Part shown: piece by piece, positions 1 through 64,000 of the stretch
Layout: every line of letters starts with the position of its first letter
How positions within the stretch are numbered: the first letter of the stretch is position 1
Assembly (NCBI GenBank): GCA_020621985.1
Contig: JAHRYS010000002.1
Coordinates: forward strand, 1 to 64,000
Length of the DNA: 64,000 bases
DNA from: Candidatus Ferrigenium altingense
Lineage (GTDB): Bacteria; Pseudomonadota; Gammaproteobacteria; Burkholderiales; Gallionellaceae
Reading direction: 5' to 3'
The notes under the pieces: generated by a model
What the model was told of the DNA's origin: nothing
The model's database searches: none
The model's input: only the letters and a program-made list of their open reading frames with translations
Program-made: the position numbers and the translations under genes

Positions 1-819
1 GCTGATGTGCGGTAGCACCGGCACGATCACGCGCAGCTTGCCGCTGGATAGACCCTCACCCCCAACCCCTCTCCCGCCAGCGGGAGAGGGGAGTAAGGAC
101 GGCAGCGCATCCTCCGCTTCCAGATGCAGGTCGCGCAGATAAGGCAATACGCCGATCACCGGCTTGCCGGTGTACTGCTCCAGCCAGTCCAGGCCGGGCT
201 GCAGCAAGGCCAGATCGCCGCGAAAACGATTGATGACGAAACCGGCCACGCGCGCCTGTTCGCTTGGCGAGAGCAACGCCAGCGTGCCGACCAGATGGGC
301 GAATACACCGCCTCGGTCGATGTCTGCGATCAGGATCACCGGACAATCCACCGCTTCGGCAAAGCCCATGTTGGCGATATCGCCCGCGCGCAGATTGGTT
401 TCTGCGGGGCTGCCCGCGCCCTCGACCACTACCACGGAATATTGCGCGGACAGGCGTCGATGCGATTCCAGCACCGCTGCGCGCGCCGTGTTTTTGTAAA
501 CGTGATATTCCAGCGCTTCCATATTGCCGATGGCATGCCCGTGAATGATGACCTGCGCGCCGGTATCGCTGTTCGGTTTGAGCAGCACCGGATTCATGTC
601 GGTGTGCGGCGCAAGGCGCGCGGCTTGCGCCTGCACCGCCTGCGCGCGCCCGATCTCGCCGCCGTCGCCGGTCACCGCGCTGTTCAATGCCATGTTCTGC
701 GGCTTGAACGGCGCGACGCGCACTTCCTGCCGCACCAGCCAGCGGCACAAAGCCGCGACCAATGTGCTTTTGCCGGCATCGGAGGTGGTGCCCTGCACCA
801 TCACTGTCCGCGCAGTCAT
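1..819 (-). CDS. cobQ: Cobyric acid synthase (5' part; 3' end lies outside the window)
   Basis: Glutamine-dependent amidation of adenosylcobyrinic acid a,c-diamide at four side chains. 273 codons are present, running off the left edge without a stop. The N-terminal ATPase domain is clear: P-loop [12 protein letters not shown] near residue 9, then KPQNMALNS and [11 protein letters not shown]. The start of the amidotransferase domain ([10 protein letters not shown]) is the last part visible. The ATG overlaps the cobD stop as ATGA (816-819), indicating translational coupling. Between the two domains the reading frame contains a low-complexity insertion ([15 protein letters not shown]) encoded by a palindromic repeat at 51-101, which is not typical of CobQ. 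Identity is confident; the C-terminal half cannot be judged. Confidence 0.93.
51..101. repeat. Palindromic repeat inside cobQ, in frame
   Basis: G/C-rich repeat with a core palindrome CTCTCCCGCCAGCGGGAGAG followed by a TTGGGGGTGAGGG-type tail (read on the minus strand). It lies within the cobQ frame without a stop, at the linker between the ATPase and amidotransferase domains. The element in gmd at 49779-49822 has the same design and is read in the same frame. Confidence 0.75.
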
Positions 820-1799
820 CGTTTCATCCCGCTTAACGCTTCAGCCAGACGCACCCATTGCGCCTCGTCGCGCGGCAGGCCGAAACGCACGCTGGGCGGC
901 GTATCGAACAAACGCGTCAGGATGCCCTGTTGCGCCAGATGCTGATGCACGCTCGCGGCAGATACGCAGCACACCCATTGAAACAGGCTGCTGCCGCCAC
1001 TCGGCGGCAAGCCTTGCGTGCTCAACAATTCCGCCAGGCGTTGCGCCGCCAGCGACAGGGCCTTGCGCGTTGCGTCTTGCCAAGCCGTATCGCGCAACGC
1101 CAGTGTCGCCACGTAGCGCGACGGCGCGGCAATCGGCCACGGCCCCAGCAACTCGGCAAGCGGCCGCAGCACATTTTCTTCCGCCAACACGAAGCCGACC
1201 CGCGCACCGGCCAGGCCGAAAAATTTTCCCAACGAGCGCAGCACGATCAAACCGGGGCGCGGGCAGGCCAACGCGAGACTGTGCTCGGGTGAAGCATCCA
1301 TGAACGCCTCGTCCACCACCAGCCAGCCGCCGCGCGCCGCCAGTTGCGCATGCATATCCAGCAATTCTTCCCGACAAAAAAGTTTACCGGTGGGATTGTT
1401 CGGATTGACGATGACCACGACCTGCGCAGTCGTGCCGGCTTGCAGAATCTCTGCCGCAGGCACGCTGACAACCTGATGGCCGTGGCGCTGCCAAGCGTGC
1501 GCGTGTTCCGCGTAGCTGGGCGCGACGATTGCCACTTGCGCTGGCGGGCGCAACATCGGCAAGGCTTGAATAGCCGCCTGCGAACCCGCCACCGCCAGCA
1601 ATTGCGATGTGCCGTAATAGTCTTGCGCGGCGGCGTTCAGCTCGTCGTCATCCTGCGGCAGGCGTTGCCAAACCTCGTTCGGCACGACGGGCACCAGCCA
1701 GCCATGCGGATTGATGCCGGTGGACAAATCCAGCCAGTCTGCTTCGGCTATTCCATATTGCCGCGCGGCGTGGCGCAGCCGTCCGCCGTGCTCAAGCAT
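816..1799 (-). CDS. cobD: Threonine-phosphate decarboxylase (CobD/CobC, PLP-dependent)
   Basis: Makes (R)-1-amino-2-propanol O-2-phosphate, the aminopropanol linker of the cobalamin nucleotide loop, in the cytoplasm. Fold-type I aminotransferase family: NPNNPTG at about 132-138, DEAF at about 163 and the PLP lysine in [12 protein letters not shown] (about K192). I chose the internal ATG at 1799 ([16 protein letters not shown]), which matches the usual N-terminus and leaves an 8-nt overlap with cbiB; an ATG at 1835 would add 12 untypical residues inside cbiB. It overlaps cobQ by ATGA. About 327 residues, within the family range. The name CobC is also used for this enzyme. Confidence 0.92.
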
Positions 1800-2727
1800 G
1801 TTGCCACCCAGCCACCAGCAGCGCACCCAGCGCAATGACGATCAGCCAGGCATACAAAGTATGGCGCACCAGCCGCACGGCGCGCGCAATGTCCGCCGCG
1901 CCTGCCGCCATGCCGCAGCCCAGCAGCGGGCGCTGTTCCGATTCGCCGTGATAAATTGCCGCGCCGCCGAGCCGCACGCGCAACGCCCCCGCTCCGGCAG
2001 CCATCACCGGCCCGGCGTTCGGGCTTTCCCAGGCTGCGGCCTGTTGCCGCCAGCAAGACAGCGCACTGCGCGTATGCCCCAGCAACGCGTAACTCAACGC
2101 GGTCAGGCGCGCCGGGATGAAATTCAATACGTCGTCCAAACGCGCCGCAGCCCAGCCGAAACAGTTATAGCGCGCATTGCGGTAGCCCCACATCGCGTCC
2201 AGCGTATTGCTCAAACGATACAACAACACGCCGGGCGCACCCGCCAGCACGAACCAGAACAGCGCGGCGAAGATCGCATCGTTGCCGTTTTCCAGCACCG
2301 ATTCCACTGCGGCGCGCGAGATGCCGGACTCATCCAGCTGACTGGTATCGCGGCTGACCATCAAGCCCACTTGTCGGCGCGCATCCGGCAGGCCCCCGGC
2401 AGAAAAAGCGGCGACTACCTGCTCGGCATGCTCGCGCAGGCTGCGCGGGGCGATCGCGAAATACAGCACCGCAACGGAAAACAGCATTCCGAAAATGGTG
2501 GATTGTTGCAGCATCGCCGCGAGCAGCACGAACGGAATCAGCAACACGCACACTGAGACGATGCCGCGCAGGTAGCGCACGGCAGGAGCGGCATCTGCTG
2601 CCCCGTAAAATAATTTTTCGACCCGCCGTGCCAGACTGCCGAAGCCAACCAGCGGATGAAAACGGCGCGGTTCGCCCAGCAATTGATCGAGCAACACCGC
2701 CGCCAATATCATCAGCGGCAAGCTCAT
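1792..2727 (-). CDS. cbiB: Adenosylcobinamide-phosphate synthase (CbiB/CobD type), membrane protein
   Basis: Attaches the aminopropanol (phosphate) linker to adenosylcobyric acid. The protein begins MSLPLMILAAVLLDQLLGEP and continues RRFHPLVGFG, the family signature (D-x-x-x-GEP followed by HP-x-x-x-G). Several hydrophobic segments follow, and SRDTSQLDESG is a conserved cytoplasmic stretch. The start at 2727 overlaps the cobB stop as ATGA (2724-2727); a longer frame to 2844 would add 39 residues read out of the cobB 3' end and is rejected. About 311 residues, normal for the family. Coupled with cobD downstream by an 8-nt overlap. Confidence 0.92.
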   Translation of the reverse strand: MSLPLMILAAVLLDQLLGEPRRFHPLVGFGSLARRVEKLFYGAADAAPAVRYLRGIVSVCVLLIPFVLLAAMLQQSTIFGMLFSVAVLYFAIAPRSLREHAEQVVAAFSAGGLPDARRQVGLMVSRDTSQLDESGISRAAVESVLENGNDAIFAALFWFVLAGAPGVLLYRLSNTLDAMWGYRNARYNCFGWAAARLDDVLNFIPARLTALSYALLGHTRSALSCWRQQAAAWESPNAGPVMAAGAGALRVRLGGAAIYHGESEQRPLLGCGMAAGAADIARAVRLVRHTLYAWLIVIALGALLVAGWQHA

Positions 2728-4016
2728 GGCAAAAATAATCGCGCAACCGCGCGCGGGTTGGACGGGAAATAAAAATGGATATACGAGGCGGTCAGGCGTT
2801 GCTGCTGATACACCGCTTCGCTGGTTGCACCACCGTTCGGGCACACCCCGTGTGCGCTGGAAGTGAGTTTGGTTTGCAGGCGCGAGTAATGAAAAGTATG
2901 CCCACGCAATGTGCCCTGCGGCAGTTCGACACTTTGCAGCGCGAGTGCGCTTAAGCGTGGCTGCATGACTGCCGCACCGTCCAGCAAACCCAGCAGGCTG
3001 GCTTGCTGTTCATGCCCATCGGCAAGCGATTGCGCGGCATACAACATGCCGCCGCATTCGGCGAGTATCGGTTTGTGTGCGGCATGATGGGCGCGAATGG
3101 CGGCAAGCATGGCGGTATTTCCCGCCAGTTTCGGCAAGTGCAATTCGGGGTAGCCGCCGGGCAGATACAGGCTGTCAGCCTCCGGCAATTCGGAGTCATC
3201 AAGCGGCGAAAAGAAACACAACTGCGCGCCCAGCGCATTCAACGTATCCAGATTGGCGTGATACAAAAATGAAAAAGCCGCATCGCGCGCCACAGCGATT
3301 TTCACGCCTTCCAGTTCACGCGCCACACCGATGGCAGCTGCCGGGAAGAAGGCTACGGCGGGCGGCAAGCCGGTATCCGCGTGCTCCGCCCATAACTGCG
3401 CGGCGTGCGCGATGCGCTGGTTGATGTCGGGCAGCTCCGCCGCTTGCAATAGGCCCAGATGACGCTCGGGTAAAGCAATCTCCGCCGCGCGCGGCAGCGC
3501 GCCACAAAATTTGAGCGCGGCAGGCAATCGTTCGGTGAGCATCGCCGCATGACGCGCGCTGCCGACACGGTTCGCGACCACGCCGAAGAATGGCAATGCG
3601 GCATCCAACTGCGACAAGCCATAAGCCAGCGCGGCAAAGGTCTGCGCCATCGCGCTGGCATCAATCACCGCCAGGACAGGGATGCCGAATTGCCTGGCAA
3701 GATCGGCGCTGGAAGGCGCGCCATCGAACAACCCCATTACGCCTTCGACAAGAATCAGATCGGCTTCCTCAGCGGCCTGATAGAGCAGGGCGCGGCAATG
3801 CGCCTCTCCGCCCATCCACAAATCGAGTTGATAAACCGGATGGCCAGAGGCCTGTTCGAGTATGGTCGGATCAATAAAATCCGGGCCGGTCTTGAACACG
3901 CGCACCACACGCCCCAAGCTGCGGTGATATGCCGCAAGTGCGGCGGTGATAGTAGTTTTGCCTTGCCCGGAGGCGGGCGCGTTGATCAGCAGGGCAGGGC
4001 AATGACGCACGGACAT
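2724..4016 (-). CDS. cobB: Cobyrinate a,c-diamide synthase (CbiA/CobB)
   Basis: Amidates the a and c carboxylates of cobyrinic acid (or the hydrogenobyrinic equivalent) using glutamine and ATP. Residues 13-22 hold the P-loop (APASGQGKTT) of the dethiobiotin-synthetase-like domain; KTGPDFIDP at about 42-50 and EGVMGLFDG at about 91-99 are family motifs. The C-terminal class I amidotransferase domain has the nucleophile in AECGGMLY (C321) and GHTFHYS. 430 residues, typical. Lies 2 nt after the cobO stop and overlaps cbiB by 4 nt. The downstream cobO/cobQ/cobD set does not by itself say whether the aerobic or anaerobic corrin route feeds it, so symbol cbiA is equally valid. Confidence 0.93.
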   Translation of the reverse strand: MSVRHCPALLINAPASGQGKTTITAALAAYHRSLGRVVRVFKTGPDFIDPTILEQASGHPVYQLDLWMGGEAHCRALLYQAAEEADLILVEGVMGLFDGAPSSADLARQFGIPVLAVIDASAMAQTFAALAYGLSQLDAALPFFGVVANRVGSARHAAMLTERLPAALKFCGALPRAAEIALPERHLGLLQAAELPDINQRIAHAAQLWAEHADTGLPPAVAFFPAAAIGVARELEGVKIAVARDAAFSFLYHANLDTLNALGAQLCFFSPLDDSELPEADSLYLPGGYPELHLPKLAGNTAMLAAIRAHHAAHKPILAECGGMLYAAQSLADGHEQQASLLGLLDGAAVMQPRLSALALQSVELPQGTLRGHTFHYSRLQTKLTSSAHGVCPNGGATSEAVYQQQRLTASYIHFYFPSNPRAVARLFLP

Positions 4017-4018
4017 CT

Positions 4019-4618
4019 TTACAGGTCTATGCCCGGTTGGGCGCGCACGCCGGCTCGGAAAGCGTGCCTGATGTCCTGGATTTCACTAACGGTATCGGCC
4101 ATATCCAGCAGACATTGTGGTGCGGCTCGACCGGTAATCACCACATGCTGCATGGCCGGGCGCGCCGCCAAGTCAGCGCAGACTTGCTGCTCGTCAAGAT
4201 AACCGTATTTCAACAAATACGTCAGCTCATCCAATACCACCAAATGCAGCGACGCATCGCTCAACAAGCCTCGCGCTACCGCCCAGCCGCGCTGTGCCGT
4301 GGCTATATCGGCGTCGCGATTCTGCGTATCCCAGGTGAAGCCGTCGCCCAATACATGCCATTGCACATTGGGCTGCTTACCCAAAAAGTTTTCTTCGCCG
4401 GTGTCACGACGATTCTTGAGAAATTGCGCCACGCCGACTTTCAGGCCGTAACCCAAAGTGCGCGCCACCATGCCAAACGCCGAGCTGGATTTACCCTTGC
4501 CGTTGCCGGTCAGCACCAGCAATAAACCACGGTCCTGGTCGGCCTTGGCAATTGCCGAATCCACCACCGCTTTTTTGTGCGCCATGCGTTTGTGGTGTTG
4601 TTCGCCGCTGTCCGACAT
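4019..4618 (-). CDS. cobO: Cob(I)yrinic acid a,c-diamide adenosyltransferase (CobO/BtuR/CobA type)
   Basis: Transfers the 5'-deoxyadenosyl group from ATP to reduced corrinoid Co(I). The N-terminal P-loop TGNGKGKSSSAFG (about residues 37-49) is diagnostic of the CobA/CobO/BtuR family. GEENFL, the VVLDELTYLLKYGYL stretch and VITGRAAP near the C-terminus agree with the family. 199 residues, normal size. The gene starts only 3 nt after the btuM stop and ends 2 nt before cobB, so it belongs to the btuB-to-cobQ transcription unit. Confidence 0.94.
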   Translation of the reverse strand: MSDSGEQHHKRMAHKKAVVDSAIAKADQDRGLLLVLTGNGKGKSSSAFGMVARTLGYGLKVGVAQFLKNRRDTGEENFLGKQPNVQWHVLGDGFTWDTQNRDADIATAQRGWAVARGLLSDASLHLVVLDELTYLLKYGYLDEQQVCADLAARPAMQHVVITGRAAPQCLLDMADTVSEIQDIRHAFRAGVRAQPGIDL

Positions 4619-4621
4619 AAC

Positions 4622-5191
4622 TTAACGCACGGTTGACTGGATGATGTCGGCGCGCCGCGAAAACAGTGCATACAACAGGGCGGCAGGAATCAGGTAGACC
4701 ACAGCACCGGCCAGATACGGCAGATAGTATTGCGCTATGCGAGCGGCATATTCGCTCAGGCTCATGTCATGGAATCGCCCCGAAAACGCATAGAACGCAC
4801 CGTTGGAGATGACAAACGCCACGTTAACCGCCGCGAGCGAGATGGCCGAAAACAACCCCAGACTACGCAAACTGTTTCGATGGTTGCGCGCGTAGTAGCG
4901 GCCTGAAAACCACAGTACGGCATAAGTCGGGATCAGGAACCAATACGCGGGGGTCACGCAATAATCGCTCACGCCCAAGTGAGCGATCGCGACGTAATCC
5001 AGCGCGGCAGCTTCCAGAAGCAATGCGCCGAACAACAGCGGACTGGCGGCCAAGAATCCGGCCAGCAAGAACACCGCCAGCGAGGCATCCGGCAGATGCA
5101 GCGCGCTGCCGAAATGATGCATACGAGTGGCCGCCATTAAGGACATCAAAGCCAAACCGATCAACACCGGACGTTGGGATAACAGTTTCAT
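4622..5191 (-). CDS. btuM: BtuM-like cobalamin transporter (solitary ECF-type S-component)
   Basis: Hydrophobic protein of 189 residues with about six membrane segments. The N-terminal stretch ATRMHHFGSALHLPDAS and the DYCVTPAYWFLIPTYA stretch with a cysteine at residue 78 resemble BtuM, the solitary S-component described in Thiobacillus denitrificans. There a cysteine at an equivalent place binds the cobalt and removes cyanide from cyanocobalamin. From the sequence I can see only the hydrophobicity, the cysteine and the position between btuB and cobO; the BtuM call rests on remembered similarity. It would take cobalamin across the inner membrane after BtuB. No ECF ATPase gene is nearby, as expected for BtuM. 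Confidence 0.78.
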   Translation of the reverse strand: MKLLSQRPVLIGLALMSLMAATRMHHFGSALHLPDASLAVFLLAGFLAASPLLFGALLLEAAALDYVAIAHLGVSDYCVTPAYWFLIPTYAVLWFSGRYYARNHRNSLRSLGLFSAISLAAVNVAFVISNGAFYAFSGRFHDMSLSEYAARIAQYYLPYLAGAVVYLIPAALLYALFSRRADIIQSTVR

Positions 5192-5247
5192 GTTGCGCTC
5201 CTTAAATTATAAAATTGACACTAAAAAGTTCACCTGCGACTACTTGA

Positions 5248-7077
5248 TTAGTTTTTTGGGCGATAATTCAGCGTGAAGTATAACCCGCGTCGCGCCTGAT
5301 TATAGAACTGTGCTGTCTCGTATTGTTTGTCCAGCAAATTGTCGACACGCCCCTGCACCAACCAATCCGGTGCAACGCGATACTCGGCACGCACATCGAG
5401 CAAACCGTAGCCACCCAAACGCTTGGCGCTGGTATTGGCAGGGTCATCAAACCGGCGGCCTTCCGCATACAGCGAACCGGCCAAACGATATACACCAAAG
5501 TCATGCGCCACCTCGATACGCGCCGCTTCGGTTGCGCGGCGATTCAGCAGTTTGCCCTGATTCGTGCCGGAGGTTTGACGCGGATCTTGCAGGGTCAGCG
5601 TGCCGCTGAAGTCACAATCCGCCAACTGCATTTTCAGTTGGCCTTCCAGGCCTTTCAGACGCGCGGCGCTGATATTGGTGATGTTGAAGGGCAGAACAGT
5701 GTTGTAGCCAATCAGGTCGGTAACGTCGGTCTGATATGCATACAGCGACCACTTGTATAACGCTCCTCGGCCGTCCACGCCTGCCTCGATGCTGCGCGAC
5801 AACTCGGGGCGCAGCGTCGCACTGCCGAACAACGGGTAATACAGCTGATTGAAAGTCGGCGCCTTGAATGCTGTGCCATAGGAGGCCGTCAAACGCGTCG
5901 CATCATTGACCGCATAACCGTAACCCAATCCGCCGGTGTCATGTCCGCCGAACTGCTGATTGTCATCGCGCCGCAAACTGGCTTGCAGGCTGTGTGCACC
6001 GAAGCTGCCCTGGTATTGCCCGAACAGCGCACGGTTGCTGCGGGTGGCTTGGGTATAGAGGGTTGTGCTGGCGACACGGTCATTTTGATAATCCAGTCCT
6101 GCCGTGAACAACTGATCGGCATCCAGCGCAAAATCATTCTGCCAAGACAGGCTGTCGCGTTGTGTATTGAAGCGGGTTTTGAACTGCCCATTCAGAAAAT
6201 TGTTCGAGTTGTCCTGACCGCTCCCGGCGCGCAGGGTCATGTTCCAGGCTTGCGTCGGTGCAAATTTCAGCGAGCCGCCCAGCACCTGTTGCACGCCTTC
6301 CGCTTCATTCACGGATGAACCGTCAAATTTGTTTTTGCTCTTTGCGCGCAGCAGTTGCGCATCGGCTATCACACCATTATCGAAGCGATAACCACCGTTC
6401 AAACCGAGTGACGAATTGTGATAGCCGTCTTTGTCCGGCTCATTAGTGAAACAACCTGCCACCAGACTGCCGCGGCATGCATTGAAGCCGGCGGTGTTTT
6501 GTTGATTGAGCTTGAAATTGAACCAGCCTTGCTCGCCGCCGCCGCTCAATCCCACCGCACTATTCACCGTACCATAACTCCCTGCCGTCGCGCTGAATGA
6601 GGGTGTCAGCGCACCGCCGCCCTTGCGGGTGAAAATTTGGATCACGCCGCCGATCGCCTCCGAGCCGTACAGGCTGGCGCGCGGCCCGCGCACGATTTCG
6701 ATACGCTCGATCTGCGCGACGGGAATATCCTGGAACGAGGCTGTGCCTAAAGTTGCCGAGCCAACCTTGATGCCGTCCACCAGCACCAGTACATGATCGG
6801 CATTGGTGCCGCGCAAAAACACCGAAGTCGCCTTGCCCGCGCCGCCGCTGTTGCTGATGGTCAAGCCCGCCACACCGCGCAGCACATCCGGCAGGGATTG
6901 CGCCTGCAGGCGGACTATATCCTGACGGGTGATGATGGAAACGGAAGCCAGAGTGGCATCGGCGGATTGCGCGGTGCGCGTGGCGGTGACAACTATATCC
7001 GGTAAGGTTTCGTTAACGACTGCGTAAGCATGGGTACACACCGCACCGAGCAGCGCGGCAGATAGTTTGTATCTCAT
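5248..7077 (-). CDS. btuB: TonB-dependent vitamin B12 receptor BtuB
   Basis: Outer-membrane beta-barrel receptor for corrinoids. N-terminal signal peptide (about 19 residues, ending in THAYA), then a TonB-box-like segment LPDIVVTATR, followed by the plug domain (SLPDVLRGVAGLTISN, FLRGTNADHVLVLVDGIKV, IERIEIVRGPRASLYGSEA). The barrel fills the rest, with repeated aromatic-ended strands and a C-terminal strand ending GLYFTLNYRPKN. 609 residues, close to E. coli BtuB. It is the first gene after the cobalamin riboswitch and precedes btuM, so B12 sufficiency should shut off uptake and the biosynthetic genes together. Confidence 0.95.
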   Translation of the reverse strand: MRYKLSAALLGAVCTHAYAVVNETLPDIVVTATRTAQSADATLASVSIITRQDIVRLQAQSLPDVLRGVAGLTISNSGGAGKATSVFLRGTNADHVLVLVDGIKVGSATLGTASFQDIPVAQIERIEIVRGPRASLYGSEAIGGVIQIFTRKGGGALTPSFSATAGSYGTVNSAVGLSGGGEQGWFNFKLNQQNTAGFNACRGSLVAGCFTNEPDKDGYHNSSLGLNGGYRFDNGVIADAQLLRAKSKNKFDGSSVNEAEGVQQVLGGSLKFAPTQAWNMTLRAGSGQDNSNNFLNGQFKTRFNTQRDSLSWQNDFALDADQLFTAGLDYQNDRVASTTLYTQATRSNRALFGQYQGSFGAHSLQASLRRDDNQQFGGHDTGGLGYGYAVNDATRLTASYGTAFKAPTFNQLYYPLFGSATLRPELSRSIEAGVDGRGALYKWSLYAYQTDVTDLIGYNTVLPFNITNISAARLKGLEGQLKMQLADCDFSGTLTLQDPRQTSGTNQGKLLNRRATEAARIEVAHDFGVYRLAGSLYAEGRRFDDPANTSAKRLGGYGLLDVRAEYRVAPDWLVQGRVDNLLDKQYETAQFYNQARRGLYFTLNYRPKN

Positions 7078-7212
7078 TTGAAGTGCTCCTGAAAATTTCC
7101 AAGCGTCCCCGTTGGAAAATTAAATTCAGGAAATGTGGCGGGTAAAAAGCTAGAGAATGAACTGCGCGACTGTTCATTTCCGATGCGCCACCCGCAGCAT
7201 CTCCTGTTCCTT

Positions 7213-7398
7213 TGCTTCCAGGCCGGTCTCCGGGCTCGCAAGTCTTGATTTGCCGCCTTCCCATGAAATCCCCTTGGGGGATCGCTCACAGTGGCATATT
7301 GGCAAATCCGCACTCGCTTACCGTTGCGGGGGCAGCACAGGCATCGGGTTGATACTCCCTCACCTGTTTCCCGTTTAACTCGTCTGCAAGCAGACGAG
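7213..7398 (-). ncRNA. Cobalamin (AdoCbl) riboswitch in the btuB leader
   Basis: Reading the minus strand, the conserved blocks occur in the right order: AACGGGAAACAGGTG, then GCCTGTGCTGCCCCCGCAAC with GGTAAGCG, then GCCACTGTG, then GGGAAGGCGGC, and the B12-box AGCCCGGAGACCGGCCTG at 7218-7238. This is the cobalamin riboswitch core. It lies about 140 nt upstream of the btuB ATG. A hairpin CGTCTGCTTGCAGACG sits at its 5' side. Whether it acts on transcription or on translation of btuB is not decided here. The exact 5' and 3' limits are approximate. Confidence 0.95.
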
Positions 7399-7416
7399 AA
7401 CCTCAAAGCAGCGCAC

Positions 7417-7445
7417 ACTTTAGCACAGGCGCGACGCGCTGCCAA
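7417..7445 (-). promoter_or_regulatory. Sigma-70-type promoter for the riboswitch/btuB operon
   Basis: On the minus strand TTGGCA (-35), 17-bp spacer, TAAAGT (-10). Transcription would start about 12-15 nt upstream of the riboswitch. Seen by eye only. Confidence 0.6.
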
Positions 7446-7482
7446 AAAATCACAAACTGCTTTCAAAACTCCGGCTTACCGT

Positions 7483-7512
7483 TTGACTTATCAGCACTTT
7501 TCAAATTATAGT
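7483..7512 (+). promoter_or_regulatory. Sigma-70-type promoter for zapB-zapA; possibly leaderless
   Basis: TTGACT, 18-bp spacer, TATAGT. The -10 box ends 6 nt before the A of the zapB-like ATG at 7519, so the expected transcription start falls on or next to the start codon. There is also no Shine-Dalgarno sequence before that ATG. Confidence 0.55.
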
Positions 7513-7518
7513 CAGCGC

Positions 7519-7719
7519 ATGGAAAACGAATTGAACGCACTGGAAGGCAAACTTGCGCAGCTGATACAGGTGAGCGGCAAGCTGCGTGCGGAAAACCACC
7601 AGTTGCGCCAGGAACTGGCGCATGCGCTCAGCAGCAACCGGCAATGCAGCGACAAGGTGGAAAGCGCAAAGGCGCGTTTGGAAAAATTACTGCTTACCCT
7701 TCCTGAAGAACAAACATGA
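7519..7719 (+). CDS. Small coiled-coil protein, ZapB-like
   Basis: 66 residues, nearly all of it one heptad-rich coiled coil (LNALEGKLAQLIQVSGKLRA and onward). Small coiled-coil proteins of this kind (TIGR02449-like) are encoded just before zapA in many beta- and gammaproteobacteria and are thought to act with ZapA at the Z ring. The start at 7519 is chosen because the longer open frame to 7291 runs antisense through the cobalamin riboswitch. The stop overlaps the zapA ATG by 4 nt. Function is inferred from size, coiled coil and context. Confidence 0.75.
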   Translation: MENELNALEGKLAQLIQVSGKLRAENHQLRQELAHALSSNRQCSDKVESAKARLEKLLLTLPEEQT

Positions 7720-8027
7720 GCGGCGCCACCAAAACGCTGGATATCAAGCTTCTCGACCGGGAATTGCGCGTTGCCTGCCCCGAAGAGGAACGCGGCGAAC
7801 TGCTCGATTCCGTTGCCTATCTGGACAAAAAAATGCGCGAGATCCGCGATGCCGGCAAGATCGCCAGCGTCGAACGCATCGCGCTGATGGCCGCGCTCAA
7901 CATCACCCACGAACTGCTTTCCGTGAAAATCGGACGCGGTTTTGACGTCGCCGATTTTAAGCGTAGAATCGATTCCATGCAGGCGGCGATCGACCAGGCA
8001 CTAGCCGAACAAGATTCGCTGTTCTGA
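7716..8027 (+). CDS. zapA: Cell division protein ZapA
   Basis: 103 residues. TKTLDIKLLDRELRVACPEE at the N-terminus and the dimerisation helix (DSVAYLDKKMREIRD, then RIALMAALNITHELL) are typical of ZapA, which bundles FtsZ filaments at mid-cell. The ATG overlaps the stop of the coiled-coil gene (ATGA), so the two are translationally coupled. The gene is followed directly by 6S RNA, the same order as in many proteobacteria. Confidence 0.94.
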   Translation: MSGATKTLDIKLLDRELRVACPEEERGELLDSVAYLDKKMREIRDAGKIASVERIALMAALNITHELLSVKIGRGFDVADFKRRIDSMQAAIDQALAEQDSLF

Positions 8028-8042
8028 TAATTAAATTACGGG

Positions 8043-8251
8043 TTTGTCCCCTGCGGTGCTCGTCAGGCTCATATATTCTTTGAACCAATAAGCTTTGCTT
8101 AAGGCCGCGCCCCTCGATGTTGCTGTTGTGAACGTCCCCAGCCGATGTATCTGGTAGTTGTATTTGGCGGACGTACCTGATGTGACTGGGAAGCGGCCCT
8201 CTTGAACCCAGGTTCAAGATGCTGGGTCAACGGCACAGGCGGGGGACTTTA
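8043..8251 (+). ncRNA. ssrS: 6S RNA (ssrS)
   Basis: Directly downstream of zapA. The 3' half contains CCTCTTGAACCCAGGTTCAA followed by GGGTCAACGGCACAGGCGGG, matching the conserved closing region of 6S RNA; the 5' half has GTCCCCTGCGG pairing with the terminal GGGGGAC, and CTTTGAACC opposite. 6S RNA mimics an open promoter and binds sigma-70 RNA polymerase in stationary phase. About 200 nt, the expected size. The ends are approximate. Confidence 0.88.
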
Positions 8252-8256
8252 TTTCG

Positions 8257-8286
8257 GTGCGACCTTATTCAGGTCGCACTTTTTAA
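8257..8286 (+). terminator. Rho-independent terminator after 6S RNA
   Basis: Inverted repeat GTGCGACCT / AGGTCGCAC with a 5-nt loop, followed by TTTTT. Confidence 0.75.
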
Positions 8287-8470
8287 AGCGCGTAGACTAT
8301 GCACAGCTAGCGAGCATGTGGCTTCTTACACCAGATGATCGCCAAAGATATTTAATTTCTTCATAGGGTGTAAACTTGAACTTCCTCAAATATTCCATTG
8401 GCTGAATTGTGGTATGAGGGGATAGTTTTTTAATGGCATCTACGAACGTTCAATAAAAGGGAGACTTAAA

Positions 8471-9283
8471 ATGACTAGGTTCTTAATAGCGATATTCGTT
8501 TTGTTGTATTCCAGTGCGTTAATGGCTGCGGCTGCCGTTGTCCAGACCGCTTCAGGCGATGTTAAGGTTGCGATTGGATCCGCTGCGCCAGTCATGGTCA
8601 CCCAGAATTCCGCTCTTGAAAATGGCATGACGGTGACGACCGGCGACAATAGCCAAGTCGTCATGAAATTCGAGGATGGCCAAGTGGTTGCGCTGAATGC
8701 AAATACCTCTTTCAAAATTGACCAATATCATTTCGAGCAAGCCAAGCCTCAAAAAAGCAGCATGATTTTTTCGCTGCTCAAAGGAGCGATGCGCGCTGTC
8801 ACCGGGTTGATTGCGAAGAATAATGCAAATGCATTCACGCTCTATACACCTAGCGCAACCATCGGCATCCGAGGCACGGATTTTATGGTGGCCACGGGTT
8901 CCCTGTATCTGCAGGTCATCAACGGGACAGTATCGGCGACAACCTCGGCCGGAACTACCGCTTTTGCGGTGGGGCAAACCGGATTTGTCGCATCGCTCTC
9001 GGCGTTACCAACAGCGATTGCCGCCGCACAACTGCCCGCTGCCGTAGCGGCATCCTTTTCCCAACTGGGTTCCATAGCCATGGCAGGAGCAGGCGCCGCA
9101 GCTGGCGGCGCGACCAGCGGCGGAGCCGCTGCGGGTGGCACGGCGGCGACTAGCGCGGCAGTCGGCGGCCTGAGCACTGTGGCCGTCGTTGGCACCGTGG
9201 CCGCCGTTGCGGCAGTGGCCGCGATTGCGGCGAACGATAATCCGACTGCCGCTGCTGCTACTACTACCGTGACGGCTCCGTAA
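8471..9283 (+). CDS. FecR-domain secreted protein with a GfcA-like C-terminal tail
   Basis: 270 residues. Signal peptide (MTRFLIAIFVLLYSSALMA), then a FecR domain: TASGDVKVA at about 27-35, GMTVTTGDNSQVVMKFEDG at about 52-70, and TPSATIGIRGTDFMV at about 130-144. From about residue 200 the protein becomes a Gly/Ala/Ser tail ending in GTVAAVAAVAAIAAND, TAAAATTTVT. That tail is nearly the same as the end of the GfcA-like protein at 14584-14865, and the DNA similarity continues into the terminator. FecR domains are often envelope sensors, but no sigma/anti-sigma gene is adjacent. Good RBS (AAGGGAG) 9 nt before the ATG. It faces dgkA tail-to-tail. Confidence 0.82.
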   Translation: MTRFLIAIFVLLYSSALMAAAAVVQTASGDVKVAIGSAAPVMVTQNSALENGMTVTTGDNSQVVMKFEDGQVVALNANTSFKIDQYHFEQAKPQKSSMIFSLLKGAMRAVTGLIAKNNANAFTLYTPSATIGIRGTDFMVATGSLYLQVINGTVSATTSAGTTAFAVGQTGFVASLSALPTAIAAAQLPAAVAASFSQLGSIAMAGAGAAAGGATSGGAAAGGTAATSAAVGGLSTVAVVGTVAAVAAVAAIAANDNPTAAAATTTVTAP

Positions 9284-9304
9284 GTTTAATCATCGGCTTT
9301 GCCA

Positions 9305-9340
9305 GATAAAGAAAAGTCCCTGTAGGGACTTTTCTTTATC
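9305..9340. terminator. Bidirectional terminator between fecR-like gene and dgkA
   Basis: Perfect 16-bp arms (GATAAAGAAAAGTCCC and its complement) with loop TGTA; A-tract and T-tract on both sides. Its core AAAAGTCCC/GGGACTTTT is the same as in the terminator after gfcA at 14528-14561. Confidence 0.85.
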
Positions 9341-9346
9341 AACGCT

Positions 9347-9709
9347 TCAACCTCTACCGTCCCACACCTCAACTAGCATCAGCAGAAAAACAATCACCGA
9401 ACACGAGCCCAACACCATCACCGAGGCCGCTGCGCAATCCTTGGCCAAACGAACGAATGGCGCCTGCTCGGGATGCAAGCCATCCAACGCATGCTCCAGA
9501 GCGGTATTGAACAACTCCGCCGCCAAAACCAGAGCGATCATAACGATCACCAACGCCAGCCATAGAGCAGGAGGATTCAGCCATGTTGTAACGGCTATCG
9601 CACCGACGGCGGCAAATACCTCGGTGCGGAAGCTCGCCTCGTTTTGGAAGGCAGCTCGCCATCCTTCCCAAGCGAACCTTAGACGACGATAAAATGGTTT
9701 CCCTTTCAC
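9347..9709 (-). CDS. dgkA: Diacylglycerol/undecaprenol kinase family protein (DgkA)
   Basis: 120-residue integral membrane kinase. The catalytic region AELFNTALEHALDGLHPEQ followed by RLAKDCAAASVMVL matches the DgkA signature (E-x-x-N-x-A-x-E and K-D-x-x-x-A-x-V), and three membrane helices are visible. It starts 9 nt after the stop of the GfcC-YjbH-PAP2 gene, so it is probably cotranscribed with the gfc genes. In this setting an undecaprenol kinase role is attractive, because the neighbouring protein ends in a PAP2 lipid phosphatase domain; the substrate cannot be told from sequence. Confidence 0.92.
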   Translation of the reverse strand: MKGKPFYRRLRFAWEGWRAAFQNEASFRTEVFAAVGAIAVTTWLNPPALWLALVIVMIALVLAAELFNTALEHALDGLHPEQAPFVRLAKDCAAASVMVLGSCSVIVFLLMLVEVWDGRG

Positions 9710-9718
9710 GATAGCCCG

Positions 9719-12700
9719 CTATTCTATTTTCCAGTATGCCGTTACTCCGTTGGGCGAGACCGCCCACTCCGCCCCGGCTTTGGTGCTGTTACGATGAGAC
9801 TGGTAGATAAAATCACCGATGGCATATCCCAACAAGCCGCCGGCAACCGTATCGGAAAACCAGTGGTTGCGCCCGCCGACACGGGCCAGATTGGTGACTG
9901 TCGCCACGCCGTACAGCCACGGCGCATCGTAGGCCTTGGCGTAGGGGGTAACGGCCGCCCACATGAGGGTGGTATGTCCGGAGGGCATGGACGCGTTGCT
10001 ATTCTTTTGATTGGCAAAGGCGAAGCTTGAAGGGCCATTGCCAACGCTGGGCCGGTCACGGCCGATGGCGTATTTCAACGCGAGGGTGCCGACCAACCCG
10101 ATGCCCCCGGCTGCCAAGGAGCTGTAAGCGGTAGCAGTAAATTTGCTGTCCGGCTCACCGCCGAGAAATGCCAGCCCAGATGCCCCCAACACGGCGAACG
10201 GCAGCAGATTGCCGGCCGTCTCGACCGCTTTCATCGACTGGCCCGCGCCATGGTTAACCGCCAGCCTGTCAGCGGGTTTGTCCAGGATGGAGGACACCAG
10301 CGTTATTCCTCCCATCCACAGCATCGAGCCCCAGAATTGGGTCGTAGCCACAGTGTGCCCCACGTTCTTCAAGTCATTTTTTGCCGCCATGAACACAGAA
10401 CTGCGAGGGCCGACATTGGGAAAGGTATCTGCCGCATCGCCAAACTGCGTCTTTCTTTCATCAGTCCAAGGGCTCCATTTGAGCAAAGCGCCGCTTTGTT
10501 TTTTGGTCAGGCCGAACAGCGGAAATTCGCGATTCAGAATCGCACCGCCATCACGAGTCAGCGGATGCCATATCACGCTGGCGATGTTGGTGCTGGAACG
10601 AGTGAGCAGGGCATCGAACGGGATGTTGACATACACCCCCTTGTCGAAGCTGCCCTCGCCGAACTGGATCGCCGAGACGTTGGTCTTGGTAGCGAACGCC
10701 CCCATCTTCACACCATTTTTGAACGAGCGCGACAAATCCAGCGTCGCTCCCCAATCGCCGGCCAGATATTTGCCCGCACGCAACGTCGCATTGACGTCCT
10801 GAAAACCGGTGTCCCAGTACAAACTGGCGTGGCCGGTCAGCGTCTTATAGCCCAGAAAGGCGAAATCCTGCCCGAAGCCGCGCTGCCGCACCGCGTTAAC
10901 ATCCACGCCAAACGCCACCGGGCTATGCCAGGGGCGGTATAACCACTCGCCGCCGACACCGCCGTACATGCTTTCCAGCATGCCCGCATAGAGGCTGTAG
11001 AAATTTTCGTCATTCAATTTGTCAACATGGGTGAACTGAAATACCGGCATCGTCACGGGCGAAGTGCTGACATACCGCTCTATGTGCGTCCGCACTCTGG
11101 GCAGAGTACTGTTCGAACCCGGATAAACGAACTTGTCATAGTTATCGATAAGCCCATATTGCAGCGAACCCGTCCACCAGGTACCGGGCTGAAAGTACCA
11201 GCTCCCTTTCGCGCCCAGGCCGAGCCTGTACAGCAGCCCTTCCGGCCCGCCAAAGGAATGATCAAGATACATTCCGGCGTTGCCGATAAAGGCTTGCAGC
11301 GGCCTGTCGATCAGCGTGTCCGACTGGGGATACTCGAATCCGTCGAAGGCCGCTCTCTCGAACACCGCGCTTTGCTTGTGATGAGTCGGGATATAGCCGG
11401 TTCTGGCTTCGACCCAGGCGCGGCGATCAACCTGGAATTCATGCATGCCTAATCCGTACTCGGCGGACTGGATGCGGAATACCAGAATGTTGCGGCCCGG
11501 CACATTCCGGTGCAACACCGACACGATGCGGTCGACGTATGCGTTCCAGTGTTTGGCATCGGTGTTCTGGAAACGAACAATCAGCTCGCTACCCGCGCGG
11601 CTGATCTGCAGCACGTGCCACGAGGTTTTTTCCTCCAGCAAGGCCGTCACCTGTTTCCAATCGGGCTCCCGATCCGGGTAGCTGGAACTGACTGGCTCGC
11701 TAACGGGGTCATTGAGCTTGGGCATGGAAAACTTGCTCAAGTCCCCATGAAAACTCATGCCCATCGCCAACGTTGTGCCGCGCTCCCAGTTCACGGCAAA
11801 ATCGACACCCGGATTCCAGCGATAGACCAGTCCGACGTTGAAGGGGCTGCTCTGTTTCTGGAAGTTGTTTTGTGGCTCGTGCTGGTAATCGTTGCCGTCG
11901 TATTCCAGCTTGAGCAGCAGCGGTTGCCAGGGCGTCTGGTACTGCACCCCGCCAAACAACGAAGTCGTGCCTTTGAATATGCCCGAGCTGTTCACGGTGC
12001 CGCCCGGACCAAAATCATTGGCTGGACGGATATTCAATTTTGGACTAAGCACGGACAGCGGGTTGCCCAGATTGCCGCGCGCACCCAAATAGCCCCAGCC
12101 CAGCCCTAGGGACCAGTCAAGATTGCCGGTGCGCTTGCTCGACACCAGATATTCGCCGGAAAACAATCCGGTTCCACCCAAGTCTCTGAGTCCCACCGCG
12201 AGTTGGGGCAGCACCGCCGTTTCATCCAGTAACCTTACCTTGAAATCGACGCTTTTATCCTGGTAGGCCTGATCCCCGGAAAAATTCGCCGGCCCGTACA
12301 AACGGTTGGAAATCGAGGTCCAGCGCACCGCCAATTCAAACCAGTCCATCAGCTGCATGGATCCGGTCATGCGCGTATATGGCACGACCCGGCTTACGCT
12401 GATCGCTGCATTGCCCGCACTCGCCATCCGCGCGGTCGGGGTTTGTATCAGCCCGATGGTTCCCCAGTCGCTCAAGGTCAGCGCATTGTCACGCGGCCGC
12501 TGTCCTGCAACCCCCAACTGTCCGGCAAACCACCTATCCGGTTGCTGCTCAAGCGCAATGATGCGCGAAGGCGCCATATCGGCCGCCACGCCCTGCGTGG
12601 CCAGCAACCGCGCCACCTGCTCCAGGATGGCATCCGGCCAAGGGATGCTTGGGTCGGCCACGACAATCCATGCGCCCGGGGCAGGTGGATCTTGTTCGTT

Positions 12701-13309
12701 CTCGTTCCAGAGCGCCACGCCGGCGCGCTGAACCAGCCCATCCGGTTGCACCACCCAGGCCAGCTGCGGGCTCCCTGCGGCATCGCATCGGCGGACATAA
12801 TCCCGTGTATAAAAATTGACTGAATGCGCCACCTGACAGGTGTGGCCATCACCCCGAACCACCGTCACGGTGGTCGGGCGCGCTGGAATAACAATGCGCT
12901 GCCCATTTTTTAATATCGGGTCATGCTGCGGATTGACTTCCAGCCAGCGCGGGTCGGTTTTATCAACCACTACCCGCCCGGTTGCCGGAAATGAGGCGAC
13001 GAACTCGGCAAGATTGCCCGCATCGACGCGGTTGACTCCGGGAGCAATTCCGGCGGACTGTATTTGCTCCAACAGCTGGTGCTTGATGCGCCGCTGCACT
13101 TGCGCCTCTTCAGGCACCATCCAGATCAGCCCTGGCAAATAGGATATCTCGGCATTCTGCTCGTCGGAAAGCGGCAAGGAACGCGGCTGCAATCTATCCG
13201 GTCTGGTGTTGAGCCAGTGGCTCAAGCGCATTTCCGTGCCTATCTCGGCGGATGTCCCGGCTTGGGCCTGCGGGCCTGACAACGTCGCCAGCAGAAGCCC
13301 GACGATCAT
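9719..13309 (-). CDS. GfcC - YjbH (GfcD) - PAP2 phosphatase triple fusion
   Basis: About 1196 residues. After a signal peptide (MIVGLLLATLSGPQAQA), residues about 20-240 resemble GfcC/YjbG (RLSHWLNTRP, ATGRVVVDKTDPRWLEVNPQ, VIPARPTTVTVV). Residues about 245-940 resemble the YjbH/GfcD outer-membrane barrel family (GLIQTPTARMASAG, SVSRVVPYTRM, RDLGGTGLFSGEYLVSSKR). The C-terminal about 190 residues form a complete PAP2 domain: K-x6-RP (about 1079-1087), PSGH (about 1109-1112) and R-x5-H-x3-D (about 1143-1153). E. coli encodes GfcC and GfcD separately and without PAP2. I place the start at 13309; the frame stays open to 13711 but there it reads through three repeats. Confidence 0.85.
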   Translation of the reverse strand: MIVGLLLATLSGPQAQAGTSAEIGTEMRLSHWLNTRPDRLQPRSLPLSDEQNAEISYLPGLIWMVPEEAQVQRRIKHQLLEQIQSAGIAPGVNRVDAGNLAEFVASFPATGRVVVDKTDPRWLEVNPQHDPILKNGQRIVIPARPTTVTVVRGDGHTCQVAHSVNFYTRDYVRRCDAAGSPQLAWVVQPDGLVQRAGVALWNENEQDPPAPGAWIVVADPSIPWPDAILEQVARLLATQGVAADMAPSRIIALEQQPDRWFAGQLGVAGQRPRDNALTLSDWGTIGLIQTPTARMASAGNAAISVSRVVPYTRMTGSMQLMDWFELAVRWTSISNRLYGPANFSGDQAYQDKSVDFKVRLLDETAVLPQLAVGLRDLGGTGLFSGEYLVSSKRTGNLDWSLGLGWGYLGARGNLGNPLSVLSPKLNIRPANDFGPGGTVNSSGIFKGTTSLFGGVQYQTPWQPLLLKLEYDGNDYQHEPQNNFQKQSSPFNVGLVYRWNPGVDFAVNWERGTTLAMGMSFHGDLSKFSMPKLNDPVSEPVSSSYPDREPDWKQVTALLEEKTSWHVLQISRAGSELIVRFQNTDAKHWNAYVDRIVSVLHRNVPGRNILVFRIQSAEYGLGMHEFQVDRRAWVEARTGYIPTHHKQSAVFERAAFDGFEYPQSDTLIDRPLQAFIGNAGMYLDHSFGGPEGLLYRLGLGAKGSWYFQPGTWWTGSLQYGLIDNYDKFVYPGSNSTLPRVRTHIERYVSTSPVTMPVFQFTHVDKLNDENFYSLYAGMLESMYGGVGGEWLYRPWHSPVAFGVDVNAVRQRGFGQDFAFLGYKTLTGHASLYWDTGFQDVNATLRAGKYLAGDWGATLDLSRSFKNGVKMGAFATKTNVSAIQFGEGSFDKGVYVNIPFDALLTRSSTNIASVIWHPLTRDGGAILNREFPLFGLTKKQSGALLKWSPWTDERKTQFGDAADTFPNVGPRSSVFMAAKNDLKNVGHTVATTQFWGSMLWMGGITLVSSILDKPADRLAVNHGAGQSMKAVETAGNLLPFAVLGASGLAFLGGEPDSKFTATAYSSLAAGGIGLVGTLALKYAIGRDRPSVGNGPSSFAFANQKNSNASMPSGHTTLMWAAVTPYAKAYDAPWLYGVATVTNLARVGGRNHWFSDTVAGGLLGYAIGDFIYQSHRNSTKAGAEWAVSPNGVTAYWKIE

Positions 13310-13369
13310 CCGCCGTGAGAATTTCTGGCCATGGTTAAACCGGGATTGTTCGCTGGACCGTTCGCAAAA

Positions 13370-13426
13370 TGTAGGAGCACGCCCTGCGAGCGATTGCCCC
13401 TTTCGCGAGCAGGGCTCGCTCCTACA
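13370..13426. repeat. Inverted repeat, GTAGGAGC family
   Basis: Arms TGTAGGAGCACGCCCTGCG (13370-) and its imperfect complement ending GGGCTCGCTCCTACA (-13426). A widespread type of proteobacterial intergenic repeat. Confidence 0.75.
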
Positions 13427-13439
13427 CAGACGCTTAAGT

Positions 13440-13463
13440 TGTAGGTCGGGTTTCAACCCGACA
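13440..13463. repeat. Palindrome of the TGTCGGGTTGAAACCCGACC type
   Basis: TGTAGGTCGGGTTTCAACCC followed by GACA: CGGGTT/AACCCG inverted repeat flanked by TGT and ACA. Confidence 0.75.
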
Positions 13464-13567
13464 CACCTGTTTCGAGTTTGCCGAAGCGTTCGGGCTAGCT
13501 TTGTATAGCCATCGCCTAATAAACAATCTGAGTTGAACCCAGATAATTCATTAGAACCAAGCCCCCT

Positions 13568-13630
13568 TGTGGGAGCGCAATTTATTGAGCGATTCTTGTC
13601 AACAATCGCTCGATAAATCGAGCTCCTACA
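13568..13630. repeat. Inverted repeat, TGTGGGAGCGC...GAGCTCCTACA
   Basis: Arms TGTGGGAGCGCAATTTATTG with AGCGATT, and AATCGCTCGATAAATCGAGC with TCCTACA; 9-nt loop. Distinct from the neighbouring repeat at 13370 but with similar ends. Confidence 0.75.
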
Positions 13631-13662
13631 GCCTAATGGATTATTTGGGTTGAATTTTGAGC

Positions 13663-14346
13663 TCAATGCGCACCCCTGCCGGAAGGCGGCCAGCTTTGCC
13701 AGGAGAAGCAATATTCACTGGACAAACACTGTTCGGCATATATGACTTGATGCGACCCTGCGCCATCCAGGCCGACTGCATAACGCGCCGGGAGACCATC
13801 CACACCACCCTGCACAGTCTCCTCAAACCACGCGAGCGAGGAGGCAGGAACAAGTTTCAATTGGGAATCATCGGGTGGCGCAATGCGCCGGATCAGCAGC
13901 TTTTCCTTGATGCCGTAACGATACCCCGGACTCTCGTCACGGGCACGAGCAAACACTGCCTGGCTCCCCACCGCTTCCCAGCTTGGCAGATGCGCAAACG
14001 TAACGCTTAGCCAATCCGTACCCGACTTCATGGTTGCGCCGACGACCCGCCCATCGCGTAAACGCAGCACGTCCGCCTCGGCGCTGTACCAAACCTGAAC
14101 CGGCCCCTCGGGAAGCTGATCGACATAGCCCAACACCATGAACACTTCGCGCGTGCCGATCTGCACGCGCAAATATCTGAAATTCGGATTTAATTCGACC
14201 GCAGACTGCTGGGCAACCCCCTCCGAGCGCATCAACCGGTAAGCATCCACCACCGCCTGCGAGGCGGGCTCGATCGCACAGCCCGCCAAACAGGCAGCCA
14301 GCGCCAAAACGCAGCTTTTACCTGAAGCTGTCATTTGAAACATCAT
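13663..14346 (-). CDS. gfcB: GfcB/YjbF-family lipoprotein
   Basis: 227 residues with a lipoprotein signal (VLALAACLAGC, lipidated cysteine about 23). The body has the pattern of the GfcB/YjbF/YmcC family: YLRVQIGTREVFMVLGYVD, then EVWYSA-like VQVWYSAEADVLRLRDGRVV and LSVTFAHLPSW. In E. coli gfcB/yjbF products sit in the outer membrane and serve group 4 capsule or a yjb exopolysaccharide. The order gfcA-gfcB-gfcC/D is kept here on the minus strand, though a terminator separates gfcA from gfcB and about 350 bp of repeats separate gfcB from the fusion gene. Confidence 0.8.
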   Translation of the reverse strand: MMFQMTASGKSCVLALAACLAGCAIEPASQAVVDAYRLMRSEGVAQQSAVELNPNFRYLRVQIGTREVFMVLGYVDQLPEGPVQVWYSAEADVLRLRDGRVVGATMKSGTDWLSVTFAHLPSWEAVGSQAVFARARDESPGYRYGIKEKLLIRRIAPPDDSQLKLVPASSLAWFEETVQGGVDGLPARYAVGLDGAGSHQVIYAEQCLSSEYCFSWQSWPPSGRGAH

Positions 14347-14527
14347 GGTCGGATTCAGCCATGCTTGAGCAGCAGCCTTTGCATGCGAAATAGCAGCCTA
14401 ATGCGCAAGATTACTTGCAGCAAGCTCTGGGCTACTCGTCCCATTCGGGCCTCGCAATGACGAGCGGTGGAGATTAGCAAGGAAATTATCATCCGACTGA
14501 GCAAGAGGATTCAAAAAGCAGATGATG

Positions 14528-14561
14528 CAAAAGAAAAGTCCCCGAAGGGACTTTTCTTTTG
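14528..14561 (-). terminator. Terminator after gfcA
   Basis: 15-bp arms CAAAAGAAAAGTCCC / GGGACTTTTCTTTTG with a 4-nt loop. It lies 22 nt beyond the gfcA stop, so expression of gfcB and the genes after it should be lower than that of gfcA. Confidence 0.8.
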
Positions 14562-14583
14562 CTGACTAAACTGATAACTAAAC

Positions 14584-14865
14584 TTACTGTGTAACGGTAG
14601 TAGTAGCTGCTGCTGCGGTTGTACTGTCGTTCGCCGCAATCGCAGCCACGGCCGCAACGGCGGCCACGGTGCCGACGACAGCCAGAGTGCTCATACCGCC
14701 GACTGCCGCGCCAGTCGCCGCAGCTCCGCCTGCAGCGGTACCGCCAGTTGCTGCTCCTGCAGCGCCACCGCTCGTTCCACCGGCCGCAGCAGCTTCCGCT
14801 GCAAACACGTTACCGGAAACTGTCATTGCCAAAGCCAAAGCCAGCGCACTTAATTTATTATTCAT
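14584..14865 (-). CDS. gfcA: GfcA/YjbE-like small secreted protein
   Basis: 93 residues: signal peptide (MNNKLSALALALAMTVSGNV followed by FA, then AEAAAAGG), a Gly/Ala/Thr-rich middle and a hydrophobic stretch STLAVVGTVAAVAAVAAIAA before AND and a Thr-rich end (TTTVTQ). Size, composition and place at the head of gfcB-gfcC/D agree with GfcA/YmcD and YjbE of E. coli, whose biochemical role is not settled. RBS AAGGAG lies 9 nt before the ATG; a GTG immediately upstream (14868) is an alternative start. The last ~37 residues and the terminator are closely related to the FecR-like gene at 8471-9283. Confidence 0.75.
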   Translation of the reverse strand: MNNKLSALALALAMTVSGNVFAAEAAAAGGTSGGAAGAATGGTAAGGAAATGAAVGGMSTLAVVGTVAAVAAVAAIAANDSTTAAAATTTVTQ

Positions 14866-15172
14866 CACTTGGTTCTCCTTACGATTTTTTGGGTTTAACT
14901 ACTGGAATCGTTTAACGCTAGCTCATGATTATCCTGATAAACAAACTTATTGCAACATTTTTTATCCATGCGCTCAAGCGATGCCGAAACAAAGTACTGC
15001 AGCGCAATTTTGACGAAAATCGCCTGTCCGGGTGCCGACCGTCAAGCGCATGTTAAAGCGCGGTATTGGCGAGTTCGGCGGCAAAAACCAGGTCAACACA
15101 GGGTGTGTTGGAACCGGTTTCATGCATCAATTCCACACGCCACCATCACGCAAATTTCCAGCATATCCCTAC
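14866..15172. other. Intergenic region upstream of gfcA
   Basis: About 307 bp between the wzz-like stop and gfcA, more A+T-rich than its surroundings near gfcA. It must hold the gfcA promoter (a TTGCAA...TAATCA pair is visible on the minus strand around 14925-14955), but nothing else is convincing. Confidence 0.4.
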
Positions 15173-16135
15173 TCAAGTCCGCCAGCGAAACGCCCGGCGC
15201 AACTCTTGCAGCCTGGCCCCCTGCTCAGGGTCGCTGCCGGAACGCGCCAACGCCTCGCTGATAAACGCCCAGATCACCGCCAAAAAAAATGCGACTAGCG
15301 TTGCCAGCATCACAACCATGCTGCGCTTGGGTTTAGATTTCTTTTCCGGCGGCATGGCCTTATCCAACACCTGAATCAACGGAAAATCCTTGGCTTCGTC
15401 CAGCTTGGCCATCTCGAATTGCTTCGCGAGCATTTCCCACACCGCTTCCTGATATTTCAGGTTGCGCAGCGCATCCAGGTATTGCAGGCTGGTATTCGGC
15501 GTTTTATCCAGCACCAGTTCCGCATCGGTCAGCCTGTCTTTGGCCTGCCGCAGTTGCTGATCAAAGAAGGTGCGTTTCTGTGAAGCGTCTGTCAGCGAGT
15601 AGGTTTGCAACAGTTTGTTCAGTTCTTCGATGAAGATGTTTGCCAAGTTCGCCGCGAGCTGCGGGTCTTTATCAGAGACCTCGACGGTGATGAACCCGCC
15701 CTTGTCGGAGCTAATAACCGTGCTGCCTTCCAATGCACTCATAGCCCCGTTGAGCGTTTCCTGTTTATAGATTTTTTGCAGGTCGACGCGCTTGACGACT
15801 TTTTCCATGAGGCTGCGACTCTTGAGCATCGCGATATACAGGTCGTTGGGGTTCTTAATGCCCAGCGAACTGCCCGCCATACCGGCCAGCCCGCCGAGTT
15901 GCGACAGCATCGCACTGGCGGAGGACTGGCTTTGCGGCGGCAATATCTTGGCCGTGGCTGTGTAGATGTTCGGCAAGCTGAGCGCATATCCGACCGCCAT
16001 CAATGCGGCGGCGAGCGTCACGCCGATGATCCTCTTCTTGTGCTTGGCGAGAACGATCAGCAGATCGAGCAGCTTGATCTCGTCTTCGTCCGGTTGCCGG
16101 TTATCCGGCACAGGCGTGTTTGTTTGGTTTTCCAT
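15173..16135 (-). CDS. Wzz-family polysaccharide copolymerase / chain-length determinant
   Basis: 320 residues, inner membrane. Two membrane helices flank a periplasmic coiled-coil domain: the first at about 36-54 (IIGVTLAAALMAVGYALS), the second at about 275-295 (MVVMLATLVAFFLAVIWAF). The Pro/Lys-rich segment PPEKKSKPKR sits just before the second helix, as is typical for Wzz/PCP proteins. No tyrosine-kinase domain is present. It sits 11 nt after the SLBB exporter gene, so exporter and copolymerase are probably one transcription unit. Confidence 0.88.
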   Translation of the reverse strand: MENQTNTPVPDNRQPDEDEIKLLDLLIVLAKHKKRIIGVTLAAALMAVGYALSLPNIYTATAKILPPQSQSSASAMLSQLGGLAGMAGSSLGIKNPNDLYIAMLKSRSLMEKVVKRVDLQKIYKQETLNGAMSALEGSTVISSDKGGFITVEVSDKDPQLAANLANIFIEELNKLLQTYSLTDASQKRTFFDQQLRQAKDRLTDAELVLDKTPNTSLQYLDALRNLKYQEAVWEMLAKQFEMAKLDEAKDFPLIQVLDKAMPPEKKSKPKRSMVVMLATLVAFFLAVIWAFISEALARSGSDPEQGARLQELRRAFRWRT

Positions 16136-16146
16136 ATTCTTCTCGC

Positions 16147-18480
16147 CTAGATCGCCCCGATGGTCTTCAGGCTGGCAACACCAACCGCGAACTGGTAGAA
16201 GATTTGCGTCCAGTCCTTGAGCTCCTTGGTGAGGTTGAATCTCTCCAGCTTTTCCGGAACGATGATGGTGTCGCCGGGCATGGCTTCACGCCCGCTGAAG
16301 CTGCCGAACCCGAAACCGCCGAACATCGAGCCGCCCTGGCGATTGCTGAACACCACGCCGTCGGCGCGCACCAGATAGACGTCATCCTCCTCGCCGTCGC
16401 GGGTCGGGCCGCCGGCCTTGCCGAGATAGTCGCCGACGCTGAGACCACGCCTGTAGAGGAAGGCATTCTGGTTGTACACCGTACCCATTACGCTGACTGT
16501 CGAAGCGGGTGCCGGAACAAACAGCCGGTCACCGTCCTCCAGGACGATGTCAGGCAAGTCCTTGAGTTGCGGATTTTGCTCCGGCATCTCCATCACGATG
16601 CGCCCGGTTGCCTTGACCTGACGCATCTTCGCGATCAGCGCCGTTTGCGATACAGCCTGAGCCTTGCTTGCGTCTGCATCTTCCTTGGATAGCGCTGCCG
16701 AAGCAGATTTGGCTGCAGTGCGCTGCACCTCGACTTCCAAACGGTCGACGATCTCGTCCAGCCGTTTTTGCTGCATCTGGCGCGTGGCTTCGCGCGTCAG
16801 TTCGCTGCCGAACAGGTAGGCCTGCGGCGTCAAGCCGCCGACGCGCGCCACCAGCTGGCGCAGCGTTTCGCCCGGCATTGCCTTGTACACGCCGGCACGG
16901 TTGAATTCGCCTTCCAGCCTGACATAGGCACTTTGCTTGGCGGAAGGCCCTTGCATGTCTTCTTTGGAGAAGATGGTGATGACGTCGCCCGGTTGCAGCA
17001 ACAGGTTACTTTCCTCATCCTTGCCGCCGGTCGCCTTGCCCAGGTTGAAGGGCAGCAGCGCGGTGCTCATATCATTTTTCTTCAGCCGCTCGACCAGCGC
17101 GTAATCCCAGTTGATCTCGTTCTGGTTGCGCTTGATCTGGGTGCGTAATGCGCCTCCGCTGGAGGTTTCGGTGCGGAATGCATTGTTCTGGCGCGCCCAG
17201 TACTCCGGTGCGATCAGCGCATCCATGCTCGGAATCAGGTCGCTAACGCGCATGCCCTCTTTCCACGGGTAGCGCCCCGGGGAGGCCACGCTACCGCGCA
17301 GGGTGACGGCATTGTCGAAGCGTGCGTCGATGGAAAATACCTGCACCAGATCACCGTCCCTGACCAGGCGGGTCAAGCCTTGATTATCCAATTGAAACTC
17401 TTCGACCTTGCGCACAGTACGGTCGGCAATACGCTCGAGCAGGACTTTTTGCCCGGCAGCCGTGGTGGTGAGGCCGCCCGAAAGCTCGAGCAATGATGCC
17501 AGACTGGTCTTGTCATCCTTGAGCTCGTAAATGGCGGGAGTTTTGACACTGCCGGAAATCGCGGCGAGATGGCCGATCGGCGGAATATAGATCACGTCGC
17601 CGGACAGCAGCGCGACATCCTTGCTCTTGTCACCCCTGACCAGCAACTCGTATACATCCAGTTCGGTCACAATTTTCCCCGCGCGTTTGAGCTGGATATG
17701 GCGCATGCTGCCATTGGGCGACGGGCCGCCGGACATGAACAATGTATTGATCAGCGTGCTCAGCGAACTGACGGTATAAACCCCCGGCCGTTTGGCTTGG
17801 CCGACGACGAACACCTGCAAAGAGCGCAACTTGCCCAATGAAACGCTGAGCTGAAAATTGCGGAATACCCGGCCAATCTGGTTTTTAAGATATCCCTCCA
17901 AATCCTGATACTTGATGCCCGTGACATTGACGGTGCCGACCTTGGGCAGGCTGATGGCGCCGTTACGGTCTACTGTGACGCGCAGGTCGATATCGATTTG
18001 CCCCCAGCCGGTCAGGACAATTTCGTCGCCGGGGCTGATCACATAATCCTGCGGGACGGGAATGTTGCCGACTGGCGCGAAAGTGCTTGGGGGCTGATCG
18101 AACAAGTTGTAGCCGTACATGGGCAATACCCGTCCCACCGACTGTGCAAGAAATGCCTGAAATTCATTGTTCAGGTTCAGCGCGGTGCCACCTTGGGTTT
18201 GCTCAACCTGATTGACGTTGTCCTGGCTGGCGCCAGCAGCCGGTTTCGCATCGATCAGCAGCGGTACGCCATTGAGCAATGCGGCTTGTGCTCCCTGGTT
18301 CGCGGAAGTGAGGCCGGCTGAGGCACCAGTCATACTGGTTGACATCCCGCCCCCCATGGCAATTCCACCGCTGGTGGATGAAGTTTCAGCTTTTGCCTGC
18401 AGGGAGAAAACCACTGAAAACAGTATGGACGTTGCAAGCAAGACGCCATTTGAACCAATATGCCTGATAACCTTATTCAC
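16147..18480 (-). CDS. Polysaccharide export protein with multiple SLBB domains (Wza-like)
   Basis: About 777 residues, roughly twice E. coli Wza. Signal peptide (FSVVFSLQAKA), then the polysaccharide export domain (DYVISPGDEIVLTGWGQID) and a series of SLBB domains (VFVVGQAKRPGVYTVSSLST, AISGSVKTPAIYELKD, VTLRGSVASPGRYPWKEG, VRLEGEFNRAGVYKAMPGE, VSVMGTVYNQNAFLYRRG). I take the GTG at 18480, which has GGGGAG 6 nt upstream; a TTG at 18486 is possible but would overlap the RBS region. No lipobox is evident. The C-terminus lacks an obvious Wza-type amphipathic helix. Confidence 0.88.
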   Translation of the reverse strand: MNKVIRHIGSNGVLLATSILFSVVFSLQAKAETSSTSGGIAMGGGMSTSMTGASAGLTSANQGAQAALLNGVPLLIDAKPAAGASQDNVNQVEQTQGGTALNLNNEFQAFLAQSVGRVLPMYGYNLFDQPPSTFAPVGNIPVPQDYVISPGDEIVLTGWGQIDIDLRVTVDRNGAISLPKVGTVNVTGIKYQDLEGYLKNQIGRVFRNFQLSVSLGKLRSLQVFVVGQAKRPGVYTVSSLSTLINTLFMSGGPSPNGSMRHIQLKRAGKIVTELDVYELLVRGDKSKDVALLSGDVIYIPPIGHLAAISGSVKTPAIYELKDDKTSLASLLELSGGLTTTAAGQKVLLERIADRTVRKVEEFQLDNQGLTRLVRDGDLVQVFSIDARFDNAVTLRGSVASPGRYPWKEGMRVSDLIPSMDALIAPEYWARQNNAFRTETSSGGALRTQIKRNQNEINWDYALVERLKKNDMSTALLPFNLGKATGGKDEESNLLLQPGDVITIFSKEDMQGPSAKQSAYVRLEGEFNRAGVYKAMPGETLRQLVARVGGLTPQAYLFGSELTREATRQMQQKRLDEIVDRLEVEVQRTAAKSASAALSKEDADASKAQAVSQTALIAKMRQVKATGRIVMEMPEQNPQLKDLPDIVLEDGDRLFVPAPASTVSVMGTVYNQNAFLYRRGLSVGDYLGKAGGPTRDGEEDDVYLVRADGVVFSNRQGGSMFGGFGFGSFSGREAMPGDTIIVPEKLERFNLTKELKDWTQIFYQFAVGVASLKTIGAI

Positions 18481-18766
18481 TGCCAACTCCCCGTAATCTT
18501 CAGATTTTTTTGCAACAGCGGGCGAAATGCCGCGACCCGCATGGACAGCCTGCTTTGGAATTTGCCGAGCATTCTAACCGAGACCTGCCCGCAAAACTAT
18601 AGACCGTTCGGCATATTGACAGCAAACGCATTGTTGACATCCGGATTGGTTGACTGGATGGCAGTGCATCGTTATCCACCTCTTCACGGCATAATTACTG
18701 ATAAAAATTTGGCTGCTGACATCTTGCGCGGGATAATCAACCAACGACAGAAAGCGGGGGACACCA

Positions 18767-19231
<465 letters not shown>

Positions 19232-19238
19232 AGGCATA

Positions 19239-19264
19239 AAGGGCGCGATAAATCGCACCCCTAC
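19239..19264. repeat. Short inverted repeat (GGGCGCGATAAATCGCACCC)
   Basis: Intergenic fragment, GGGCGCGAT / ATCGCACCC followed by CTAC, resembling part of the GTAGGGGTGCGAT repeat type. Lies 8 nt after the EVE stop and may act as a terminator. Confidence 0.5.
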
Positions 19265-19287
19265 GATATTTCACTATCGATTGGAAA

Positions 19288-20094
19288 ATGGAATTTATGG
19301 AATGGTATTTAGCCTATCTCCTGCTCGGTGCCTTCGTCGGTTTTTTCGCCGGTTTGCTCGGCATCGGCGGCGGGCTGGTGCTGGTGCCGGTACTGAGTTT
19401 CCTGTTTGAAGCGCAGCATCTGGGCGGAACGCAAAATCTGCATCTCGCGCTGGGCACCTCGATGGCCGCCATTCTCTACACCGCCGCTTCCAGCGCATAT
19501 ACGCACCACGCGCATGGCGCGGTCAACATGCATATCGTGCGCAGCATGACACCGGGCCTGCTGTTGGGCACGTTGCTCGGGGCGCTGTTCGCCAGCAACG
19601 CCTCACAGTTTTACCTGGCGGTATTTTTTGCGCTGTTCGTGTATTTCGCCGCCGCGCAAATGCTGTTTGGATTCAGGCCGAAGGCTACCCGGCAACTGCC
19701 CGGGCGCGCCGGGCTGACGCTGGTCGGCAGCGGCATCGGTGCGATCAGCAGCCTGGTTTCCATCGGCGGCGGGACGCTGAGCGTGCCCTTCATGCTGTGG
19801 CACAACATCCCTTTCAAACAGGCCATCGGCACCTCGGCCGCGCTCGGTTTTCCCATCGCGCTCGGCGGCACGCTAGGTTATGTCGCCACCGGCCTGATGT
19901 TGCATTCGTTGCCTGCCGGAACGCTGGGCTTCGTCTACCTCCCCGCGCTGCTCATGCTCGCTCTGGGCAGCGCTTTCACCACCACGCTCGGCGCAAAAAC
20001 CACCCACCGGCTGCCGCTGGAACCGCTACGCCGAGGCTTTGCTGTCCTGCTGTTGGTATTGGCAACGAGAATGCTGCTGAAGGCTTTCGCCTGA
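19288..20094 (+). CDS. TauE/SafE-family membrane transporter (putative sulfite/organosulfonate exporter)
   Basis: 268 residues with about eight membrane helices in two repeats. Each repeat starts with the glycine-rich motif of the family: GFFAGLLGIGGGLVLVPVLS near residue 17 and GAISSLVSIGGGTLSVPFM near residue 151. Substrate is unknown; members move sulfite, sulfoacetate or other anions. A second ATG 9 nt downstream (MEWYLAYLL) is an equally good start. Confidence 0.85.
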   Translation: MEFMEWYLAYLLLGAFVGFFAGLLGIGGGLVLVPVLSFLFEAQHLGGTQNLHLALGTSMAAILYTAASSAYTHHAHGAVNMHIVRSMTPGLLLGTLLGALFASNASQFYLAVFFALFVYFAAAQMLFGFRPKATRQLPGRAGLTLVGSGIGAISSLVSIGGGTLSVPFMLWHNIPFKQAIGTSAALGFPIALGGTLGYVATGLMLHSLPAGTLGFVYLPALLMLALGSAFTTTLGAKTTHRLPLEPLRRGFAVLLLVLATRMLLKAFA

Positions 20095-20133
20095 GAGTCA
20101 ATGAGCGTGCGCTGCGCAGCCGGAACAAAATAG

Positions 20134-20209
20134 GTAGCCTGGATGCAGGCCGAAGGCCGGAATCCGGGGAATGCTTCCCCCGGATTCCGCTACGCTTCAT
20201 CCAGGCTAC
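20134..20209. repeat. Inverted repeat GTAGCCTGGATG...CATCCAGGCTAC
   Basis: 12-bp outer arms, with an inner CGGAATCCGGGG/CCCCCGGATTCCG pair. A common dispersed repeat type in proteobacteria. It lies between the convergent TauE-like gene and ctaA, where it could terminate both. Confidence 0.8.
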
Positions 20210-20216
20210 GAATTAC

Positions 20217-21161
20217 TCACGCTTTCCGCAGCCTGAAACTCAACACCACCAGTGCAACCAGCAGCAGCATCGCCACCGCGTTGTGCAGCACCGCGACCAG
20301 CGGCGGCAAACCGAGCAGCACATTGGCGATGCCGAGCGCAAACTGAAGCGCGACCAACCCCAGGACGGCCTTGCCGATGTTGCGCAAGCCTTGCACCGCC
20401 ATGATCCTGAAAGCCAGCCAGCCCAGGTATGCAACGGTAAGCAGCGCGCCGGCCCGATGCATCCAGTGGATCGCCGTCAGCCTTTCTGCGGAAAGCGGCA
20501 GGCCGGAATGATCCAAGCTGTATGAAAAATCCATCGTCGGCAGCAGCGCACCGTTGCAAAGCGGAAACCCGGTGCAGGCCAGCGCGGCAAAATTGGAGCT
20601 TACCCAGCCGCCCAGCATGATTTGAACCAGCAGCAGCGCGATGCCCAGCCACGCAAGCCCGCGCCACTTTTGCGCCGCGCCCGGGTCGACCGCGGCCGGC
20701 TGCGCCAGTTGACGCAGTGCGATCCACGCCAGCAGCATCAGCATGGCGACCCCGCCCGCAAGATGCACCGAAACAATGACCGGCCGCGGCAGATAGGCAA
20801 AGGCCAAGATGCCGAACGCCGCCATGAATACCATCAACCCCAGCAGCAGGGTCGGCAGCAACGGCGATTGCCGCAATTCCTTGCGCTTTTTCCACGCCAG
20901 CCCGCACACCGCGATGGCCAGCATCCCCAACAGTTGCACCACCTGGCTGTGCAGCTTCCACTGCCACGAGGTATGGCCGCGCGGCGCGCCGGATTTAGCC
21001 GCATCGGCCTGGGGTGGCTGTCTTTCCTTCAGCGCATTTTCCTCATAGCAGGCAGGCCAGTTGGCGCAACCCAGGCCGGCATCGGAAAGGCGCGCATAAG
21101 CGCTCAACACCACCGCGCAAAAAGCGAGCACCAGGGTCGCCACGACAAGTTTCAGATACAT
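20217..21161 (-). CDS. ctaA: Heme A synthase (COX15/CtaA family)
   Basis: Oxidises the C8 methyl of heme O to give heme A for aa3-type cytochrome oxidase. 314 residues, eight membrane helices in two four-helix halves. Motifs: RLSDAGLGCANWPACY near residue 24, the histidines in HTSWQWKLHSQVVQLLGM and SVHLAGGVAMLML, and in the second half CTGFPLCNG, DHSGLPLSAERLTAIHWMHR and LHNAVAMLLLVAL. Single gene here; ctaB and the oxidase genes are not in the window. Confidence 0.92.
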   Translation of the reverse strand: MYLKLVVATLVLAFCAVVLSAYARLSDAGLGCANWPACYEENALKERQPPQADAAKSGAPRGHTSWQWKLHSQVVQLLGMLAIAVCGLAWKKRKELRQSPLLPTLLLGLMVFMAAFGILAFAYLPRPVIVSVHLAGGVAMLMLLAWIALRQLAQPAAVDPGAAQKWRGLAWLGIALLLVQIMLGGWVSSNFAALACTGFPLCNGALLPTMDFSYSLDHSGLPLSAERLTAIHWMHRAGALLTVAYLGWLAFRIMAVQGLRNIGKAVLGLVALQFALGIANVLLGLPPLVAVLHNAVAMLLLVALVVLSFRLRKA

Positions 21162-21303
21162 CGTTTTATACCGTAATAAATGACCGTGCGATTGTATGCC
21201 ATCGCGCCGGACAAGTAACGTAGCCCGGTCATGAAACGCTCCGCAACAGCGCCCAATGCCCTATTTATGCTAATCTGCGCGGGTATTTTTCGGGAAATCT
21301 ATT

Positions 21304-21443
21304 ATGTCCTCTGGAAATTCGTTTTGCGGGATGAAGCGCAAGGAGCCGCACAGCGAGCAACGAGGCATATCGAATAGATAGACGAGGAGTGAGCGAGCAC
21401 GCGACGCCGCGATTCGCCCGCAAAACGGATTTATAGAGGGCAT
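21304..21443 (+). promoter_or_regulatory. Long hairpin-flanked element; downstream arm holds the ilvA ribosome binding site
   Basis: Arms 21304-21330 and 21417-21443 (27 nt each) pair with 23 Watson-Crick pairs, three G-U pairs when read as plus-strand RNA, and one mismatch. They enclose an 86-nt core containing GACGAGGAGTGAGCGAGC. The right arm ends one base before the ilvA ATG and contains its RBS (AGAGGG), pairing with CCTCT of the left arm, so a closed hairpin would hide the start site. The core resembles that of the element at 41408-41532. Confidence 0.7.
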
Positions 21444-22952
21444 ATGAACGGTTATTTGAAACGCATCCTCAACGCGCGCGTCTACGACGTGGCGATCGAA
21501 AGCCCGCTGGAATTAGCGCCCAATCTTTCCGCGCGCCTCGGCAACACGCTGCTGCTCAAGCGCGAAGACATGCAACCGGTGTTTTCCTTCAAGCTGCGCG
21601 GCGCGTACAACAAGATGGCGCAACTCACGCCGGAGCAGTTGAAGCGCGGCGTCATCGCCGCCTCGGCGGGCAACCACGCGCAGGGCGTCGCGCTCAGCGC
21701 GCAGAAGCTCGGCTGCAAGGCGGTGATCGTGATGCCTGTCACCACGCCGCAGATCAAGATCGACGCGGTGAAGGGGCGCGGCGCGAAAGTGGTGCTGCAC
21801 GGCGATTCCTACTCCGACGCCTACCAGCACGCGCTGGAACTGGAACAACAGGAGGGGATGACCTTCGTCCATCCCTATGACGATCCCGACGTGATCGCCG
21901 GGCAGGGCACCATCGCGATGGAAATCCTGCGCCAGCACACCCGGCCGATCCACGCGATCTTCTGCGCCATCGGCGGCGGCGGGCTGGTTGCCGGCGTGGC
22001 GGCCTACGTCAAGCAGTTGCGCCCCGAGATCAAGATCATCGGCGTGCAGCCGGTCGATTCCGACGCCATGTACCGCTCGCTCAAAGCCAAGCGGCGCGTC
22101 ACGCTCGACCATGTCGGGCTGTTCGCCGACGGGGTGGCGGTCAAGCAGGTCGGCCAGGAAACTTTCCGCCTGTGCCGCAAGCTGGTCGACGAGATCATCC
22201 TGGTCGACACCGACGCCACCTGCGCCGCGATCAAGGACGTATTCGAAGACACCCGCTCGATCCTCGAACCGGCGGGCGCGCTCGCGATCGCCGGCGCCAA
22301 GCTGTATGCCGCGCGCGAAGGGCTCAAGGGCGAGACGCTGGTCGCCATCGCCTGCGGCGCGAACATGAATTTCGACCGCCTGCGCTTCGTCGCGGAACGC
22401 GCCGAAATCGGCGAACGGCGCGAGGCGATCCTCGCCGTCACGATCCCGGAAACGCCCGGCAGCTTCCGCAAATTCTGCACCTTGCTCGGCAAGCGCAACA
22501 TCACCGAATTCAACTACCGCTACGCCGACCCGAAGGCGGCGCAGGTGTTCGTCGGCATCCAGGTGCGCAACCAGTCGGAGACCGCCGAGCTGGTGGACAA
22601 GTTGCAGCGCAACAAACTACCCGCGCTCGACTTGAGCGACAACGAAATGGCCAAGCTGCATTTGCGCCACCTGGTCGGCGGGCATGCGCCGGAGGCCAAG
22701 GACGAAATCCTGTTCCGCTTCGAGTTTCCCGAACGCCCCGGCGCGCTGATGAACTTCCTCAACAGCATGAGCCACAGCTGGAATATCAGCCTGTTCCACT
22801 ACCGCAACCACGGCGCGGATTACGGGCGCGTGCTGGTCGGCATGCAGGTGCCGCACCACGACAAGAAGGCGCTCAAGACCTTCCTCGACACCCTCGGCTA
22901 CCGCTACTGGGACGAGAGCGGCAACCCGGCGTACAAGCTGTTTTTGGGGTAA
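21444..22952 (+). CDS. ilvA: Threonine ammonia-lyase, biosynthetic (IlvA)
   Basis: PLP enzyme that makes 2-oxobutanoate from threonine, the first step of isoleucine synthesis. 502 residues. The PLP lysine is in FSFKLRGAYNKM (about K50), the phosphate-binding loop is GGGGLVAGVAAYVKQ at about 177-191, and SAGNHAQGVALSA lies at about 73-85. The C-terminal third carries two ACT-like domains (LAVTIPETPGSFRKFCTLLG and FRFEFPERPGALMNFLNSMS), the form that responds to isoleucine and valine. The start is set by RBS AGAGGG, which lies in the hairpin described above. The gene stands alone. Confidence 0.95.
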   Translation: MNGYLKRILNARVYDVAIESPLELAPNLSARLGNTLLLKREDMQPVFSFKLRGAYNKMAQLTPEQLKRGVIAASAGNHAQGVALSAQKLGCKAVIVMPVTTPQIKIDAVKGRGAKVVLHGDSYSDAYQHALELEQQEGMTFVHPYDDPDVIAGQGTIAMEILRQHTRPIHAIFCAIGGGGLVAGVAAYVKQLRPEIKIIGVQPVDSDAMYRSLKAKRRVTLDHVGLFADGVAVKQVGQETFRLCRKLVDEIILVDTDATCAAIKDVFEDTRSILEPAGALAIAGAKLYAAREGLKGETLVAIACGANMNFDRLRFVAERAEIGERREAILAVTIPETPGSFRKFCTLLGKRNITEFNYRYADPKAAQVFVGIQVRNQSETAELVDKLQRNKLPALDLSDNEMAKLHLRHLVGGHAPEAKDEILFRFEFPERPGALMNFLNSMSHSWNISLFHYRNHGADYGRVLVGMQVPHHDKKALKTFLDTLGYRYWDESGNPAYKLFLG

Positions 22953-22963
22953 TTTGAAATTAA

Positions 22964-22993
22964 GACCATTTTGCCGGTGCCGGCAAAATGGTC
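22964..22993. repeat. 14-bp perfect palindrome after ilvA
   Basis: GACCATTTTGCCGG and its exact complement separated by TG, 12 nt after the ilvA stop. It has no T-tract, so it is a weak terminator candidate. It also marks the left edge of the RhuM/AlbA insertion. Confidence 0.6.
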
Positions 22994-23031
22994 AACTTAA
23001 CTGCGATTCATGGATGAAGGTTGTAGACCGA

Positions 23032-23145
23032 ATGGATATTGAAGCCCATAGCCAATACGTATCGCCACGCGAACTATCCGTGATCGAGAGCGAAATCAAG
23101 GCGCTGGAGCAAAACATCATGCGACTATTGAAGGTATCGGCATGA
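23032..23145 (+). CDS. Short open frame upstream of the RhuM fragment, unknown
   Basis: 37 residues (from MDIEAHSQYV) with a C-terminal helix (SEIKALEQNIMRLLKVSA). The stop overlaps the RhuM ATG as ATGA, so it looks like the 3' end of a longer operon partner. The helical end is reminiscent of the C-terminus of restriction specificity subunits, often neighbours of RhuM genes, but this is a guess. Confidence 0.35.
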   Translation: MDIEAHSQYVSPRELSVIESEIKALEQNIMRLLKVSA

Positions 23146-23453
23146 GCAAGAAAAACCCTGCGCCGATCGGCAACGCCTCCGAATTCATTTTCTACCAGAG
23201 CGAAGACGGTGCCAGCCGCATCCAGGTCAGGCTGAAAAATGAAACTGTCTGTCTCCCCCAGCGCCAGCTCGCCGATCTGTATCAACTCAACGTCAATACG
23301 GTCAGCGGCCACATCAAAGTTATCTTCGATGAAAACGAATTGCAGCCGCAGGCAACTGCTCGACTATATCGAATAGTTGCCCCGGAAGCCAGGCGGACAG
23401 TGGAACGGCTGGTCAACCACTACAACCTCGACATGGTGCTGGCCGTCGGCTAA
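23142..23453 (+). pseudogene. RhuM-family protein, truncated to the N-terminal ~100 residues
   Basis: EFIFYQSEDGASRIQVRLKN, then VCLPQRQLADLYQLNVNTVS, HIKVIFDENELQPQATARLY and YNLDMVLAVG match the first third of RhuM-type proteins (usually over 300 residues), which often sit in restriction or defence loci. The frame stops right after LDMVLAVG, where the family continues with YRV and the rest of the domain; the next bases go directly to the AlbA gene. Whether the short product is functional is unknown. Good RBS is not visible, but the ATG is coupled to the small frame before it. Confidence 0.6.
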
Positions 23454-23505
23454 CCACCGTGAGCGTGGAAACGCAACGCATCACGCAGGCGATGAAGGAG
23501 AGTGC

Positions 23506-25446
23506 ATGAACGAGGGAATGACGCTGGATGATTTGACCACATTGGCCGAGGCTGTTGATTTGGAATGCAAGGCAGCACAGGGGCGGGATGGGCGCGGCGA
23601 GCTGCCCGATGACTTCTGGAAAAGCTATTGCGCCATGGCTAATAGCGATGGTGGCATGATCTGGTTGGGCATTCAGGAAAAACCGCGTGGCAGCTTCTGT
23701 GCGCTTGGCCTGGCGGATGTGGAGCGAGTGCGCAAGGCGCTTTGGGATAACCTGCACAACCGCAAGCAGGTAAGCGCCAATTTGCTAGCCGAACATCAAA
23801 TTCAGCCGGTTGTTATCAATGGAAAAACTGTATTGCGAGTAGAAATCCCTCGCGCACCGCGCCATATCAAGCCGGTGCATTTGGGCGGCAATCCATTTGG
23901 CGGCACTTTTTTGCGCCGCCATGAAGGTGATTACTCTGCGGATGATGAAACTGTGCGCCGCATGCTGGCAGAGCGTGTGGAAGACTCGCGCGACGAGCGC
24001 ATACTTAAAGGCTTCGATTACAGCGATCTGGACCTGGACACGATGGCGGCTTATCGCAACCGTTTTGCGGCAGTCAAACCCGGCCATGTGTGGACGGATT
24101 TGCCCGTGCCGGAATTCCTGGAGCGCATCGGCGCGTGGGGGAAAAGCCGCGAAGAGGGCCATTCCGGGCTGCGGCTTGCCGGGCTGTTGATGTTTGGCCG
24201 CGCTGAAGTGATCCGCGATGCATTGCCGCATTACATGGTAGATTATCAGGAGCGACCAGAGGCGAAGGCGGAACGGCGCTGGATCGACCGGCTGGTTCCG
24301 GACGGCAGTTGGTCGGGTAATGTGTACGATTTTTTCCGCAAGGTGTATCAAAAACTCACCGCTGATTTAAAGGTGCCGTTCCAATTGCAGGGCGGCCAGC
24401 GCATTGAGGATACGCCGGTGCATGAGGCACTCCGCGAAGCATTGGTGAATACGCTGATTCACGCTGACTTTTCCGGGCGTGTATCGGTGCTGGTGGTGAA
24501 ACGCCCCGATATGTTCGGCTTTCGTAACCCCGGCTTGATGCGGATTCCGATTGCACAAGCGGTTGCCGGGGGCACAAGCGACTGCCGCAACCGCCGTTTG
24601 CAGACCATGTTTCAGTTGGTGGGTTATGGCGATCATGCGGGTTCAGGTCTACCCAAGATTTATCATAATTGGGCGGGGCAACATTGGCGGCGGCCAGTTA
24701 TGTACGAGATGCGCGATCCCGAACAGACATTGATGGAGCTGCGCATGACCAGCTTGTTGCCGGCGCAGGCCGTAGCCGAGTTGGAGGCTCATTTTGGAGC
24801 GAAGTTTGCAAGCTTGTCGCCGGTTGAGCATTTGGCGCTGGTAACGGCTGCGACCGAAGGCGTGGTCAACCATGGTCGCTTACGAGAAATTTCCACTGAC
24901 CACCCCACAGATATTACCAAGATGCTGACGCGGCTCGTGAAAGACGGTTTGCTGGTGTCGGATGGCGTAGGGCGTGGCATGGTGTATTTTCTGCCTTGGC
25001 AGGACCGTCAGGGAGGGACTCTATTTGAGAGCGAGGGTACGCCACCCTTATCATCGAAACTTGGTGAAAAACCTCCAGAGCCAAGCAACATACCTCCAGA
25101 GCTAAGCAACATACCTCCAGAGCTAAGCAACATACCTCCAGAGCTTCCTGCCTTGTATCTGGAGTGGACACAACTCGGCGATGAGTTGCAGCACGAATTG
25201 AAAACCATAGCGCAAGCCGTTAACGAGCGTAAACGAGTTGCGCCTGAGTTGTTGCGGGCAACTATCTTGAGGTTGTGTCAGGGCCGCTACTTGGGACGAC
25301 GAGTGCTGGCACAATTACTTAGCCGTAATCCTGACGACCTGCTCAAAAGGACGCTGAATCCATTGGTCGAAGAAAGTCTTCTCAAAACAGCGTTCCCCTC
25401 AAGCAGCGATCCGCGGCAGGCTTATACGACTCGCGGCGAAACATAA
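23506..25446 (+). CDS. AlbA_2/Schlafen-domain ATP-binding protein, putative DNA-binding regulator or defence protein
   Basis: 646 residues. The N-terminal ~140 residues form an AlbA_2 (Schlafen-like) domain: LAEAVDLECKAAQGRDGRGE, then SYCAMANSDGGMIWLGI and FLRRHEGDYSADDETVRRML. The middle holds the GHKL-type ATP-binding segment EALREALVNTLIHADFSG. A winged-helix-like region follows (HGRLREISTDHPTDITKMLT), then a tandem PPELSNI heptapeptide and a second helical domain. Start at 23506 has the RBS AAGGAG. Such proteins occur in defence islands and as stand-alone regulators; the truncated RhuM gene next to it favours a defence-related origin. The actual function is unknown. Confidence 0.7.
   Translation: MNEGMTLDDLTTLAEAVDLECKAAQGRDGRGELPDDFWKSYCAMANSDGGMIWLGIQEKPRGSFCALGLADVERVRKALWDNLHNRKQVSANLLAEHQIQPVVINGKTVLRVEIPRAPRHIKPVHLGGNPFGGTFLRRHEGDYSADDETVRRMLAERVEDSRDERILKGFDYSDLDLDTMAAYRNRFAAVKPGHVWTDLPVPEFLERIGAWGKSREEGHSGLRLAGLLMFGRAEVIRDALPHYMVDYQERPEAKAERRWIDRLVPDGSWSGNVYDFFRKVYQKLTADLKVPFQLQGGQRIEDTPVHEALREALVNTLIHADFSGRVSVLVVKRPDMFGFRNPGLMRIPIAQAVAGGTSDCRNRRLQTMFQLVGYGDHAGSGLPKIYHNWAGQHWRRPVMYEMRDPEQTLMELRMTSLLPAQAVAELEAHFGAKFASLSPVEHLALVTAATEGVVNHGRLREISTDHPTDITKMLTRLVKDGLLVSDGVGRGMVYFLPWQDRQGGTLFESEGTPPLSSKLGEKPPEPSNIPPELSNIPPELSNIPPELPALYLEWTQLGDELQHELKTIAQAVNERKRVAPELLRATILRLCQGRYLGRRVLAQLLSRNPDDLLKRTLNPLVEESLLKTAFPSSSDPRQAYTTRGET
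25072..25146 (+). repeat. 21-bp tandem repeat inside the AlbA-domain gene
   Basis: CCTCCAGAGCTAAGCAACAT followed by A, 3.6 copies, encoding PPELSNI repeats. The unit is a multiple of three, so copy-number change lengthens or shortens the protein linker without breaking the frame. Confidence 0.9.
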
Positions 25447-25459
25447 CGCCTACCAAGTT

Positions 25460-26089
25460 ATGTATCCAACTCTGAAACAAGACATCCGCAAAACCATCCT
25501 CGCGCAGCGCGAGCAGCTACCCGCCGATACACGCGCCGCGCACAGCGCGGCCATCGCCGAACAGCTGCTGCAATTGCCCGAATATCAACAAGCCGGCACC
25601 GTGCTGGGCTATATGAATTTCGGCGCGGAATTCGCCAGCGAACTGTGGATTGCCCGTGTCCTGGCGGACGGCAAGCGGCTGGCCCTGCCCAAGGTGAACC
25701 ACCACACCAACCATCTCGACCTGTATTGGGTGGAAGACCCGGAGAACCAGTTGGCGGCGGGTTTGTGGGGGATACGCGAGCCGGTCGTGGAACGCTGCGA
25801 ACGGCTGGATAACCCAAATGAGGTAGAATTCGCGTTGCTGCCGGGGGTGGCGTTTACCCGCGACGGTGCACGGCTTGGGTATGGCGGCGGATTTTACGAC
25901 AAGCTGCTGGCGCGGCCGGATGTCCGGGATTGGGCGCATCAACCTGCGCTGGTCGCGGCGGCATTTGCCATGCAGGTCGTCGAGCGGCTTCCGCAGGAAG
26001 CGACCGACGTAAAAGTCGAATGGATTATTACCGAACAGGAAACAATCGCTTGTTCTGCACAAGCGAGCACCATTCAGGAATTTCCATAA
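25460..26089 (+). CDS. fau: 5-formyltetrahydrofolate cyclo-ligase
   Basis: Converts 5-formyl-THF to 5,10-methenyl-THF with ATP. 209 residues. KQDIRKTILAQREQL at the N-terminus, GYMNFGAEFASELWIA, and the signature LLPGVAFTRDGARLGYGGGF followed by YDKLL identify the family (also called YgfA/MTHFS). It starts 13 nt after the AlbA-domain gene but probably belongs with the housekeeping genes that follow (aceE begins 26 nt after its stop). Confidence 0.93.
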   Translation: MYPTLKQDIRKTILAQREQLPADTRAAHSAAIAEQLLQLPEYQQAGTVLGYMNFGAEFASELWIARVLADGKRLALPKVNHHTNHLDLYWVEDPENQLAAGLWGIREPVVERCERLDNPNEVEFALLPGVAFTRDGARLGYGGGFYDKLLARPDVRDWAHQPALVAAAFAMQVVERLPQEATDVKVEWIITEQETIACSAQASTIQEFP

Positions 26090-26115
26090 CGTTGCGGCAA
26101 TAAGGAAGCGGAAAG

Positions 26116-28797
26116 ATGGCATCACTACCCGATTACAGCCCGCCCGACCCCGACCCGCAGGAAACGCAGGAGTGGCTGGACGCGCTTGATTCGGTATTGG
26201 CAAACGAAGGCGCGGAACGCGCGCAGTTCCTGCTCGGGCAGCTGATCGACAAGGCACACCGTTCCGCTGCCGATGTGCCGTTCAGCGCGACCACCCCCTA
26301 TTGCAACACCATCCCGCCGGACAAGGAGCAACGCTCCGCCGGCAACCATGAACTGGAACACCACATCCGCGCGCTGACGCGCTGGAACGCGATGGCGCTG
26401 GTGCTGAACGCCAACCGCGAAGCTTCCGGGCTGGGCGGGCACATCGCCAGCTTTGCTTCGGCGGCGACTTTATACGATGTGGGATTCAATCATTTCTTCC
26501 ACGGCAAGACCGATGACCACGGCGGCGACCTGGTGTATTTCCAGGGGCATTCCGCGCCCGGCATGTATGCGCGCGCCTTTCTCGAAGGCAGGCTCGGCGA
26601 GGAGCGGATGTACAAATTCCGCCAGGAAGCCGAAGGCGGCGGCCTGTCGTCCTATCCGCACCCCTGGCTGATGCCGGACTTCTGGCAGTTTTCCACCGTG
26701 TCGATGGGGCTGGGGCCGCTGATGGCGATTTACCAGGCGCGCTTCATGCGCTATCTGGAACATCGCGGCATCGCGCAAACCGCCGGGCGCAAGGTGTGGG
26801 CCTTCCTCGGCGACGGCGAGACCGACGAGCCGGAATCGCTGGGCGCAATTTCGCTCGCGGGGCGCGAGCGCCTCGACAACCTGATCTTCGTCGTGAACTG
26901 CAACCTGCAACGGCTGGACGGCCCGGTGCGCGGCAACGGCAAGATCATCCAGGAACTGGAAGGCGTATTTCGCGGCGCGGGCTGGAACGTCATCAAGGTG
27001 GTATGGGGCAGGCATTGGGATCGCCTGCTCGCCAAGGACAAGAACGGCCTGCTGCAGAAGCGCATGCAGGAAGTGGTGGACGGCGAATACCAGACCTACA
27101 AGGCCAGGGACGGCGCGTATGTGCGCGAGCATTTCTTCGGCAAATATCCGGAATTGCTGGAAATGGTCGCGGACATGTCCGACGATGAACTCTGGCGGCT
27201 GAATCGCGGCGGGCACGACCCGTACAAGGTGTTCGCGGCCTATGCGGAAGCCGTCAAACATACCGGCCAACCGACCGTGATCCTCGCCAAGACGGTGAAG
27301 GGTTACGGCATGGGCGCATCCGGCGAGGCGCAGAACCCGACCCACCAGCAGAAGAAGATGGATGTGGATTCGCTGCGCAAATTCCGCGACCGTTTCAACC
27401 TCCCGCTGACCGACGCGCAGGTGGAAAGCCTGCATTTCTACCGCCCGCCCGAAGACAGCCTGGAGATGAAATATCTCGGCGAGCGCGGCAAGGCGATGGG
27501 CACGGTGCCGGCGCGCAAGCCGGTCGATGAGCCGTTGCAGATACCGGGACTGGATGCGTTCGACGTGCTGCTGAAAGGCACCGAAGACCGCGAGATTTCC
27601 ACCACGATGGCATTCATGCGCCTGCTCGGCATCCTGATCAAGGATGCGCATATCGGCAAGCAGATCGTGCCGATCGTGCCGGACGAGGCGCGCACTTTTG
27701 GCATGGACGGGTTGTTCCGCCAGATCGGCATCTTCTCGCAGGTCGGGCAGCTTTACACGCCGCAGGATGCCGACCAGTTGATGTTCTACAAGGAAGACGA
27801 GCACGGCCAAATTCTGCAGGAAGGCATCACCGAGGCGGGGGCGATGTCCTCGTGGATCGCCGCCGCGACTTCCTACGCGAACCACGGCACGGCGATGATC
27901 CCGTTCTACATCTACTATTCGATGTTCGGCTTCCAGCGCGTCGGCGACCTGGCCTGGGCGGCGGGCGACATGTGCGCGCGCGGCTTCCTGCTCGGCGGCA
28001 CCGCCGGGCGCACCACGCTGAACGGCGAGGGTTTGCAGCATCAGGACGGGCACAGCCACCTGGCGGCGGCGACCATTCCGAATTGTGTGTCCTATGACCC
28101 GGCCTTTGCGTATGAACTGGCGGTCATCATTCAGGACGGCTTGCGCCGTATGTACATCGATCAGGAAAACCGGTTCTATTACGTGACGGTGATGAACGAG
28201 AATTACGCGCACCCCGCCATCCCGAAGGGCGCGGAAGCAGGCATCATCAAGGGTATGTATCTCTTGAGTGAAGGGGGAAGGGAGAAGGGGGAAGGGCAAA
28301 AAACAAGAGTGCAGTTGCTCGGCAGCGGGACGATCCTGCGCGAAGTGATCGCTGCGGCGGAACTGCTGAAAAAGGATTTCGGTGTGGCAGCAGACATCTG
28401 GAGCGTGACCAGCTTCAACGAGCTGCGCCGCGAAGGGCTGGATTGCGAGCGCTGGAACATGCTGCATCCGGAAACCGGGCGCCGCGCGAGTTATGTCGAG
28501 CAATGCTTGGCCGGGCGCAACGGCCCGGTGGTCGCCGCAACCGATTACATCAAAAGCTATGCGGATCAGATACGCCCCTATGTTCCGGGGCGCTACAAGG
28601 TGCTGGGCACGGACGGCTTCGGCCGCTCGGACACGCGCGTGAAGCTGCGCCGCTTCTTCGAGGTGGATCGTTTCTATATTGCGGTTGCCGCATTGAAGGC
28701 GATGGCCGATGAAGGCGCGATCAAGGCCGGCGAAGTCAGCAAAGCGATCAAGTTGTACCAGATCAATCCGGACAAACCGAACCCGGCAACGGTTTAA
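26116..28797 (+). CDS. aceE: Pyruvate dehydrogenase E1 component, homodimeric (AceE)
   Basis: Thiamine-diphosphate-dependent decarboxylation of pyruvate and transfer to E2. 893 residues, typical for the alpha2 form. ThDP motif GDGETDEPESLGAISLAGRE at about 232-251 with the N residue of VVNCNLQRLDGPVRGNGKII; pyrimidine-domain motifs TEAGAMSSWIAAATSYANHG and LGGTAGRTTLNGEGLQHQDG. Start at ATG 26116 with RBS-like GGAAG. Near residue 720 the frame contains GGREKGEGQKTR, encoded by four heptanucleotide units (28270-28297), where relatives have a short variable loop. Followed by aceF. Confidence 0.96.
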   Translation: MASLPDYSPPDPDPQETQEWLDALDSVLANEGAERAQFLLGQLIDKAHRSAADVPFSATTPYCNTIPPDKEQRSAGNHELEHHIRALTRWNAMALVLNANREASGLGGHIASFASAATLYDVGFNHFFHGKTDDHGGDLVYFQGHSAPGMYARAFLEGRLGEERMYKFRQEAEGGGLSSYPHPWLMPDFWQFSTVSMGLGPLMAIYQARFMRYLEHRGIAQTAGRKVWAFLGDGETDEPESLGAISLAGRERLDNLIFVVNCNLQRLDGPVRGNGKIIQELEGVFRGAGWNVIKVVWGRHWDRLLAKDKNGLLQKRMQEVVDGEYQTYKARDGAYVREHFFGKYPELLEMVADMSDDELWRLNRGGHDPYKVFAAYAEAVKHTGQPTVILAKTVKGYGMGASGEAQNPTHQQKKMDVDSLRKFRDRFNLPLTDAQVESLHFYRPPEDSLEMKYLGERGKAMGTVPARKPVDEPLQIPGLDAFDVLLKGTEDREISTTMAFMRLLGILIKDAHIGKQIVPIVPDEARTFGMDGLFRQIGIFSQVGQLYTPQDADQLMFYKEDEHGQILQEGITEAGAMSSWIAAATSYANHGTAMIPFYIYYSMFGFQRVGDLAWAAGDMCARGFLLGGTAGRTTLNGEGLQHQDGHSHLAAATIPNCVSYDPAFAYELAVIIQDGLRRMYIDQENRFYYVTVMNENYAHPAIPKGAEAGIIKGMYLLSEGGREKGEGQKTRVQLLGSGTILREVIAAAELLKKDFGVAADIWSVTSFNELRREGLDCERWNMLHPETGRRASYVEQCLAGRNGPVVAATDYIKSYADQIRPYVPGRYKVLGTDGFGRSDTRVKLRRFFEVDRFYIAVAALKAMADEGAIKAGEVSKAIKLYQINPDKPNPATV
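28270..28297 (+). repeat. Heptanucleotide repeat (GAAGGGN)4 inside aceE
   Basis: Four consecutive 7-bp units GAAGGGG, GAAGGGA, GAAGGGG, GAAGGGC. The total of 28 bp is not a multiple of three, so neighbouring bases keep the frame; loss or gain of one unit would shift it. Confidence 0.8.
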
Positions 28798-28813
28798 GGT
28801 CAGGAACAGATAC

Positions 28814-30106
28814 GTGGCAGAGACCAAACAAATATCCGTACCGGACATCGGCAACTTCAAGGACGTGAACGTCGTCGAGGTGCTGGTCAAGGCCGGCGAT
28901 GCCGTCAAGGCGGAAGACAGCCTGATCACGCTGGAAACCGACAAGGCGACGATGGACGTACCGTCGCCGTCTGCGGGCGTGGTCAAGGAAGTGAAGATCA
29001 AGGCGGGCGACAAGGTGTCGCAGGGCTCGGTGATCCTGCTGCTGGAAAGCGGCGACGCGGCAGGCGCGCCCGTTGCGCAACCCGCTGCCGCAGCGGCGGT
29101 ATCACCTGCGCCTGCTGCGCAAACCCCGAACCCCTCCCGGCCTCCCCTTGTCAGGGGAGGAGGCGCTGCTCCCTCCCTTGACAAGGGGAGGGCTGGGGAG
29201 GGGTTAGCGCACGCCAGCCCCGCGATCCGCCGCTTTGCGCGCGAGCTTGGCGTGGAGGTGGCGCAAGTCAGGGGCAGCGGCGAAAAAGGGCGCGTCACCA
29301 AGGAGGACGTGCAGAACTTCATCAAGGCCGCACTGGCGCAACCGCGCGGCACAGCGGGCGGCATCGGCCTGCGGGTGGCGGAAATGCCGGTGGTGGATTT
29401 CGCCCGGTTCGGCGCCGTCGAAACCAAGCCGCTGTCGCGCATCCAGAAGCTTTCCGGAGCGAACCTGCATCGCAACTGGGTGAGCATCCCGCATGTCACG
29501 CAATTCGAAGAAGCCGACATCACGGAGATGGAAGCCTTCCGCAAACAACTGGGAACGGAATACGCCGCGCAGGGCATCAAGATCACCCCGCTGGCTTTCC
29601 TGCTCAGGGCCGTGGTGGAAGCCTTGCAGCAATTCCCGGACTTCAACGCTTCGCTCGACGCCAGCGGCGAGAATTTGATCCTGAAAAAATACTTCAACAT
29701 CGGCGTGGCGGTGGATACGCCGGATGGGCTGGTGGTGCCGGTGCTGCGCGACGTGAACCAGAAAGGCATCGTGCAATTGGCCAAGGAACTGGCTGAAATA
29801 AGCGGGCGCGCGCGCGAGAAAAAGATCTCCGCCGCCGAGATGCAGGGCGGCGGCTTCACCATCTCCAGCCTGGGCGGCATCGGCGGCACGGCTTTCACGC
29901 CGATCATCAACGCGCCGGAAGTGGCGATTCTGGGCGTGTCCAGGTCGAGCATGAAGCCGGTTTATCGAGACGGCGCATTCGTGCCGCGCCTGATGCTGCC
30001 GCTGTCACTGTCCTACGACCACCGCGTGATCGACGGCGCGTCCGCCGTGCGCTTCACCGTTTATCTGGCGCAAACGCTGGCGGACATCCGCCGCCTGGCC
30101 CTGTAA
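28814..30106 (+). CDS. aceF: Pyruvate dehydrogenase E2, dihydrolipoyllysine acetyltransferase (AceF)
   Basis: 430 residues from the GTG at 28814 (RBS AGGAA 7 nt upstream); the upstream ATG frame overlaps aceE and lacks family similarity. One lipoyl domain at the N-terminus with ETDKATMDVPS (lipoyl lysine about 43), whereas several proteobacterial E2 proteins have two or three. A peripheral-subunit-binding domain follows at about 135-170 (ASPAIRRFARELGVEV). The catalytic domain ends with SYDHRVIDGA, containing the H-x3-DG acetyltransferase motif. The linker after the lipoyl domain contains a palindromic repeat read in frame (29129-29205). No lpd gene follows; nadD starts 3 nt later. Confidence 0.95.
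   Translation: MAETKQISVPDIGNFKDVNVVEVLVKAGDAVKAEDSLITLETDKATMDVPSPSAGVVKEVKIKAGDKVSQGSVILLLESGDAAGAPVAQPAAAAAVSPAPAAQTPNPSRPPLVRGGGAAPSLDKGRAGEGLAHASPAIRRFARELGVEVAQVRGSGEKGRVTKEDVQNFIKAALAQPRGTAGGIGLRVAEMPVVDFARFGAVETKPLSRIQKLSGANLHRNWVSIPHVTQFEEADITEMEAFRKQLGTEYAAQGIKITPLAFLLRAVVEALQQFPDFNASLDASGENLILKKYFNIGVAVDTPDGLVVPVLRDVNQKGIVQLAKELAEISGRAREKKISAAEMQGGGFTISSLGGIGGTAFTPIINAPEVAILGVSRSSMKPVYRDGAFVPRLMLPLSLSYDHRVIDGASAVRFTVYLAQTLADIRRLAL
29129..29205. repeat. 77-bp palindromic repeat in the aceF linker, in frame
   Basis: Left arm begins AACCCCTCCCGGCCTCCCCT, right arm ends AGGGCTGGGGAGGGGTT; the arms pair with few mismatches around GGCGCTG. The reading frame crosses it as PPLVRGGGAAPSLDKGRAG. 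Same family and same reading frame as the repeat in manC at 47251-47326. Confidence 0.85.
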
Positions 30107-30109
30107 CCG

Positions 30110-30769
30110 ATGAATAGCAAACCGGTAGGCATATTGGGCGGCACCTTCGACCCGATTCATTACGGGCATTTAAGGCTTGCCGAAGAAATGCTGGAGCTGG
30201 CGAACCTGCGGCAAATCCGTTTCATTCCCACCGGCATACCGCCGCACCGCGATGCGCCGCAAGTGTCCGCGCAGCACCGCAGCGCGATGGTGCAGCTGGC
30301 AATCGCCGATCAGCCCGCTTTTGTGCTGGATGACCGCGAAGTCAGGCGAGACACGCCGTGCTATACCGTGAACACGCTGCGCGAACTGCGCGCCGAGCTG
30401 GGGGCGGCGCAGCCGCTGTGCCTGTTGATGGGCGGCGATGCGTTCCTGCAACTGCATACCTGGCATGAATGGGAGCAATTGTTTGAATTGGCGCACATCG
30501 TGGTCGGCTATCGCCCCGGCTTCACGCTGGAGGAGCGCATCCACAGCGCGACAGAGGAACTGCAGCAGCACTACCATGCCCGCCTGTGTACGGCTGCTAT
30601 ACTGTCGCAACAGCCCTGCGGGGGAATTGCCGAACTGGCCATCCCCAAGCTGGAAATTTCCGCCACCGATATCCGCCGCCGCGTGGCGGAAAACCGCACC
30701 ATACGCTACCTGTTGCCCAACGCGGTGGCAGACTATATTCATCAACATCACTTATACAAACCATGCTGA
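30110..30769 (+). CDS. nadD: Nicotinate-nucleotide adenylyltransferase (NadD)
   Basis: Makes deamido-NAD from nicotinate mononucleotide and ATP. 219 residues. GILGGTFDPIHYGHLRLAEE contains the H-x-GH nucleotidyl-transfer motif near residue 20; FIPTGIPPHR and the C-terminal ISATDIRRRVAENRTIRYLL motif complete the family signature. It overlaps rsfS by 7 nt, the usual nadD-rsfS-rlmH arrangement. Confidence 0.95.
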   Translation: MNSKPVGILGGTFDPIHYGHLRLAEEMLELANLRQIRFIPTGIPPHRDAPQVSAQHRSAMVQLAIADQPAFVLDDREVRRDTPCYTVNTLRELRAELGAAQPLCLLMGGDAFLQLHTWHEWEQLFELAHIVVGYRPGFTLEERIHSATEELQQHYHARLCTAAILSQQPCGGIAELAIPKLEISATDIRRRVAENRTIRYLLPNAVADYIHQHHLYKPC

Positions 30770-31125
30770 CTACCGAAGAAAAAACCCAAGCCGTCGTCGC
30801 CGCACTCGAAGACATCAAAGCCACCAACATCACGGTGATCGACACCAGCAAACTCAGCCCGTTGTTCGATCGCATGATCATCGCCAGCGCAACCTCCAGA
30901 CGGCAGACCAAGGCGCTCGCCGACAACGTGGCGGTCAAACTCAAGGAGCGCGGCGAAGAAGTGCTTGGCCGCGAGGGGGAAGACAGCGGCGAGTGGATCC
31001 TGGTGGATCTGGGCGAAGTGCTGGTGCATATCATGCAGCCCGCCATCCGCGATTATTACAACCTCGAAGAGCTGTGGAGCAAGGCGCAGGCGGCGCGGCC
31101 CAAGCTGGCTCCAGCGCCAAAATAG
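30763..31125 (+). CDS. rsfS: Ribosomal silencing factor RsfS
   Basis: 120 residues. Binds L14 of the large subunit and blocks subunit joining when nutrients are scarce. Family motifs: DIKATNITVIDTSKLSPLFD, MIIASATSRRQTKALADNV, EGEDSGEWILVDLGEVLVHI and DYYNLEELW. Start at ATG 30763, inside the end of nadD; a longer frame to 30586 only duplicates nadD sequence. Confidence 0.95.
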   Translation: MLTTEEKTQAVVAALEDIKATNITVIDTSKLSPLFDRMIIASATSRRQTKALADNVAVKLKERGEEVLGREGEDSGEWILVDLGEVLVHIMQPAIRDYYNLEELWSKAQAARPKLAPAPK

Positions 31126-31148
31126 GCATGAAACCGGAAAAACCGTTA

Positions 31149-31205
31149 GCCACAGAGAACACAGAAGAAGTGCGGCCCGTAGGTTTTCTCTGTGCGCTCT
31201 GTGGC
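31149..31205. repeat. Imperfect inverted repeat GCCACAGAGAACACAGAA...CTCTGTGGC
   Basis: Lies between rsfS and rlmH. Arms GCCACAGAGAACACAGAA and TTCTCTGTGCGCTCTGTGGC. A relative of this sequence, GCCACAGATAAACACAGATA, stands at 36335-36355. Confidence 0.7.
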
Positions 31206-31227
31206 TCGAATTGGTTTTTTTAGATTC

Positions 31228-31698
31228 ATGAAGCTCCTCATCGTCTCGGTTGGGCACAAGATGCCGGATTGGATCACGGCGGGCTTCAACGAATACGCCA
31301 AACGGATGCCGCGCGAGGCGAGAATCGAGCTGCTGGAAATCAAGCCGGAACCGCGCAGCACCGGCAAGACCACCGCGCAGATCATGGAGGCCGAAGCGCA
31401 GCGCATTCTCGCCGCCTTGCCGCAGAACTGCCTGCGTATCGCGCTGGATGAGCGCGGCTCGCAGCCGACCACCAAGCAGCTTGCCGCACAGATGCAGGAC
31501 TGGATGCGCGAGGGGCGCGATGTGGCGTTCATCATCGGCGGCGCGGACGGCCTGCATGATTCGGTCAAACAGGCCGCGCAGCAACTGCTGGCGTTATCCG
31601 CGCTGACCTTGCCGCACGCGTTCGTGCGCGTGTTGCTTGCCGAGCAGTTGTATCGTGCGCATAGTCTGTTGCACAATCATCCTTATCACAGAGAATAA
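31228..31698 (+). CDS. rlmH: 23S rRNA pseudouridine-1915 N3-methyltransferase (RlmH)
   Basis: 156 residues, SPOUT family. Starts [20 protein letters not shown], then [26 protein letters not shown], the knotted-fold loop [16 protein letters not shown] and the C-terminal [20 protein letters not shown]. Start at ATG 31228; the upstream extension to 31192 reads the repeat. Part of the nadD-rsfS-rlmH-maf-rng series. Confidence 0.95.
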
Positions 31699-31719
31699 AC
31701 TATCCAATTCAGGGCTAAC

Positions 31720-32340
31720 ATGGCCATTATCCAACCACGTATCTACCTCTCCTCGCAAAGCCCGCGCCGCCGCGAGTTGCTCAAACAGATCGGCATAAAC
31801 TTTGAATTGCTGCTGTTGCGTTCCGATACGCGTCGCGATGTGGATGTGGATGAAACACCCCATGCCGGCGAGGCACCGGAGGATTACGTGCAGCGGGTTT
31901 GCCGGGCTAAGGCCGAAGCGGGTTACAGCGCGCTGCGGTTGCGCAGTCTGCCGCCGTTCCCGGTGCTGACCGCCGACACCACGGTTACGCTGGATGGCAA
32001 GATTTTCGGCAAGCCGGACAATGCCGGACAAGCCGCCGCGATGCTGCGCCAGCTTTCCGGCTGCGAACACCAGGTGCTCAGCGCGGTGGCCATCGCACTG
32101 GGCGAGCATGTCGAAGTTGCGCTTTCCACTTCCACGGTGCGCTTCGCGACGCTTGATGAAGAGCGTATCCAACGCTACCTGCTTACCCGCGAATATACGG
32201 ACAAAGCCGGCGGCTATGCCATCCAGGGGCATGCCGGTGCATTCGTCGAATACATTTCCGGCAGCTATTCCGGCGTGATGGGGTTGCCGCTGTTCGAGAC
32301 CGTGCAGTTGCTGCGCCATTTTGATTACCCGACGCCATAA
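31720..32340 (+). CDS. maf: Maf-family nucleoside triphosphate pyrophosphatase
   Basis: 206 residues. IYLSSQSPRRRELLKQIGI at the N-terminus is the Maf signature; VLTADTTVTLDGKIFGKP and the YLLTREYTDKAGGYAIQGHA segment follow. Maf proteins hydrolyse dTTP/UTP or modified pyrimidine nucleotides; this one is closer in pattern to the YhdE type (dTTP/UTP). Located between rlmH and rng as in many betaproteobacteria. Confidence 0.92.
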   Translation: MAIIQPRIYLSSQSPRRRELLKQIGINFELLLLRSDTRRDVDVDETPHAGEAPEDYVQRVCRAKAEAGYSALRLRSLPPFPVLTADTTVTLDGKIFGKPDNAGQAAAMLRQLSGCEHQVLSAVAIALGEHVEVALSTSTVRFATLDEERIQRYLLTREYTDKAGGYAIQGHAGAFVEYISGSYSGVMGLPLFETVQLLRHFDYPTP

Positions 32341-32366
32341 GCCCGAAAAAAGCAGTCAGCGGGGCG

Positions 32367-32424
32367 GTAGGTGCGAATTCATTCGCACGAACAATCGGTT
32401 ACATGCGAATGAATTCGCACCTAC
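32367..32424. repeat. Inverted repeat GTAGGTGCGAATTCATTCGC...
   Basis: Perfect 21-bp arms (32367-32387 and 32404-32424) starting GTAGGTGCGAATTCATTCGC, with a 16-nt loop, between maf and rng. Each arm contains a smaller GCGAAT palindrome. Confidence 0.9.
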
Positions 32425-32482
32425 CAATGCCGCCAATACGTCGGAGCAATAATATTTTCGCCAACTTTTTTTCTAGGATGAT

Positions 32483-33937
32483 ATGAGCGAAGAAATCCTG
32501 ATCAACGTCACCCCGCAGGAAACCCGCGTCGCGGTGATGCAACTCGGCGTGGTGCAGGATCTGCACATCGAACGCAGCAGCAGTTGCGGCATCGTCAGCA
32601 ATGTCTATCTCGGCAAGGTCAGCCGCGTATTGCCGGGCATGCAATCCGCCTTTATCGACATCGGCCTGGAACGCTCGGCGTTCCTGCATGTGGCGGACAT
32701 CTGGGAAAACAGCAACAACGGCGATGCCGCCAAACCGATCGAGAAAATCCTGTTCGAGGGCCAGACCCTGCTGGTGCAAGTGATCAAGGAACCCATCGGC
32801 AGCAAAGGCGCGCGGCTGTCCACGCAGCTCAGCATCGCCGGCCGCCTGCTGGTCTATCTGCCGCAGGAAACCCATATCGGCGTGTCGCAACGCATCGAAA
32901 GCACGGCGCAGCGCGATGCCTTGCGCGCCAAGTTGCAGGCCGTGTTGCCGCCGGAGCATCAGGGCGGATACATCATCCGCACTGTCGCGGAAGCGGTGGA
33001 TGACCCGGATTTCCTGGCGGACATCACCTATCTGGATAAACTCTGGAGCAACCTGAAAAGTGCGGCAAAAAACGCCAGCGCGCCGCAATTGCTGTATCAG
33101 GAGCTCAATATCAGCCTGCGGGTATTGCGCGATTTCGTGAGCCGCGATACGACCCGCATCCTGGTGGATTCGCGTAGCACTTACCAAAAAATGCTGGAGT
33201 TCGCGCAGGACTACAACACTGCCGCAACAAGCAGGCTGGAGCACTACCCCGGTGTGCGCCCGCTGTTCGACCTGCACGGGGTGGAAGAGGAGATCGAACG
33301 CGCCTTGTCCAAGCGCGTCGAGCTCAAGTCCGGCGGCTATCTCATCATCGACCAGACCGAGGCGCTGACCACCATCGACGTGAACACCGGCGGCTTTGTC
33401 GGGCTGCGCAATTTCGACGACACCATCTTCAAGACCAATCTCGAAGCCACGCAGGTCATTGCGCGGCAGCTGCGTTTGCGCAATCTGGGCGGCATCATCA
33501 TCTGCGACTTCATCGACATGGATACGCAGGAGCATCGCGACGCGGTGCTGGAAGAATTCAAAAAAGCCCTGTCACGCGACCACACGCGCATCAGCGTGAA
33601 CGGTTTTTCCTCGCTGGGACTGGTGGAAATGACGCGCAAGCGCACCCGCGAGAGCCTGGCGCATATATTGTGCGAACCCTGCCCGACCTGCCAGGGGCGC
33701 GGCGAGGTGAAGACCGCGCAGACCGTGTGCTACGAGATCCTGCGCGAAATCCTCCGCGAGGCGCGCCAATTCAACGCGCGCGAATATCGCATTCTGGCGT
33801 CGCAACAGGTAATCGATCTGTTTCTGGAAGAAGAATCACAGGCTCTGGCCGAGCTTTCCGGCTTCATCGCCAAACCGATCTCCATGCTGGTCGAGTCCCT
33901 TTACAGCCAGGAACAATATGATGTCATCCTGATGTGA
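32483..33937 (+). CDS. rng: Ribonuclease G
   Basis: Endoribonuclease for 16S rRNA 5' maturation and mRNA decay. 484 residues, shorter than RNase E and lacking its C-terminal scaffold. N-terminal S1 domain (GIVSNVYLGKVSRVLPGMQS, AFIDIGLERSAFLHVADI), catalytic DNase-I-like part with LIIDQTEALTTIDVNTGGFV and FIDMDTQEHRD, and the zinc-link CEPCPTCQGRG near residue 397. RNase G motif order is complete. Its downstream intergenic space is occupied by an IS3-family element that starts 39 nt after the stop. Confidence 0.95.
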   Translation: MSEEILINVTPQETRVAVMQLGVVQDLHIERSSSCGIVSNVYLGKVSRVLPGMQSAFIDIGLERSAFLHVADIWENSNNGDAAKPIEKILFEGQTLLVQVIKEPIGSKGARLSTQLSIAGRLLVYLPQETHIGVSQRIESTAQRDALRAKLQAVLPPEHQGGYIIRTVAEAVDDPDFLADITYLDKLWSNLKSAAKNASAPQLLYQELNISLRVLRDFVSRDTTRILVDSRSTYQKMLEFAQDYNTAATSRLEHYPGVRPLFDLHGVEEEIERALSKRVELKSGGYLIIDQTEALTTIDVNTGGFVGLRNFDDTIFKTNLEATQVIARQLRLRNLGGIIICDFIDMDTQEHRDAVLEEFKKALSRDHTRISVNGFSSLGLVEMTRKRTRESLAHILCEPCPTCQGRGEVKTAQTVCYEILREILREARQFNAREYRILASQQVIDLFLEEESQALAELSGFIAKPISMLVESLYSQEQYDVILM

Positions 33938-34015
33938 GGATCATGCGTTGATAAGGCCGGTCTGCTAGACTATGTTTGACCTTGCCCCTGTAATCCGTAT
34001 CTCTTAACACGCTCA

Positions 34016-34942
34016 TTATGCGGCATCCTTCAACTGTGCCGCCAACCAGTTTTTCTCGAACTGCATCGGACTGATATAGCCCAGTGTCGAGTGCAGCCTT
34101 CTGTGGTTGTAGTACGTCAGCCAGTCAATCACCTCGTCCATCGCCTGGCGCCGTGTTTCAAACCGCATGCCGTACAACCGTCCCACCTTCAATGACCCCC
34201 ACAAGCTTTCCGTTGGCGCGTTGTCCCAGCAGTTCCCTTTGCGGCTCATTGAGCTTTGCATGCCGTATTCAACCAGCGTTTGCTGGAATGTGTGGCTGCA
34301 ATACTGACTACCCCGATCCGAGTGGAAGATCAGCCCGGGCTCCGGTCGTCTCCTGAACCATGCCATCCTGAGCGCATCCGTCACCAAGCGGGTCTGCATG
34401 TGGGCTTGCATGCTCCAGCCGACTACCTGACGGCTGTACAGATCAAGGACGATAGCCAGATACAACCAGCCTTCATCGGTCTGGATATAGGTGATGTCGC
34501 TAGTCCATACACAGTCGGGCGTATCAGGCTGGAAGTTGCGATTGAGCAAGTTCGGCGCGATCGGCAGGTTATGCTTGCTGTCGGTGGTAACAACAAATTT
34601 ACGCTTTCCTCGTGCCTTGATGCCGTGTTCCTTCATGAGCCGCCGAACCCGTTCTTTCCAGACACGCACACCACTGGCACGGAGTTCTTGCCAGATTCGC
34701 GGCCAGCCGTATTCGCCTTTGCTGGCGGCATGCGCTGCCTTGATGTGAACCAGCAGGGCTTCATCATTGATGCGCTTGCCAGGCGTCGCGGGGTGTCCAG
34801 AACCTTTGCGACGCTGATACTCAAAGTATCCGCTCGCGCTGACGTTCAGCACTTCGCATTGCAGGGTGATCGGCCAACGATTTTTATGCCGCTCAATCCA
34901 GGCGTACTTCACGCTGACTCCCGCGCAAAGTACGCCGTCGCT
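34016..34942 (-). CDS. IS3-family transposase OrfB (DDE integrase domain)
   Basis: rve-type integrase. HTH_21 segment IKAAHAASKGEYGWPRIWQE, catalytic core with D (VWTSDITYIQTDEGWLYLAI), second D (GLIFHSDRGSQYCSHTFQ) and E (SRKGNCWDNAPTESLWGSLK), then YYNHRRLHSTLGYISPMQ. It lacks its own start near the 5' end; it is probably made as an OrfAB fusion by -1 slippage on the A7G run at 34938-34945. All three catalytic acidic residues are present, so it looks active. Confidence 0.9.
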   Translation of the reverse strand, partial: SDGVLCAGVSVKYAWIERHKNRWPITLQCEVLNVSASGYFEYQRRKGSGHPATPGKRINDEALLVHIKAAHAASKGEYGWPRIWQELRASGVRVWKERVRRLMKEHGIKARGKRKFVVTTDSKHNLPIAPNLLNRNFQPDTPDCVWTSDITYIQTDEGWLYLAIVLDLYSRQVVGWSMQAHMQTRLVTDALRMAWFRRRPEPGLIFHSDRGSQYCSHTFQQTLVEYGMQSSMSRKGNCWDNAPTESLWGSLKVGRLYGMRFETRRQAMDEVIDWLTYYNHRRLHSTLGYISPMQFEKNWLAAQLKDAA

Positions 34943-35208
34943 TTTTTTAGGATGTCGCGCTCCATCTTGACCCGCGCAAGTTCTGCTCTCAAGCGCGCCA
35001 GCTCCATTTGCTCTGCGCTCACCGGCTTGGCACCTGCACCGGCCAGCTTCCCTTTTGCCGCCTGCCTGACCCAATTCTCCAATGTCTGCTTCGGAATACC
35101 CAGCACTTTGGCTGTCATCAAACATGCCTGGCCGCCCTGAACCAATCGCACCGCCTCCAGCTTGTACTCCAGTGTGTATGCCGCTCTCTTGCTTTTTTCT
35201 GCCGTCAT
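34909..35208 (-). CDS. IS3-family transposase OrfA (HTH)
   Basis: 99 residues. Helix-turn-helix of the transposase_8 family (TLEYKLEAVRLVQGGQACLM, VLGIPKQTLENWVRQ) followed by a leucine-zipper-like helix (ELARLRAELARVKMERDIL). It ends shortly after the A7G slippery run that joins it to OrfB. Confidence 0.9.
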   Translation of the reverse strand: MTAEKSKRAAYTLEYKLEAVRLVQGGQACLMTAKVLGIPKQTLENWVRQAAKGKLAGAGAKPVSAEQMELARLRAELARVKMERDILKKATAYFARESA

Positions 35209-35286
35209 TTTTACGTCTCCTTAACTTGAAATCTACCATAAGTTAAGAAATACGTTTTTCGGGGGCAAGGTCAGTTCGCGTTCTGT

Positions 35287-35489
35287 AGGGAGCCTCTAAA
35301 AATTCAAAGTTCGCCCAAATGTAAGGCGCGGGAAAAATTCTGCCGCACCGCATATGTTTGATGTGCAAGCAAGAAATTTTTTACGCAACGCAGCATAACC
35401 AGCGACTTGGCTGTCGTTTTTTGACAGCTTAGTCGAATGGCTAGTAGTTACATCAGTTGGGATGAAATGTGAATTTTTAGAGGCTCCCT
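35287..35489. mobile_element. MITE-like element with perfect 20-bp terminal inverted repeats
   Basis: 203 bp bounded by AGGGAGCCTCTAAAAATTCA and its exact complement (35470-35489). The inside has no coding capacity. It begins 13 bp after the IS3 element. I see no clear target duplication. Its ends resemble those of IS5-like elements in general style only. Confidence 0.8.
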
Positions 35490-35526
35490 GTGCGCATTCC
35501 AATATAACCGTCTCAGGGAGAAAAGT

Positions 35527-36240
35527 ATGTTCAAGAAGCAACTCGCAGCCTTGCTGGCTGCCGCCGCATTCGTTATGCCCATGGCTGCCCAAGCCAGCGA
35601 CCACCATGCCGGCGATGCCGCCGTAGCGCAAGCCTTTATCAAGGAAATCCAGACCGACCAAAACGCCTATGCTGCTGCCAAGGGCGCGGCGTTCTTCCAG
35701 GAGCTGTCCAAAGGGCAAAAGCCACGCGCCACCGTGGTTTCATGCTCCGACTCGCGCGTTCACACCAACATGTGGGACAAGACGCCCGAGGGCGATCTGT
35801 TTATGATCCGCAACATCGGCAATCAACTGGCCACCGCCAAGGGCTCCGTGCAATACGGCGTGAATCACCTCGGTTCCTCGCTGCTGCTAATCGTCGGCCA
35901 TTCCCGTTGCGGCGCGATCGGCGCAGCCAGCGGGGACTACTCATCGCTGGAAGAACCAATCAAGAAGGAACTGGATACCATCAACATCGCCAAGGGCGGC
36001 GCCAGTATCGACGGCGTGAAGGCCAACGTGAACAACCAGGTCGCCGCCGCGCTCAAGGAGTGGGCAGCACAGGTGAAGAACGGCGAACTGCTGGTGGTCG
36101 GCGCGGTGTACGACTTTGCCGATGACATGAAGCAAGGCGCCGGCAAGCTCAACGTCATCAACATCAACGGCGAGACCGACGCCGCCAAACTGAGCAGCAT
36201 GCCTGTCCCGGCTGCAAAAGCGGCGCACGGGCATCACTAG
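35527..36240 (+). CDS. Periplasmic beta-class carbonic anhydrase
   Basis: 237 residues. Signal peptide about 1-23 (MFKKQLAALLAAAAFVMPMA, then AQA), so the enzyme is exported, unlike most beta-class members. Zinc and catalytic residues are present: C73, D75 and R77 in VSCSDSRV, and H125 and C128 in VGHSRCGAIG. The C-terminus is His-rich (AAHGHH), as is the mature N-terminus (SDHHAGD). It hydrates CO2 in the periplasm, possibly to supply or trap bicarbonate for an autotroph. The start has RBS AGGGAG. A MITE-like element lies just upstream and may have replaced part of its promoter. Confidence 0.93.
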   Translation: MFKKQLAALLAAAAFVMPMAAQASDHHAGDAAVAQAFIKEIQTDQNAYAAAKGAAFFQELSKGQKPRATVVSCSDSRVHTNMWDKTPEGDLFMIRNIGNQLATAKGSVQYGVNHLGSSLLLIVGHSRCGAIGAASGDYSSLEEPIKKELDTINIAKGGASIDGVKANVNNQVAAALKEWAAQVKNGELLVVGAVYDFADDMKQGAGKLNVININGETDAAKLSSMPVPAAKAAHGHH

Positions 36241-36260
36241 GCTTCGCGGCAAGACGTGAT

Positions 36261-36291
36261 GACAAGGCCGGCGCAAGCCGGCCTTGTCGTT
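36261..36291 (+). terminator. Terminator after the carbonic anhydrase gene
   Basis: 12-bp perfect arms GACAAGGCCGGC / GCCGGCCTTGTC with loop GCAA, then GTTT. The T-tract is short. Confidence 0.6.
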
Positions 36292-36593
36292 TATGCGCAC
36301 CCACTTGGTATCAACCTAAAAACCGCAGTTAGCCACAGATAAACACAGATAAAACAATACATTGCAAGGTGTTGGTAGTTAACCCAAATGGCGCAGGTAA
36401 TAATTAATGCAACCCATTGTTCCATCTGTGACTCAATTGCGTTTTCTAGGATCAAAAGCAGGCGTGAAAATTCTGCGCCAGCCAGTTTTTTAGAAGCGAG
36501 TCAATATGCTGAACTGCCTATATGAATGGCCAGACGCATCAAATATAATCGCGTCGCTTCAAATACACACACCGTTCAATATCCGAGGCAAAT
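36292..36593. other. Intergenic region upstream of rfbB
   Basis: About 300 bp. It contains a GCCACAGATAAACACAGATA repeat half (36335-36355) and a TATAAT at 36544-36549 that could be the -10 of the rfb promoter; I see no good -35 box. No gene is supportable. Confidence 0.45.
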
Positions 36594-37658
36594 ATGATCC
36601 TAGTTACCGGCAGCGCCGGCTTTATCGGCGCAAACTTCGTTCTGGACTGGTTTGCACGACACGATGAAGCCGTGGTCGGCCTGGACAAGCTGACCTACGC
36701 AGGCAATCTGGAAAACCTTGCCTCCCTCAAGGACGATCCGCGCCACATTTTTGTGCGCGGCGATATCGGCGATGCAGAATTAGTGACAAAGCTGTTGAAA
36801 CAATACCGCCCGCGCGCCGTCATCAACTTTGCGGCGGAAAGCCATGTGGACCGCTCCATCCACGGGCCGGAAGATTTCATCCAGACCAACATCGTCGGCA
36901 CCTTTCATTTGCTCGAGTCCGTGCGCGCTTATTGGTCCGGTCTGGCGGATGAGGAAAAAACCGATTTCCGCTTCCTGCATGTTTCCACCGATGAGGTGTA
37001 TGGCTCGCTCGCCAAGGGCGATCCCGCTTTCAGCGAGACGCACCGTTACGAGCCGAACAGCCCGTACTCCGCCAGCAAGGCCGCCAGCGACCACCTGGTG
37101 CGCGCGTATCATCACACCTACGGCCTGCCGGTACTGACTACCAATTGCTCCAACAACTACGGCCCATACCACTTCCCGGAAAAACTCATCCCGCTGATGA
37201 TCGTCAACGCCCTCGCCGGGAAACCGCTGCCGGTGTATGGCGACGGGCAGCAAATCCGCGACTGGCTGTATGTCAAAGATCATTGCAGTGCAATCCGCTG
37301 CGTGCTGGAAAAAGGCAGGCTGGGCGAGGTATACAACGTCGGCGGCTGTAACGAAAAAGCCAACCTCGACATCGTGCATACCGTCTGCGCGCTGCTCGAC
37401 GAACTGCGCCCGCGTGCGGATGGCAAGCCCTACCGCGAACAGATTGCCTTTGTTGCCGACCGCCCCGGCCATGACCGCCGTTATGCGATCGACGCGCGCA
37501 AAATTGAGCGCGAGCTGGGCTGGAAACCCGCCGAGACTTTCGAGACAGGCATCCGCAAAACCGTGCAATGGTATCTGGACAATCAGGGCTGGGTGAACAA
37601 CGTGCAGTCCGGGAATTACCGGCAGTGGGTGGAAAAGAACTACGCGGGGCGGGATTGA
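36594..37658 (+). CDS. rfbB: dTDP-glucose 4,6-dehydratase (RfbB/RmlB)
   Basis: First dehydration step of dTDP-L-rhamnose synthesis after RfbA. 354 residues, extended SDR. NAD-binding [14 protein letters not shown] at the N-terminus, [20 protein letters not shown], the active-site pair [13 protein letters not shown] and Y-x-x-x-K in [13 protein letters not shown]. First gene of rfbB-rfbD-rfbA-rfbC, each overlapping the next (TGATG with rfbD). The full set makes dTDP-rhamnose for cell-surface glycans. Confidence 0.96.
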
Positions 37659-38560
37659 TGAAAATCCTCCTGTTCGGCAAAAACGGCCAGGTCGGCTGGG
37701 AACTGCAACGCAGCCTTGCGCCGCTGGGCGAACTGATCGCGCTGGATGCCAACAGCCGGGAATTGTGCGGCGATTTCACCGACTTGGATGGATTGATTCG
37801 GACGGTCAGAGCCATAGCTCCGGACGTGATCGTCAATGCTGCCGCCCATACTGCGGTGGACAAAGCCGAGAGCGAGCCGGAACTCGTGCGCACCATAAAC
37901 GCGCTGGCGCCCGCAGCACTGGCGCAGGAAGCCAAACGCAGCAACGCCTGGCTGATCCATTACTCCACCGACTATGTGTTTGACGGTAGCGGCGACCGGC
38001 CTTGGCGTGAGGCAGACAGCACCGCGCCGCTCAGCGTGTATGGCGCGACCAAGCTGGAGGGCGAGCAGCTCATCCGGCAAGCGGCTTGCCGGCACCTGAT
38101 TTTTCGCACCAGCTGGGTGTATGGCGCGCGCGGCGGCAACTTCGCCAAGATCATGCTGCGGCTGGCGCAGGAGCGCGACAAACTCACCGTCATCAACGAC
38201 CAGATCGGCGCACCCACCGGCGCGGACCTGCTGGCCGACGTTACCGCCCACGCCATCCGCGCCGCATGGCAGCGCCCGGAGTTGTCCGGCCTGTACCACC
38301 TGGTTGCCGCCGGCGAAACCTCGTGGCACGGCTATGCCAGCTTCGTTCTCGACTACGTGCGGCGCGCAGGAATTTCGCTCAAAGTCGCGCCCGATGCTGT
38401 CCAGCCCGTCCCGACCAGCGCCTTTCCCACGCCGGCCAAGCGCCCGCTTAACTCGCGTCTGAATACTGCGAAGCTGCAAAGCGCCTTTGGCTTGACCTTG
38501 CCCATGTGGCAGAATGGCGTGGCGCGTATGCTCACAGAAATTCTGGACAAACAACCATGA
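37658..38560 (+). CDS. rfbD: dTDP-4-dehydrorhamnose reductase (RfbD/RmlD)
   Basis: 300 residues. Last step of dTDP-L-rhamnose synthesis, NAD(P)H dependent. Starts [20 protein letters not shown], then [39 protein letters not shown] and Y-x-x-x-K in [14 protein letters not shown]. The ATG at 37658 shares bases with the rfbB stop. A longer frame to 37568 only reads rfbB sequence. Confidence 0.96.
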
Positions 38561-39447
38561 CCCAACGCAAAGGCATCATCCTCGCCGGCGGCTCCGGCAC
38601 GCGGCTGCATCCCGTCACCTTGGCAGTTTCCAAACAGCTTCTGCCGATCTATGACAAGCCGATGATCTACTACCCGCTGTCCACCCTGATGCTGGCGGGG
38701 ATACGCGACATTCTGATCATCTCCACACCGCAGGACACCCCGCGCTTCGAACAATTGCTGGGCGACGGCAGTGCTTGGGGACTGAATCTGCGCTATGCCG
38801 TGCAACCCTCGCCGGACGGTCTGGCGCAAGCGTTCATCATCGGGCGGGAGTTTATCGGCAGCCACCCTTCCGCGCTGGTGCTGGGCGACAATATTTTCTA
38901 CGGGCACTCTTTTCATAATCAGCTGAACACAGCAACACAGCGCGATGAGGGAGCATCGGTATTTGCCTACCATGTGCGCGATCCGGAGCGCTATGGGGTG
39001 GTGGAATTCGATGACAGCGGGCGCGCTGTCTCACTGGAAGAAAAGCCATTGCAGCCCAAGTCCAGTTATGCCGTCACCGGCCTGTATTTTTACGATAACG
39101 AAGTGGTGGATATTGCCGCCGATCTCAAACCTTCCGCGCGCGGCGAACTGGAAATCACCGATCTCAACCGCATTTACCTGAAGCGCGGCAAGTTGTCCGT
39201 TGAAATCATGGGGCGCGGCTATGCATGGCTGGATACCGGCACTCATGAATCGCTGCTCGAAGCGAGCCAGTTCATCCAGACCATCGAACGCCGCCAGGGA
39301 TTGAAGATCGCCTGCCCGGAAGAGATCGCCTATCGCCAGGAGTTTATTGATGCCGCGCAACTGGAAAGGCTCGCCGCCCCCTTGTTGAAGAGCGGCTATG
39401 GCGACTACCTGATGCAGGTTCTCAACGAAAAGAGCTTTGCCGGATGA
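38557..39447 (+). CDS. rfbA: Glucose-1-phosphate thymidylyltransferase (RfbA/RmlA)
   Basis: 296 residues. Forms dTDP-glucose from dTTP and glucose 1-phosphate. Nucleotide-binding [20 protein letters not shown], then [31 protein letters not shown] and the substrate loop [16 protein letters not shown]. Overlaps rfbD by ATGA, and rfbC by ATGA. Confidence 0.96.
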
Positions 39448-39986
39448 AAGCGACCCGAACTGCCATTCCCGATTTGCTGATTATCGAACCCAAAGTATTT
39501 GGCGACGACCGCGGTTTCTTCTTTGAAAGCTTCAACCGGCGCAAATTTGCCGAGCTGACCGGGTGCGATGTTGACTTTGTTCAGGACAATCATTCGCGTT
39601 CGGCTAAAAACGTGTTGCGCGGCCTGCACTACCAGATACAACACCCGCAAGGCAAGCTGGTGCGTGTCGTGCAAGGCGCGGTGCTCGATGTCGTGGTGGA
39701 CATACGCCGCAGCTCGCCAACTTTCGGGCGGCATGCAGCAGTGGAATTGTCCGCCGAAAACAAGCGCATGCTGTGGATACCGGAAGGTTTCGCACATGGT
39801 TTTGCCGTGCTTTCGGACACGGCGGAGTTTCTCTACAAGACCACCGACTACTGGTATCCGGAGCACGAACGCTGCCTCCGCTGGGATGACCCGGCTTTGG
39901 CAATCGATTGGCGGCTTCAGGCTGCTCCCGCCCTTTCCGCCAAAGATGCACAAGGCAAGACGCTAGCCGAAACGGAACTGTTTTAG
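39444..39986 (+). CDS. rfbC: dTDP-4-dehydrorhamnose 3,5-epimerase (RfbC/RmlC)
   Basis: 180 residues, cupin fold. [16 protein letters not shown], the catalytic region [20 protein letters not shown] with its histidine, and [19 protein letters not shown] are all present. Closes the rfbBDAC operon. The end of the gene lies about 35 bp upstream of the rpoH operator. Confidence 0.96.
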
Positions 39987-40020
39987 CATCCCAGGTTATT
40001 TTTCTTGGCCATTTTTCCCC

Positions 40021-40050
40021 TTGGCACTCTCAAGTTAAGAGTGCTAGTAT
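40021..40050 (+). promoter_or_regulatory. CIRCE (HrcA) operator embedded in the rpoH promoter
   Basis: TTGGCACTC-N9-GAGTGCTAG (40021-40047) is a near-consensus CIRCE inverted repeat (TTAGCACTC-N9-GAGTGCTAA). A TTGGCA -35 (40021-40026) and TAGTAT -10 (40045-40050) with an 18-bp spacer overlap it, so HrcA binding would block the polymerase. The rpoH ATG is 23 nt downstream. Confidence 0.85.
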
Positions 40051-40072
40051 TAAAAAATAAGGAGAAAACATC

Positions 40073-40930
40073 ATGAATACCATAATGAGTTTACCTATGC
40101 CGTCCGCCGTTGGCAGTCTGGAAAGTTATATACAGACGGTGAACCGCTTTCCGCTGTTGTCGGAAGAGCAGGAGTTTGCATTGGCGACGCGCTTCAAAAC
40201 TGAAAATGACCTGGATGCCGCACGTGATCTGGTGCTTTCCCACCTGCGCGTAGTGATCAGCATAGCGCGCGGCTATGCCGGTTACGGGTTGCCGCAGGCC
40301 GACCTGATCCAGGAAGGCAATATCGGCTTGATGAAGGCGGTGAAACGCTATGATCCGGAGCGCAAGGTGCGCCTGGTGTCGTTCGCGCTGCACTGGATAC
40401 GTGCCGAGATTCAGGAATTTGTGGTGCGCAACTGGCGTCTGGTGAAAATCGCTACCACCAAGGCGCAACGCAAGTTGTTCTTCAATCTGCGCAGTATGAA
40501 GCAGGGCCTGGAGCCACTTAAACCGCAGCAGATCAGCGAAATCGCGCAGCAACTCAACGTCAGCGAACGCGATGTAGTGGGAATGGAGTCACGTTTCGCC
40601 GGGCACGAGATCGCGCTGGAACCGAGCGGCAGCGATGACGATGAAAGCTATGCACCGATTCACTATCTGGCTGATGGCGAGGAATACGAACCGTCGCGCA
40701 TTCTGGAAACGACCGAGCGTGAGCGCCTGCAAACAGCCGGTTTGGCGAATGCATTGTCAGCCCTGGATGAGCGCAGCCGCCGCATCGTTGAGGCACGCTG
40801 GTTGTGCGAAGAAAATAATGCGGCAACACTGCATGAGTTGGCAGCCGAGTTCAATATTTCCGCCGAGCGCATCCGCCAAATCGAGCAGAAAGCGTTGAGC
40901 AAAATGCACGCAACACTGGCCGCCGTTTAG
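40073..40930 (+). CDS. rpoH: RNA polymerase heat-shock sigma factor sigma-32 (RpoH)
   Basis: 285 residues. Region 1.2/2 (FPLLSEEQEFALATRF, LVLSHLRVVISIARGYAGYG, DLIQEGNIGLMKAVKRYDPE), the RpoH-box region LVKIATTKAQRKLFFNLRSM, and region 4 with AEFNISAERIRQIEQKALSK. Directs transcription of heat-shock genes. RBS AAGGAG. The CIRCE operator before it suggests that HrcA represses this sigma factor gene, linking the two heat-shock circuits. A strong terminator follows. Confidence 0.96.
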   Translation: MNTIMSLPMPSAVGSLESYIQTVNRFPLLSEEQEFALATRFKTENDLDAARDLVLSHLRVVISIARGYAGYGLPQADLIQEGNIGLMKAVKRYDPERKVRLVSFALHWIRAEIQEFVVRNWRLVKIATTKAQRKLFFNLRSMKQGLEPLKPQQISEIAQQLNVSERDVVGMESRFAGHEIALEPSGSDDDESYAPIHYLADGEEYEPSRILETTERERLQTAGLANALSALDERSRRIVEARWLCEENNAATLHELAAEFNISAERIRQIEQKALSKMHATLAAV

Positions 40931-40959
40931 GCATTCCTTTCAGCGATTCATTCCCAAGA

Positions 40960-40997
40960 AACAAAAAAGCCGCAGGCATCTGCGGCTTTTTTGTTTA
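40960..40997. terminator. Bidirectional terminator between rpoH and sspB
   Basis: Perfect 17-bp arms AAACAAAAAAGCCGCAG / CTGCGGCTTTTTTGTTT with loop GCAT; serves both convergent genes. Confidence 0.92.
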
Positions 40998-41013
40998 ACT
41001 GCTCCAAAAATAG

Positions 41014-41409
41014 CTATTTCACTATCTTCAAATGCGGTTTCGGTTTGGGCTTGAGCATGTCATCGCCGCCCGTTGCGCCCGGCGGCGGCTGTTGCGAATC
41101 GCTGCCTTGAAACACCAAACCCTGGCCGTTTTCCTTGGCGAATATGCCAATGACCGCTTGCACAGGCACCATGAGATCGAAGGGTGTACCGCCAAAACGC
41201 CCGTTGCAGGTGATCATCTCATTGCCAATTTCCAGGTTGCGCACCGCACCCGCACTGAGATTCAGCACAATTTCGCCATCCTTGACGAAAGCCTGCGGCA
41301 CCTCGGTGTGCTCGTCGACGCGAACCGCCAGATACGGGGTCAAACCGCTATCCACGCACCATTCGTAAATCGCACGAATCAGGTACGGGCGCGTGGACAG
41401 GTCACTCAT
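41014..41409 (-). CDS. sspB: ClpXP adaptor / stringent starvation protein B
   Basis: 131 residues from ATG 41409. SspB delivers ssrA-tagged and other substrates to ClpXP. Substrate-binding fold: RPYLIRAIYEWCVDSGLTPY, VRVDEHTEVPQAFVKDGEIV, ISAGAVRNLEIG-like NLSAGAVRNLEIGNEMITCN and GRFGG. The flexible tail ends KPKPKPHLKIVK, the ClpX-binding tail type. The start codon lies in the arm of the hairpin element 41408-41532, with GAGG as RBS also in that arm. sspA is immediately upstream in the same operon. Confidence 0.94.
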   Translation of the reverse strand: MSDLSTRPYLIRAIYEWCVDSGLTPYLAVRVDEHTEVPQAFVKDGEIVLNLSAGAVRNLEIGNEMITCNGRFGGTPFDLMVPVQAVIGIFAKENGQGLVFQGSDSQQPPPGATGGDDMLKPKPKPHLKIVK

Positions 41410-41532
41410 TCCAGCCTCATTTCGAAGGTCAAACAAGGCGGCAACGAGCGAACGACGCTGGCAGTGCAGATAGCACGACTAGGAGTGAGTGAGGAAGCCA
41501 ACGCAGTTTCACCGAAGAAATGGGGTTGGAAT
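41408..41532. repeat. Hairpin-flanked dispersed element between sspA and sspB
   Basis: Arms 41408-41429 and 41511-41532 pair over 16 of 22 positions, plus two G-U pairs if read as plus-strand RNA, around an 81-nt core with GACTAGGAGTGAGTGAGG. It exactly fills the space from the sspA stop to the sspB start. Its core resembles the element upstream of ilvA (21304-21443) in the same plus-strand orientation, but the arms differ. Relative to its downstream gene it is inverted compared with the ilvA copy. Confidence 0.65.
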
Positions 41533-42128
41533 CACTTGCGCATCGCTCTTTCGGAGGGCGTCAGCGCGTCGATAAAACCCTGGCGCGAAAATAGCCGCTC
41601 GGCGTACTTCATCAGCGGCGCGGCATCCTTGCCCATCTGAATGCCATAGTGCTCAAGCCGCCACAGCAACGGTGCAATCGCCACATCCAGCATGGAGAAT
41701 TCGTCGCCCAGCAAAAATTTTTGCCTGGTTAATATCTGCGCAAGCTGAGTCAGGTTGTCGCGAATCACGGCACGGGCCTTATCGGCGGTTTTTCCGCCCT
41801 GCTCTATTGCCCCCACATGGCTGTAAAGCTCCTGTTCGAAGCGATGCAGGAACAAGCGGGCACGACCGCGCATGACGGGATCCGGCGGCATCAGTTGCGG
41901 ATGAGGGAAGCGTTCATCGATATACTCGTTGATGATATTGGCTTCATACAGAACCAGGTCGCGCTCGACCAGAACCGGCACTTTGTTGTACGGATTGATC
42001 ACCGCGATATCTTCGGCGCGGCTCATCAGATCCACATCGATTACCTCAAAGTCCATCCCCTTTTCGTATAGCACGATACGGCAACGGTGGGAATATGGGC
42101 ACGTGGTGCCCGAATAAAGTCGCATCAT
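41532..42128 (-). CDS. sspA: Stringent starvation protein A (GST-fold RNA polymerase-associated protein)
   Basis: 198 residues. Thioredoxin-like N-terminal domain (LYSGTTCPYSHRCRIVLYEK, VINPYNKVPVLVERDLVLYE) and all-helical C-terminal GST domain. SspA binds sigma-70 RNA polymerase and alters promoter use under stress. MM at the start leaves two possible ATG codons (42128 or 42125). In many betaproteobacteria it follows the cytochrome bc1 genes; these are not upstream here. Confidence 0.93.
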   Translation of the reverse strand: MMRLYSGTTCPYSHRCRIVLYEKGMDFEVIDVDLMSRAEDIAVINPYNKVPVLVERDLVLYEANIINEYIDERFPHPQLMPPDPVMRGRARLFLHRFEQELYSHVGAIEQGGKTADKARAVIRDNLTQLAQILTRQKFLLGDEFSMLDVAIAPLLWRLEHYGIQMGKDAAPLMKYAERLFSRQGFIDALTPSERAMRK

Positions 42129-42175
42129 AAGAGCAGTCTACAATCAAAAAAACCAGCAAACAAAAAACCATAAAA

Positions 42176-42196
42176 GGCGGAACTACAAGTCCCGCC
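42176..42196 (-). terminator. Terminator-like hairpin upstream of sspA, minus strand
   Basis: Read on the minus strand GGCGGGACT-TGT-AGTTCCGCC followed by TTTTATGG and TTTTTT. It precedes sspA by ~50 nt, so it would be either a leader attenuator or the end of an unrecognised minus-strand transcript. Confidence 0.45.
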
Positions 42197-42432
42197 GTAA
42201 TGGCACTTAACAAAACAGCCGTGAAACTACCACAATCGAACCCCAAAATTCAACCGCTTGGTGAATATCTTTCCAAATTTCTGGCTTTAGTACATGAATC
42301 GACAGTGGAAATTTCTCCAGAAAGCCAAGCGCGATAAAACCGGGGTTATGGCGCACAGCTTGACAAGTTCACCCACGGACACCAAATCATTGGCCAAGTC
42401 AGCGGTTGTACGTCAAGCTGGTATCATCAATG
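42197..42432. other. Non-coding stretch between sspA and the PCMT gene
   Basis: The whole gap 42129-42517 is about 390 bp. Apart from the hairpin at 42176 and the promoter at 42433 I see no gene or repeat in it. Confidence 0.4.
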
Positions 42433-42461
42433 TTGAGCCCGCAGGGTGGTGTTGCTATACT
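42433..42461 (+). promoter_or_regulatory. Sigma-70-type promoter for the PCMT-family gene
   Basis: TTGAGC, 17-bp spacer, TATACT with a TG-like extension (TTGC before it). Predicted start about 42468, giving a 50-nt leader with AGGAGG RBS at 42507-42512. Confidence 0.55.
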
Positions 42462-42517
42462 GGTCAAAAATCCGTTTATGTGGGAACACTAATCGCGCAG
42501 TAATTCAGGAGGTTGAG

Positions 42518-43171
42518 ATGCAGAACATGGAACAAGCACGATTTAACATGATAGAACAACAAATACGCCCATGCGATGTGTTGGAAGGGCGGATTCTGGA
42601 GTTGCTCAAGCATGTCCGACGCGAACATTTTGTGCCGGTGGAGAAGAAGGGATTGGCATTTGCCGACATGGAAATCCCGTTGGGTTATGGGGCCGCCATG
42701 TGGCAACCCAAACTGGAAGCGCGCACCGTTCAGGAACTGCATCTCACCCGCAATGACCAGGTATTGGAGGTGGGCACCGGCAGCGGCTATTTGACCGCAC
42801 TGCTGTCCGCGCTGGCGGGGCATGTCACCTCGGTCGAAATTGTTCCGGAACTGAGCGCCATGGCCAGGCAAAATCTGGCCGCTTATCACCGCGACAATAT
42901 CACCATTGAAACAGGCGATGGAGCGCATGGCTGGAACAACAGTACTTATGACGTCATCGTGCTGACCGGCTCAACGCCGGTATTGCCAAAAGTATTCCAG
43001 AACAGCCTGAACGTCGGCGGGCGGCTATTCGCCATCGTGGGAGATGCGCCGGTGATGGAAGCAAAGCTGATTACCCGCGTCGCGCCCGACACGTTCGGGA
43101 CGGTCAACATCATGGAAACCAGTGTCGCACCGCTGCGGAATGCCGAGCAGCCCAAACGATTCGTGTTCTGA
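42518..43171 (+). CDS. Protein-L-isoaspartate O-methyltransferase family protein
   Basis: 217 residues from ATG 42518 (RBS AGGAGG). SAM-binding motif VLEVGTGSGYLTALLSALAG near residue 75, preceded by FVPVEKKGLAFADMEIPLGY and QPKLEARTVQELHLT. The family usually carries a conserved motif around GxxI(S/A)xP; here it reads YGAAMWQPKLEA, so repair activity is not certain. Encoded just upstream of tolC, a common pair in betaproteobacteria. Confidence 0.88.
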   Translation: MQNMEQARFNMIEQQIRPCDVLEGRILELLKHVRREHFVPVEKKGLAFADMEIPLGYGAAMWQPKLEARTVQELHLTRNDQVLEVGTGSGYLTALLSALAGHVTSVEIVPELSAMARQNLAAYHRDNITIETGDGAHGWNNSTYDVIVLTGSTPVLPKVFQNSLNVGGRLFAIVGDAPVMEAKLITRVAPDTFGTVNIMETSVAPLRNAEQPKRFVF

Positions 43172-43250
43172 GCTTTCGTGTTGGTATTGCGCAACGTGGC
43201 ACTAAGCTATAGTATTAGCAAAACCTAATATAATGGTTGCGCAAAAACCG

Positions 43251-44570
43251 ATGAAACTAAAACCGCTTCTCTTGGCAATCCTGCTCGGCGCAAGTAGCGG
43301 GGCGCTGGCTGCCGACCTGCTGGAAATTTTCCGCGCCGCGCAAGCGAACGATCCGGTGTTTGCCGCCGCACGCGCCACCATGCAAGCCGGTCAGGAAAAG
43401 CTGCCGCAAGGCCGCTCGCTGTTGATGCCCAGCATCAGCCTCAGCGCGAACAGCACGTTTAACGACCAGACAGTCCGGTCTCAGGGGGCCTTCCCGCCAA
43501 GCGGCAACTTTCGCTACAACAGCCACGGCTACGGCGTGAACCTGACGCAACCGTTGTTCCGCCAGCAAAACTGGCTCTCCTATACCGAAGCCGAATTGCA
43601 GGTTGCACAAGCCGAGGCGCAATTCAGGGTTACCGAACAGGATCTGATCCTGCGCGTCGCGCAAGCCTACTTCGATGTGCTGATCGCGCAAGACAGCGTG
43701 CAGCTCGCCGAGGCGCAGAAGACCGCCATCTCCGAGCAGCTGGAACAGGCCAAACGCAACTTCGAGGTGGGCAGCGCCACCATTACCGATACCCACGAAG
43801 CGCAAGCGCGTTACGACCTGACCAGTGCGCAGGAAATCGCCGCGCAGAACAGCCTGGAAATCAAGCGCCGTACCTTGCAGCAACTGATCAATGCGATACC
43901 GAAAGACCTCAGACACCTCGGCAAGGAATTCAAGCTGGAAGCCCCGCAACCCGCCGACATGGAAAAATGGGTGGACGATGCCCAGTTGAACAGCCTGCAA
44001 CTCGCCATCGCGCAAGCGGGCGCCGAGATTGCCGAGAAAGAAGTGGCGCGCAACCGTGGCGGGCACTATCCCACGGTGGACTTGGTGGCGAATTATTCCA
44101 ACAACCAGTCCAACGGCGGCAGTTTCGGGGTGGGCAGCGACAACACCAGCAAGAGCGTCGGCGTGCAACTGAACCTGCCGCTGTTTCAGGGTGGGGCGGT
44201 CAATTCAAAATGGCGCGAAGCGGAAGCCAATCGCGAGCGCGCCATACAAGAACTGGAAAACACCCGCCGCACCGTCGCGCTGCAAACCCGCCAAGCCTAT
44301 CTCGGCGTAGTCAGCGGCATCGCCCAGGTCAAGGCATTGCAGCAGGCCCTCACCTCCAGCGAAAGCGTCCTGGAAGCGAGCAAGCTGGGCCAGGAAGTGG
44401 GCGTGCGCACCAACCTCGATGTGCTGAATGCGCAGCAACAGTTATATTCAACACGCCGCGATCTGTACCAGGCCGAGTACAGTTACTTGTTGAGTCAGCT
44501 GCGCCTGAAGGCAGCGGTGGGTTTGCTGGATGAAAAAGACTTAGGCAGAATCAATCAAGCGCTCTACTAA
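43251..44570 (+). CDS. tolC: TolC-family outer membrane efflux channel
   Basis: 439 residues from ATG 43251, which gives a signal peptide MKLKPLLLAILLGASSGALA directly followed by ADLLEIF; an ATG at 43233 adds six residues. Two OEP repeats with the usual pattern: AAQANDPVFAAARATMQAGQ, GVNLTQPLFRQQNW, then AQAGAEIAEKEVARNRGGHY, GVQLNLPLFQGGAVNSKWRE and LDVLNAQQQLYSTRRDLYQA. Forms a trimeric channel for type I secretion or drug efflux. No inner-membrane partners are adjacent. Confidence 0.93.
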   Translation: MKLKPLLLAILLGASSGALAADLLEIFRAAQANDPVFAAARATMQAGQEKLPQGRSLLMPSISLSANSTFNDQTVRSQGAFPPSGNFRYNSHGYGVNLTQPLFRQQNWLSYTEAELQVAQAEAQFRVTEQDLILRVAQAYFDVLIAQDSVQLAEAQKTAISEQLEQAKRNFEVGSATITDTHEAQARYDLTSAQEIAAQNSLEIKRRTLQQLINAIPKDLRHLGKEFKLEAPQPADMEKWVDDAQLNSLQLAIAQAGAEIAEKEVARNRGGHYPTVDLVANYSNNQSNGGSFGVGSDNTSKSVGVQLNLPLFQGGAVNSKWREAEANRERAIQELENTRRTVALQTRQAYLGVVSGIAQVKALQQALTSSESVLEASKLGQEVGVRTNLDVLNAQQQLYSTRRDLYQAEYSYLLSQLRLKAAVGLLDEKDLGRINQALY

Positions 44571-44691
44571 CGCATCCAACTGGCACTACCCAATCCCTAG
44601 CCCCAAGCGGCGACCTTACTACTACATGCGCATACGCTCGTGCAGCGCAACCAAATACCGAGTTTGGACTTTTCACCCTTGTGAGCGCTCG

Positions 44692-45840
44692 TCACAGCTT
44701 TTGCTGGCGGTAGCGATGCCAGATAACGGAACAAAGGGAAAATAGCAGGGCAAGAAAAAATCCGGCAGCCAATCCAATGGCTGCCGGCTTCAGATAACGC
44801 GGCTTGCTCGCACTGATATACGTGGGTTGCTCCAGTCCCAAGGTGAACCGGGTATGAATTGAAACCATGTCATGCTTGATGTTGTTGAGTATTGAAATTT
44901 TATTCCAATCGGAAGCCTGCAAATCTTTTCTCATGCCGGACTCGATCCGCATAAGTTCCGCTACCGCCGACAGCCCATCAAAATTTTTGCCAATCACCGG
45001 CATTGCCTGTGACAGAAAATCATTCATAATTGCGAGTTGGTTTTTCCTGCTGGTTAAGCGGGATAAGTCTTCTTTTAGTGCGCTGATGTCCTTATTGACG
45101 GCGATAAGCTGCGTGATGACGGGCAAATACTTGGCACTGGATTCCTTGGGGTCCATAGACTGAGTAATGATTGAGGCGGAATTTATAGGGAATTTCACTT
45201 TAAGCAACTCAAGGTCGGCCATGCGACTTCTTAAGTATGCCATTTCGATTTCCAATACAGAAATACTCTTTGCAATTTCAGATTCAGAATTCAGCAAATC
45301 GATCTGATAGTTCGCGATGACATCTTTCAAAGCCAGGTACGCAGCCCCACTCCGCAAAAATGAGGTCGCGGTGGAAAGGTTTTTGAGGGCATCCTCTTTG
45401 CTTGATCCTGTTGTCGTAATAACAAAATCCTTGATTTTTGTAAATTCCGCGTCTTGCTATTCTTTGGACATGCCGAATATTGCCTTGGCGTCTTCTTTGT
45501 TAATAGAAAACGTGGGAACAACATTTTTCTGCCACCATTTCTCACTGGATAACCCCCCTAAAAAGCCTTCGCCATTATTAGTTGCTTCCGAAACCTTGTC
45601 AGCCAAAATAGGCAAATTTCTTTTCAGGTTTTTCCAGGTTAAATAATCGATACCGGATTTATTGATAAGTGTCGCTTCTGCCTCGTATTTACCCAATAAA
45701 AGTGTCCCGCCCAACGCCATGATGAGGCCAAAAAAGGCGCCCATTGAAAGAACCTTCCACTTGGTTACAAAAAAGTCGAGTATGTCATTGAGACTAATTT
45801 CCTGCCCGTCTTCGGCGATTTGTTGTTCTGTATTGGTCAT
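44692..45840 (-). pseudogene. Wzz-like polysaccharide copolymerase interrupted by one in-frame TAG
   Basis: One continuous minus-strand frame of 383 codons with a single amber codon at 45457-45459. The first part (MTNTEQQIAEDGQEISLNDI onwards) has a membrane helix GAFFGLIMALGGTLLLG; after the stop the frame goes on as QDAEFTKIKDFVITTTGSS, through a coiled coil, to a second helix AIGLAAGFFLALLFSLCSVI and a basic end. This is Wzz-like architecture. Both sides are intact, so a single base change (for example CAG or TGG to TAG) made it; nonsense suppression cannot be excluded. Base composition is more A+T-rich than neighbours. Confidence 0.8.
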
Positions 45841-46176
45841 GTCGATTCCAAAATCACAACGTCGTTACATATCGAAATATAATTGGCCGCTTATATTGCG
45901 CAATGCGCTTGTCTCTGCACGCCGGCCCGCACGAATACAAAGATTGGCTTCAAAGCTATTCGAGCAAGTATCACTTTGATGTTTTACAATGGCCGCGACT
46001 TTACAATATTTTCCATATTGATGCATGCTTACGCAAGGACGGCAGGCAGATTTAGCGAGGCTAGCGTCATGCAGTTGCAGGGGAGGGATAAACAAAAAAT
46101 GCTTTTCATTGCCTCTCCCGGCGCGGGTATGTTGCCGGCTATTTGCAAACAAAAACGTCACTATTAAGGCAGCTTC
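45841..46176. other. Intergenic region between the wzz-like pseudogene and the glycan operon
   Basis: 336 bp, divergent on both sides. It should hold the promoter of the wzz-like gene; I see no convincing boxes, gene or repeat. Confidence 0.4.
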
Positions 46177-46325
46177 TTGAAACAAGAAAAAATTTGCGCG
46201 ACTATCCTTGCCGGCGGCAGCGGCAGCCGTTTGTGGCCGCTATCGCGCCAGCATTTACCCAAGCAATTCCTGTCGCTGGATGGTGATGTATCGCTGCTGC
46301 AAACCACCATCAACCGTCTATTGGA
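46177..46325 (+). pseudogene. Duplicated 5' fragment of manC
   Basis: Encodes [20 protein letters not shown] and [20 protein letters not shown], nearly the same as the first ~45 residues of ManC at 46739, with about 85-90% DNA identity by eye. The frame runs without a stop into the MarR-type gene, so a chimeric 189-residue protein could be made. It cannot be a working transferase because everything beyond the nucleotide-binding loop is missing. Confidence 0.8.
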
Positions 46326-46338
46326 CAAGATTTTCAGT

Positions 46339-46367
46339 TTGACATCCCCGTTCGCGGGTGTTGTAAT
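46339..46367 (+). promoter_or_regulatory. Strong promoter with an operator-like dyad for the EPS MarR regulator
   Basis: TTGACA (46339-46344), 17-bp spacer, TGTAAT (46362-46367). The spacer contains ACATCCCCG-TT-CGCGGGTGT, an imperfect inverted repeat (7 of 9). This lies just upstream of the MarR ATG and could be its own operator. Confidence 0.6.
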
Positions 46368-46398
46368 ATGCGCTGTTCAACCACTGAACGCACCACAG

Positions 46399-46746
46399 AT
46401 GCTGGACGAATCCACCCATTACGGGTTGCTCAAAACACTGGAAAACAATCCAAGCCTTTCCCAACGAGACTTGGCAAAGCGTTTGGACATCAGCCTCGGC
46501 AAAGTCAATTTCTGCCTGAATGCGCTGGTCGCGAAGGGCAGCCTCAAGATCAATAATTTCCGCAACAGCGACAACAAGCTGGCCTATGCCTACCTGCTGA
46601 CCCCGCATGGAATCGAGGAAAAGGCGCGCATGACGGTGCAGTTCCTCAAATTCAAGGTGCAGGAATATGAGCGGCTGCGCGCGGAGATCGAAGAATTGCA
46701 GCGTGAAGCGGCTCAGAAAAGCCTGATGGAGAGCGCCCATGAGTGA
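46399..46746 (+). CDS. MarR-type EPS-associated transcriptional regulator
   Basis: 115 residues from [20 protein letters not shown]. Winged helix with [20 protein letters not shown] as the recognition region, [17 protein letters not shown], and a C-terminal coiled coil ([18 protein letters not shown]). This matches the small MarR-like family found with exopolysaccharide clusters (TIGR04176 type). The open frame extends upstream to 46177 through a duplicated manC fragment; I prefer the ATG at 46399 because a promoter stands at 46339-46367 and the family starts here. No strong RBS. It overlaps manC by 8 nt. Confidence 0.82.
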
Positions 46747-48280
46747 TGTTTATGCAGTTATCCTCGCCGGCGGCAGCGGCAGCCGCTTGTGGCCGATGTC
46801 GCGGCAGCATTTACCCAAGCAGTTTTTATCGCTGGACGGTGACGTATCGCTGTTGCAAACCACGATCAATCGCCTGTCTCCAGTGATCGGTGCCAGGAAC
46901 GTCCTGATCGTTACGCAAGAATCCCACGCCAAAGGCGAGGCCTATCATGCCCTGCTGCCGTATCAGACACTGTTTGAACCGATCGGGCGCAACACCGCGC
47001 CAGCCATCGCACTGGCCGCCGCTTACCTGATGGCGGAGGGGGGCGACCCCATTATGGTCGTGCTGCCTGCCGACCATATCATCAAAGACGAAGCGCGTTT
47101 CCGCGCACATCTGCACACGGCGATCGAAGCCGCCGAAAGCAGCAAACTAGTCACCTTTGGTATTCAGCCAACCCGTCCCGATACCGGGTTTGGCTACATC
47201 AAAATAAAAAACAGGACTGAGGTCACAGGTCTGAGGGCTGAAGAAAATCAAACCCCTCCCAACCTCCCCTTATCAGGGGAGGAGTTGCTTGGCTCCTCCC
47301 CTGATAAGGGGAGGTTGGGAGGGGTTGGGGTTGCTCGAACCTCAATCCCCGATCCCCAGTCCTGCATTTATGAAGTGGAGCGGTTTACCGAGAAGCCGGA
47401 TATTGCCACCGCCGAACGTTTCTTGAAGGAAGGTGATTACTACTGGAATTCGGGCATGTTCGTGTGGCGCGCCTCGGTAATCCTTGCCGAGATCCGGCAG
47501 CACCTGCCGACAGTGTACCAAGTAATACAAACCATTCTTGCCGAAAGCCGCGCTGGCATAACCTTCCAGCAAGCCGTGGAAAAACATTTCGCCACTATGC
47601 CATCGATCTCGATCGACTACGGCGTGCTGGAAAAGTCCGATTGCGTCTCACTCATCCCCTGCGACATCGGCTGGAACGATGTAGGCAGCTGGCAGGCGGT
47701 GCACGAGATTTCTGCCAAGGACGAAAATGGCAATGCCCTGCAAGGCAACGTCATAGCAGTGGATTGCAAAAATAGCCTGATCCGTGCCGAAAAACGCCTG
47801 GTCGCCGCCATCGGAGTGGAAGACCTGTGCGTGGTCGAGACTGCCGATGCCGTGCTGATTTCGAGGAGCGACCAGACCCAGCGTGTACGCGAAGTAGTGG
47901 ATGCATTGCAGCAAAAAGGTGCAACCGAACATATCTATCATGTCAAAGTGCATCGCCCGTGGGGCAGTTACACAGTGCTGGAAGAAGATCCGGAAGGCTT
48001 CAAGCTCAAGCGTATCGAAGTTGCGCCGGGTGCCAGACTCAGCCTACAAAGCCACAAGCGGCGCTCCGAGCATTGGGTGGTGGTGTCCGGTACAGCTACG
48101 GTTACCAATGGCGAGGAGATCATTACCGTGCACAAGAACCAAAGCACCTATATCCCGATCGGCACGAAACACCGCTTGGAGAATCGCGGGCTCGAACCGC
48201 TGCATATCGTCGAAATACAGGTAGGCGATTACTTGGGCGAAGACGATATTCAACGTTATGAAGATAACTACGGCAGGTAA
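46739..48280 (+). CDS. manC: Mannose-1-phosphate guanylyltransferase / mannose-6-phosphate isomerase (ManC)
   Basis: 513 residues, bifunctional type II. GT-A pyrophosphorylase domain: [20 protein letters not shown] with [35 protein letters not shown] and [13 protein letters not shown]. Cupin isomerase domain at the end: [39 protein letters not shown] and [13 protein letters not shown]. Supplies GDP-mannose to gmd and fcl. Between [12 protein letters not shown] and [11 protein letters not shown] about 35 residues are encoded by a perfect palindromic repeat (47251-47326) not seen in usual ManC. No manB/algC is in the window. Confidence 0.95.
47251..47326. repeat. 76-bp repeat with perfect 34-bp arms inside manC, in frame
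   Basis: Left arm 47251-47284 starts AACCCCTCCCAACCTCCCCT, right arm 47293-47326 is its exact complement, loop TTGCTTGG. Translated as [20 protein letters not shown]. Closely related to the aceF repeat at 29129-29205. Confidence 0.95.
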
Positions 48281-48286
48281 CTGAAT

Positions 48287-48544
48287 ATGCCAGAGATATC
48301 ACGCTTTCTGGGAATTATCATATACATGAACTGGGCAGATCATCCGTTGCCACATTTTCATGCCAAATATGGAAACTACGAAATTACAGTAGAAATTGCC
48401 TCCGGTGTCGTCCGGGGCGAGTTTCCCAAAAGAGCGCTACGTGCTGTTTTGGAATGGCTGGATGAACATAAGACGGAGCTTCTTGAAGACTGGCTCCTGG
48501 CGCAGCAACGAAAGCCATTGAACCCGATACCACCATTGGAGTAA
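48287..48544 (+). CDS. DUF4160-family small protein
   Basis: 85 residues. PEISRFLGIIIYMNWADHPL with PHFHAKYG, then VEIASGVVRGEFPKRALRAV and EWLDEHKTELLEDWLLAQQR are the DUF4160 pattern. Starts 6 nt after manC. It is followed at once by a DUF2442 gene, its usual partner; the pair is often regarded as toxin-antitoxin-like, but no activity is proven to my knowledge. Confidence 0.85.
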   Translation: MPEISRFLGIIIYMNWADHPLPHFHAKYGNYEITVEIASGVVRGEFPKRALRAVLEWLDEHKTELLEDWLLAQQRKPLNPIPPLE

Positions 48545-48548
48545 TGCA

Positions 48549-48806
48549 ATGATTCTTCATACTGTAACCGTCAAACCACTGAAAAATTACCGGCTATATT
48601 TGACTTTCAATAACGGCATCTCTGGGGAAGTTGATCTGACACATGAATTATGGGGCGAGGTTTTCGAGCCGCTGAAAGATATAACGCTCTTCCAAACCGC
48701 CCATCAGGACGAGGTGATGCAAACAGTCTCATGGGCCAACGGAGCGGATTTTGCCCCGGAATTTCTGATTGAAATGCTCATCAAAGAGCAACAACAAGCC
48801 GTATGA
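48549..48806 (+). CDS. DUF2442-family small protein
   Basis: 85 residues. VTVKPLKNYRLYLTFNNGIS, GEVDLTHELWGEVFEPLKD and VSWANGADFAPEFLIEML match DUF2442, the typical neighbour of DUF4160. Starts 4 nt after the DUF4160 stop. Its stop overlaps a 27-codon open frame as ATGA. Confidence 0.85.
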   Translation: MILHTVTVKPLKNYRLYLTFNNGISGEVDLTHELWGEVFEPLKDITLFQTAHQDEVMQTVSWANGADFAPEFLIEMLIKEQQQAV

Positions 48807-48886
48807 CTAAAGTGAGCACTGACGAACTTTCGCGAATTTTAGGTGGCTTGCGCGCCGCCGTTCAAAAACAAAGAGACCAAAAATGA
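48803..48886 (+). CDS. 27-residue micro-ORF linking DUF2442 and gmd
   Basis: [20 protein letters not shown] followed by QKQRDQK. Its ATG overlaps the DUF2442 stop (ATGA 48803-48806) and its stop overlaps the gmd ATG (ATGA 48883-48886). It could be a translational relay that couples gmd to the genes before it. I do not recognise the peptide; it may also be accidental. Confidence 0.4.
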
Positions 48887-50049
48887 CCAGTAGAACTAAC
48901 AGTCCTCAGTCCTCGGTGCAGCCGAAGGTTGCGCTAATCACCGGCGTTACCGGACAAGACGGAGCCTATCTTGCCGAATTTCTGTTAAACAAGGGTTACG
49001 AGGTGCATGGCATGAAGCGTCGCAGCTCCATGTTCAACACCGCGCGTATCGACCATTTGTTCCATGATGTGCATGAAAAAGGCCTGCCGTTCTTCCTGCA
49101 TCACGGCGACATGACCGACTCTTCCAGCCTGACGCACATCATCCAAAAAGTGCAGCCGGATGAGATCTACAATCTCGCGGCGCAGAGCCATGTCGCGGTC
49201 TCGTTCGAGGAGCCGGAATACACTGCTGAGTCCGATGCACTCGGTGCGCTGCGCATCCTGGAAGCGATCCGCATCCTCGGCCTGACCAAAAAAACCCGCT
49301 TCTACCAGGCGTCCACTTCCGAACTGTATGGACTGGTACAAGAGACTCCGCAAAAGGAAACGACCCCGTTCTATCCGCGCAGCCCTTACGCAGTTGCCAA
49401 GCTCTATGCCTACTGGATCACCGTCAACTACCGCGAGGCGTATGGCATCTATGCCTGCAACGGCATCCTGTTCAACCACGAAAGCCCGATCCGCGGCGAG
49501 ACCTTCGTCACCCGTAAGATCACCCGCGCACTGGCGCGCATCAAGCTCGGCCTGCAGGAATGCCTGTATCTGGGCAACATGAACTCCCTGCGCGATTGGG
49601 GCCATGCCAAAGACTACGTCGAGATGCAATGGCTCATGCTGCAACAAGACCACCCGGAAGATTTCGTCATCGCCACCGGCGTGCAGTACAGCGTACGCGA
49701 TTTCGTCAATGCCGCCGCCAAGGAACTCGGCATGAATATCCGCTGGGAAGGCAACGGCGTCGACGAGAAGGGCTATCTGCTCCCCTCCCCCGCAAGCGTG
49801 GGAGGGGCTGGGGGAGAGGGGTGCGGCAATGGCAAATGCATCGTCCAGGTCGACCCGCGCTATTTCCGTCCCACCGAAGTCGAGACCCTGCTGGGGGATG
49901 CCAGCAAAGCCAAGAATAAACTCGGCTGGGTACCCAAGATCACCTTCCACGAACTGGTTGCCGAAATGGTGCGCGAAGACCTCAAGGGCGCCGAGCGCGA
50001 CGAGCTGGTCAAGAAGCACGGCTTTGCTGCCTACAATTATCATGAGTAA
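48883..50049 (+). CDS. gmd: GDP-mannose 4,6-dehydratase (Gmd)
   Basis: 388 residues, extended [23 protein letters not shown] at the N-terminus, [38 protein letters not shown], the catalytic [18 protein letters not shown] and Y-x-x-x-K in [40 protein letters not shown] near the end is also typical. Converts GDP-mannose to GDP-4-keto-6-deoxymannose for Fcl. Around residue 305 the frame includes [15 protein letters not shown], encoded by a repeat (49779-49822), in place of a short loop. Confidence 0.95.
49779..49822. repeat. G/C-rich palindromic repeat inside gmd, in frame
   Basis: CTCCCCTCCCCCGCAAGCGT followed by GGGAGGGGCTGGGGGAGAGGGG. Same family, and read in the same frame, as the repeat in cobQ (51-101), giving a peptide of nearly the same kind. 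Confidence 0.8.
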
Positions 50050-50063
50050 AACAGGTGCATGAT

Positions 50064-50117
50064 GCAAGGTGCAAGGTGCAAGGTGCAAGGTGCAAGGTGC
50101 AAGGTGCAAGGTGCAAG
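50064..50117 (+). repeat. Heptanucleotide tandem repeat (GCAAGGT)7
   Basis: Seven full copies of GCAAGGT and a partial eighth, starting 15 nt after the gmd stop. A perfect short tandem repeat prone to copy-number change. Its reverse complement (CTTGCAC when rotated) resembles the heptads inside fcl. Confidence 0.95.
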
Positions 50118-50156
50118 ATTTTTGGCCATGATTTGTTGCGGAAGGGCTGAACAGCC

Positions 50157-50419
50157 ATGAGCACCATCAAGCTATTTGAAACCAAACAAGTTCGCTCACT
50201 GTGGGACGCAGAGCGCGAGTCATAGTTTTTTAGCATCGTGGATGTTGTAGCTGTGCTCACTGAAAGCCCTAATCCACGCTGAAAATGGAATCGGCGGATG
50301 GTAAAAAACCCGACCGATGAGATTACCAAAGCATGGAGTGGGCTGACCACAAAGCAATACAAGCAAAGAGATCGAAAAAAACGGGTAAGCCTGTAGTAAG
50401 TGCCAAAAATGCAAAGTGA
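50157..50419 (+). pseudogene. BRO-N / antirepressor-like gene, heavily deleted remnant
   Basis: Begins MSTIKLFETKQVRSLWDAER, then an in-frame TAG (50223-50225) where a tryptophan is expected, then FFSIVDVVAVLTESPNP; a later stretch around 50363-50419 reads AKRSKKTGKPVVSAKNAK before TGA. These are the start and the end of BRO-family proteins of about 280 residues (RxxWDxExExWYFSIVDVVxVLTxSxNP ... ELExKTGKPVVS); the middle is missing. It sits between gmd and fcl, so it probably entered the operon with a mobile element and decayed. Confidence 0.65.
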
Positions 50420-50486
50420 CTCAAATAAATTATGAGCAAACTGACCTTGCCCTGTCTTCTTGAATCTTTTGCCTTAGGATTTTAAC

Positions 50487-51566
50487 TTGAACCTATCCTC
50501 TAAAATCTATATCGCCGGTCATCGCGGCCTGGCGGGCAGTGCCATCGTGCGCGAGCTGCAACGCCAAGGCTACACTAACTTGGTATATCGCACCCATGCC
50601 GAACTTGATCTGGAAGATGCGGCGGCCACGCAACGCTTCTTCGAACAAGAGCGCCCCGAATTGGTGTTCCTGGCCGCCGCCAAAGTTGGCGGCATCCATG
50701 CCAACAACACCTATCCGGTGGAATTTCTGATGAGCAACCTGCTGGTTGAGGCCAGCGTCTGTCGCGCCGCGTATGCGACCAAAGTCAGCCGCCTGATCTT
50801 CCTGGGCAGCTCCTGCATCTACCCGCGCGACTGCCCGCAACCGATCAAAGAAGAATACCTGCTCACCGGCCCATTGGAAGGGACTAACCGTGCTTACGCA
50901 CTGGCCAAGATTGCCGGCATTGAAATGTGTTGGTCATACAACCGCGAATATGGCACGAAATGGTTGGCAGTCATGCCCACCAACCTATATGGTTCCGGCG
51001 ACAACTACGACCTGAACAGCTCCCACGTCCTGCCAGCCCTGATCCGCAAACTCCACCTAGCGAAACTCGCCCAAGCCGGTGACATCCAGGGTATCAACTG
51101 CGACGAAGCCACCCACGGCCCCATCCCCGCCGACCTGAAAGCCAAGCTCCTTGAATCTTGCCCCTTGCCCCTTGTACCCGATTCTCGCCTTGCACCTGGA
51201 GTTGTCCTATGGGGCAGCGGTACACCCAAGCGCGAGTTCCTGTATGTGAATGATTTAGCCAACGCACTCGTATTCCTTGCCACCTTGGATGATGAACGTT
51301 ACAACAAGCTGGTTGCACCAACCGTGTGCCCGATAATCAACGTTGGCACGGGTGAAGAAGGAACTATTCGTGAGTTGGCAGAGGTTATTGCTGGCGTAGT
51401 GGGCTACACAGACAAGTTCATACAAGACACATCCAAACCAGATGGCACGATGCGAAAAGTACTGGATGTGTCAAAGATTCAAGGCTTGGGGTGGCGGGCC
51501 AAAACCTCACTTACAGACGGCATTTCGCGTGCCTATGAAGATTACCTGCTAAGTACTACCGAATAA
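50487..51566 (+). CDS. fcl: GDP-L-fucose synthase (Fcl/WcaG)
   Basis: 359 residues. Epimerises and reduces GDP-4-keto-6-deoxymannose to GDP-L-fucose. KIYIAGHRGLAGSAIVRELQ, LAAAKVGGIHANNTYPVEFL, LGSSCIYPRDCPQPIKEEYL, Y-x-x-x-K in NRAYALAKIAGIEMCWSYNR, and WGSGTPKREFLYVNDLANAL. It begins at a TTG (50487) with AGGA upstream. Between KAKLLES and VVLWGSG there is an unusual segment CPLPLVPDSRLAPG encoded by a heptanucleotide-rich stretch (51150-51177 and after). Four nt before the ABC transporter gene. Confidence 0.94.
   Translation: MNLSSKIYIAGHRGLAGSAIVRELQRQGYTNLVYRTHAELDLEDAAATQRFFEQERPELVFLAAAKVGGIHANNTYPVEFLMSNLLVEASVCRAAYATKVSRLIFLGSSCIYPRDCPQPIKEEYLLTGPLEGTNRAYALAKIAGIEMCWSYNREYGTKWLAVMPTNLYGSGDNYDLNSSHVLPALIRKLHLAKLAQAGDIQGINCDEATHGPIPADLKAKLLESCPLPLVPDSRLAPGVVLWGSGTPKREFLYVNDLANALVFLATLDDERYNKLVAPTVCPIINVGTGEEGTIRELAEVIAGVVGYTDKFIQDTSKPDGTMRKVLDVSKIQGLGWRAKTSLTDGISRAYEDYLLSTTE
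51150..51177 (+). repeat. Heptanucleotide units (CTTGNNN)4 inside fcl
   Basis: CTTGAAT, CTTGCCC, CTTGCCC, CTTGTAC in a row, followed a little later by CCTTGCACC. Related to the (GCAAGGT)7 tract 1 kb upstream on the opposite strand. It is read in frame as a Pro/Leu-rich insertion. Confidence 0.65.
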
Positions 51567-51570
51567 TTCC

Positions 51571-53349
51571 ATGCAAACCACCCAACCCATCACCCAGCTC
51601 CTAAGACGTCTCTGGTACTACATTAGCCCACGGCGCCGAGGCCAATTTGGCCTCCTGCTCGTTTTAATGATCCTCGCTTCATTCGCTGAAATTCTCAGCA
51701 TTGGGGCGGTGTTGCCATTTCTTGCCGTTTTGACTGCGCCAAGTCGTGTATTTGAGCACCCTGCAGCCCAACCTTTTATCCAAACGCTGGGCATTAACAC
51801 GCCTGATCAACTCCTGTTGCCACTGACCATCGTATTTGGGTTGGCGGCGCTCATGGCAGGTGCAATGCGCTTGCTGCTGCTTTGGGCTACTACTCGCCTA
51901 TCCTTTGCAACCGGTGCTGATCTTAGCATTAACATCTATCGCCGCACCCTTTATCAGCCCTACGCGGTTCACGTCGCCCGCAATAGCAGCGAGGTAATCA
52001 ACGGCATCTCAGGTAAAGCTAATGGCGTCATCTACAACATCATCGTGCCGACCTTGACCCTTATCAGCTCCAGCGTCATGCTAGCGGCTATCCTAATCGC
52101 ACTCCTGTCTGTTGACCCGGTCATTGCACTAGCGGCCTTTGGCGGTTTCGGCGTGATTTATGCGTTCATCATTCAGCTTACCCGCAAGCGAATAATGTTC
52201 GATAGTCAGTGTATTGCCCGCGAGTCAACACGAGTCATCAAATCACTGCAAGAGGGGTTAGGGGGGGTACGAGATGTGCTGATCGACGGCAGTCAAGCCA
52301 TTTACTGCCAGATTTACCGCGATGCTGATCATCCCTTGCGTAAAGCACAGGGCAATAACCTCTTCATTAACCAAAGCCCCCGTTACGGCATGGAAGCATT
52401 GGGAATGCTGCTTATCGCCGCGCTGGCTTATTCACTTGCACAACAACCGGACGGCATCGCCAAGGCGATTCCTATTCTCGGCGCCTTGGCGCTAGGTGCA
52501 CAGCGTTTGTTGCCTGTCTTGCAGCAAGCCTATGGTGCATGGTCTAGCATTCAAGGGGGGCAGGCTTCATTACAAGATACGTTGGAGTTACTTGATCAAC
52601 CACTGCCCGAACACTGTGATCAGCCAGCTGCCGAGCCGATGCCTTTCCTGCAGCGTATTAATTTGAATCAGCTGTCGTTTCGCTACAGCCCGCAAACGCC
52701 CTATGTTCTAAAGCAACTCAACCTCACCATCGCCAAAGGCAGTCGAGTGGGTTTTATCGGCACCACAGGCAGTGGCAAGAGCACACTGCTCGATATCGTC
52801 ATGGGCCTGTTGCAGCCGACCGATGGCACGTTGGAGATCGACGGCCAGCCCGTCACGCCCAGCAACCACCGCGCCTGGCAAGCCCATATCGCCCATGTGC
52901 CGCAAGCCATCTTTCTGGCCGACAGCAGCATTGAAGAAAACATCGCCTTTGGTGTGCCCAAAAATCAGATTAACACCCATCGTGTCAGGCAAGCCGCACA
53001 ACAGGCGCAAATTGCCGAAAGCATTGAAAGCTGGCCCAAGCAATACCAAACCTTTGTCGGTGAGCGCGGCATCCGCCTCTCTGGCGGCCAACGCCAGCGC
53101 ATCGGCATTGCCCGCGCCCTCTACAAACAGGCCGATATCATCATTTTTGACGAAGCAACCAGCGCGCTGGATAACGAAACCGAACAAGCCGTCATGCAAG
53201 CCATCGAAGGCCTCAGCAAAGACCTCACCCTGCTCATCATTGCCCACCGCCTCACCACCCTCAAAAACTGTACGCAGATCGTGGAGTTGGGTGAGGGCGG
53301 CATCAAGCGCGCTGGCAGCTATCAAGACATCGTAAATCAATCGGCATGA
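51571..53349 (+). CDS. ABC transporter, fused permease and ATPase (PglK/MsbA-like glycolipid flippase)
   Basis: 592 residues. About six membrane helices in the first ~330 residues, then an ATPase domain: Walker A GFIGTTGSGKSTLLDIVMGL, signature LSGGQRQRIGIARALY, Walker B IIIFDEATSALD and H-loop LLIIAHRLTTL. Half-transporters of this form flip lipid-linked oligosaccharides or lipid A. In this glycan operon a lipid-linked oligosaccharide flippase is the likely role; the alternative is peptide or protein export. Lies 4 nt after fcl and 4 nt before the next gene. Confidence 0.9.
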   Translation: MQTTQPITQLLRRLWYYISPRRRGQFGLLLVLMILASFAEILSIGAVLPFLAVLTAPSRVFEHPAAQPFIQTLGINTPDQLLLPLTIVFGLAALMAGAMRLLLLWATTRLSFATGADLSINIYRRTLYQPYAVHVARNSSEVINGISGKANGVIYNIIVPTLTLISSSVMLAAILIALLSVDPVIALAAFGGFGVIYAFIIQLTRKRIMFDSQCIARESTRVIKSLQEGLGGVRDVLIDGSQAIYCQIYRDADHPLRKAQGNNLFINQSPRYGMEALGMLLIAALAYSLAQQPDGIAKAIPILGALALGAQRLLPVLQQAYGAWSSIQGGQASLQDTLELLDQPLPEHCDQPAAEPMPFLQRINLNQLSFRYSPQTPYVLKQLNLTIAKGSRVGFIGTTGSGKSTLLDIVMGLLQPTDGTLEIDGQPVTPSNHRAWQAHIAHVPQAIFLADSSIEENIAFGVPKNQINTHRVRQAAQQAQIAESIESWPKQYQTFVGERGIRLSGGQRQRIGIARALYKQADIIIFDEATSALDNETEQAVMQAIEGLSKDLTLLIIAHRLTTLKNCTQIVELGEGGIKRAGSYQDIVNQSA

Positions 53350-53353
53350 ACCC

Positions 53354-54372
53354 ATGAATCCAACAACAAATAACTCAACCATCCTCATCACCGGCGCCGA
53401 TGGTTTCATCGGTTCGCACCTGACTGAAGCTCTAGTTCGCCAAGGCTATAAAGTCCGCGCCTTCGTGCTCTACAACTCTTTCAACTCTTGGGGTTGGCTG
53501 GATCGTTGCGCTCCCGATGTGAAGGGCCAGTTCGAGATTTTCGCTGGCGATATCCGCGATCAGCATGGGGTAAAGGGGGCGATGAAGGGGTGTGACGCGG
53601 GGTGCTGCATCTGGCCGCCCTCATTGCCATTCCTTTTTCCTACCACTCGCCCGACACCTATGTTGATACCAATATCAAAGGCATGCTGAATGTGTTGCAA
53701 GCTGCGCGCTAATTAGGTGTTAAAAGAGTGGTTCACACATCGACAAGCGAAGTATATGGCACGGCGCGATTTGTGCCGATCACGGAAGAGCATCCCTTAC
53801 AGGGGCAATCGCCGTATTCGGCCACCAAGATCGCGGCTGATCAATTGGCTTATTCTTTCTATGCATCTTTCGGTCTGCCAGTGACTATTGTGCGTCCATT
53901 CAACACATATGGTCCGCGCCAGTCCGCCCGCGCAGTGATACCGACTATCATCACCCAGATCGCCAATGGGAAGCGGCAGATAAAACTGGGTGCGGCATCG
54001 CCAACGCGCGACTTTAACTTTGTGCAGGATACAGTAGCCAGATTTATCGCCGCGCTGAAGTCTGAGCAGGGGTTGGGTGAAGTAGTCAATTTCGGCAGTA
54101 ATTTTGAAATTACGATCGACGACACAGCGCAGCTAATTGCTGAAGCCATGAATACCGAGATTGAAATCATCACGGATGAAGCACGTTTGCGTCCCGGAAA
54201 CTCGGAGGTGGAACGCTTGTGGGCAGACAATACAAAGGTAAAAACACTTTTTGGTTGGCAGCCGGGGTACGGCGGTCGAGATGGGTTCAAACGCGGCTTG
54301 GCTGAAACTGCCCGATGGTTCTTGCAACCGGACAACCTGCGTGGCTACAAGTCGGATATATACAATATTTAG
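53354..54372 (+). pseudogene. NAD-dependent 4,6-dehydratase (LegB-like), frameshifted
   Basis: The N-terminal frame (STILITGADGFIGSHLTEAL, NSFNSWGWLD, GDIRDQHGVKGAMKGCD) is normal for LegB-type dehydratases but shifts at a GGGG run near 53599-53602; the remainder (VLHLAALIAIPFSYHSPDTY, VHTSTSEVYGTARFVPITEE, SPYSATKIAADQLAYSFYAS, VRPFNTYGPRQSARAVIPTI) is in another frame, which also has an in-frame TAA at 53710-53712. Two lesions make a sequencing error an unlikely sole cause. LegB acts on UDP-GlcNAc in legionaminic acid synthesis. No other leg gene is seen, so the pathway seems abandoned. Confidence 0.85.
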
Positions 54373-54380
54373 TCATAACG

Positions 54381-55091
54381 ATGAGCATGGTGATTGGCAG
54401 AGGTGCGATAGCGGCTCGGTTCAACGATTATTTATTGCAATCTGAATATTTAATCTTTGCTGGAAGTGTGAACGACTCTTCTATTCAAGATGGCAACGTT
54501 ATTCAGGAAGAGGAGAAGGCTGTCAGAGCAGCATTGTCAACACATCCGGATACCACCTTTGTGTATTTCAGCTCATGCAGCATCCTTGATCCGGACGTGG
54601 CGCATACACCATACGTGCAACATAAGATTCGCATGGAAGATTGGATACAAAAGTCGGCAAACAAGTTTTTGATATTCCGCTTGCCGCAGGTGATGGGATT
54701 TTTTGATGCCAAATCGAGCCTGGTAAATTTTCTGGTTGATGCCATCTCACAACAGAGAAGCTTTGAACTGTGGCAACGTTCGCAAAAGAATTTCATTGAT
54801 ATTGATGATATTCACAAGATCGTGGGTGAGATTCTGAAAAGAAAAGTTATACTGAACAAGACTCTTAATGTGGCGAGCACGCGCCAAACGTCGGTTTTAC
54901 AATTTGTACGTGAGATAGAGGCATTTACCGGAATAGCAGCCAAATATACCTTGGCCAACAAAGGGCGCAATCTAAATATTGATGTCTCAGAAATAGAACC
55001 TTTGTTAAAGGATGTGAATATCGACTTTGGTAAGAGCTACATATTGGCTGTACTCAACAAATATTACAGCCATTTGACGCCCCACAAGTAA
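54381..55091 (+). CDS. Atypical SDR-type sugar epimerase/dehydratase, unknown substrate
   Basis: 236 residues. Rossmann-like start MVIGRGAIAARFNDY, FVYFSSCSILDPD, then Y-x-x-x-K in TPYVQHKIRMEDWI, and IFRLPQVMGF; FIDIDDIHKIVGEIL is typical of NAD-dependent epimerases. The glycine motif is reduced (GRGAIA) and the protein is short. It starts 8 nt after the broken legB-like gene. It is markedly more A+T-rich than the manC-fcl part, which suggests a separate origin. Function unknown; a sugar-modifying role is inferred from the neighbours. Confidence 0.7.
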   Translation: MSMVIGRGAIAARFNDYLLQSEYLIFAGSVNDSSIQDGNVIQEEEKAVRAALSTHPDTTFVYFSSCSILDPDVAHTPYVQHKIRMEDWIQKSANKFLIFRLPQVMGFFDAKSSLVNFLVDAISQQRSFELWQRSQKNFIDIDDIHKIVGEILKRKVILNKTLNVASTRQTSVLQFVREIEAFTGIAAKYTLANKGRNLNIDVSEIEPLLKDVNIDFGKSYILAVLNKYYSHLTPHK

Positions 55092-55096
55092 AGGCA

Positions 55097-56113
55097 ATGA
55101 GCAGGACGAAGCGCAAGTTATTTGGGGCGGAATTCAAGGCCAAAGTTGGCCTGGAAACGATTCATGGGGACAACTTACCAGATCGCGCAGGAACATGGTG
55201 TGCACCCGGGGCAAGGGGACAGTGGAAGAAAGAGAGCCTGGAGCGGGCCGGCACCCTGTTTGAGGGTAAGCGCGGCCCTAAGCCAGTGAACGAGTACAGC
55301 GAGCCAGAGCGCCTGTACGGCGAGTCGGCAGAATGAAGATGGTCTTAACTGGCAAGATATAGTCCGGTTTGGCCCGGTAGCCAAGCGGTAATCATGGATT
55401 AAGCCTGAGACCGCACTTCCGCAGGTTCGGCAATGCGATATGACTGGGGTGTCGAGTGCTACGGTGTATGCGCAGCGCGCGCCCAAACTGGCTAGCGAAC
55501 AGGCCCCGGAGTTGCTGCACCTGTTAGACGAGCAGTACACCAGCTAGCCGATCTACGGTAGCTGCAACACAAGGTATATCCGTATTTGCTGCGCGGCGTG
55601 GTGGTGACCCGACCGAATCAAGTGTGGGTACTAACATCACCTAAATCCGGTTGGCGCTTGGCTTCGTCTACCTGGTCGCGGTGATCGACTTGTACTCGAT
55701 GCGCGTATTGAGCTGGTAAATCAGCAACACAATTGACGCGGTGTTTGCGTGGACTGTTTGGAAGAGGCATTGCAGCAGCATGGCAGCCCGGAGATGTTCA
55801 ATACCGATCAAGGTAGCCAGTTCACCAGTGACGCGTTTACCGGCGTAAGGCGCGTAGACAAATCCAGCAAGAATGGGGCAACGCCATGCAGTTGCGAGAA
55901 GGACGGACAAACCAGCTTAAATTAACTGAATTCTGTTTTGACGGATGGATCCACTGTAGTGATCGACTGGCTGGCGTATTACAATCACAGAAGGCTTCAC
56001 TCGACGCTGGGCTACATCAGACCGATGCAGTCGAGGGGTACTGGCTGGGGGCACAATTGAAGGATGCCGCATAATGAGCGCGTTATGAGTTACGGGTTAC
56101 AGGGGCAAGGCCA
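55097..56113 (+). mobile_element. Degenerate IS3-family remnant, mosaic of two elements
   Basis: An OrfA fragment (SRTKRKLFGAEFKAKVGLET, 55097-55336) is followed by a decayed integrase with several stops and frameshifts (TRPNQVW at ~55610, VYLVAVIDLYSMRVLSW near 55660-55720). From about 55955 the DNA changes to a close relative of the 3' end of the intact IS at 33977-35273 (VIDWLAYYNHRRLHSTLGYI), ending in AATTGAAGGATGCCGCATAA and a terminal repeat CAGGGGCAAGGCCA-like end at 56113. The first part belongs to a different IS3 subgroup. No functional transposase can be made. Confidence 0.8.
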
Positions 56114-56329
56114 ATTGGCGAGTAACTGCCTATTGATCCGGCCACTTTTATCCGTGAATCATGCGGCATATTTACGTGTGAATCTTGGAGAGAAGGCTGA
56201 CAAAATCTCAATATCAGAGGCGAATTCAGTAAGATCAGATGGTGGCTAAACTATGCGGAATGGTATCTATCAGTATCTTGTGACATCAATCGACATAACA
56301 GCCGCAAGGAATTAAGGAAAACGACCAAT
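56114..56329. other. Intergenic region upstream of pseB
   Basis: 216 bp, A+T-rich. It should carry the promoter of the pse operon; I see no firm promoter boxes. RBS AAGGAA lies before pseB. Confidence 0.4.
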
Positions 56330-57328
56330 ATGTTTAACAACTCATCCATCCTCATAACAGGCGGGACAGGCTCATTCGGACATACCTTCGTGCAAATGAT
56401 GCTCGCAAAATATAATCCGCGTCGTCTGGTGATTTACTCTCGTGACGAAATGAAACAGTGGGAAATGGCCAAGCTCTACGTTGATGAGAAGCGCGTAAGG
56501 TTTTTTATTGGTGACGTGCGCGACAAAGACCGTCTTTTACGTGCGTTGGACGGGATCGATTATGTGGTGCATGCCGCTGCCACCAAGATCGTCCCCACGG
56601 CTGAATACAACCCCTTCGAGTGCGTCAAAACCAACGTGATTGGCGCGATGAATCTAATCGATGCCTGCATCGATAGGGGCATCAAACGCGTCGTTGCGCT
56701 TTCCACCGACAAAGCCAGCAGTCCGGCCAATCTCTACGGGGCAACGAAACTGGCCTCAGACAAACTCTTCGTTGCAGGCAACTCCTATGCAGGGTCGCAC
56801 GAAACGCGCTTTGGCGTGGTGCGCTACGGCAATGTGATGGGCTCGCGCGGATCCGTGATCCCGTTCTTCCTGTCGATAGCCGACAAGGGCGAATTGCCCA
56901 TCACCGACCCGCGCATGACACGTTTCATGATCACCCTGGAACAGGGGGTCGAATTGGTGTGGCACGCCTTTGAAGACATGGAAGGCGGGGAGATATATGT
57001 GAAAAAGATCCCTTCGATGAAAGTGACCGACGTGGCGCTTGCATCAGTGCCGAACGCGAAGCACAAGATCGTCGGCATTCGCCCGGGTGAGAAGCTGCAC
57101 GAGCAAATGATCGGAACGGAAGACGCGCTCTACACTTTCGAGTATCCCGAGCATTTTAAAATATTGCCCGCGATCAACAGCTGGAGCAGCGATCCGAACC
57201 GAATCAAGGACGGCAAGAAAGTGGCGGAAGATTTCACGTATTGTTCAGACAATAATCATGAGTGGATGAGCATGGAAACGTTGAAAAGCTGGATAGATCA
57301 GAACCGGGAAAAAATCGGCAAGATATGA
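56330..57328 (+). CDS. pseB: UDP-N-acetylglucosamine 4,6-dehydratase, inverting (PseB)
   Basis: First step of pseudaminic acid synthesis. 332 residues, short soluble form. SILITGGTGSFGHTFVQMML, YSRDEMKQWEMAK, GDVRDKDRLLRALDGIDYVV, HAAATKIVPTAEYNPFE, and the SDR pair ALSTDKASSPANLYGATKLA with its K-x-x-x-Y-like active site; IRPGEKLHEQMI near the end. Overlaps pseC by ATGA. Starts the complete pse gene set of this window. Confidence 0.95.
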   Translation: MFNNSSILITGGTGSFGHTFVQMMLAKYNPRRLVIYSRDEMKQWEMAKLYVDEKRVRFFIGDVRDKDRLLRALDGIDYVVHAAATKIVPTAEYNPFECVKTNVIGAMNLIDACIDRGIKRVVALSTDKASSPANLYGATKLASDKLFVAGNSYAGSHETRFGVVRYGNVMGSRGSVIPFFLSIADKGELPITDPRMTRFMITLEQGVELVWHAFEDMEGGEIYVKKIPSMKVTDVALASVPNAKHKIVGIRPGEKLHEQMIGTEDALYTFEYPEHFKILPAINSWSSDPNRIKDGKKVAEDFTYCSDNNHEWMSMETLKSWIDQNREKIGKI

Positions 57329-58494
57329 CAGCGATGATTCCTTACGGACGGCAAGATATTTCCGAAGCAGATATCCAGGCGGTAGTGGATGTGCTTCGTT
57401 CAGACTACCTGACGCAGGGGCCTGCCGTCCCTGCTTTTGAAAAATGCATCGCAGACTACTGCGACGTGCAGCATGCCGTGGCGATGAACAGCGCAACGAG
57501 TGCGCTGCATGTCGCCTGCCTGGCTTTGGGCGTCGGCCCAAACGACCGGGTATGGACTTCACCCATCACCTTCGTCGCCAGCGCGAATTGCGCCTTGTAT
57601 TGCGGCGCACAGGTCGATTTCGTGGATATCGATCCGCGCACTTACAACATGAGCGTGGATAGCCTTGCCGCAGAGCTGCAGCAGGCAGAGAAGAGCGGCG
57701 TCCTTCCCAAGGTTGTGATACCCGTGCACCTGTGCGGACAGCCTTGCGATATGGCGGGCATCCATGCGTTGGCGCAACGTTATGGTTTCAAGATCATCGA
57801 AGATGCATCGCATGCGATCGGCGGCAAGTACCGGGACGAGCCGATAGGAAATTGCCGCTACAGCGATATCAGCATATTCAGCTTCCACCCCGTCAAGATC
57901 ATCACCACCGCAGAAGGCGGGATGGCCATGACCAGTGATGCCCAACTGGCCAAGAAGATGCAGTTGCTGCGAAGTCACGGTATCACGCGCGACGCGAACG
58001 AGATGACGCATGCGTCGGACGGCCCTTGGTACTACCAGCAGATCGATCTGGGATTCAACTACCGCATGACGGACATGCAGGCCGCATTGGGCTTAAGTCA
58101 GATGCGGCGGCTGGACGAATTCGTCGCCAAACGGCATAGCCTCGCCAAGCGCTACGACCAATTATTGGAGGGTATGCCGGTGACCACGCCCTGGCAGCAT
58201 GCCGATAGCTATTCCGGCTTGCACCTGTATGTCATTCGCCTGAAGCTCGATGAGATCGGCAAGACACATCGCCAAGTATTTGAGGCATTGCGTGCGGCAG
58301 GCATCGGAGTGAATCTGCATTACATACCGGTATATCGTCAGCCCTATTACGAAGGCTTGGGATTCAAGGCCGGACATTGCCCGCAAGCCGAGCGGTATTA
58401 CGCCGAAGCGATCAGTCTGCCGATGTACTTAGGATTGACTGCGGCACAGCAAGACAAAGTGATCGCGGCACTGGTCGAGAGCATTGCCAAATGA
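57325..58494 (+). CDS. pseC: UDP-4-amino-4,6-dideoxy-N-acetyl-L-altrosamine transaminase (PseC)
   Basis: 389 residues, DegT/DnrJ/EryC1 family. IPYGRQDISEADIQAVVDVL and YLTQGPAVPAFE at the N-terminus; PLP lysine in FSFHPVKIITTAEGG (about K190); NYRMTDMQAALGLSQMRRLD follows. Uses glutamate to aminate the PseB product. ATG at 57325 overlaps the pseB stop, and its stop overlaps pseF. Confidence 0.95.
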   Translation: MTAMIPYGRQDISEADIQAVVDVLRSDYLTQGPAVPAFEKCIADYCDVQHAVAMNSATSALHVACLALGVGPNDRVWTSPITFVASANCALYCGAQVDFVDIDPRTYNMSVDSLAAELQQAEKSGVLPKVVIPVHLCGQPCDMAGIHALAQRYGFKIIEDASHAIGGKYRDEPIGNCRYSDISIFSFHPVKIITTAEGGMAMTSDAQLAKKMQLLRSHGITRDANEMTHASDGPWYYQQIDLGFNYRMTDMQAALGLSQMRRLDEFVAKRHSLAKRYDQLLEGMPVTTPWQHADSYSGLHLYVIRLKLDEIGKTHRQVFEALRAAGIGVNLHYIPVYRQPYYEGLGFKAGHCPQAERYYAEAISLPMYLGLTAAQQDKVIAALVESIAK

Positions 58495-59186
58495 AGATCG
58501 CTGTCATTCCCGCGCGCGGCGGCAGCAAGCGCATTCCGCGCAAGAACATCAAGCCATTCTGCGGCAAGCCGATGATCGCATGGCCGATTGAGGCAGCCAA
58601 ATCATCCGGCCTTTTTGAGCGAGTCATCGTTTCCACCGACGATGCGGAGATAGCCGAGCTGGCCAGGCAGTGGGGGGCGGAAGTTCCTTTCATGCGTCCT
58701 GCTGATCTGTCTGATGATCATGCCACGACTACCGCAGTCATTGCGCACGCAACGCGATGGGCCTTGGATCAAACGACGGGCGTGGAAGCAGTATGCTGCA
58801 TCTATGCGACAGCTCCGTTTGTGCAGACCGATGATCTCAGGCAGGGATGGGACGCTCTGAATTCGGGCGATTGGGATTATGCATTCAGCGTAACTGATTT
58901 TGCTGCGCCGATCTTTCGTTCATTCAAGCAAACGCCAGAAGGCGGCATAGAGATGTTTTTTCCTGAGTATTTCGCTGCGCGTTCCCAGGATCTGCCTGTT
59001 GCGCTGCATGATGCCGGCCAATTCTATTGGGGGCGTCCTGCAGCATGGTTAGATGAAAAACGCATCTTTGATCGACGCTCAAAACCAATCGTGATCCCGC
59101 GCTGGCGAGTGCAGGACATTGATACGCAGGATGATTGGGAGCGAGCAGAAATTCTCATTCCCGTGATTATGAACAAAAAGTTTTGA
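58491..59186 (+). CDS. pseF: CMP-pseudaminic acid cytidylyltransferase (PseF)
   Basis: 231 residues. IAVIPARGGSKRIPRKNIKP is the CMP-sialate synthetase-type CTP loop; VIVSTDDAEIAELARQWGAE and CCIYATAPFVQTDDLRQGWD follow, and HDAGQFYWGRPAAWLDEKRI is the PseF signature. Activates pseudaminic acid with CTP. Overlaps pseC by ATGA. Confidence 0.94.
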   Translation: MKIAVIPARGGSKRIPRKNIKPFCGKPMIAWPIEAAKSSGLFERVIVSTDDAEIAELARQWGAEVPFMRPADLSDDHATTTAVIAHATRWALDQTTGVEAVCCIYATAPFVQTDDLRQGWDALNSGDWDYAFSVTDFAAPIFRSFKQTPEGGIEMFFPEYFAARSQDLPVALHDAGQFYWGRPAAWLDEKRIFDRRSKPIVIPRWRVQDIDTQDDWERAEILIPVIMNKKF

Positions 59187-59209
59187 TTAATTCACAAGGG
59201 GTACATTGC

Positions 59210-59833
59210 ATGTCATTTAATAGCGAACAGGAACAATTTTGGGCTAAGACTTATGCCGAGGACTACATTAAAAAAAATAGCGAATTCGACCACAAATTAG
59301 GCTCCGAAGCTTGGAAGAAAATGCTTCAAGAGACTCACGGTGGAGTGAAAAATTTCCTGGAATGTGGGTGCAATATTGGTCGCAATATCGAACAATTAAA
59401 ACTAGCACTTCCAAATGCTAAGCCATCGATCATTGAAATTAGCGAACCTGCCTTTAAGTTTGTAACCGCGCGTCATGATTTTGCTAAGGCATATAACGGC
59501 GCGATTCTAGATAGCGATTTTGAGAAGGCGTCCTACGATTTGGTTTTTACAATGGGAGTCCTGATTCACATCAATCCCGATCAGCTTCTTGATCACATGA
59601 AGAAAATGTTTGAATACTCCAGAAAGTATGTGTTGATTGGAGAATATTTTAATCGCACCCCCGTGTCGCTAGAGTACCAAGGCGAAAAGGACAAACTCTT
59701 CAAGCGTGATTTCGGCAAGCTCTTTCTTGAAAACTTCGAAGTAAAGTTGCTGGATTATGGCTTTCTTTGGGGGCAGATATATGACCCAGCTGGCTTCGAT
59801 GACATTGTCTGGTGGTTATTTGAAAAACGCTAA
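59210..59833 (+). CDS. Pseudaminic acid biosynthesis-associated methylase
   Basis: 207 residues from ATG 59210 (EQEQFWAKTYAEDYIKKNSE). SAM-binding motif NFLECGCNIGRNIEQLKLAL near residue 50, YDLVFTMGVLIHINPDQLLD and YVLIGEYFNRTPVSLEYQGE match the family found inside pse clusters (TIGR03587 type). It probably methylates pseudaminic acid or its carrier; the site is unknown. More A+T-rich than pseB-pseF. Overlaps the next frame. Confidence 0.88.
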   Translation: MSFNSEQEQFWAKTYAEDYIKKNSEFDHKLGSEAWKKMLQETHGGVKNFLECGCNIGRNIEQLKLALPNAKPSIIEISEPAFKFVTARHDFAKAYNGAILDSDFEKASYDLVFTMGVLIHINPDQLLDHMKKMFEYSRKYVLIGEYFNRTPVSLEYQGEKDKLFKRDFGKLFLENFEVKLLDYGFLWGQIYDPAGFDDIVWWLFEKR

Positions 59834-61328
59834 AAATATTGCGATTCGTGTAGATGGCACGCAGCAAATTGGTACAGGACATTTCATGCGCTGTCTGACC
59901 TTGGCCGACACGATGAAACAGCGCGGTGCGCAGATACGCTTCGTGAGTCGCGATCTTCCTGCACACTTGCGCGACATGCTGGCAGCAAAAGGCATGGAAC
60001 TCGTGTCATTGCAAAGTGGATCGAGCCCGGCAGTTGACGATGGCCTGACGCACTCCCATTGGCTGGGGACCAGCCAGGCACTTGACGCGCAGGCAACTAT
60101 TCAAGCGTTGTCGGGAGAGGCATGGGATTGGTTGGTAGTCGACCATTACGCTTTGGACATGCGATGGGAAAGTGCCTTGCGCGCGACTGCCAAGCAGATC
60201 ATGGTTATCGATGACCTCGCTGACCGACATCACGATTGTGATGTGTTGCTCGATCAGAATTTTTATGCGGACATGCAAGCGCGCTACAACGAAAAAGTGC
60301 CGACGCACTGTCAGCTATTGCTCGGTCCTCGCTACGCTTTGTTGCGAGAAGAATTCAGAACGCTTCGTGAGATGATCAGACCACGCACAGGGCAGGTCAA
60401 GAAGATGTTGGTGTTTTTTGGTGGCGTCGATGCAAACAACTACACAGGGCGCGCCCTTGAAGGGCTGTCAGGGCTCTCAGTCAAAGAGTTGCATGTAGAT
60501 GTGGTGATCGGTGCGCAACATCCGCATCGAGTGGATATCGAGAAAGAGTGCAAAACACAAGGCTACATTTGTCATGTGCAAACTACTCGTATGGCCGAAT
60601 TGATGGCGGCCGCAGATCTGGCGGTTGGTGCAGGGGGCTCGGCTACATGGGAGCGTTGTTGCATGGGCTTGCCAACTCTGGCCATATGTACTGCGGATAA
60701 CCAGCAGAAGCAGATTTCAGATGCGGCGAGCGAAGGTCTGCTGTATGCACCAGGAGCCAAAGGCGATTGGCATATGCATATTTGGGCGCTGGTTGATAAT
60801 AGCTGCTTGAGGCAACATTTTTCTCACAATAGTATGCAGGCTGTGGATGGTAGGGGCACATTGCGAGTCGTCGAAAATTTGGGAATGAGTGATGTAGAAG
60901 TACGGGTGGCAAGATTGGCTGATTCTCAAAGCTTGTTTCAGTGGCGTAATCACCCGGCTATCAGAGAAGTTTCGCGGAACACCAACGAGATTGACTGGCA
61001 TAGTCATCAAAATTGGTTCGCTTCTGTACTGGCGGATACAAAGAGAATGTTGCTCATAGGGCAGCGGTCGGGTACTCCTGTAGGGGTGGCACGCTTTGAT
61101 GTGCAGAACGATGAGACAGAAATCTCGATCTATCTTGTGCCTGACGTTGGGAATACTGGACTGGGTCGCGCTCTATTGCTAAGTGCTGAGCAATGGTTGG
61201 CAGCGAATCATCCGGAGATCCAGAGGATTCGAGCGCATGTGTTGGGAGCGAATGATCGCTCAAAGAGATTATTTATTGGGGCAGGGTACCAAGTCGAATC
61301 TGCCGATTACTCAAAGAGATTGCATTGA
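59820..61328 (+). CDS. pseG: PseG-PseH fusion: UDP-sugar hydrolase and N-acetyltransferase
   Basis: About 502 residues. The first ~340 are PseG (IAIRVDGTQQIGTGHFMRCL near the start, WLVVDHYALDMRWESALRAT, MLVFFGGVDANNYTGRALEG, VGAGGSATWERCCMGLPTLA), which removes UDP from the tri-deoxy sugar. The last ~155 form a GNAT acetyltransferase like PseH (VRVARLADSQSLFQWRNHPA, DETEISIYLVPDVGNTGLGR, VLGANDRSKRLFIGAGYQVE). In Campylobacter and Helicobacter these are separate proteins. I chose the TTG at 59820 (GGTGG 4 nt upstream); ATG codons at 59799 and 59781 are alternatives that overlap the methylase gene more. Confidence 0.9.
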   Translation: MKNAKNIAIRVDGTQQIGTGHFMRCLTLADTMKQRGAQIRFVSRDLPAHLRDMLAAKGMELVSLQSGSSPAVDDGLTHSHWLGTSQALDAQATIQALSGEAWDWLVVDHYALDMRWESALRATAKQIMVIDDLADRHHDCDVLLDQNFYADMQARYNEKVPTHCQLLLGPRYALLREEFRTLREMIRPRTGQVKKMLVFFGGVDANNYTGRALEGLSGLSVKELHVDVVIGAQHPHRVDIEKECKTQGYICHVQTTRMAELMAAADLAVGAGGSATWERCCMGLPTLAICTADNQQKQISDAASEGLLYAPGAKGDWHMHIWALVDNSCLRQHFSHNSMQAVDGRGTLRVVENLGMSDVEVRVARLADSQSLFQWRNHPAIREVSRNTNEIDWHSHQNWFASVLADTKRMLLIGQRSGTPVGVARFDVQNDETEISIYLVPDVGNTGLGRALLLSAEQWLAANHPEIQRIRAHVLGANDRSKRLFIGAGYQVESADYSKRLH

Positions 61329-61330
61329 AA

Positions 61331-62386
61331 ATGGTTGACTCAATTAAGATTGCCGATAGATTTGTTGGTCAAGGTCATGCGCCCTTTGTGATTACCGAGA
61401 TGTCCGGCAACCACAATCAATCGCTCGAGCGAGCCTTGGAGATCGTGGAGGCTGCAGCCAAGACCGGTGCACATGCCCTGAAGATACAGACCTATACCCC
61501 GGATACCATGACGCTGGATCTGGATGAGCGCGAGTTTCACATTGGCGATCCAAATAGCCTGTGGGCAGGCACGTCCCTCTATAAACTATACGGCGAGGCC
61601 TATACGCCTTGGGAATGGCATAAGCCGATCTTCGATCGTGCGCGTGAGCTGGGTCTTATTCCATTCAGCACGCCATTCGACGATACGGCAGTGGACTTTC
61701 TTGAAACCCTGGACGTACCTTGTTACAAGATCGCTTCGTTTGAGAATACTGACTTGCCGCTGATCCGTCGTGTTGCGGCAACGGGCAGGCCACTGATCAT
61801 TTCTACCGGTATGGCCACAGTGGCCGAGTTGGATGAGACCGTGCGTGCAGCGCGCGAAGCGGGATGCACGGAGCTGATCTTGCTCAAGTGCACCAGTACT
61901 TATCCCGCCACGGCAGAGAACACCAATATCCTGACCATCCCTCATCTGCGGGAATTGTTTGGCTGCGAAGTAGGGTTGTCCGATCACACCATGGGCGTAG
62001 GGGTGTCGGTAGCCAGCGTTGCGTTGGGCGCTACCGTCATCGAAAAGCACTTCACCCTCAGTCGCGCGGATGGCGGAGTGGATAGCACGTTTTCAATGGA
62101 GCCAGCTGAAATGGCCCAGCTGGTGATTGAAACTGAACGCGCTTGGCAGGCGCTTGGGCAAGTCAGTTATGGACCAACCGAGGCCGAGAAGAAGTCCATC
62201 CAATTCCGTCGTTCACTATACATAGTGCAAGACCTCAAAGTAGGGGATGTGCTGACGCACGAGAACGTGCGTGCGATTCGACCTGGATTGGGACTCCCAA
62301 CGAAATATTTGGATGAGGCTCTGGGCAAAAGAGTGAATCAGGATGTGAAGCGCGGAACAGCACTAAGGTGGGGGCTGTTGTCGTAA
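61331..62386 (+). CDS. pseI: Pseudaminic acid synthase (PseI)
   Basis: 351 residues from ATG 61331; a TTG at 61325 overlapping the pseG-H stop is another option. NeuB-type TIM barrel condensing the 6-deoxy-sugar with phosphoenolpyruvate: FVITEMSGNHNQSLERALEI, GAHALKIQTYTPDTMTLDLD, FSTPFDDTAVDFLETLDVPC with YKIAS, LKCTSTYPA and GLSDHTMGVGVSVASVALGA. A C-terminal SAF (antifreeze-like) domain includes RRSLYIVQDLKVGDVLTHEN. Completes the pathway. Confidence 0.95.
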   Translation: MVDSIKIADRFVGQGHAPFVITEMSGNHNQSLERALEIVEAAAKTGAHALKIQTYTPDTMTLDLDEREFHIGDPNSLWAGTSLYKLYGEAYTPWEWHKPIFDRARELGLIPFSTPFDDTAVDFLETLDVPCYKIASFENTDLPLIRRVAATGRPLIISTGMATVAELDETVRAAREAGCTELILLKCTSTYPATAENTNILTIPHLRELFGCEVGLSDHTMGVGVSVASVALGATVIEKHFTLSRADGGVDSTFSMEPAEMAQLVIETERAWQALGQVSYGPTEAEKKSIQFRRSLYIVQDLKVGDVLTHENVRAIRPGLGLPTKYLDEALGKRVNQDVKRGTALRWGLLS

Positions 62387-62424
62387 CCGGATCGATTTTG
62401 AATTAATCATTAAGGGAGATATAA

Positions 62425-63435
62425 GTGAGCACATTAACTGAACAGGATATTCGGCCGGCGCAATTGATGGCTAAACAACGTATTGCGGCATTGACTGACG
62501 TCGGAAGGATGTTATCAAGGTGCAGCGAATTTGTTCTTGTGGATTGTCCTGCCTGCGGGGCCGATGCTCACGTGCCGAAGTTTGAAAAGAACGGCATAAG
62601 TTATGTCGAGTGCAAAAAATGCCAGACTTTTTATGTCAATCCACGCCCTCCTTCGGATGTGCTGGAATGGTTTTATCGCGGCTCGCCCAATTATGCTTAC
62701 TGGAACGAAGTTATTTTCCCCGCCTCGGAAGCCGCAAGACGGGAGCGGATCTTTGTGCCGAGAGTTGACCGCCTGTTGGACCTTTGCCAAAAGTACAAAG
62801 TTGATACAAATGCAATTCTGGAGATCGGGGCCGGGTTCGGAACTTTCTGCGGAGAGGTCAAAAGGCGTAATGTCTTTACTCGTGTGGTAGCAGTTGAACC
62901 CACACCGGACCTTGCAAAAACCTGCAGGGAGCGGGGACTTGAAGTGATAGAAAAGCCAGTTGAGCAGATTCAATTGGATGCTGCCGAGTTATTTGACGTG
63001 GTAGCCAGCTTTGAAGTCATTGAACATCTGTTTGCACCGGCAGATTTTGTTGGGCATATGACGCGCTTACTAAGACCGGGCGGCATCATGATGTTGGCAT
63101 GTCCGAATGGGCAGGGCTTCGACATTGAAACCCTGGGTACGGCTAGCAACACAGTTGACCATGAACATTTGAATTACTTCAATCCAAATTCATTGGCAGG
63201 GCTGCTTGCACAGCGCGGGTTAGAGATACTGGAGAGCTTTACGCCGGGCAAGCTGGATGCCGACCTGGTGAGGAACAAAATCCTCGCGGGAGAATTCGAT
63301 GTGTCCAAACAACCTTTCCTGAAGAGAATCCTCGTGGATGAATGGGAGCATCTGGGCGGGGCTTTCCAGGAGTTTTTGATACAACAGGGTCTGTCCTCCA
63401 ATATGTGGGTCGTTGCTAGAAAGCCGCTAGGCTAA
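62425..63435 (+). CDS. Class I SAM-dependent methyltransferase with N-terminal zinc motif
   Basis: 336 residues from GTG 62425 (RBS AAGGGAG). A four-cysteine zinc motif (CPACG ... ECKKCQTFYVNPRPP) lies at about 41-70, then the SAM domain with ILEIGAGFGTFCGEVK, FDVVASFEVIEHLFAPADFV and GGIMMLACPNG. This layout is common in methyltransferases of O-antigen and flagellar glycan clusters. Substrate unknown. It lies between pseI and a PseA-like gene. Confidence 0.85.
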   Translation: MSTLTEQDIRPAQLMAKQRIAALTDVGRMLSRCSEFVLVDCPACGADAHVPKFEKNGISYVECKKCQTFYVNPRPPSDVLEWFYRGSPNYAYWNEVIFPASEAARRERIFVPRVDRLLDLCQKYKVDTNAILEIGAGFGTFCGEVKRRNVFTRVVAVEPTPDLAKTCRERGLEVIEKPVEQIQLDAAELFDVVASFEVIEHLFAPADFVGHMTRLLRPGGIMMLACPNGQGFDIETLGTASNTVDHEHLNYFNPNSLAGLLAQRGLEILESFTPGKLDADLVRNKILAGEFDVSKQPFLKRILVDEWEHLGGAFQEFLIQQGLSSNMWVVARKPLG

Positions 63436-63448
63436 ATTTGGATAACAT

Positions 63449-64000
63449 ATGAAGTATTGCAAACTTTGTCTTCAGCCTGACACACGGCCAAATACTGTCT
63501 TTTCTGCGGATAGGATATGCCCTGCGTGCAATTATTTCGAAGCACTGCAGCAAGTCGACTGGCAAGAGCGTTTTGAAATACTTCAAGACCTGCTGTCAAA
63601 ACATCCAAGGAAAAAGGGTCAGTTTCATGACTGCATCATTGGCGTGAGCGGCGGAAAAGATAGCACGCGACAGGCCCTGTTCCTGCGCGACAAATTGGGT
63701 ATCAACCCCCTGTTGGTTTGCCTAAGTTATCCACCGGAACAGGTGACAGAGCGTGGTGTAAGCAATCTTTCAAATCTGATCGAGTTGGGCTTCGATGTCG
63801 TAGTCAGTGCGCCTGCCCCGCAAACCTGGATGAAATTAAAACAGGAAGGTTTTCGGAAATTCACCAATTCGTTTCGCTCAACGGAAATGGCGCTCTTCGC
63901 TTCCGTTCCGCAGATCGCGATCAAATATGGAATCAATTTGATACTGTGGGGGGAGAATCCGGGATTGCAGCTTGGCGACATGAAGACCTTGGGACGCACT
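63449..64000 (+). CDS. N-acetyl sugar amidotransferase, PseA-like (5' part; cut by the window end)
   Basis: 184 codons, no stop before the edge. Two N-terminal cysteine pairs (CKLCLQPDTRPN and ICPACNYFE), then the PP-loop IIGVSGGKDSTRQALFLRDK for ATP pyrophosphatase chemistry, and LILWGENPG. This is the WbpG/LegG/PseA-type amidotransferase family that makes acetamidino groups on nonulosonic acids. Here it could convert pseudaminic acid to its acetamidino form; a HisF/HisH-like glutaminase partner would be expected just outside the window. Confidence 0.88.
   Translation, partial: MKYCKLCLQPDTRPNTVFSADRICPACNYFEALQQVDWQERFEILQDLLSKHPRKKGQFHDCIIGVSGGKDSTRQALFLRDKLGINPLLVCLSYPPEQVTERGVSNLSNLIELGFDVVVSAPAPQTWMKLKQEGFRKFTNSFRSTEMALFASVPQIAIKYGINLILWGENPGLQLGDMKTLGRT

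Follow-up and report, generated by a model that had tools for sequence, protein, structure and literature searches.

In-frame REPs have already been described in Rickettsia, Opitutus and Xanthomonas, as set out in two reports (PMC3767692, PMC3733652). The Rickettsia palindromic elements (RPEs) are palindromes of 100–150 bp that lie within open reading frames (ORFs) and keep the frame, and orthologous sites may hold different groups of the element, according to one of these accounts (PMC3767692). The RPEs of R. conorii are given a CGTC end in the other (PMC3733652). The latter also describes GTAG- or CGTC-tagged REPs in Opitutus terrae, Xanthomonas, Thauera, Thioalkalivibrio and others, where palindromes of 20–40 bp lie in ORFs. 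They occur as singles and dimers, many of them in repair genes and sometimes two per gene, and two xanthomonads carry different REPs at about the same site in recB (PMC3733652). REPINs are head-to-head doublets of REPs. Finally, the heptanucleotide repeats GGGAATC and GGGGA(C/T)T of Xanthomonas and Nostoc form G-rich arrays that are partly intragenic (PMC4692102).

Many housekeeping enzymes of bacteria from a lineage close to Gallionella carry short palindromes and seven-base repeats in frame within their loops. Two palindrome families, A and B, are involved. Like RPEs and the WPE of Wolbachia, both are multi-copy palindromes in frame in ORFs, and the parallel with Rickettsia drawn in an earlier note on this DNA is apt. 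They differ from the RPEs in spanning 24–84 nt rather than 100–150 bp and in lacking the CGTC end, and their host, unlike Rickettsia, is probably free-living, judging from its relatives. With the GTAG/CGTC-tagged REPs they share palindromes of 20–40 bp, many copies, and occurrence as singles and dimers, but they show no enrichment of either end tag and none lies in 20 chosen RAYT regions. Family A also resembles REPINs in forming an inverted doublet with a short spacer (orientation FR at 15 of 90 sites, RF at 0 of 90), although A and B lack both the GTAG end and, in the same 20 regions, an adjoining RAYT. The heptamers are G-rich seven-base arrays, partly intragenic, as in Xanthomonas and Nostoc, but here they lie in frame in the aceE and manC loops, and the manC one hosts a palindromic element. 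What is new beyond the known in-frame REPs is the families, the scale and the loop turnover; in contrast to the intragenic tagged REPs, one loop is traced here through 30 genomes, empty states included.

To our knowledge, palindromic repeats in coding sequence have been found mainly in Rickettsia and in scattered REP-rich genomes. The roughly sixty genomes sampled from this genus provide many replicate sites in empty, single, double and switched states, and suit the study of how selfish DNA persists inside genes. It can be asked which loops of essential enzymes accept insertion, at what rate coding DNA gains and loses repeats, whether the encoded peptide filters the frame, and what agent moves the repeats. 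As a caution, such segments should not pass as conserved protein features.

Repeats and host genes in the window

The window is the whole stretch of 64,000 nucleotides that was analysed. Six repeat features had been claimed in it, namely palindromes in cobQ, aceF, manC and gmd and heptanucleotide units in aceE and fcl, and all six were found in place and in open frames.

53..92 (about), minus strand: element B in cobQ, after the N-terminal domain; core hairpin 66–91
26116..28797, plus strand: aceE, intact
28270..28297, plus strand: GAAGGGG heptanucleotide array in aceE, residues 719–728
28814..30106, plus strand: aceF, intact
29129..29205, plus strand: element A dimer in aceF, in the lipoyl/E3-binding linker, read NPSRPPLVRGGGAAPSLDKGRAGEGL
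46739..48280, plus strand: manC, intact
47213..47364, plus strand: AGGACTG-type inverted heptamer insert in manC, with element A nested inside
47251..47326, plus strand: element A dimer in manC, with perfect 34-nt arms
48883..50049, plus strand: gmd, intact
49777..49821, plus strand: element B insert of 45 nt in gmd, from an alignment of 30 genomes
50053..50117, plus strand: AGGTGCA heptanucleotide array of 9.3 units, directly 3' of gmd
50487..51566, plus strand: fcl, intact
51157..51174, plus strand: CTTGCCC heptamers in fcl, within a longer segment common to G032

The earlier note also held the host enzymes to be intact, which stands for aceE, aceF, manC, gmd and fcl; the C-terminal domain of cobQ lies beyond the window. 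Its placement of the repeats in loops or linkers agrees with the three cases examined: the aceF copy lies in an interdomain linker, the cobQ copy follows the N-terminal domain, and the aceE loop (residues 719–730) is coil in a structure model, with pLDDT <50 at 722–728. The element A copies of aceF and manC both start with AACCCC and end with GGGGTT. That of manC is a perfect hairpin with 34-nt arms; among hairpins of the window with loops ≤8 nt, the runner-up has perfect arms of 17 nt. No Rfam family matched positions 28000–51700 of the window at gathering score.

Families A and B

The four palindromes belong to two families of unrelated sequence. Family A is AACCCCTCCCnnCCTCCCCTTGTCAGGGGAGG, single or as a head-to-head dimer, and family B is CCCTCTCCCGCnnGCGGGAGAGGG. 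Elements in the own genome span about 28–84 nt, with cores of 20–24 nt, and one copy with flanking arms reaches 113 nt. At ≤3 mismatches, pattern B had 32 strand matches in the own genome versus 0 for the reversed control. For pattern A the reversed control was uninformative (19 matches versus 21), since A is C/T-rich and near-symmetric.

Copy number varies widely inside the genus, from 0 to >100. Counting the own genome, 21 of 49 genomes of the genus had the A core, with as many as 111 strand matches in one genome, and 0 of 32 others had it. Family B was present in 48 of 61 same-genus genomes; in a sample of 200 genomes from the phylum, again with the own genome among them, 11 contained B, with ≤45 copies outside the genus. 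Among 199 sites, GTAG lay near the ends of 16 (random windows, 11%) and CGTC near the ends of 20 (random windows, 23%), so that neither tag was enriched over random windows. Neither the 20-nt A cores nor the 20-nt B core (AA loop) appeared in open-licence PMC text among the matches listed. Residues encoded by the inserts are 57% P/G/S/A, against 30% in the flanks. A longer insert in GatB (CCTCAATCCTCTCCCGC..GCGGGCGAGGAGGCGAACG) was considered as a third family and dropped; it shares the B core and is now counted as B.

Insertions relative to orthologues

Orthologue alignment established the inserted state, with orthologues lacking the insert found for gmd, manC and GatB. For example, the 45-nt insert of gmd occupies one site in 4 of 30 genomes and the other 26 orthologues are without it (29 relatives aligned; match in 57 of 61 genomes); by eye, the pairing of the palindrome is lost in two of the four. 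In manC, five aligned relatives (L165, L166, L167, L170 and L174) have the heptamer-type insert without element A, two (L171 and L181) have a short segment of another kind, and a few show slight extra length. This alignment used 24 of the 29 returned relatives' loci, one of them not covering the site, from a match in 50 of 61 genomes. The aceF insert also occurs in G043 and G040 and is absent from G048, while in G017 element A is inverted with the left flank the same (29 relatives aligned; match in 61 of 61 genomes).

The heptamers vary as well. Different heptamers occupy the aceE loop of L052 and L053, and that of L054, L059, L061 and L062 contains none. In fcl, the alignment assigns most of the extra length to the extension common to G032 and about six residues to the heptamers. 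Elsewhere, CobQ of another genome (L219) carries B at the corresponding junction, and one site in PrmC is occupied by A in two genomes and by B in another. Inserts were found in unrelated proteins. No transposition event was observed, and by eye the alignments showed no target-site duplication.

Turnover of the GatB loop

One loop is held by different repeat families in different species. Across 30 genomes (29 relatives aligned; match in 59 of 61 genomes), the GatB loop is short in 15, carries A in four, B in nine and other segments in two, with a length of either 9–11 or 15–35 residues. The own genome has A where its sister G043 has B, and GatB of G021 contains two adjoining C-rich palindromes. 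Parsimony gives 14 changes of state, with or without the longer insert split from B, on a weakly supported tree (5 of 27 inner branches starred). In a test with the split labels alone, the states cluster no more than shuffled labels do.

Coding state and reading frame

The 199 sites were drawn from own loci, from chosen listed matches in relatives, and from 30 loci, one per genome. The relatives' sites comprise 29 of 32 B places and 14 A matches in G042, 18 of 20 A sites in G013, 20 A sites in G021, 19 A sites in G018, one site in G040, and about 21 of 42 B places in G089. Identical sites were merged and orthologous ones kept, except where gene clusters (64) are given. In all, the classifier placed 84 sites in frame within a gene, with orthologous sites counted separately; the own genome contributed 15 of its 32. 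A further 99 were not coding on both sides, nine were too close to a contig end, and seven were scored as coding to either side without being open; by eye, these seven are gene ends or intergenic. The cobQ copy is too short for a classifier score, and at least one in-frame call is probably spurious, namely L227 on the minus strand, which runs antisense to a second called frame. In L022, a copy close to the end of a helicase-like frame went uncalled although that frame is open.

No broken gene was seen among the scored sites, by a test that flags about four in ten frame shifts. The window served as control: at random positions in it, the test flagged 41.6% of single-base deletions and called 53.6% of in-frame pseudo-sites; from these rates, by our arithmetic, in-frame and shifted genic insertions at 1:2 would give about 130 flagged sites. 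The classifier, trained on the window and relatives, has only moderate sensitivity, so that broken genes could be concealed at some of the 99 sites, and shifted insertions in essential genes are invisible because such cells die. A first codon-score classifier was rejected, as it made in-frame calls at only 37% of random window positions; its training had taken the longest frames, some of them antisense.

Five of the six frames of element A are in use, and a stop blocks the sixth. Element B occurs almost entirely in two of its three frame classes; the third, though usually open, is nearly unused. By gene cluster, the entries for B are 27, 22 and 2, versus shares of.312,.340 and.349; the avoided frame is arginine-rich and was observed in 2 of 51 where about 18 were expected. 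The earlier note had placed the cobQ and gmd copies in one shared frame, and indeed both read PSPAxGxG. It was mistaken in doing the same for aceF and manC, since the first arms differ (NPSRPPLVRGG in aceF, read differently in manC) and DKGR is common to the second arms only. Its “consistent frame use” is not supported, with A using five frames and B two of three classes, and its “selection for stop-free insertions” is better worded as loss of frame-breaking insertions, because length modulo 3 would need filtering too. The rest of its interpretation, namely insertion, loops (in the cases examined) and the Rickettsia parallel, is supported; the even frames and many broken genes that it named as contrary evidence were not found, as no gene was seen broken and the B frames are uneven.

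Origin and persistence of the inserts

The best reading, and in our judgement a probable one, is that the repeats are REP/REPIN-like, that selection filters them and that permissive loops tolerate them. Families A and B would be short proliferating palindromic repeats that, with the heptanucleotide arrays, repeatedly enter the genomes of this lineage and land at many places. Selection would remove insertions that shift the frame or strike the folded core, while in-frame insertions in surface loops or inter-domain linkers would persist because the encoded peptide, rich in Pro, Gly and Ser, is flexible. Since each protein offers few permissive loops, these would be colonised repeatedly by unrelated repeats in different species. 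Survival would then reflect filtering and tolerance, not benefit, and both elements are presumably mobile. A possible but less favoured reading is replacement at pre-occupied sites, in which a loop with a repeat serves as a landing or recombination site and families are exchanged, either by nesting and then deletion or by gene conversion via shared G/C-rich arms. In that case the repeats themselves would create the hotspots, and protein tolerance would not be their only cause. The nesting of element A in a manC insert that five relatives have alone fits this, as do the A and B of the sister genomes in GatB, the inverted A in aceF of G017 and the adjoining palindromes in G021. However, half of the GatB loops are short, which indicates that occupation is often gained or lost, and permissive loops alone would be expected to produce the same coincidence. 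That occupied loops generally act as exchange sites, where a loop once opened is replaced or nested in by other families, is a tentative and rather unlikely proposal. If true, essential enzymes would contain coding “docking loops” that are rewritten in length and sequence over species divergence with the frame kept, a standing source of in-frame loop diversity from selfish repeats.

Tolerance in permissive loops is also to be set against direct benefit, whereby the peptides would be selected, for example as binding segments or flexible linkers. That the same loops are occupied time after time, that the composition is linker-like and that one usually open B frame is avoided are all compatible with it, but the inserts lie in unrelated proteins, are missing from near relatives and differ in both length and frame, and the gmd palindrome has lost its pairing in two of four genomes; we regard benefit as improbable. 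Ancient inheritance, with divergence only and no need of mobility, has been argued for some Rickettsia elements in one report (PMC3767692). Here the gmd insert common to four genomes and the aceF insert common to three, each at the same site, would suit it, yet A and B, unrelated in sequence, occur by turns at one GatB site and do not cluster there by phylogeny, and copy numbers run from 0 to >100 within the genus, so that this already disfavoured reading is very improbable. Many of the metagenome genomes are fragmented and incomplete, and repeats are a recognised cause of assembly error. An artefact of assembly or binning is nevertheless scarcely credible, as independent assemblies show the inserts at the same places and with intact frames.

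RAYT genes and mobility

Neither A nor B was found beside RAYT-type genes in 20 regions chosen from the search matches. Copy number of A was nearly unrelated to the number of PF01797 matches (rho 0.14, n=49), versus rho 0.60 for B (n=61, genomes related and partly incomplete). A Y1/RAYT-type transposase is a candidate for B only. Three of ten genomes without a Y1 match still have >2 matches of A or B. One RAYT region of the own genome carries GTAGGAGC (GTAG) repeats instead of A or B.

Structure and Distribution of the Repeats

The genome of Candidatus Ferrigenium altingense studied here comprises 2.18 Mb (81% complete), and the window is the start of its contig 5. The six features described in the earlier note, in cobQ, aceF, manC, gmd, aceE, and fcl, are all present in the window. 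Four are palindromic insertions and two (aceE and fcl) are heptanucleotide arrays, and the proteins concerned agree with their Pfam families.

The palindromes represent two families. Family A, found in aceF and manC, has the core CCTCCCCTTGTCAGGGGAGG and the outer arm AACCCCTCCC, and is found either alone or in head-to-head dimers (15 of 90 sites, with the opposite arrangement at none of the 90). Family B, found in cobQ and gmd, has the core CCCTCTCCCGCnnGCGGGAGAGGG and longer arms. Pattern A has 21 matches in the genome (10 forward, 11 reverse), alongside 19 for an uninformative reversed control, and pattern B has 32 strand matches at ≤3 mismatches, with none for its reversed control. The B core being a palindrome, most of its places give a match on each strand. 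Within the genus, 21 of 49 genomes (this one among them) have the A core, which is missing from all 32 genomes examined in other families. B is present in 48 of 61 same-genus genomes; a phylum-wide sample of 200 genomes gave exact matches in 11 (this one included), with a patchy distribution and at most 45 copies.

Insertions in Conserved Genes

Alignments indicate that the segments are insertions relative to orthologues. For instance, the 45-nt segment in gmd is absent from 26 of 30 aligned genomes and lies at a single site in the other four (this genome, G042, G082, and G031). Most of the 23 relatives covering the manC site are without the segment; the site has an AGGACTG-type inverted heptamer insert in five and another short segment in two, and only in the window's genome, among those aligned, is element A nested within the heptamer insert. 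In the aceF linker, this genome and two relatives (G043 and G040) have A, G089 has a further A copy, and G017 has an inverted A that shares their left flank; G048 has none.

In the aceE loop, GAAGGGG units are shared with locus L064, a related G-rich stretch occurs in L063, GGGAGTG-like units in L052, and GAGGACA units in L053, while L054, L059, L061, and L062 have no heptamer units. The closest named aceE matches are metagenome-assembled genomes labelled Nitrosomonadales (89%), Gallionella (87%), Gallionellales (86%), and Gallionellaceae (83%). In an AlphaFold model of aceE built from 30 aligned sequences (mean pLDDT 72), residues 719–730 form a coil between two strands, with pLDDT <50 at 722–728. 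In fcl, G032 also has most of the longer segment, and the heptamer part contributes ~six residues.

Reading Frames and Gene Integrity

Classification of 199 distinct sites by codon score gave 84 in-frame calls (64 gene clusters), 99 sites not coding on both sides, nine too short, and seven with coding sequence on each side but without an open frame; for the window's own genome, in-frame calls were made at 15 of 32 sites. Read by eye, each of the seven lay at a gene end or between genes, and no broken gene was seen among the sites scored. As a control on the window, random in-frame pseudo-sites were called in frame in 53.6% of cases and single-base deletions were flagged in 41.6%. By our own arithmetic, these rates would yield ~130 flagged sites if two thirds of genic insertions were frame-shifting, although sensitivity is limited and individual broken genes could lie among the 99 uncalled sites. 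Of the 190 scored sites, 84 were called within genes, a smaller fraction than the 83% of the window that is coding; places between genes are therefore enriched, in line with filtering.

The earlier note had proposed one shared frame for each pair of copies. Each family in fact uses several frames, but they are filtered. The 61 in-frame B cores fall into the three frame classes as 30, 29, and 2 (27, 22, and 2 of 51 when gene clusters are counted once per class), whereas the classes are open in shares of.312,.340, and.349 in non-coding copies (core plus 15 nt on each side). Frame use departs from these shares (chi-square p 1e-5; binomial, third class, 2e-7), and one usually open B frame, reading LSRKRER, is avoided. 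Uneven B frames could also arise if insertion favoured certain codon positions in the target. A is read in five frames, LPLSGE (10 gene clusters), SPDKGR (9), PPLTRG (5), PPLVRG (3), and SPCQGR (1), and never in the one with a stop. P, G, S, and A make up 57% of inserted residues versus 30% in the flanks, and hydrophobic residues 16% versus 33%.

Turnover in the GatB Loop and in PrmC

Half of 30 genomes (15) have a GatB loop of 9–11 residues between the FFE and KLCANW motifs; in the other 15 it measures 15–35 residues and is occupied by A (four), B including a longer variant (nine), or other segments (two). Two fully supported sisters differ here, the window's genome having A and G043 having B. 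On a tree built without the insert, 14 changes of state are needed (mean with shuffled labels, 14.0). The tree is otherwise weak, with 5 of 27 inner branches starred and an unsettled bootstrap; by themselves, its starred branches require three changes each for the empty state, A, and the longer B variant. In PrmC, likewise, a single place is occupied by A in two genomes and by B in another. Since the manC insert is nested and the GatB loop has switched, repeats may plausibly also land preferentially in loops that are already occupied.

Relationship to REPs and REPINs

A and B resemble REPs and REPINs in being palindromic, in occurring as singles and inverted doublets, and in their high and uneven copy number. 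GTAG/CGTC is not enriched at their ends, however, and neither lies beside RAYT-type genes in the 20 regions examined; therefore, they appear to work like REPINs but are not classed as such. Copy number rises with the count of Y1 transposase hits for B (rho 0.60, n = 61) but not for A (rho 0.14, n = 49). A Y1 transposase gene on contig C3 of this genome (L349) sits amid GTAGGAGC palindromic repeats, the usual layout for REPs and one that A and B do not show.

The simplest account is that repeats would insert first, purifying selection would then act on the insertions, and survivors would persist in loops and linkers. We regard this origin, from REP/REPIN-like repeats filtered by selection, as quite likely the best explanation overall, our confidence being slightly lowered because the classifier's limited sensitivity bears on the 99 uncalled sites.

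The likeness to Rickettsia suggested in the earlier note has precedent, as in-frame palindromes are described there (PMC3767692). REPs within ORFs have also been described for many genomes, among them doubles, copies in repair genes, and a shared recB site (PMC3733652), and heptamer arrays, some intragenic, for Xanthomonas and Nostoc (PMC4692102). Added here are two families without GTAG/CGTC tags at scale in one lineage, the lack of any broken gene seen under a sensitivity control, one frame that is usually open yet avoided, and the repeated switching of repeat families in one GatB loop.

Proteins Carrying Elements

Carriers were named by NCBIfam or Pfam ("like" denotes a match below the curated cut-off), and twenty were scanned with NCBIfam.

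Table. Proteins carrying elements (NCBIfam/Pfam).
This genome: MutS, GatB, CusA/CzcA RND pump, PrmC, PglX-like methylase, GlcD-like oxidase, FadB-like protein, AddA-like helicase
This genome, contig C3: heavy-metal P-type ATPase, two elements (L008 and L025)
Relatives: LeuS (two elements), CysS, MetH, PurL, HemD-like protein, CobQ, NuoG, MutS, AddA-like helicase

One of the twenty, locus L002, has no NCBIfam match but GAF and HD domains in Pfam. Both elements of the P-type ATPase are in frame, one directly before the GDGINDAP motif. The AddA-like gene of this genome (L037, contig C8) contains element B plus an in-frame inverted pair of GTCATTCCGGCGCAGGCCGGAATCC repeats, a third repeat type that reads PVIPAQAGIQ..DSGLRRND. 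In two other loci from two genomes (L286 and L326), apparently the same gene takes its last residues from element A (..RRYTSPDKGRPGGV and ..RRYTSPEKGRLGGVKG, respectively).

Other Repeats in the Window

The window contains further repeats, as follows.
46203–46319 and 46759–46875: start of manC duplicated upstream (117 nt, 87% identical), so that a manC fragment precedes the intact gene
9086–9340 and 14527–14778: inverted repeats (188 nt, 79%), having perfect hairpins AAAGAAAAGTCCC..GGGACTTTTCTTT, on either side of a 5.2-kb segment
25071–25145: 21-nt tandem repeat, 3.6 copies, within a predicted gene of ~650 codons
33976–34059 and 56031–56114: inverted repeat pair (84 nt, 86% complementary), 22 kb apart
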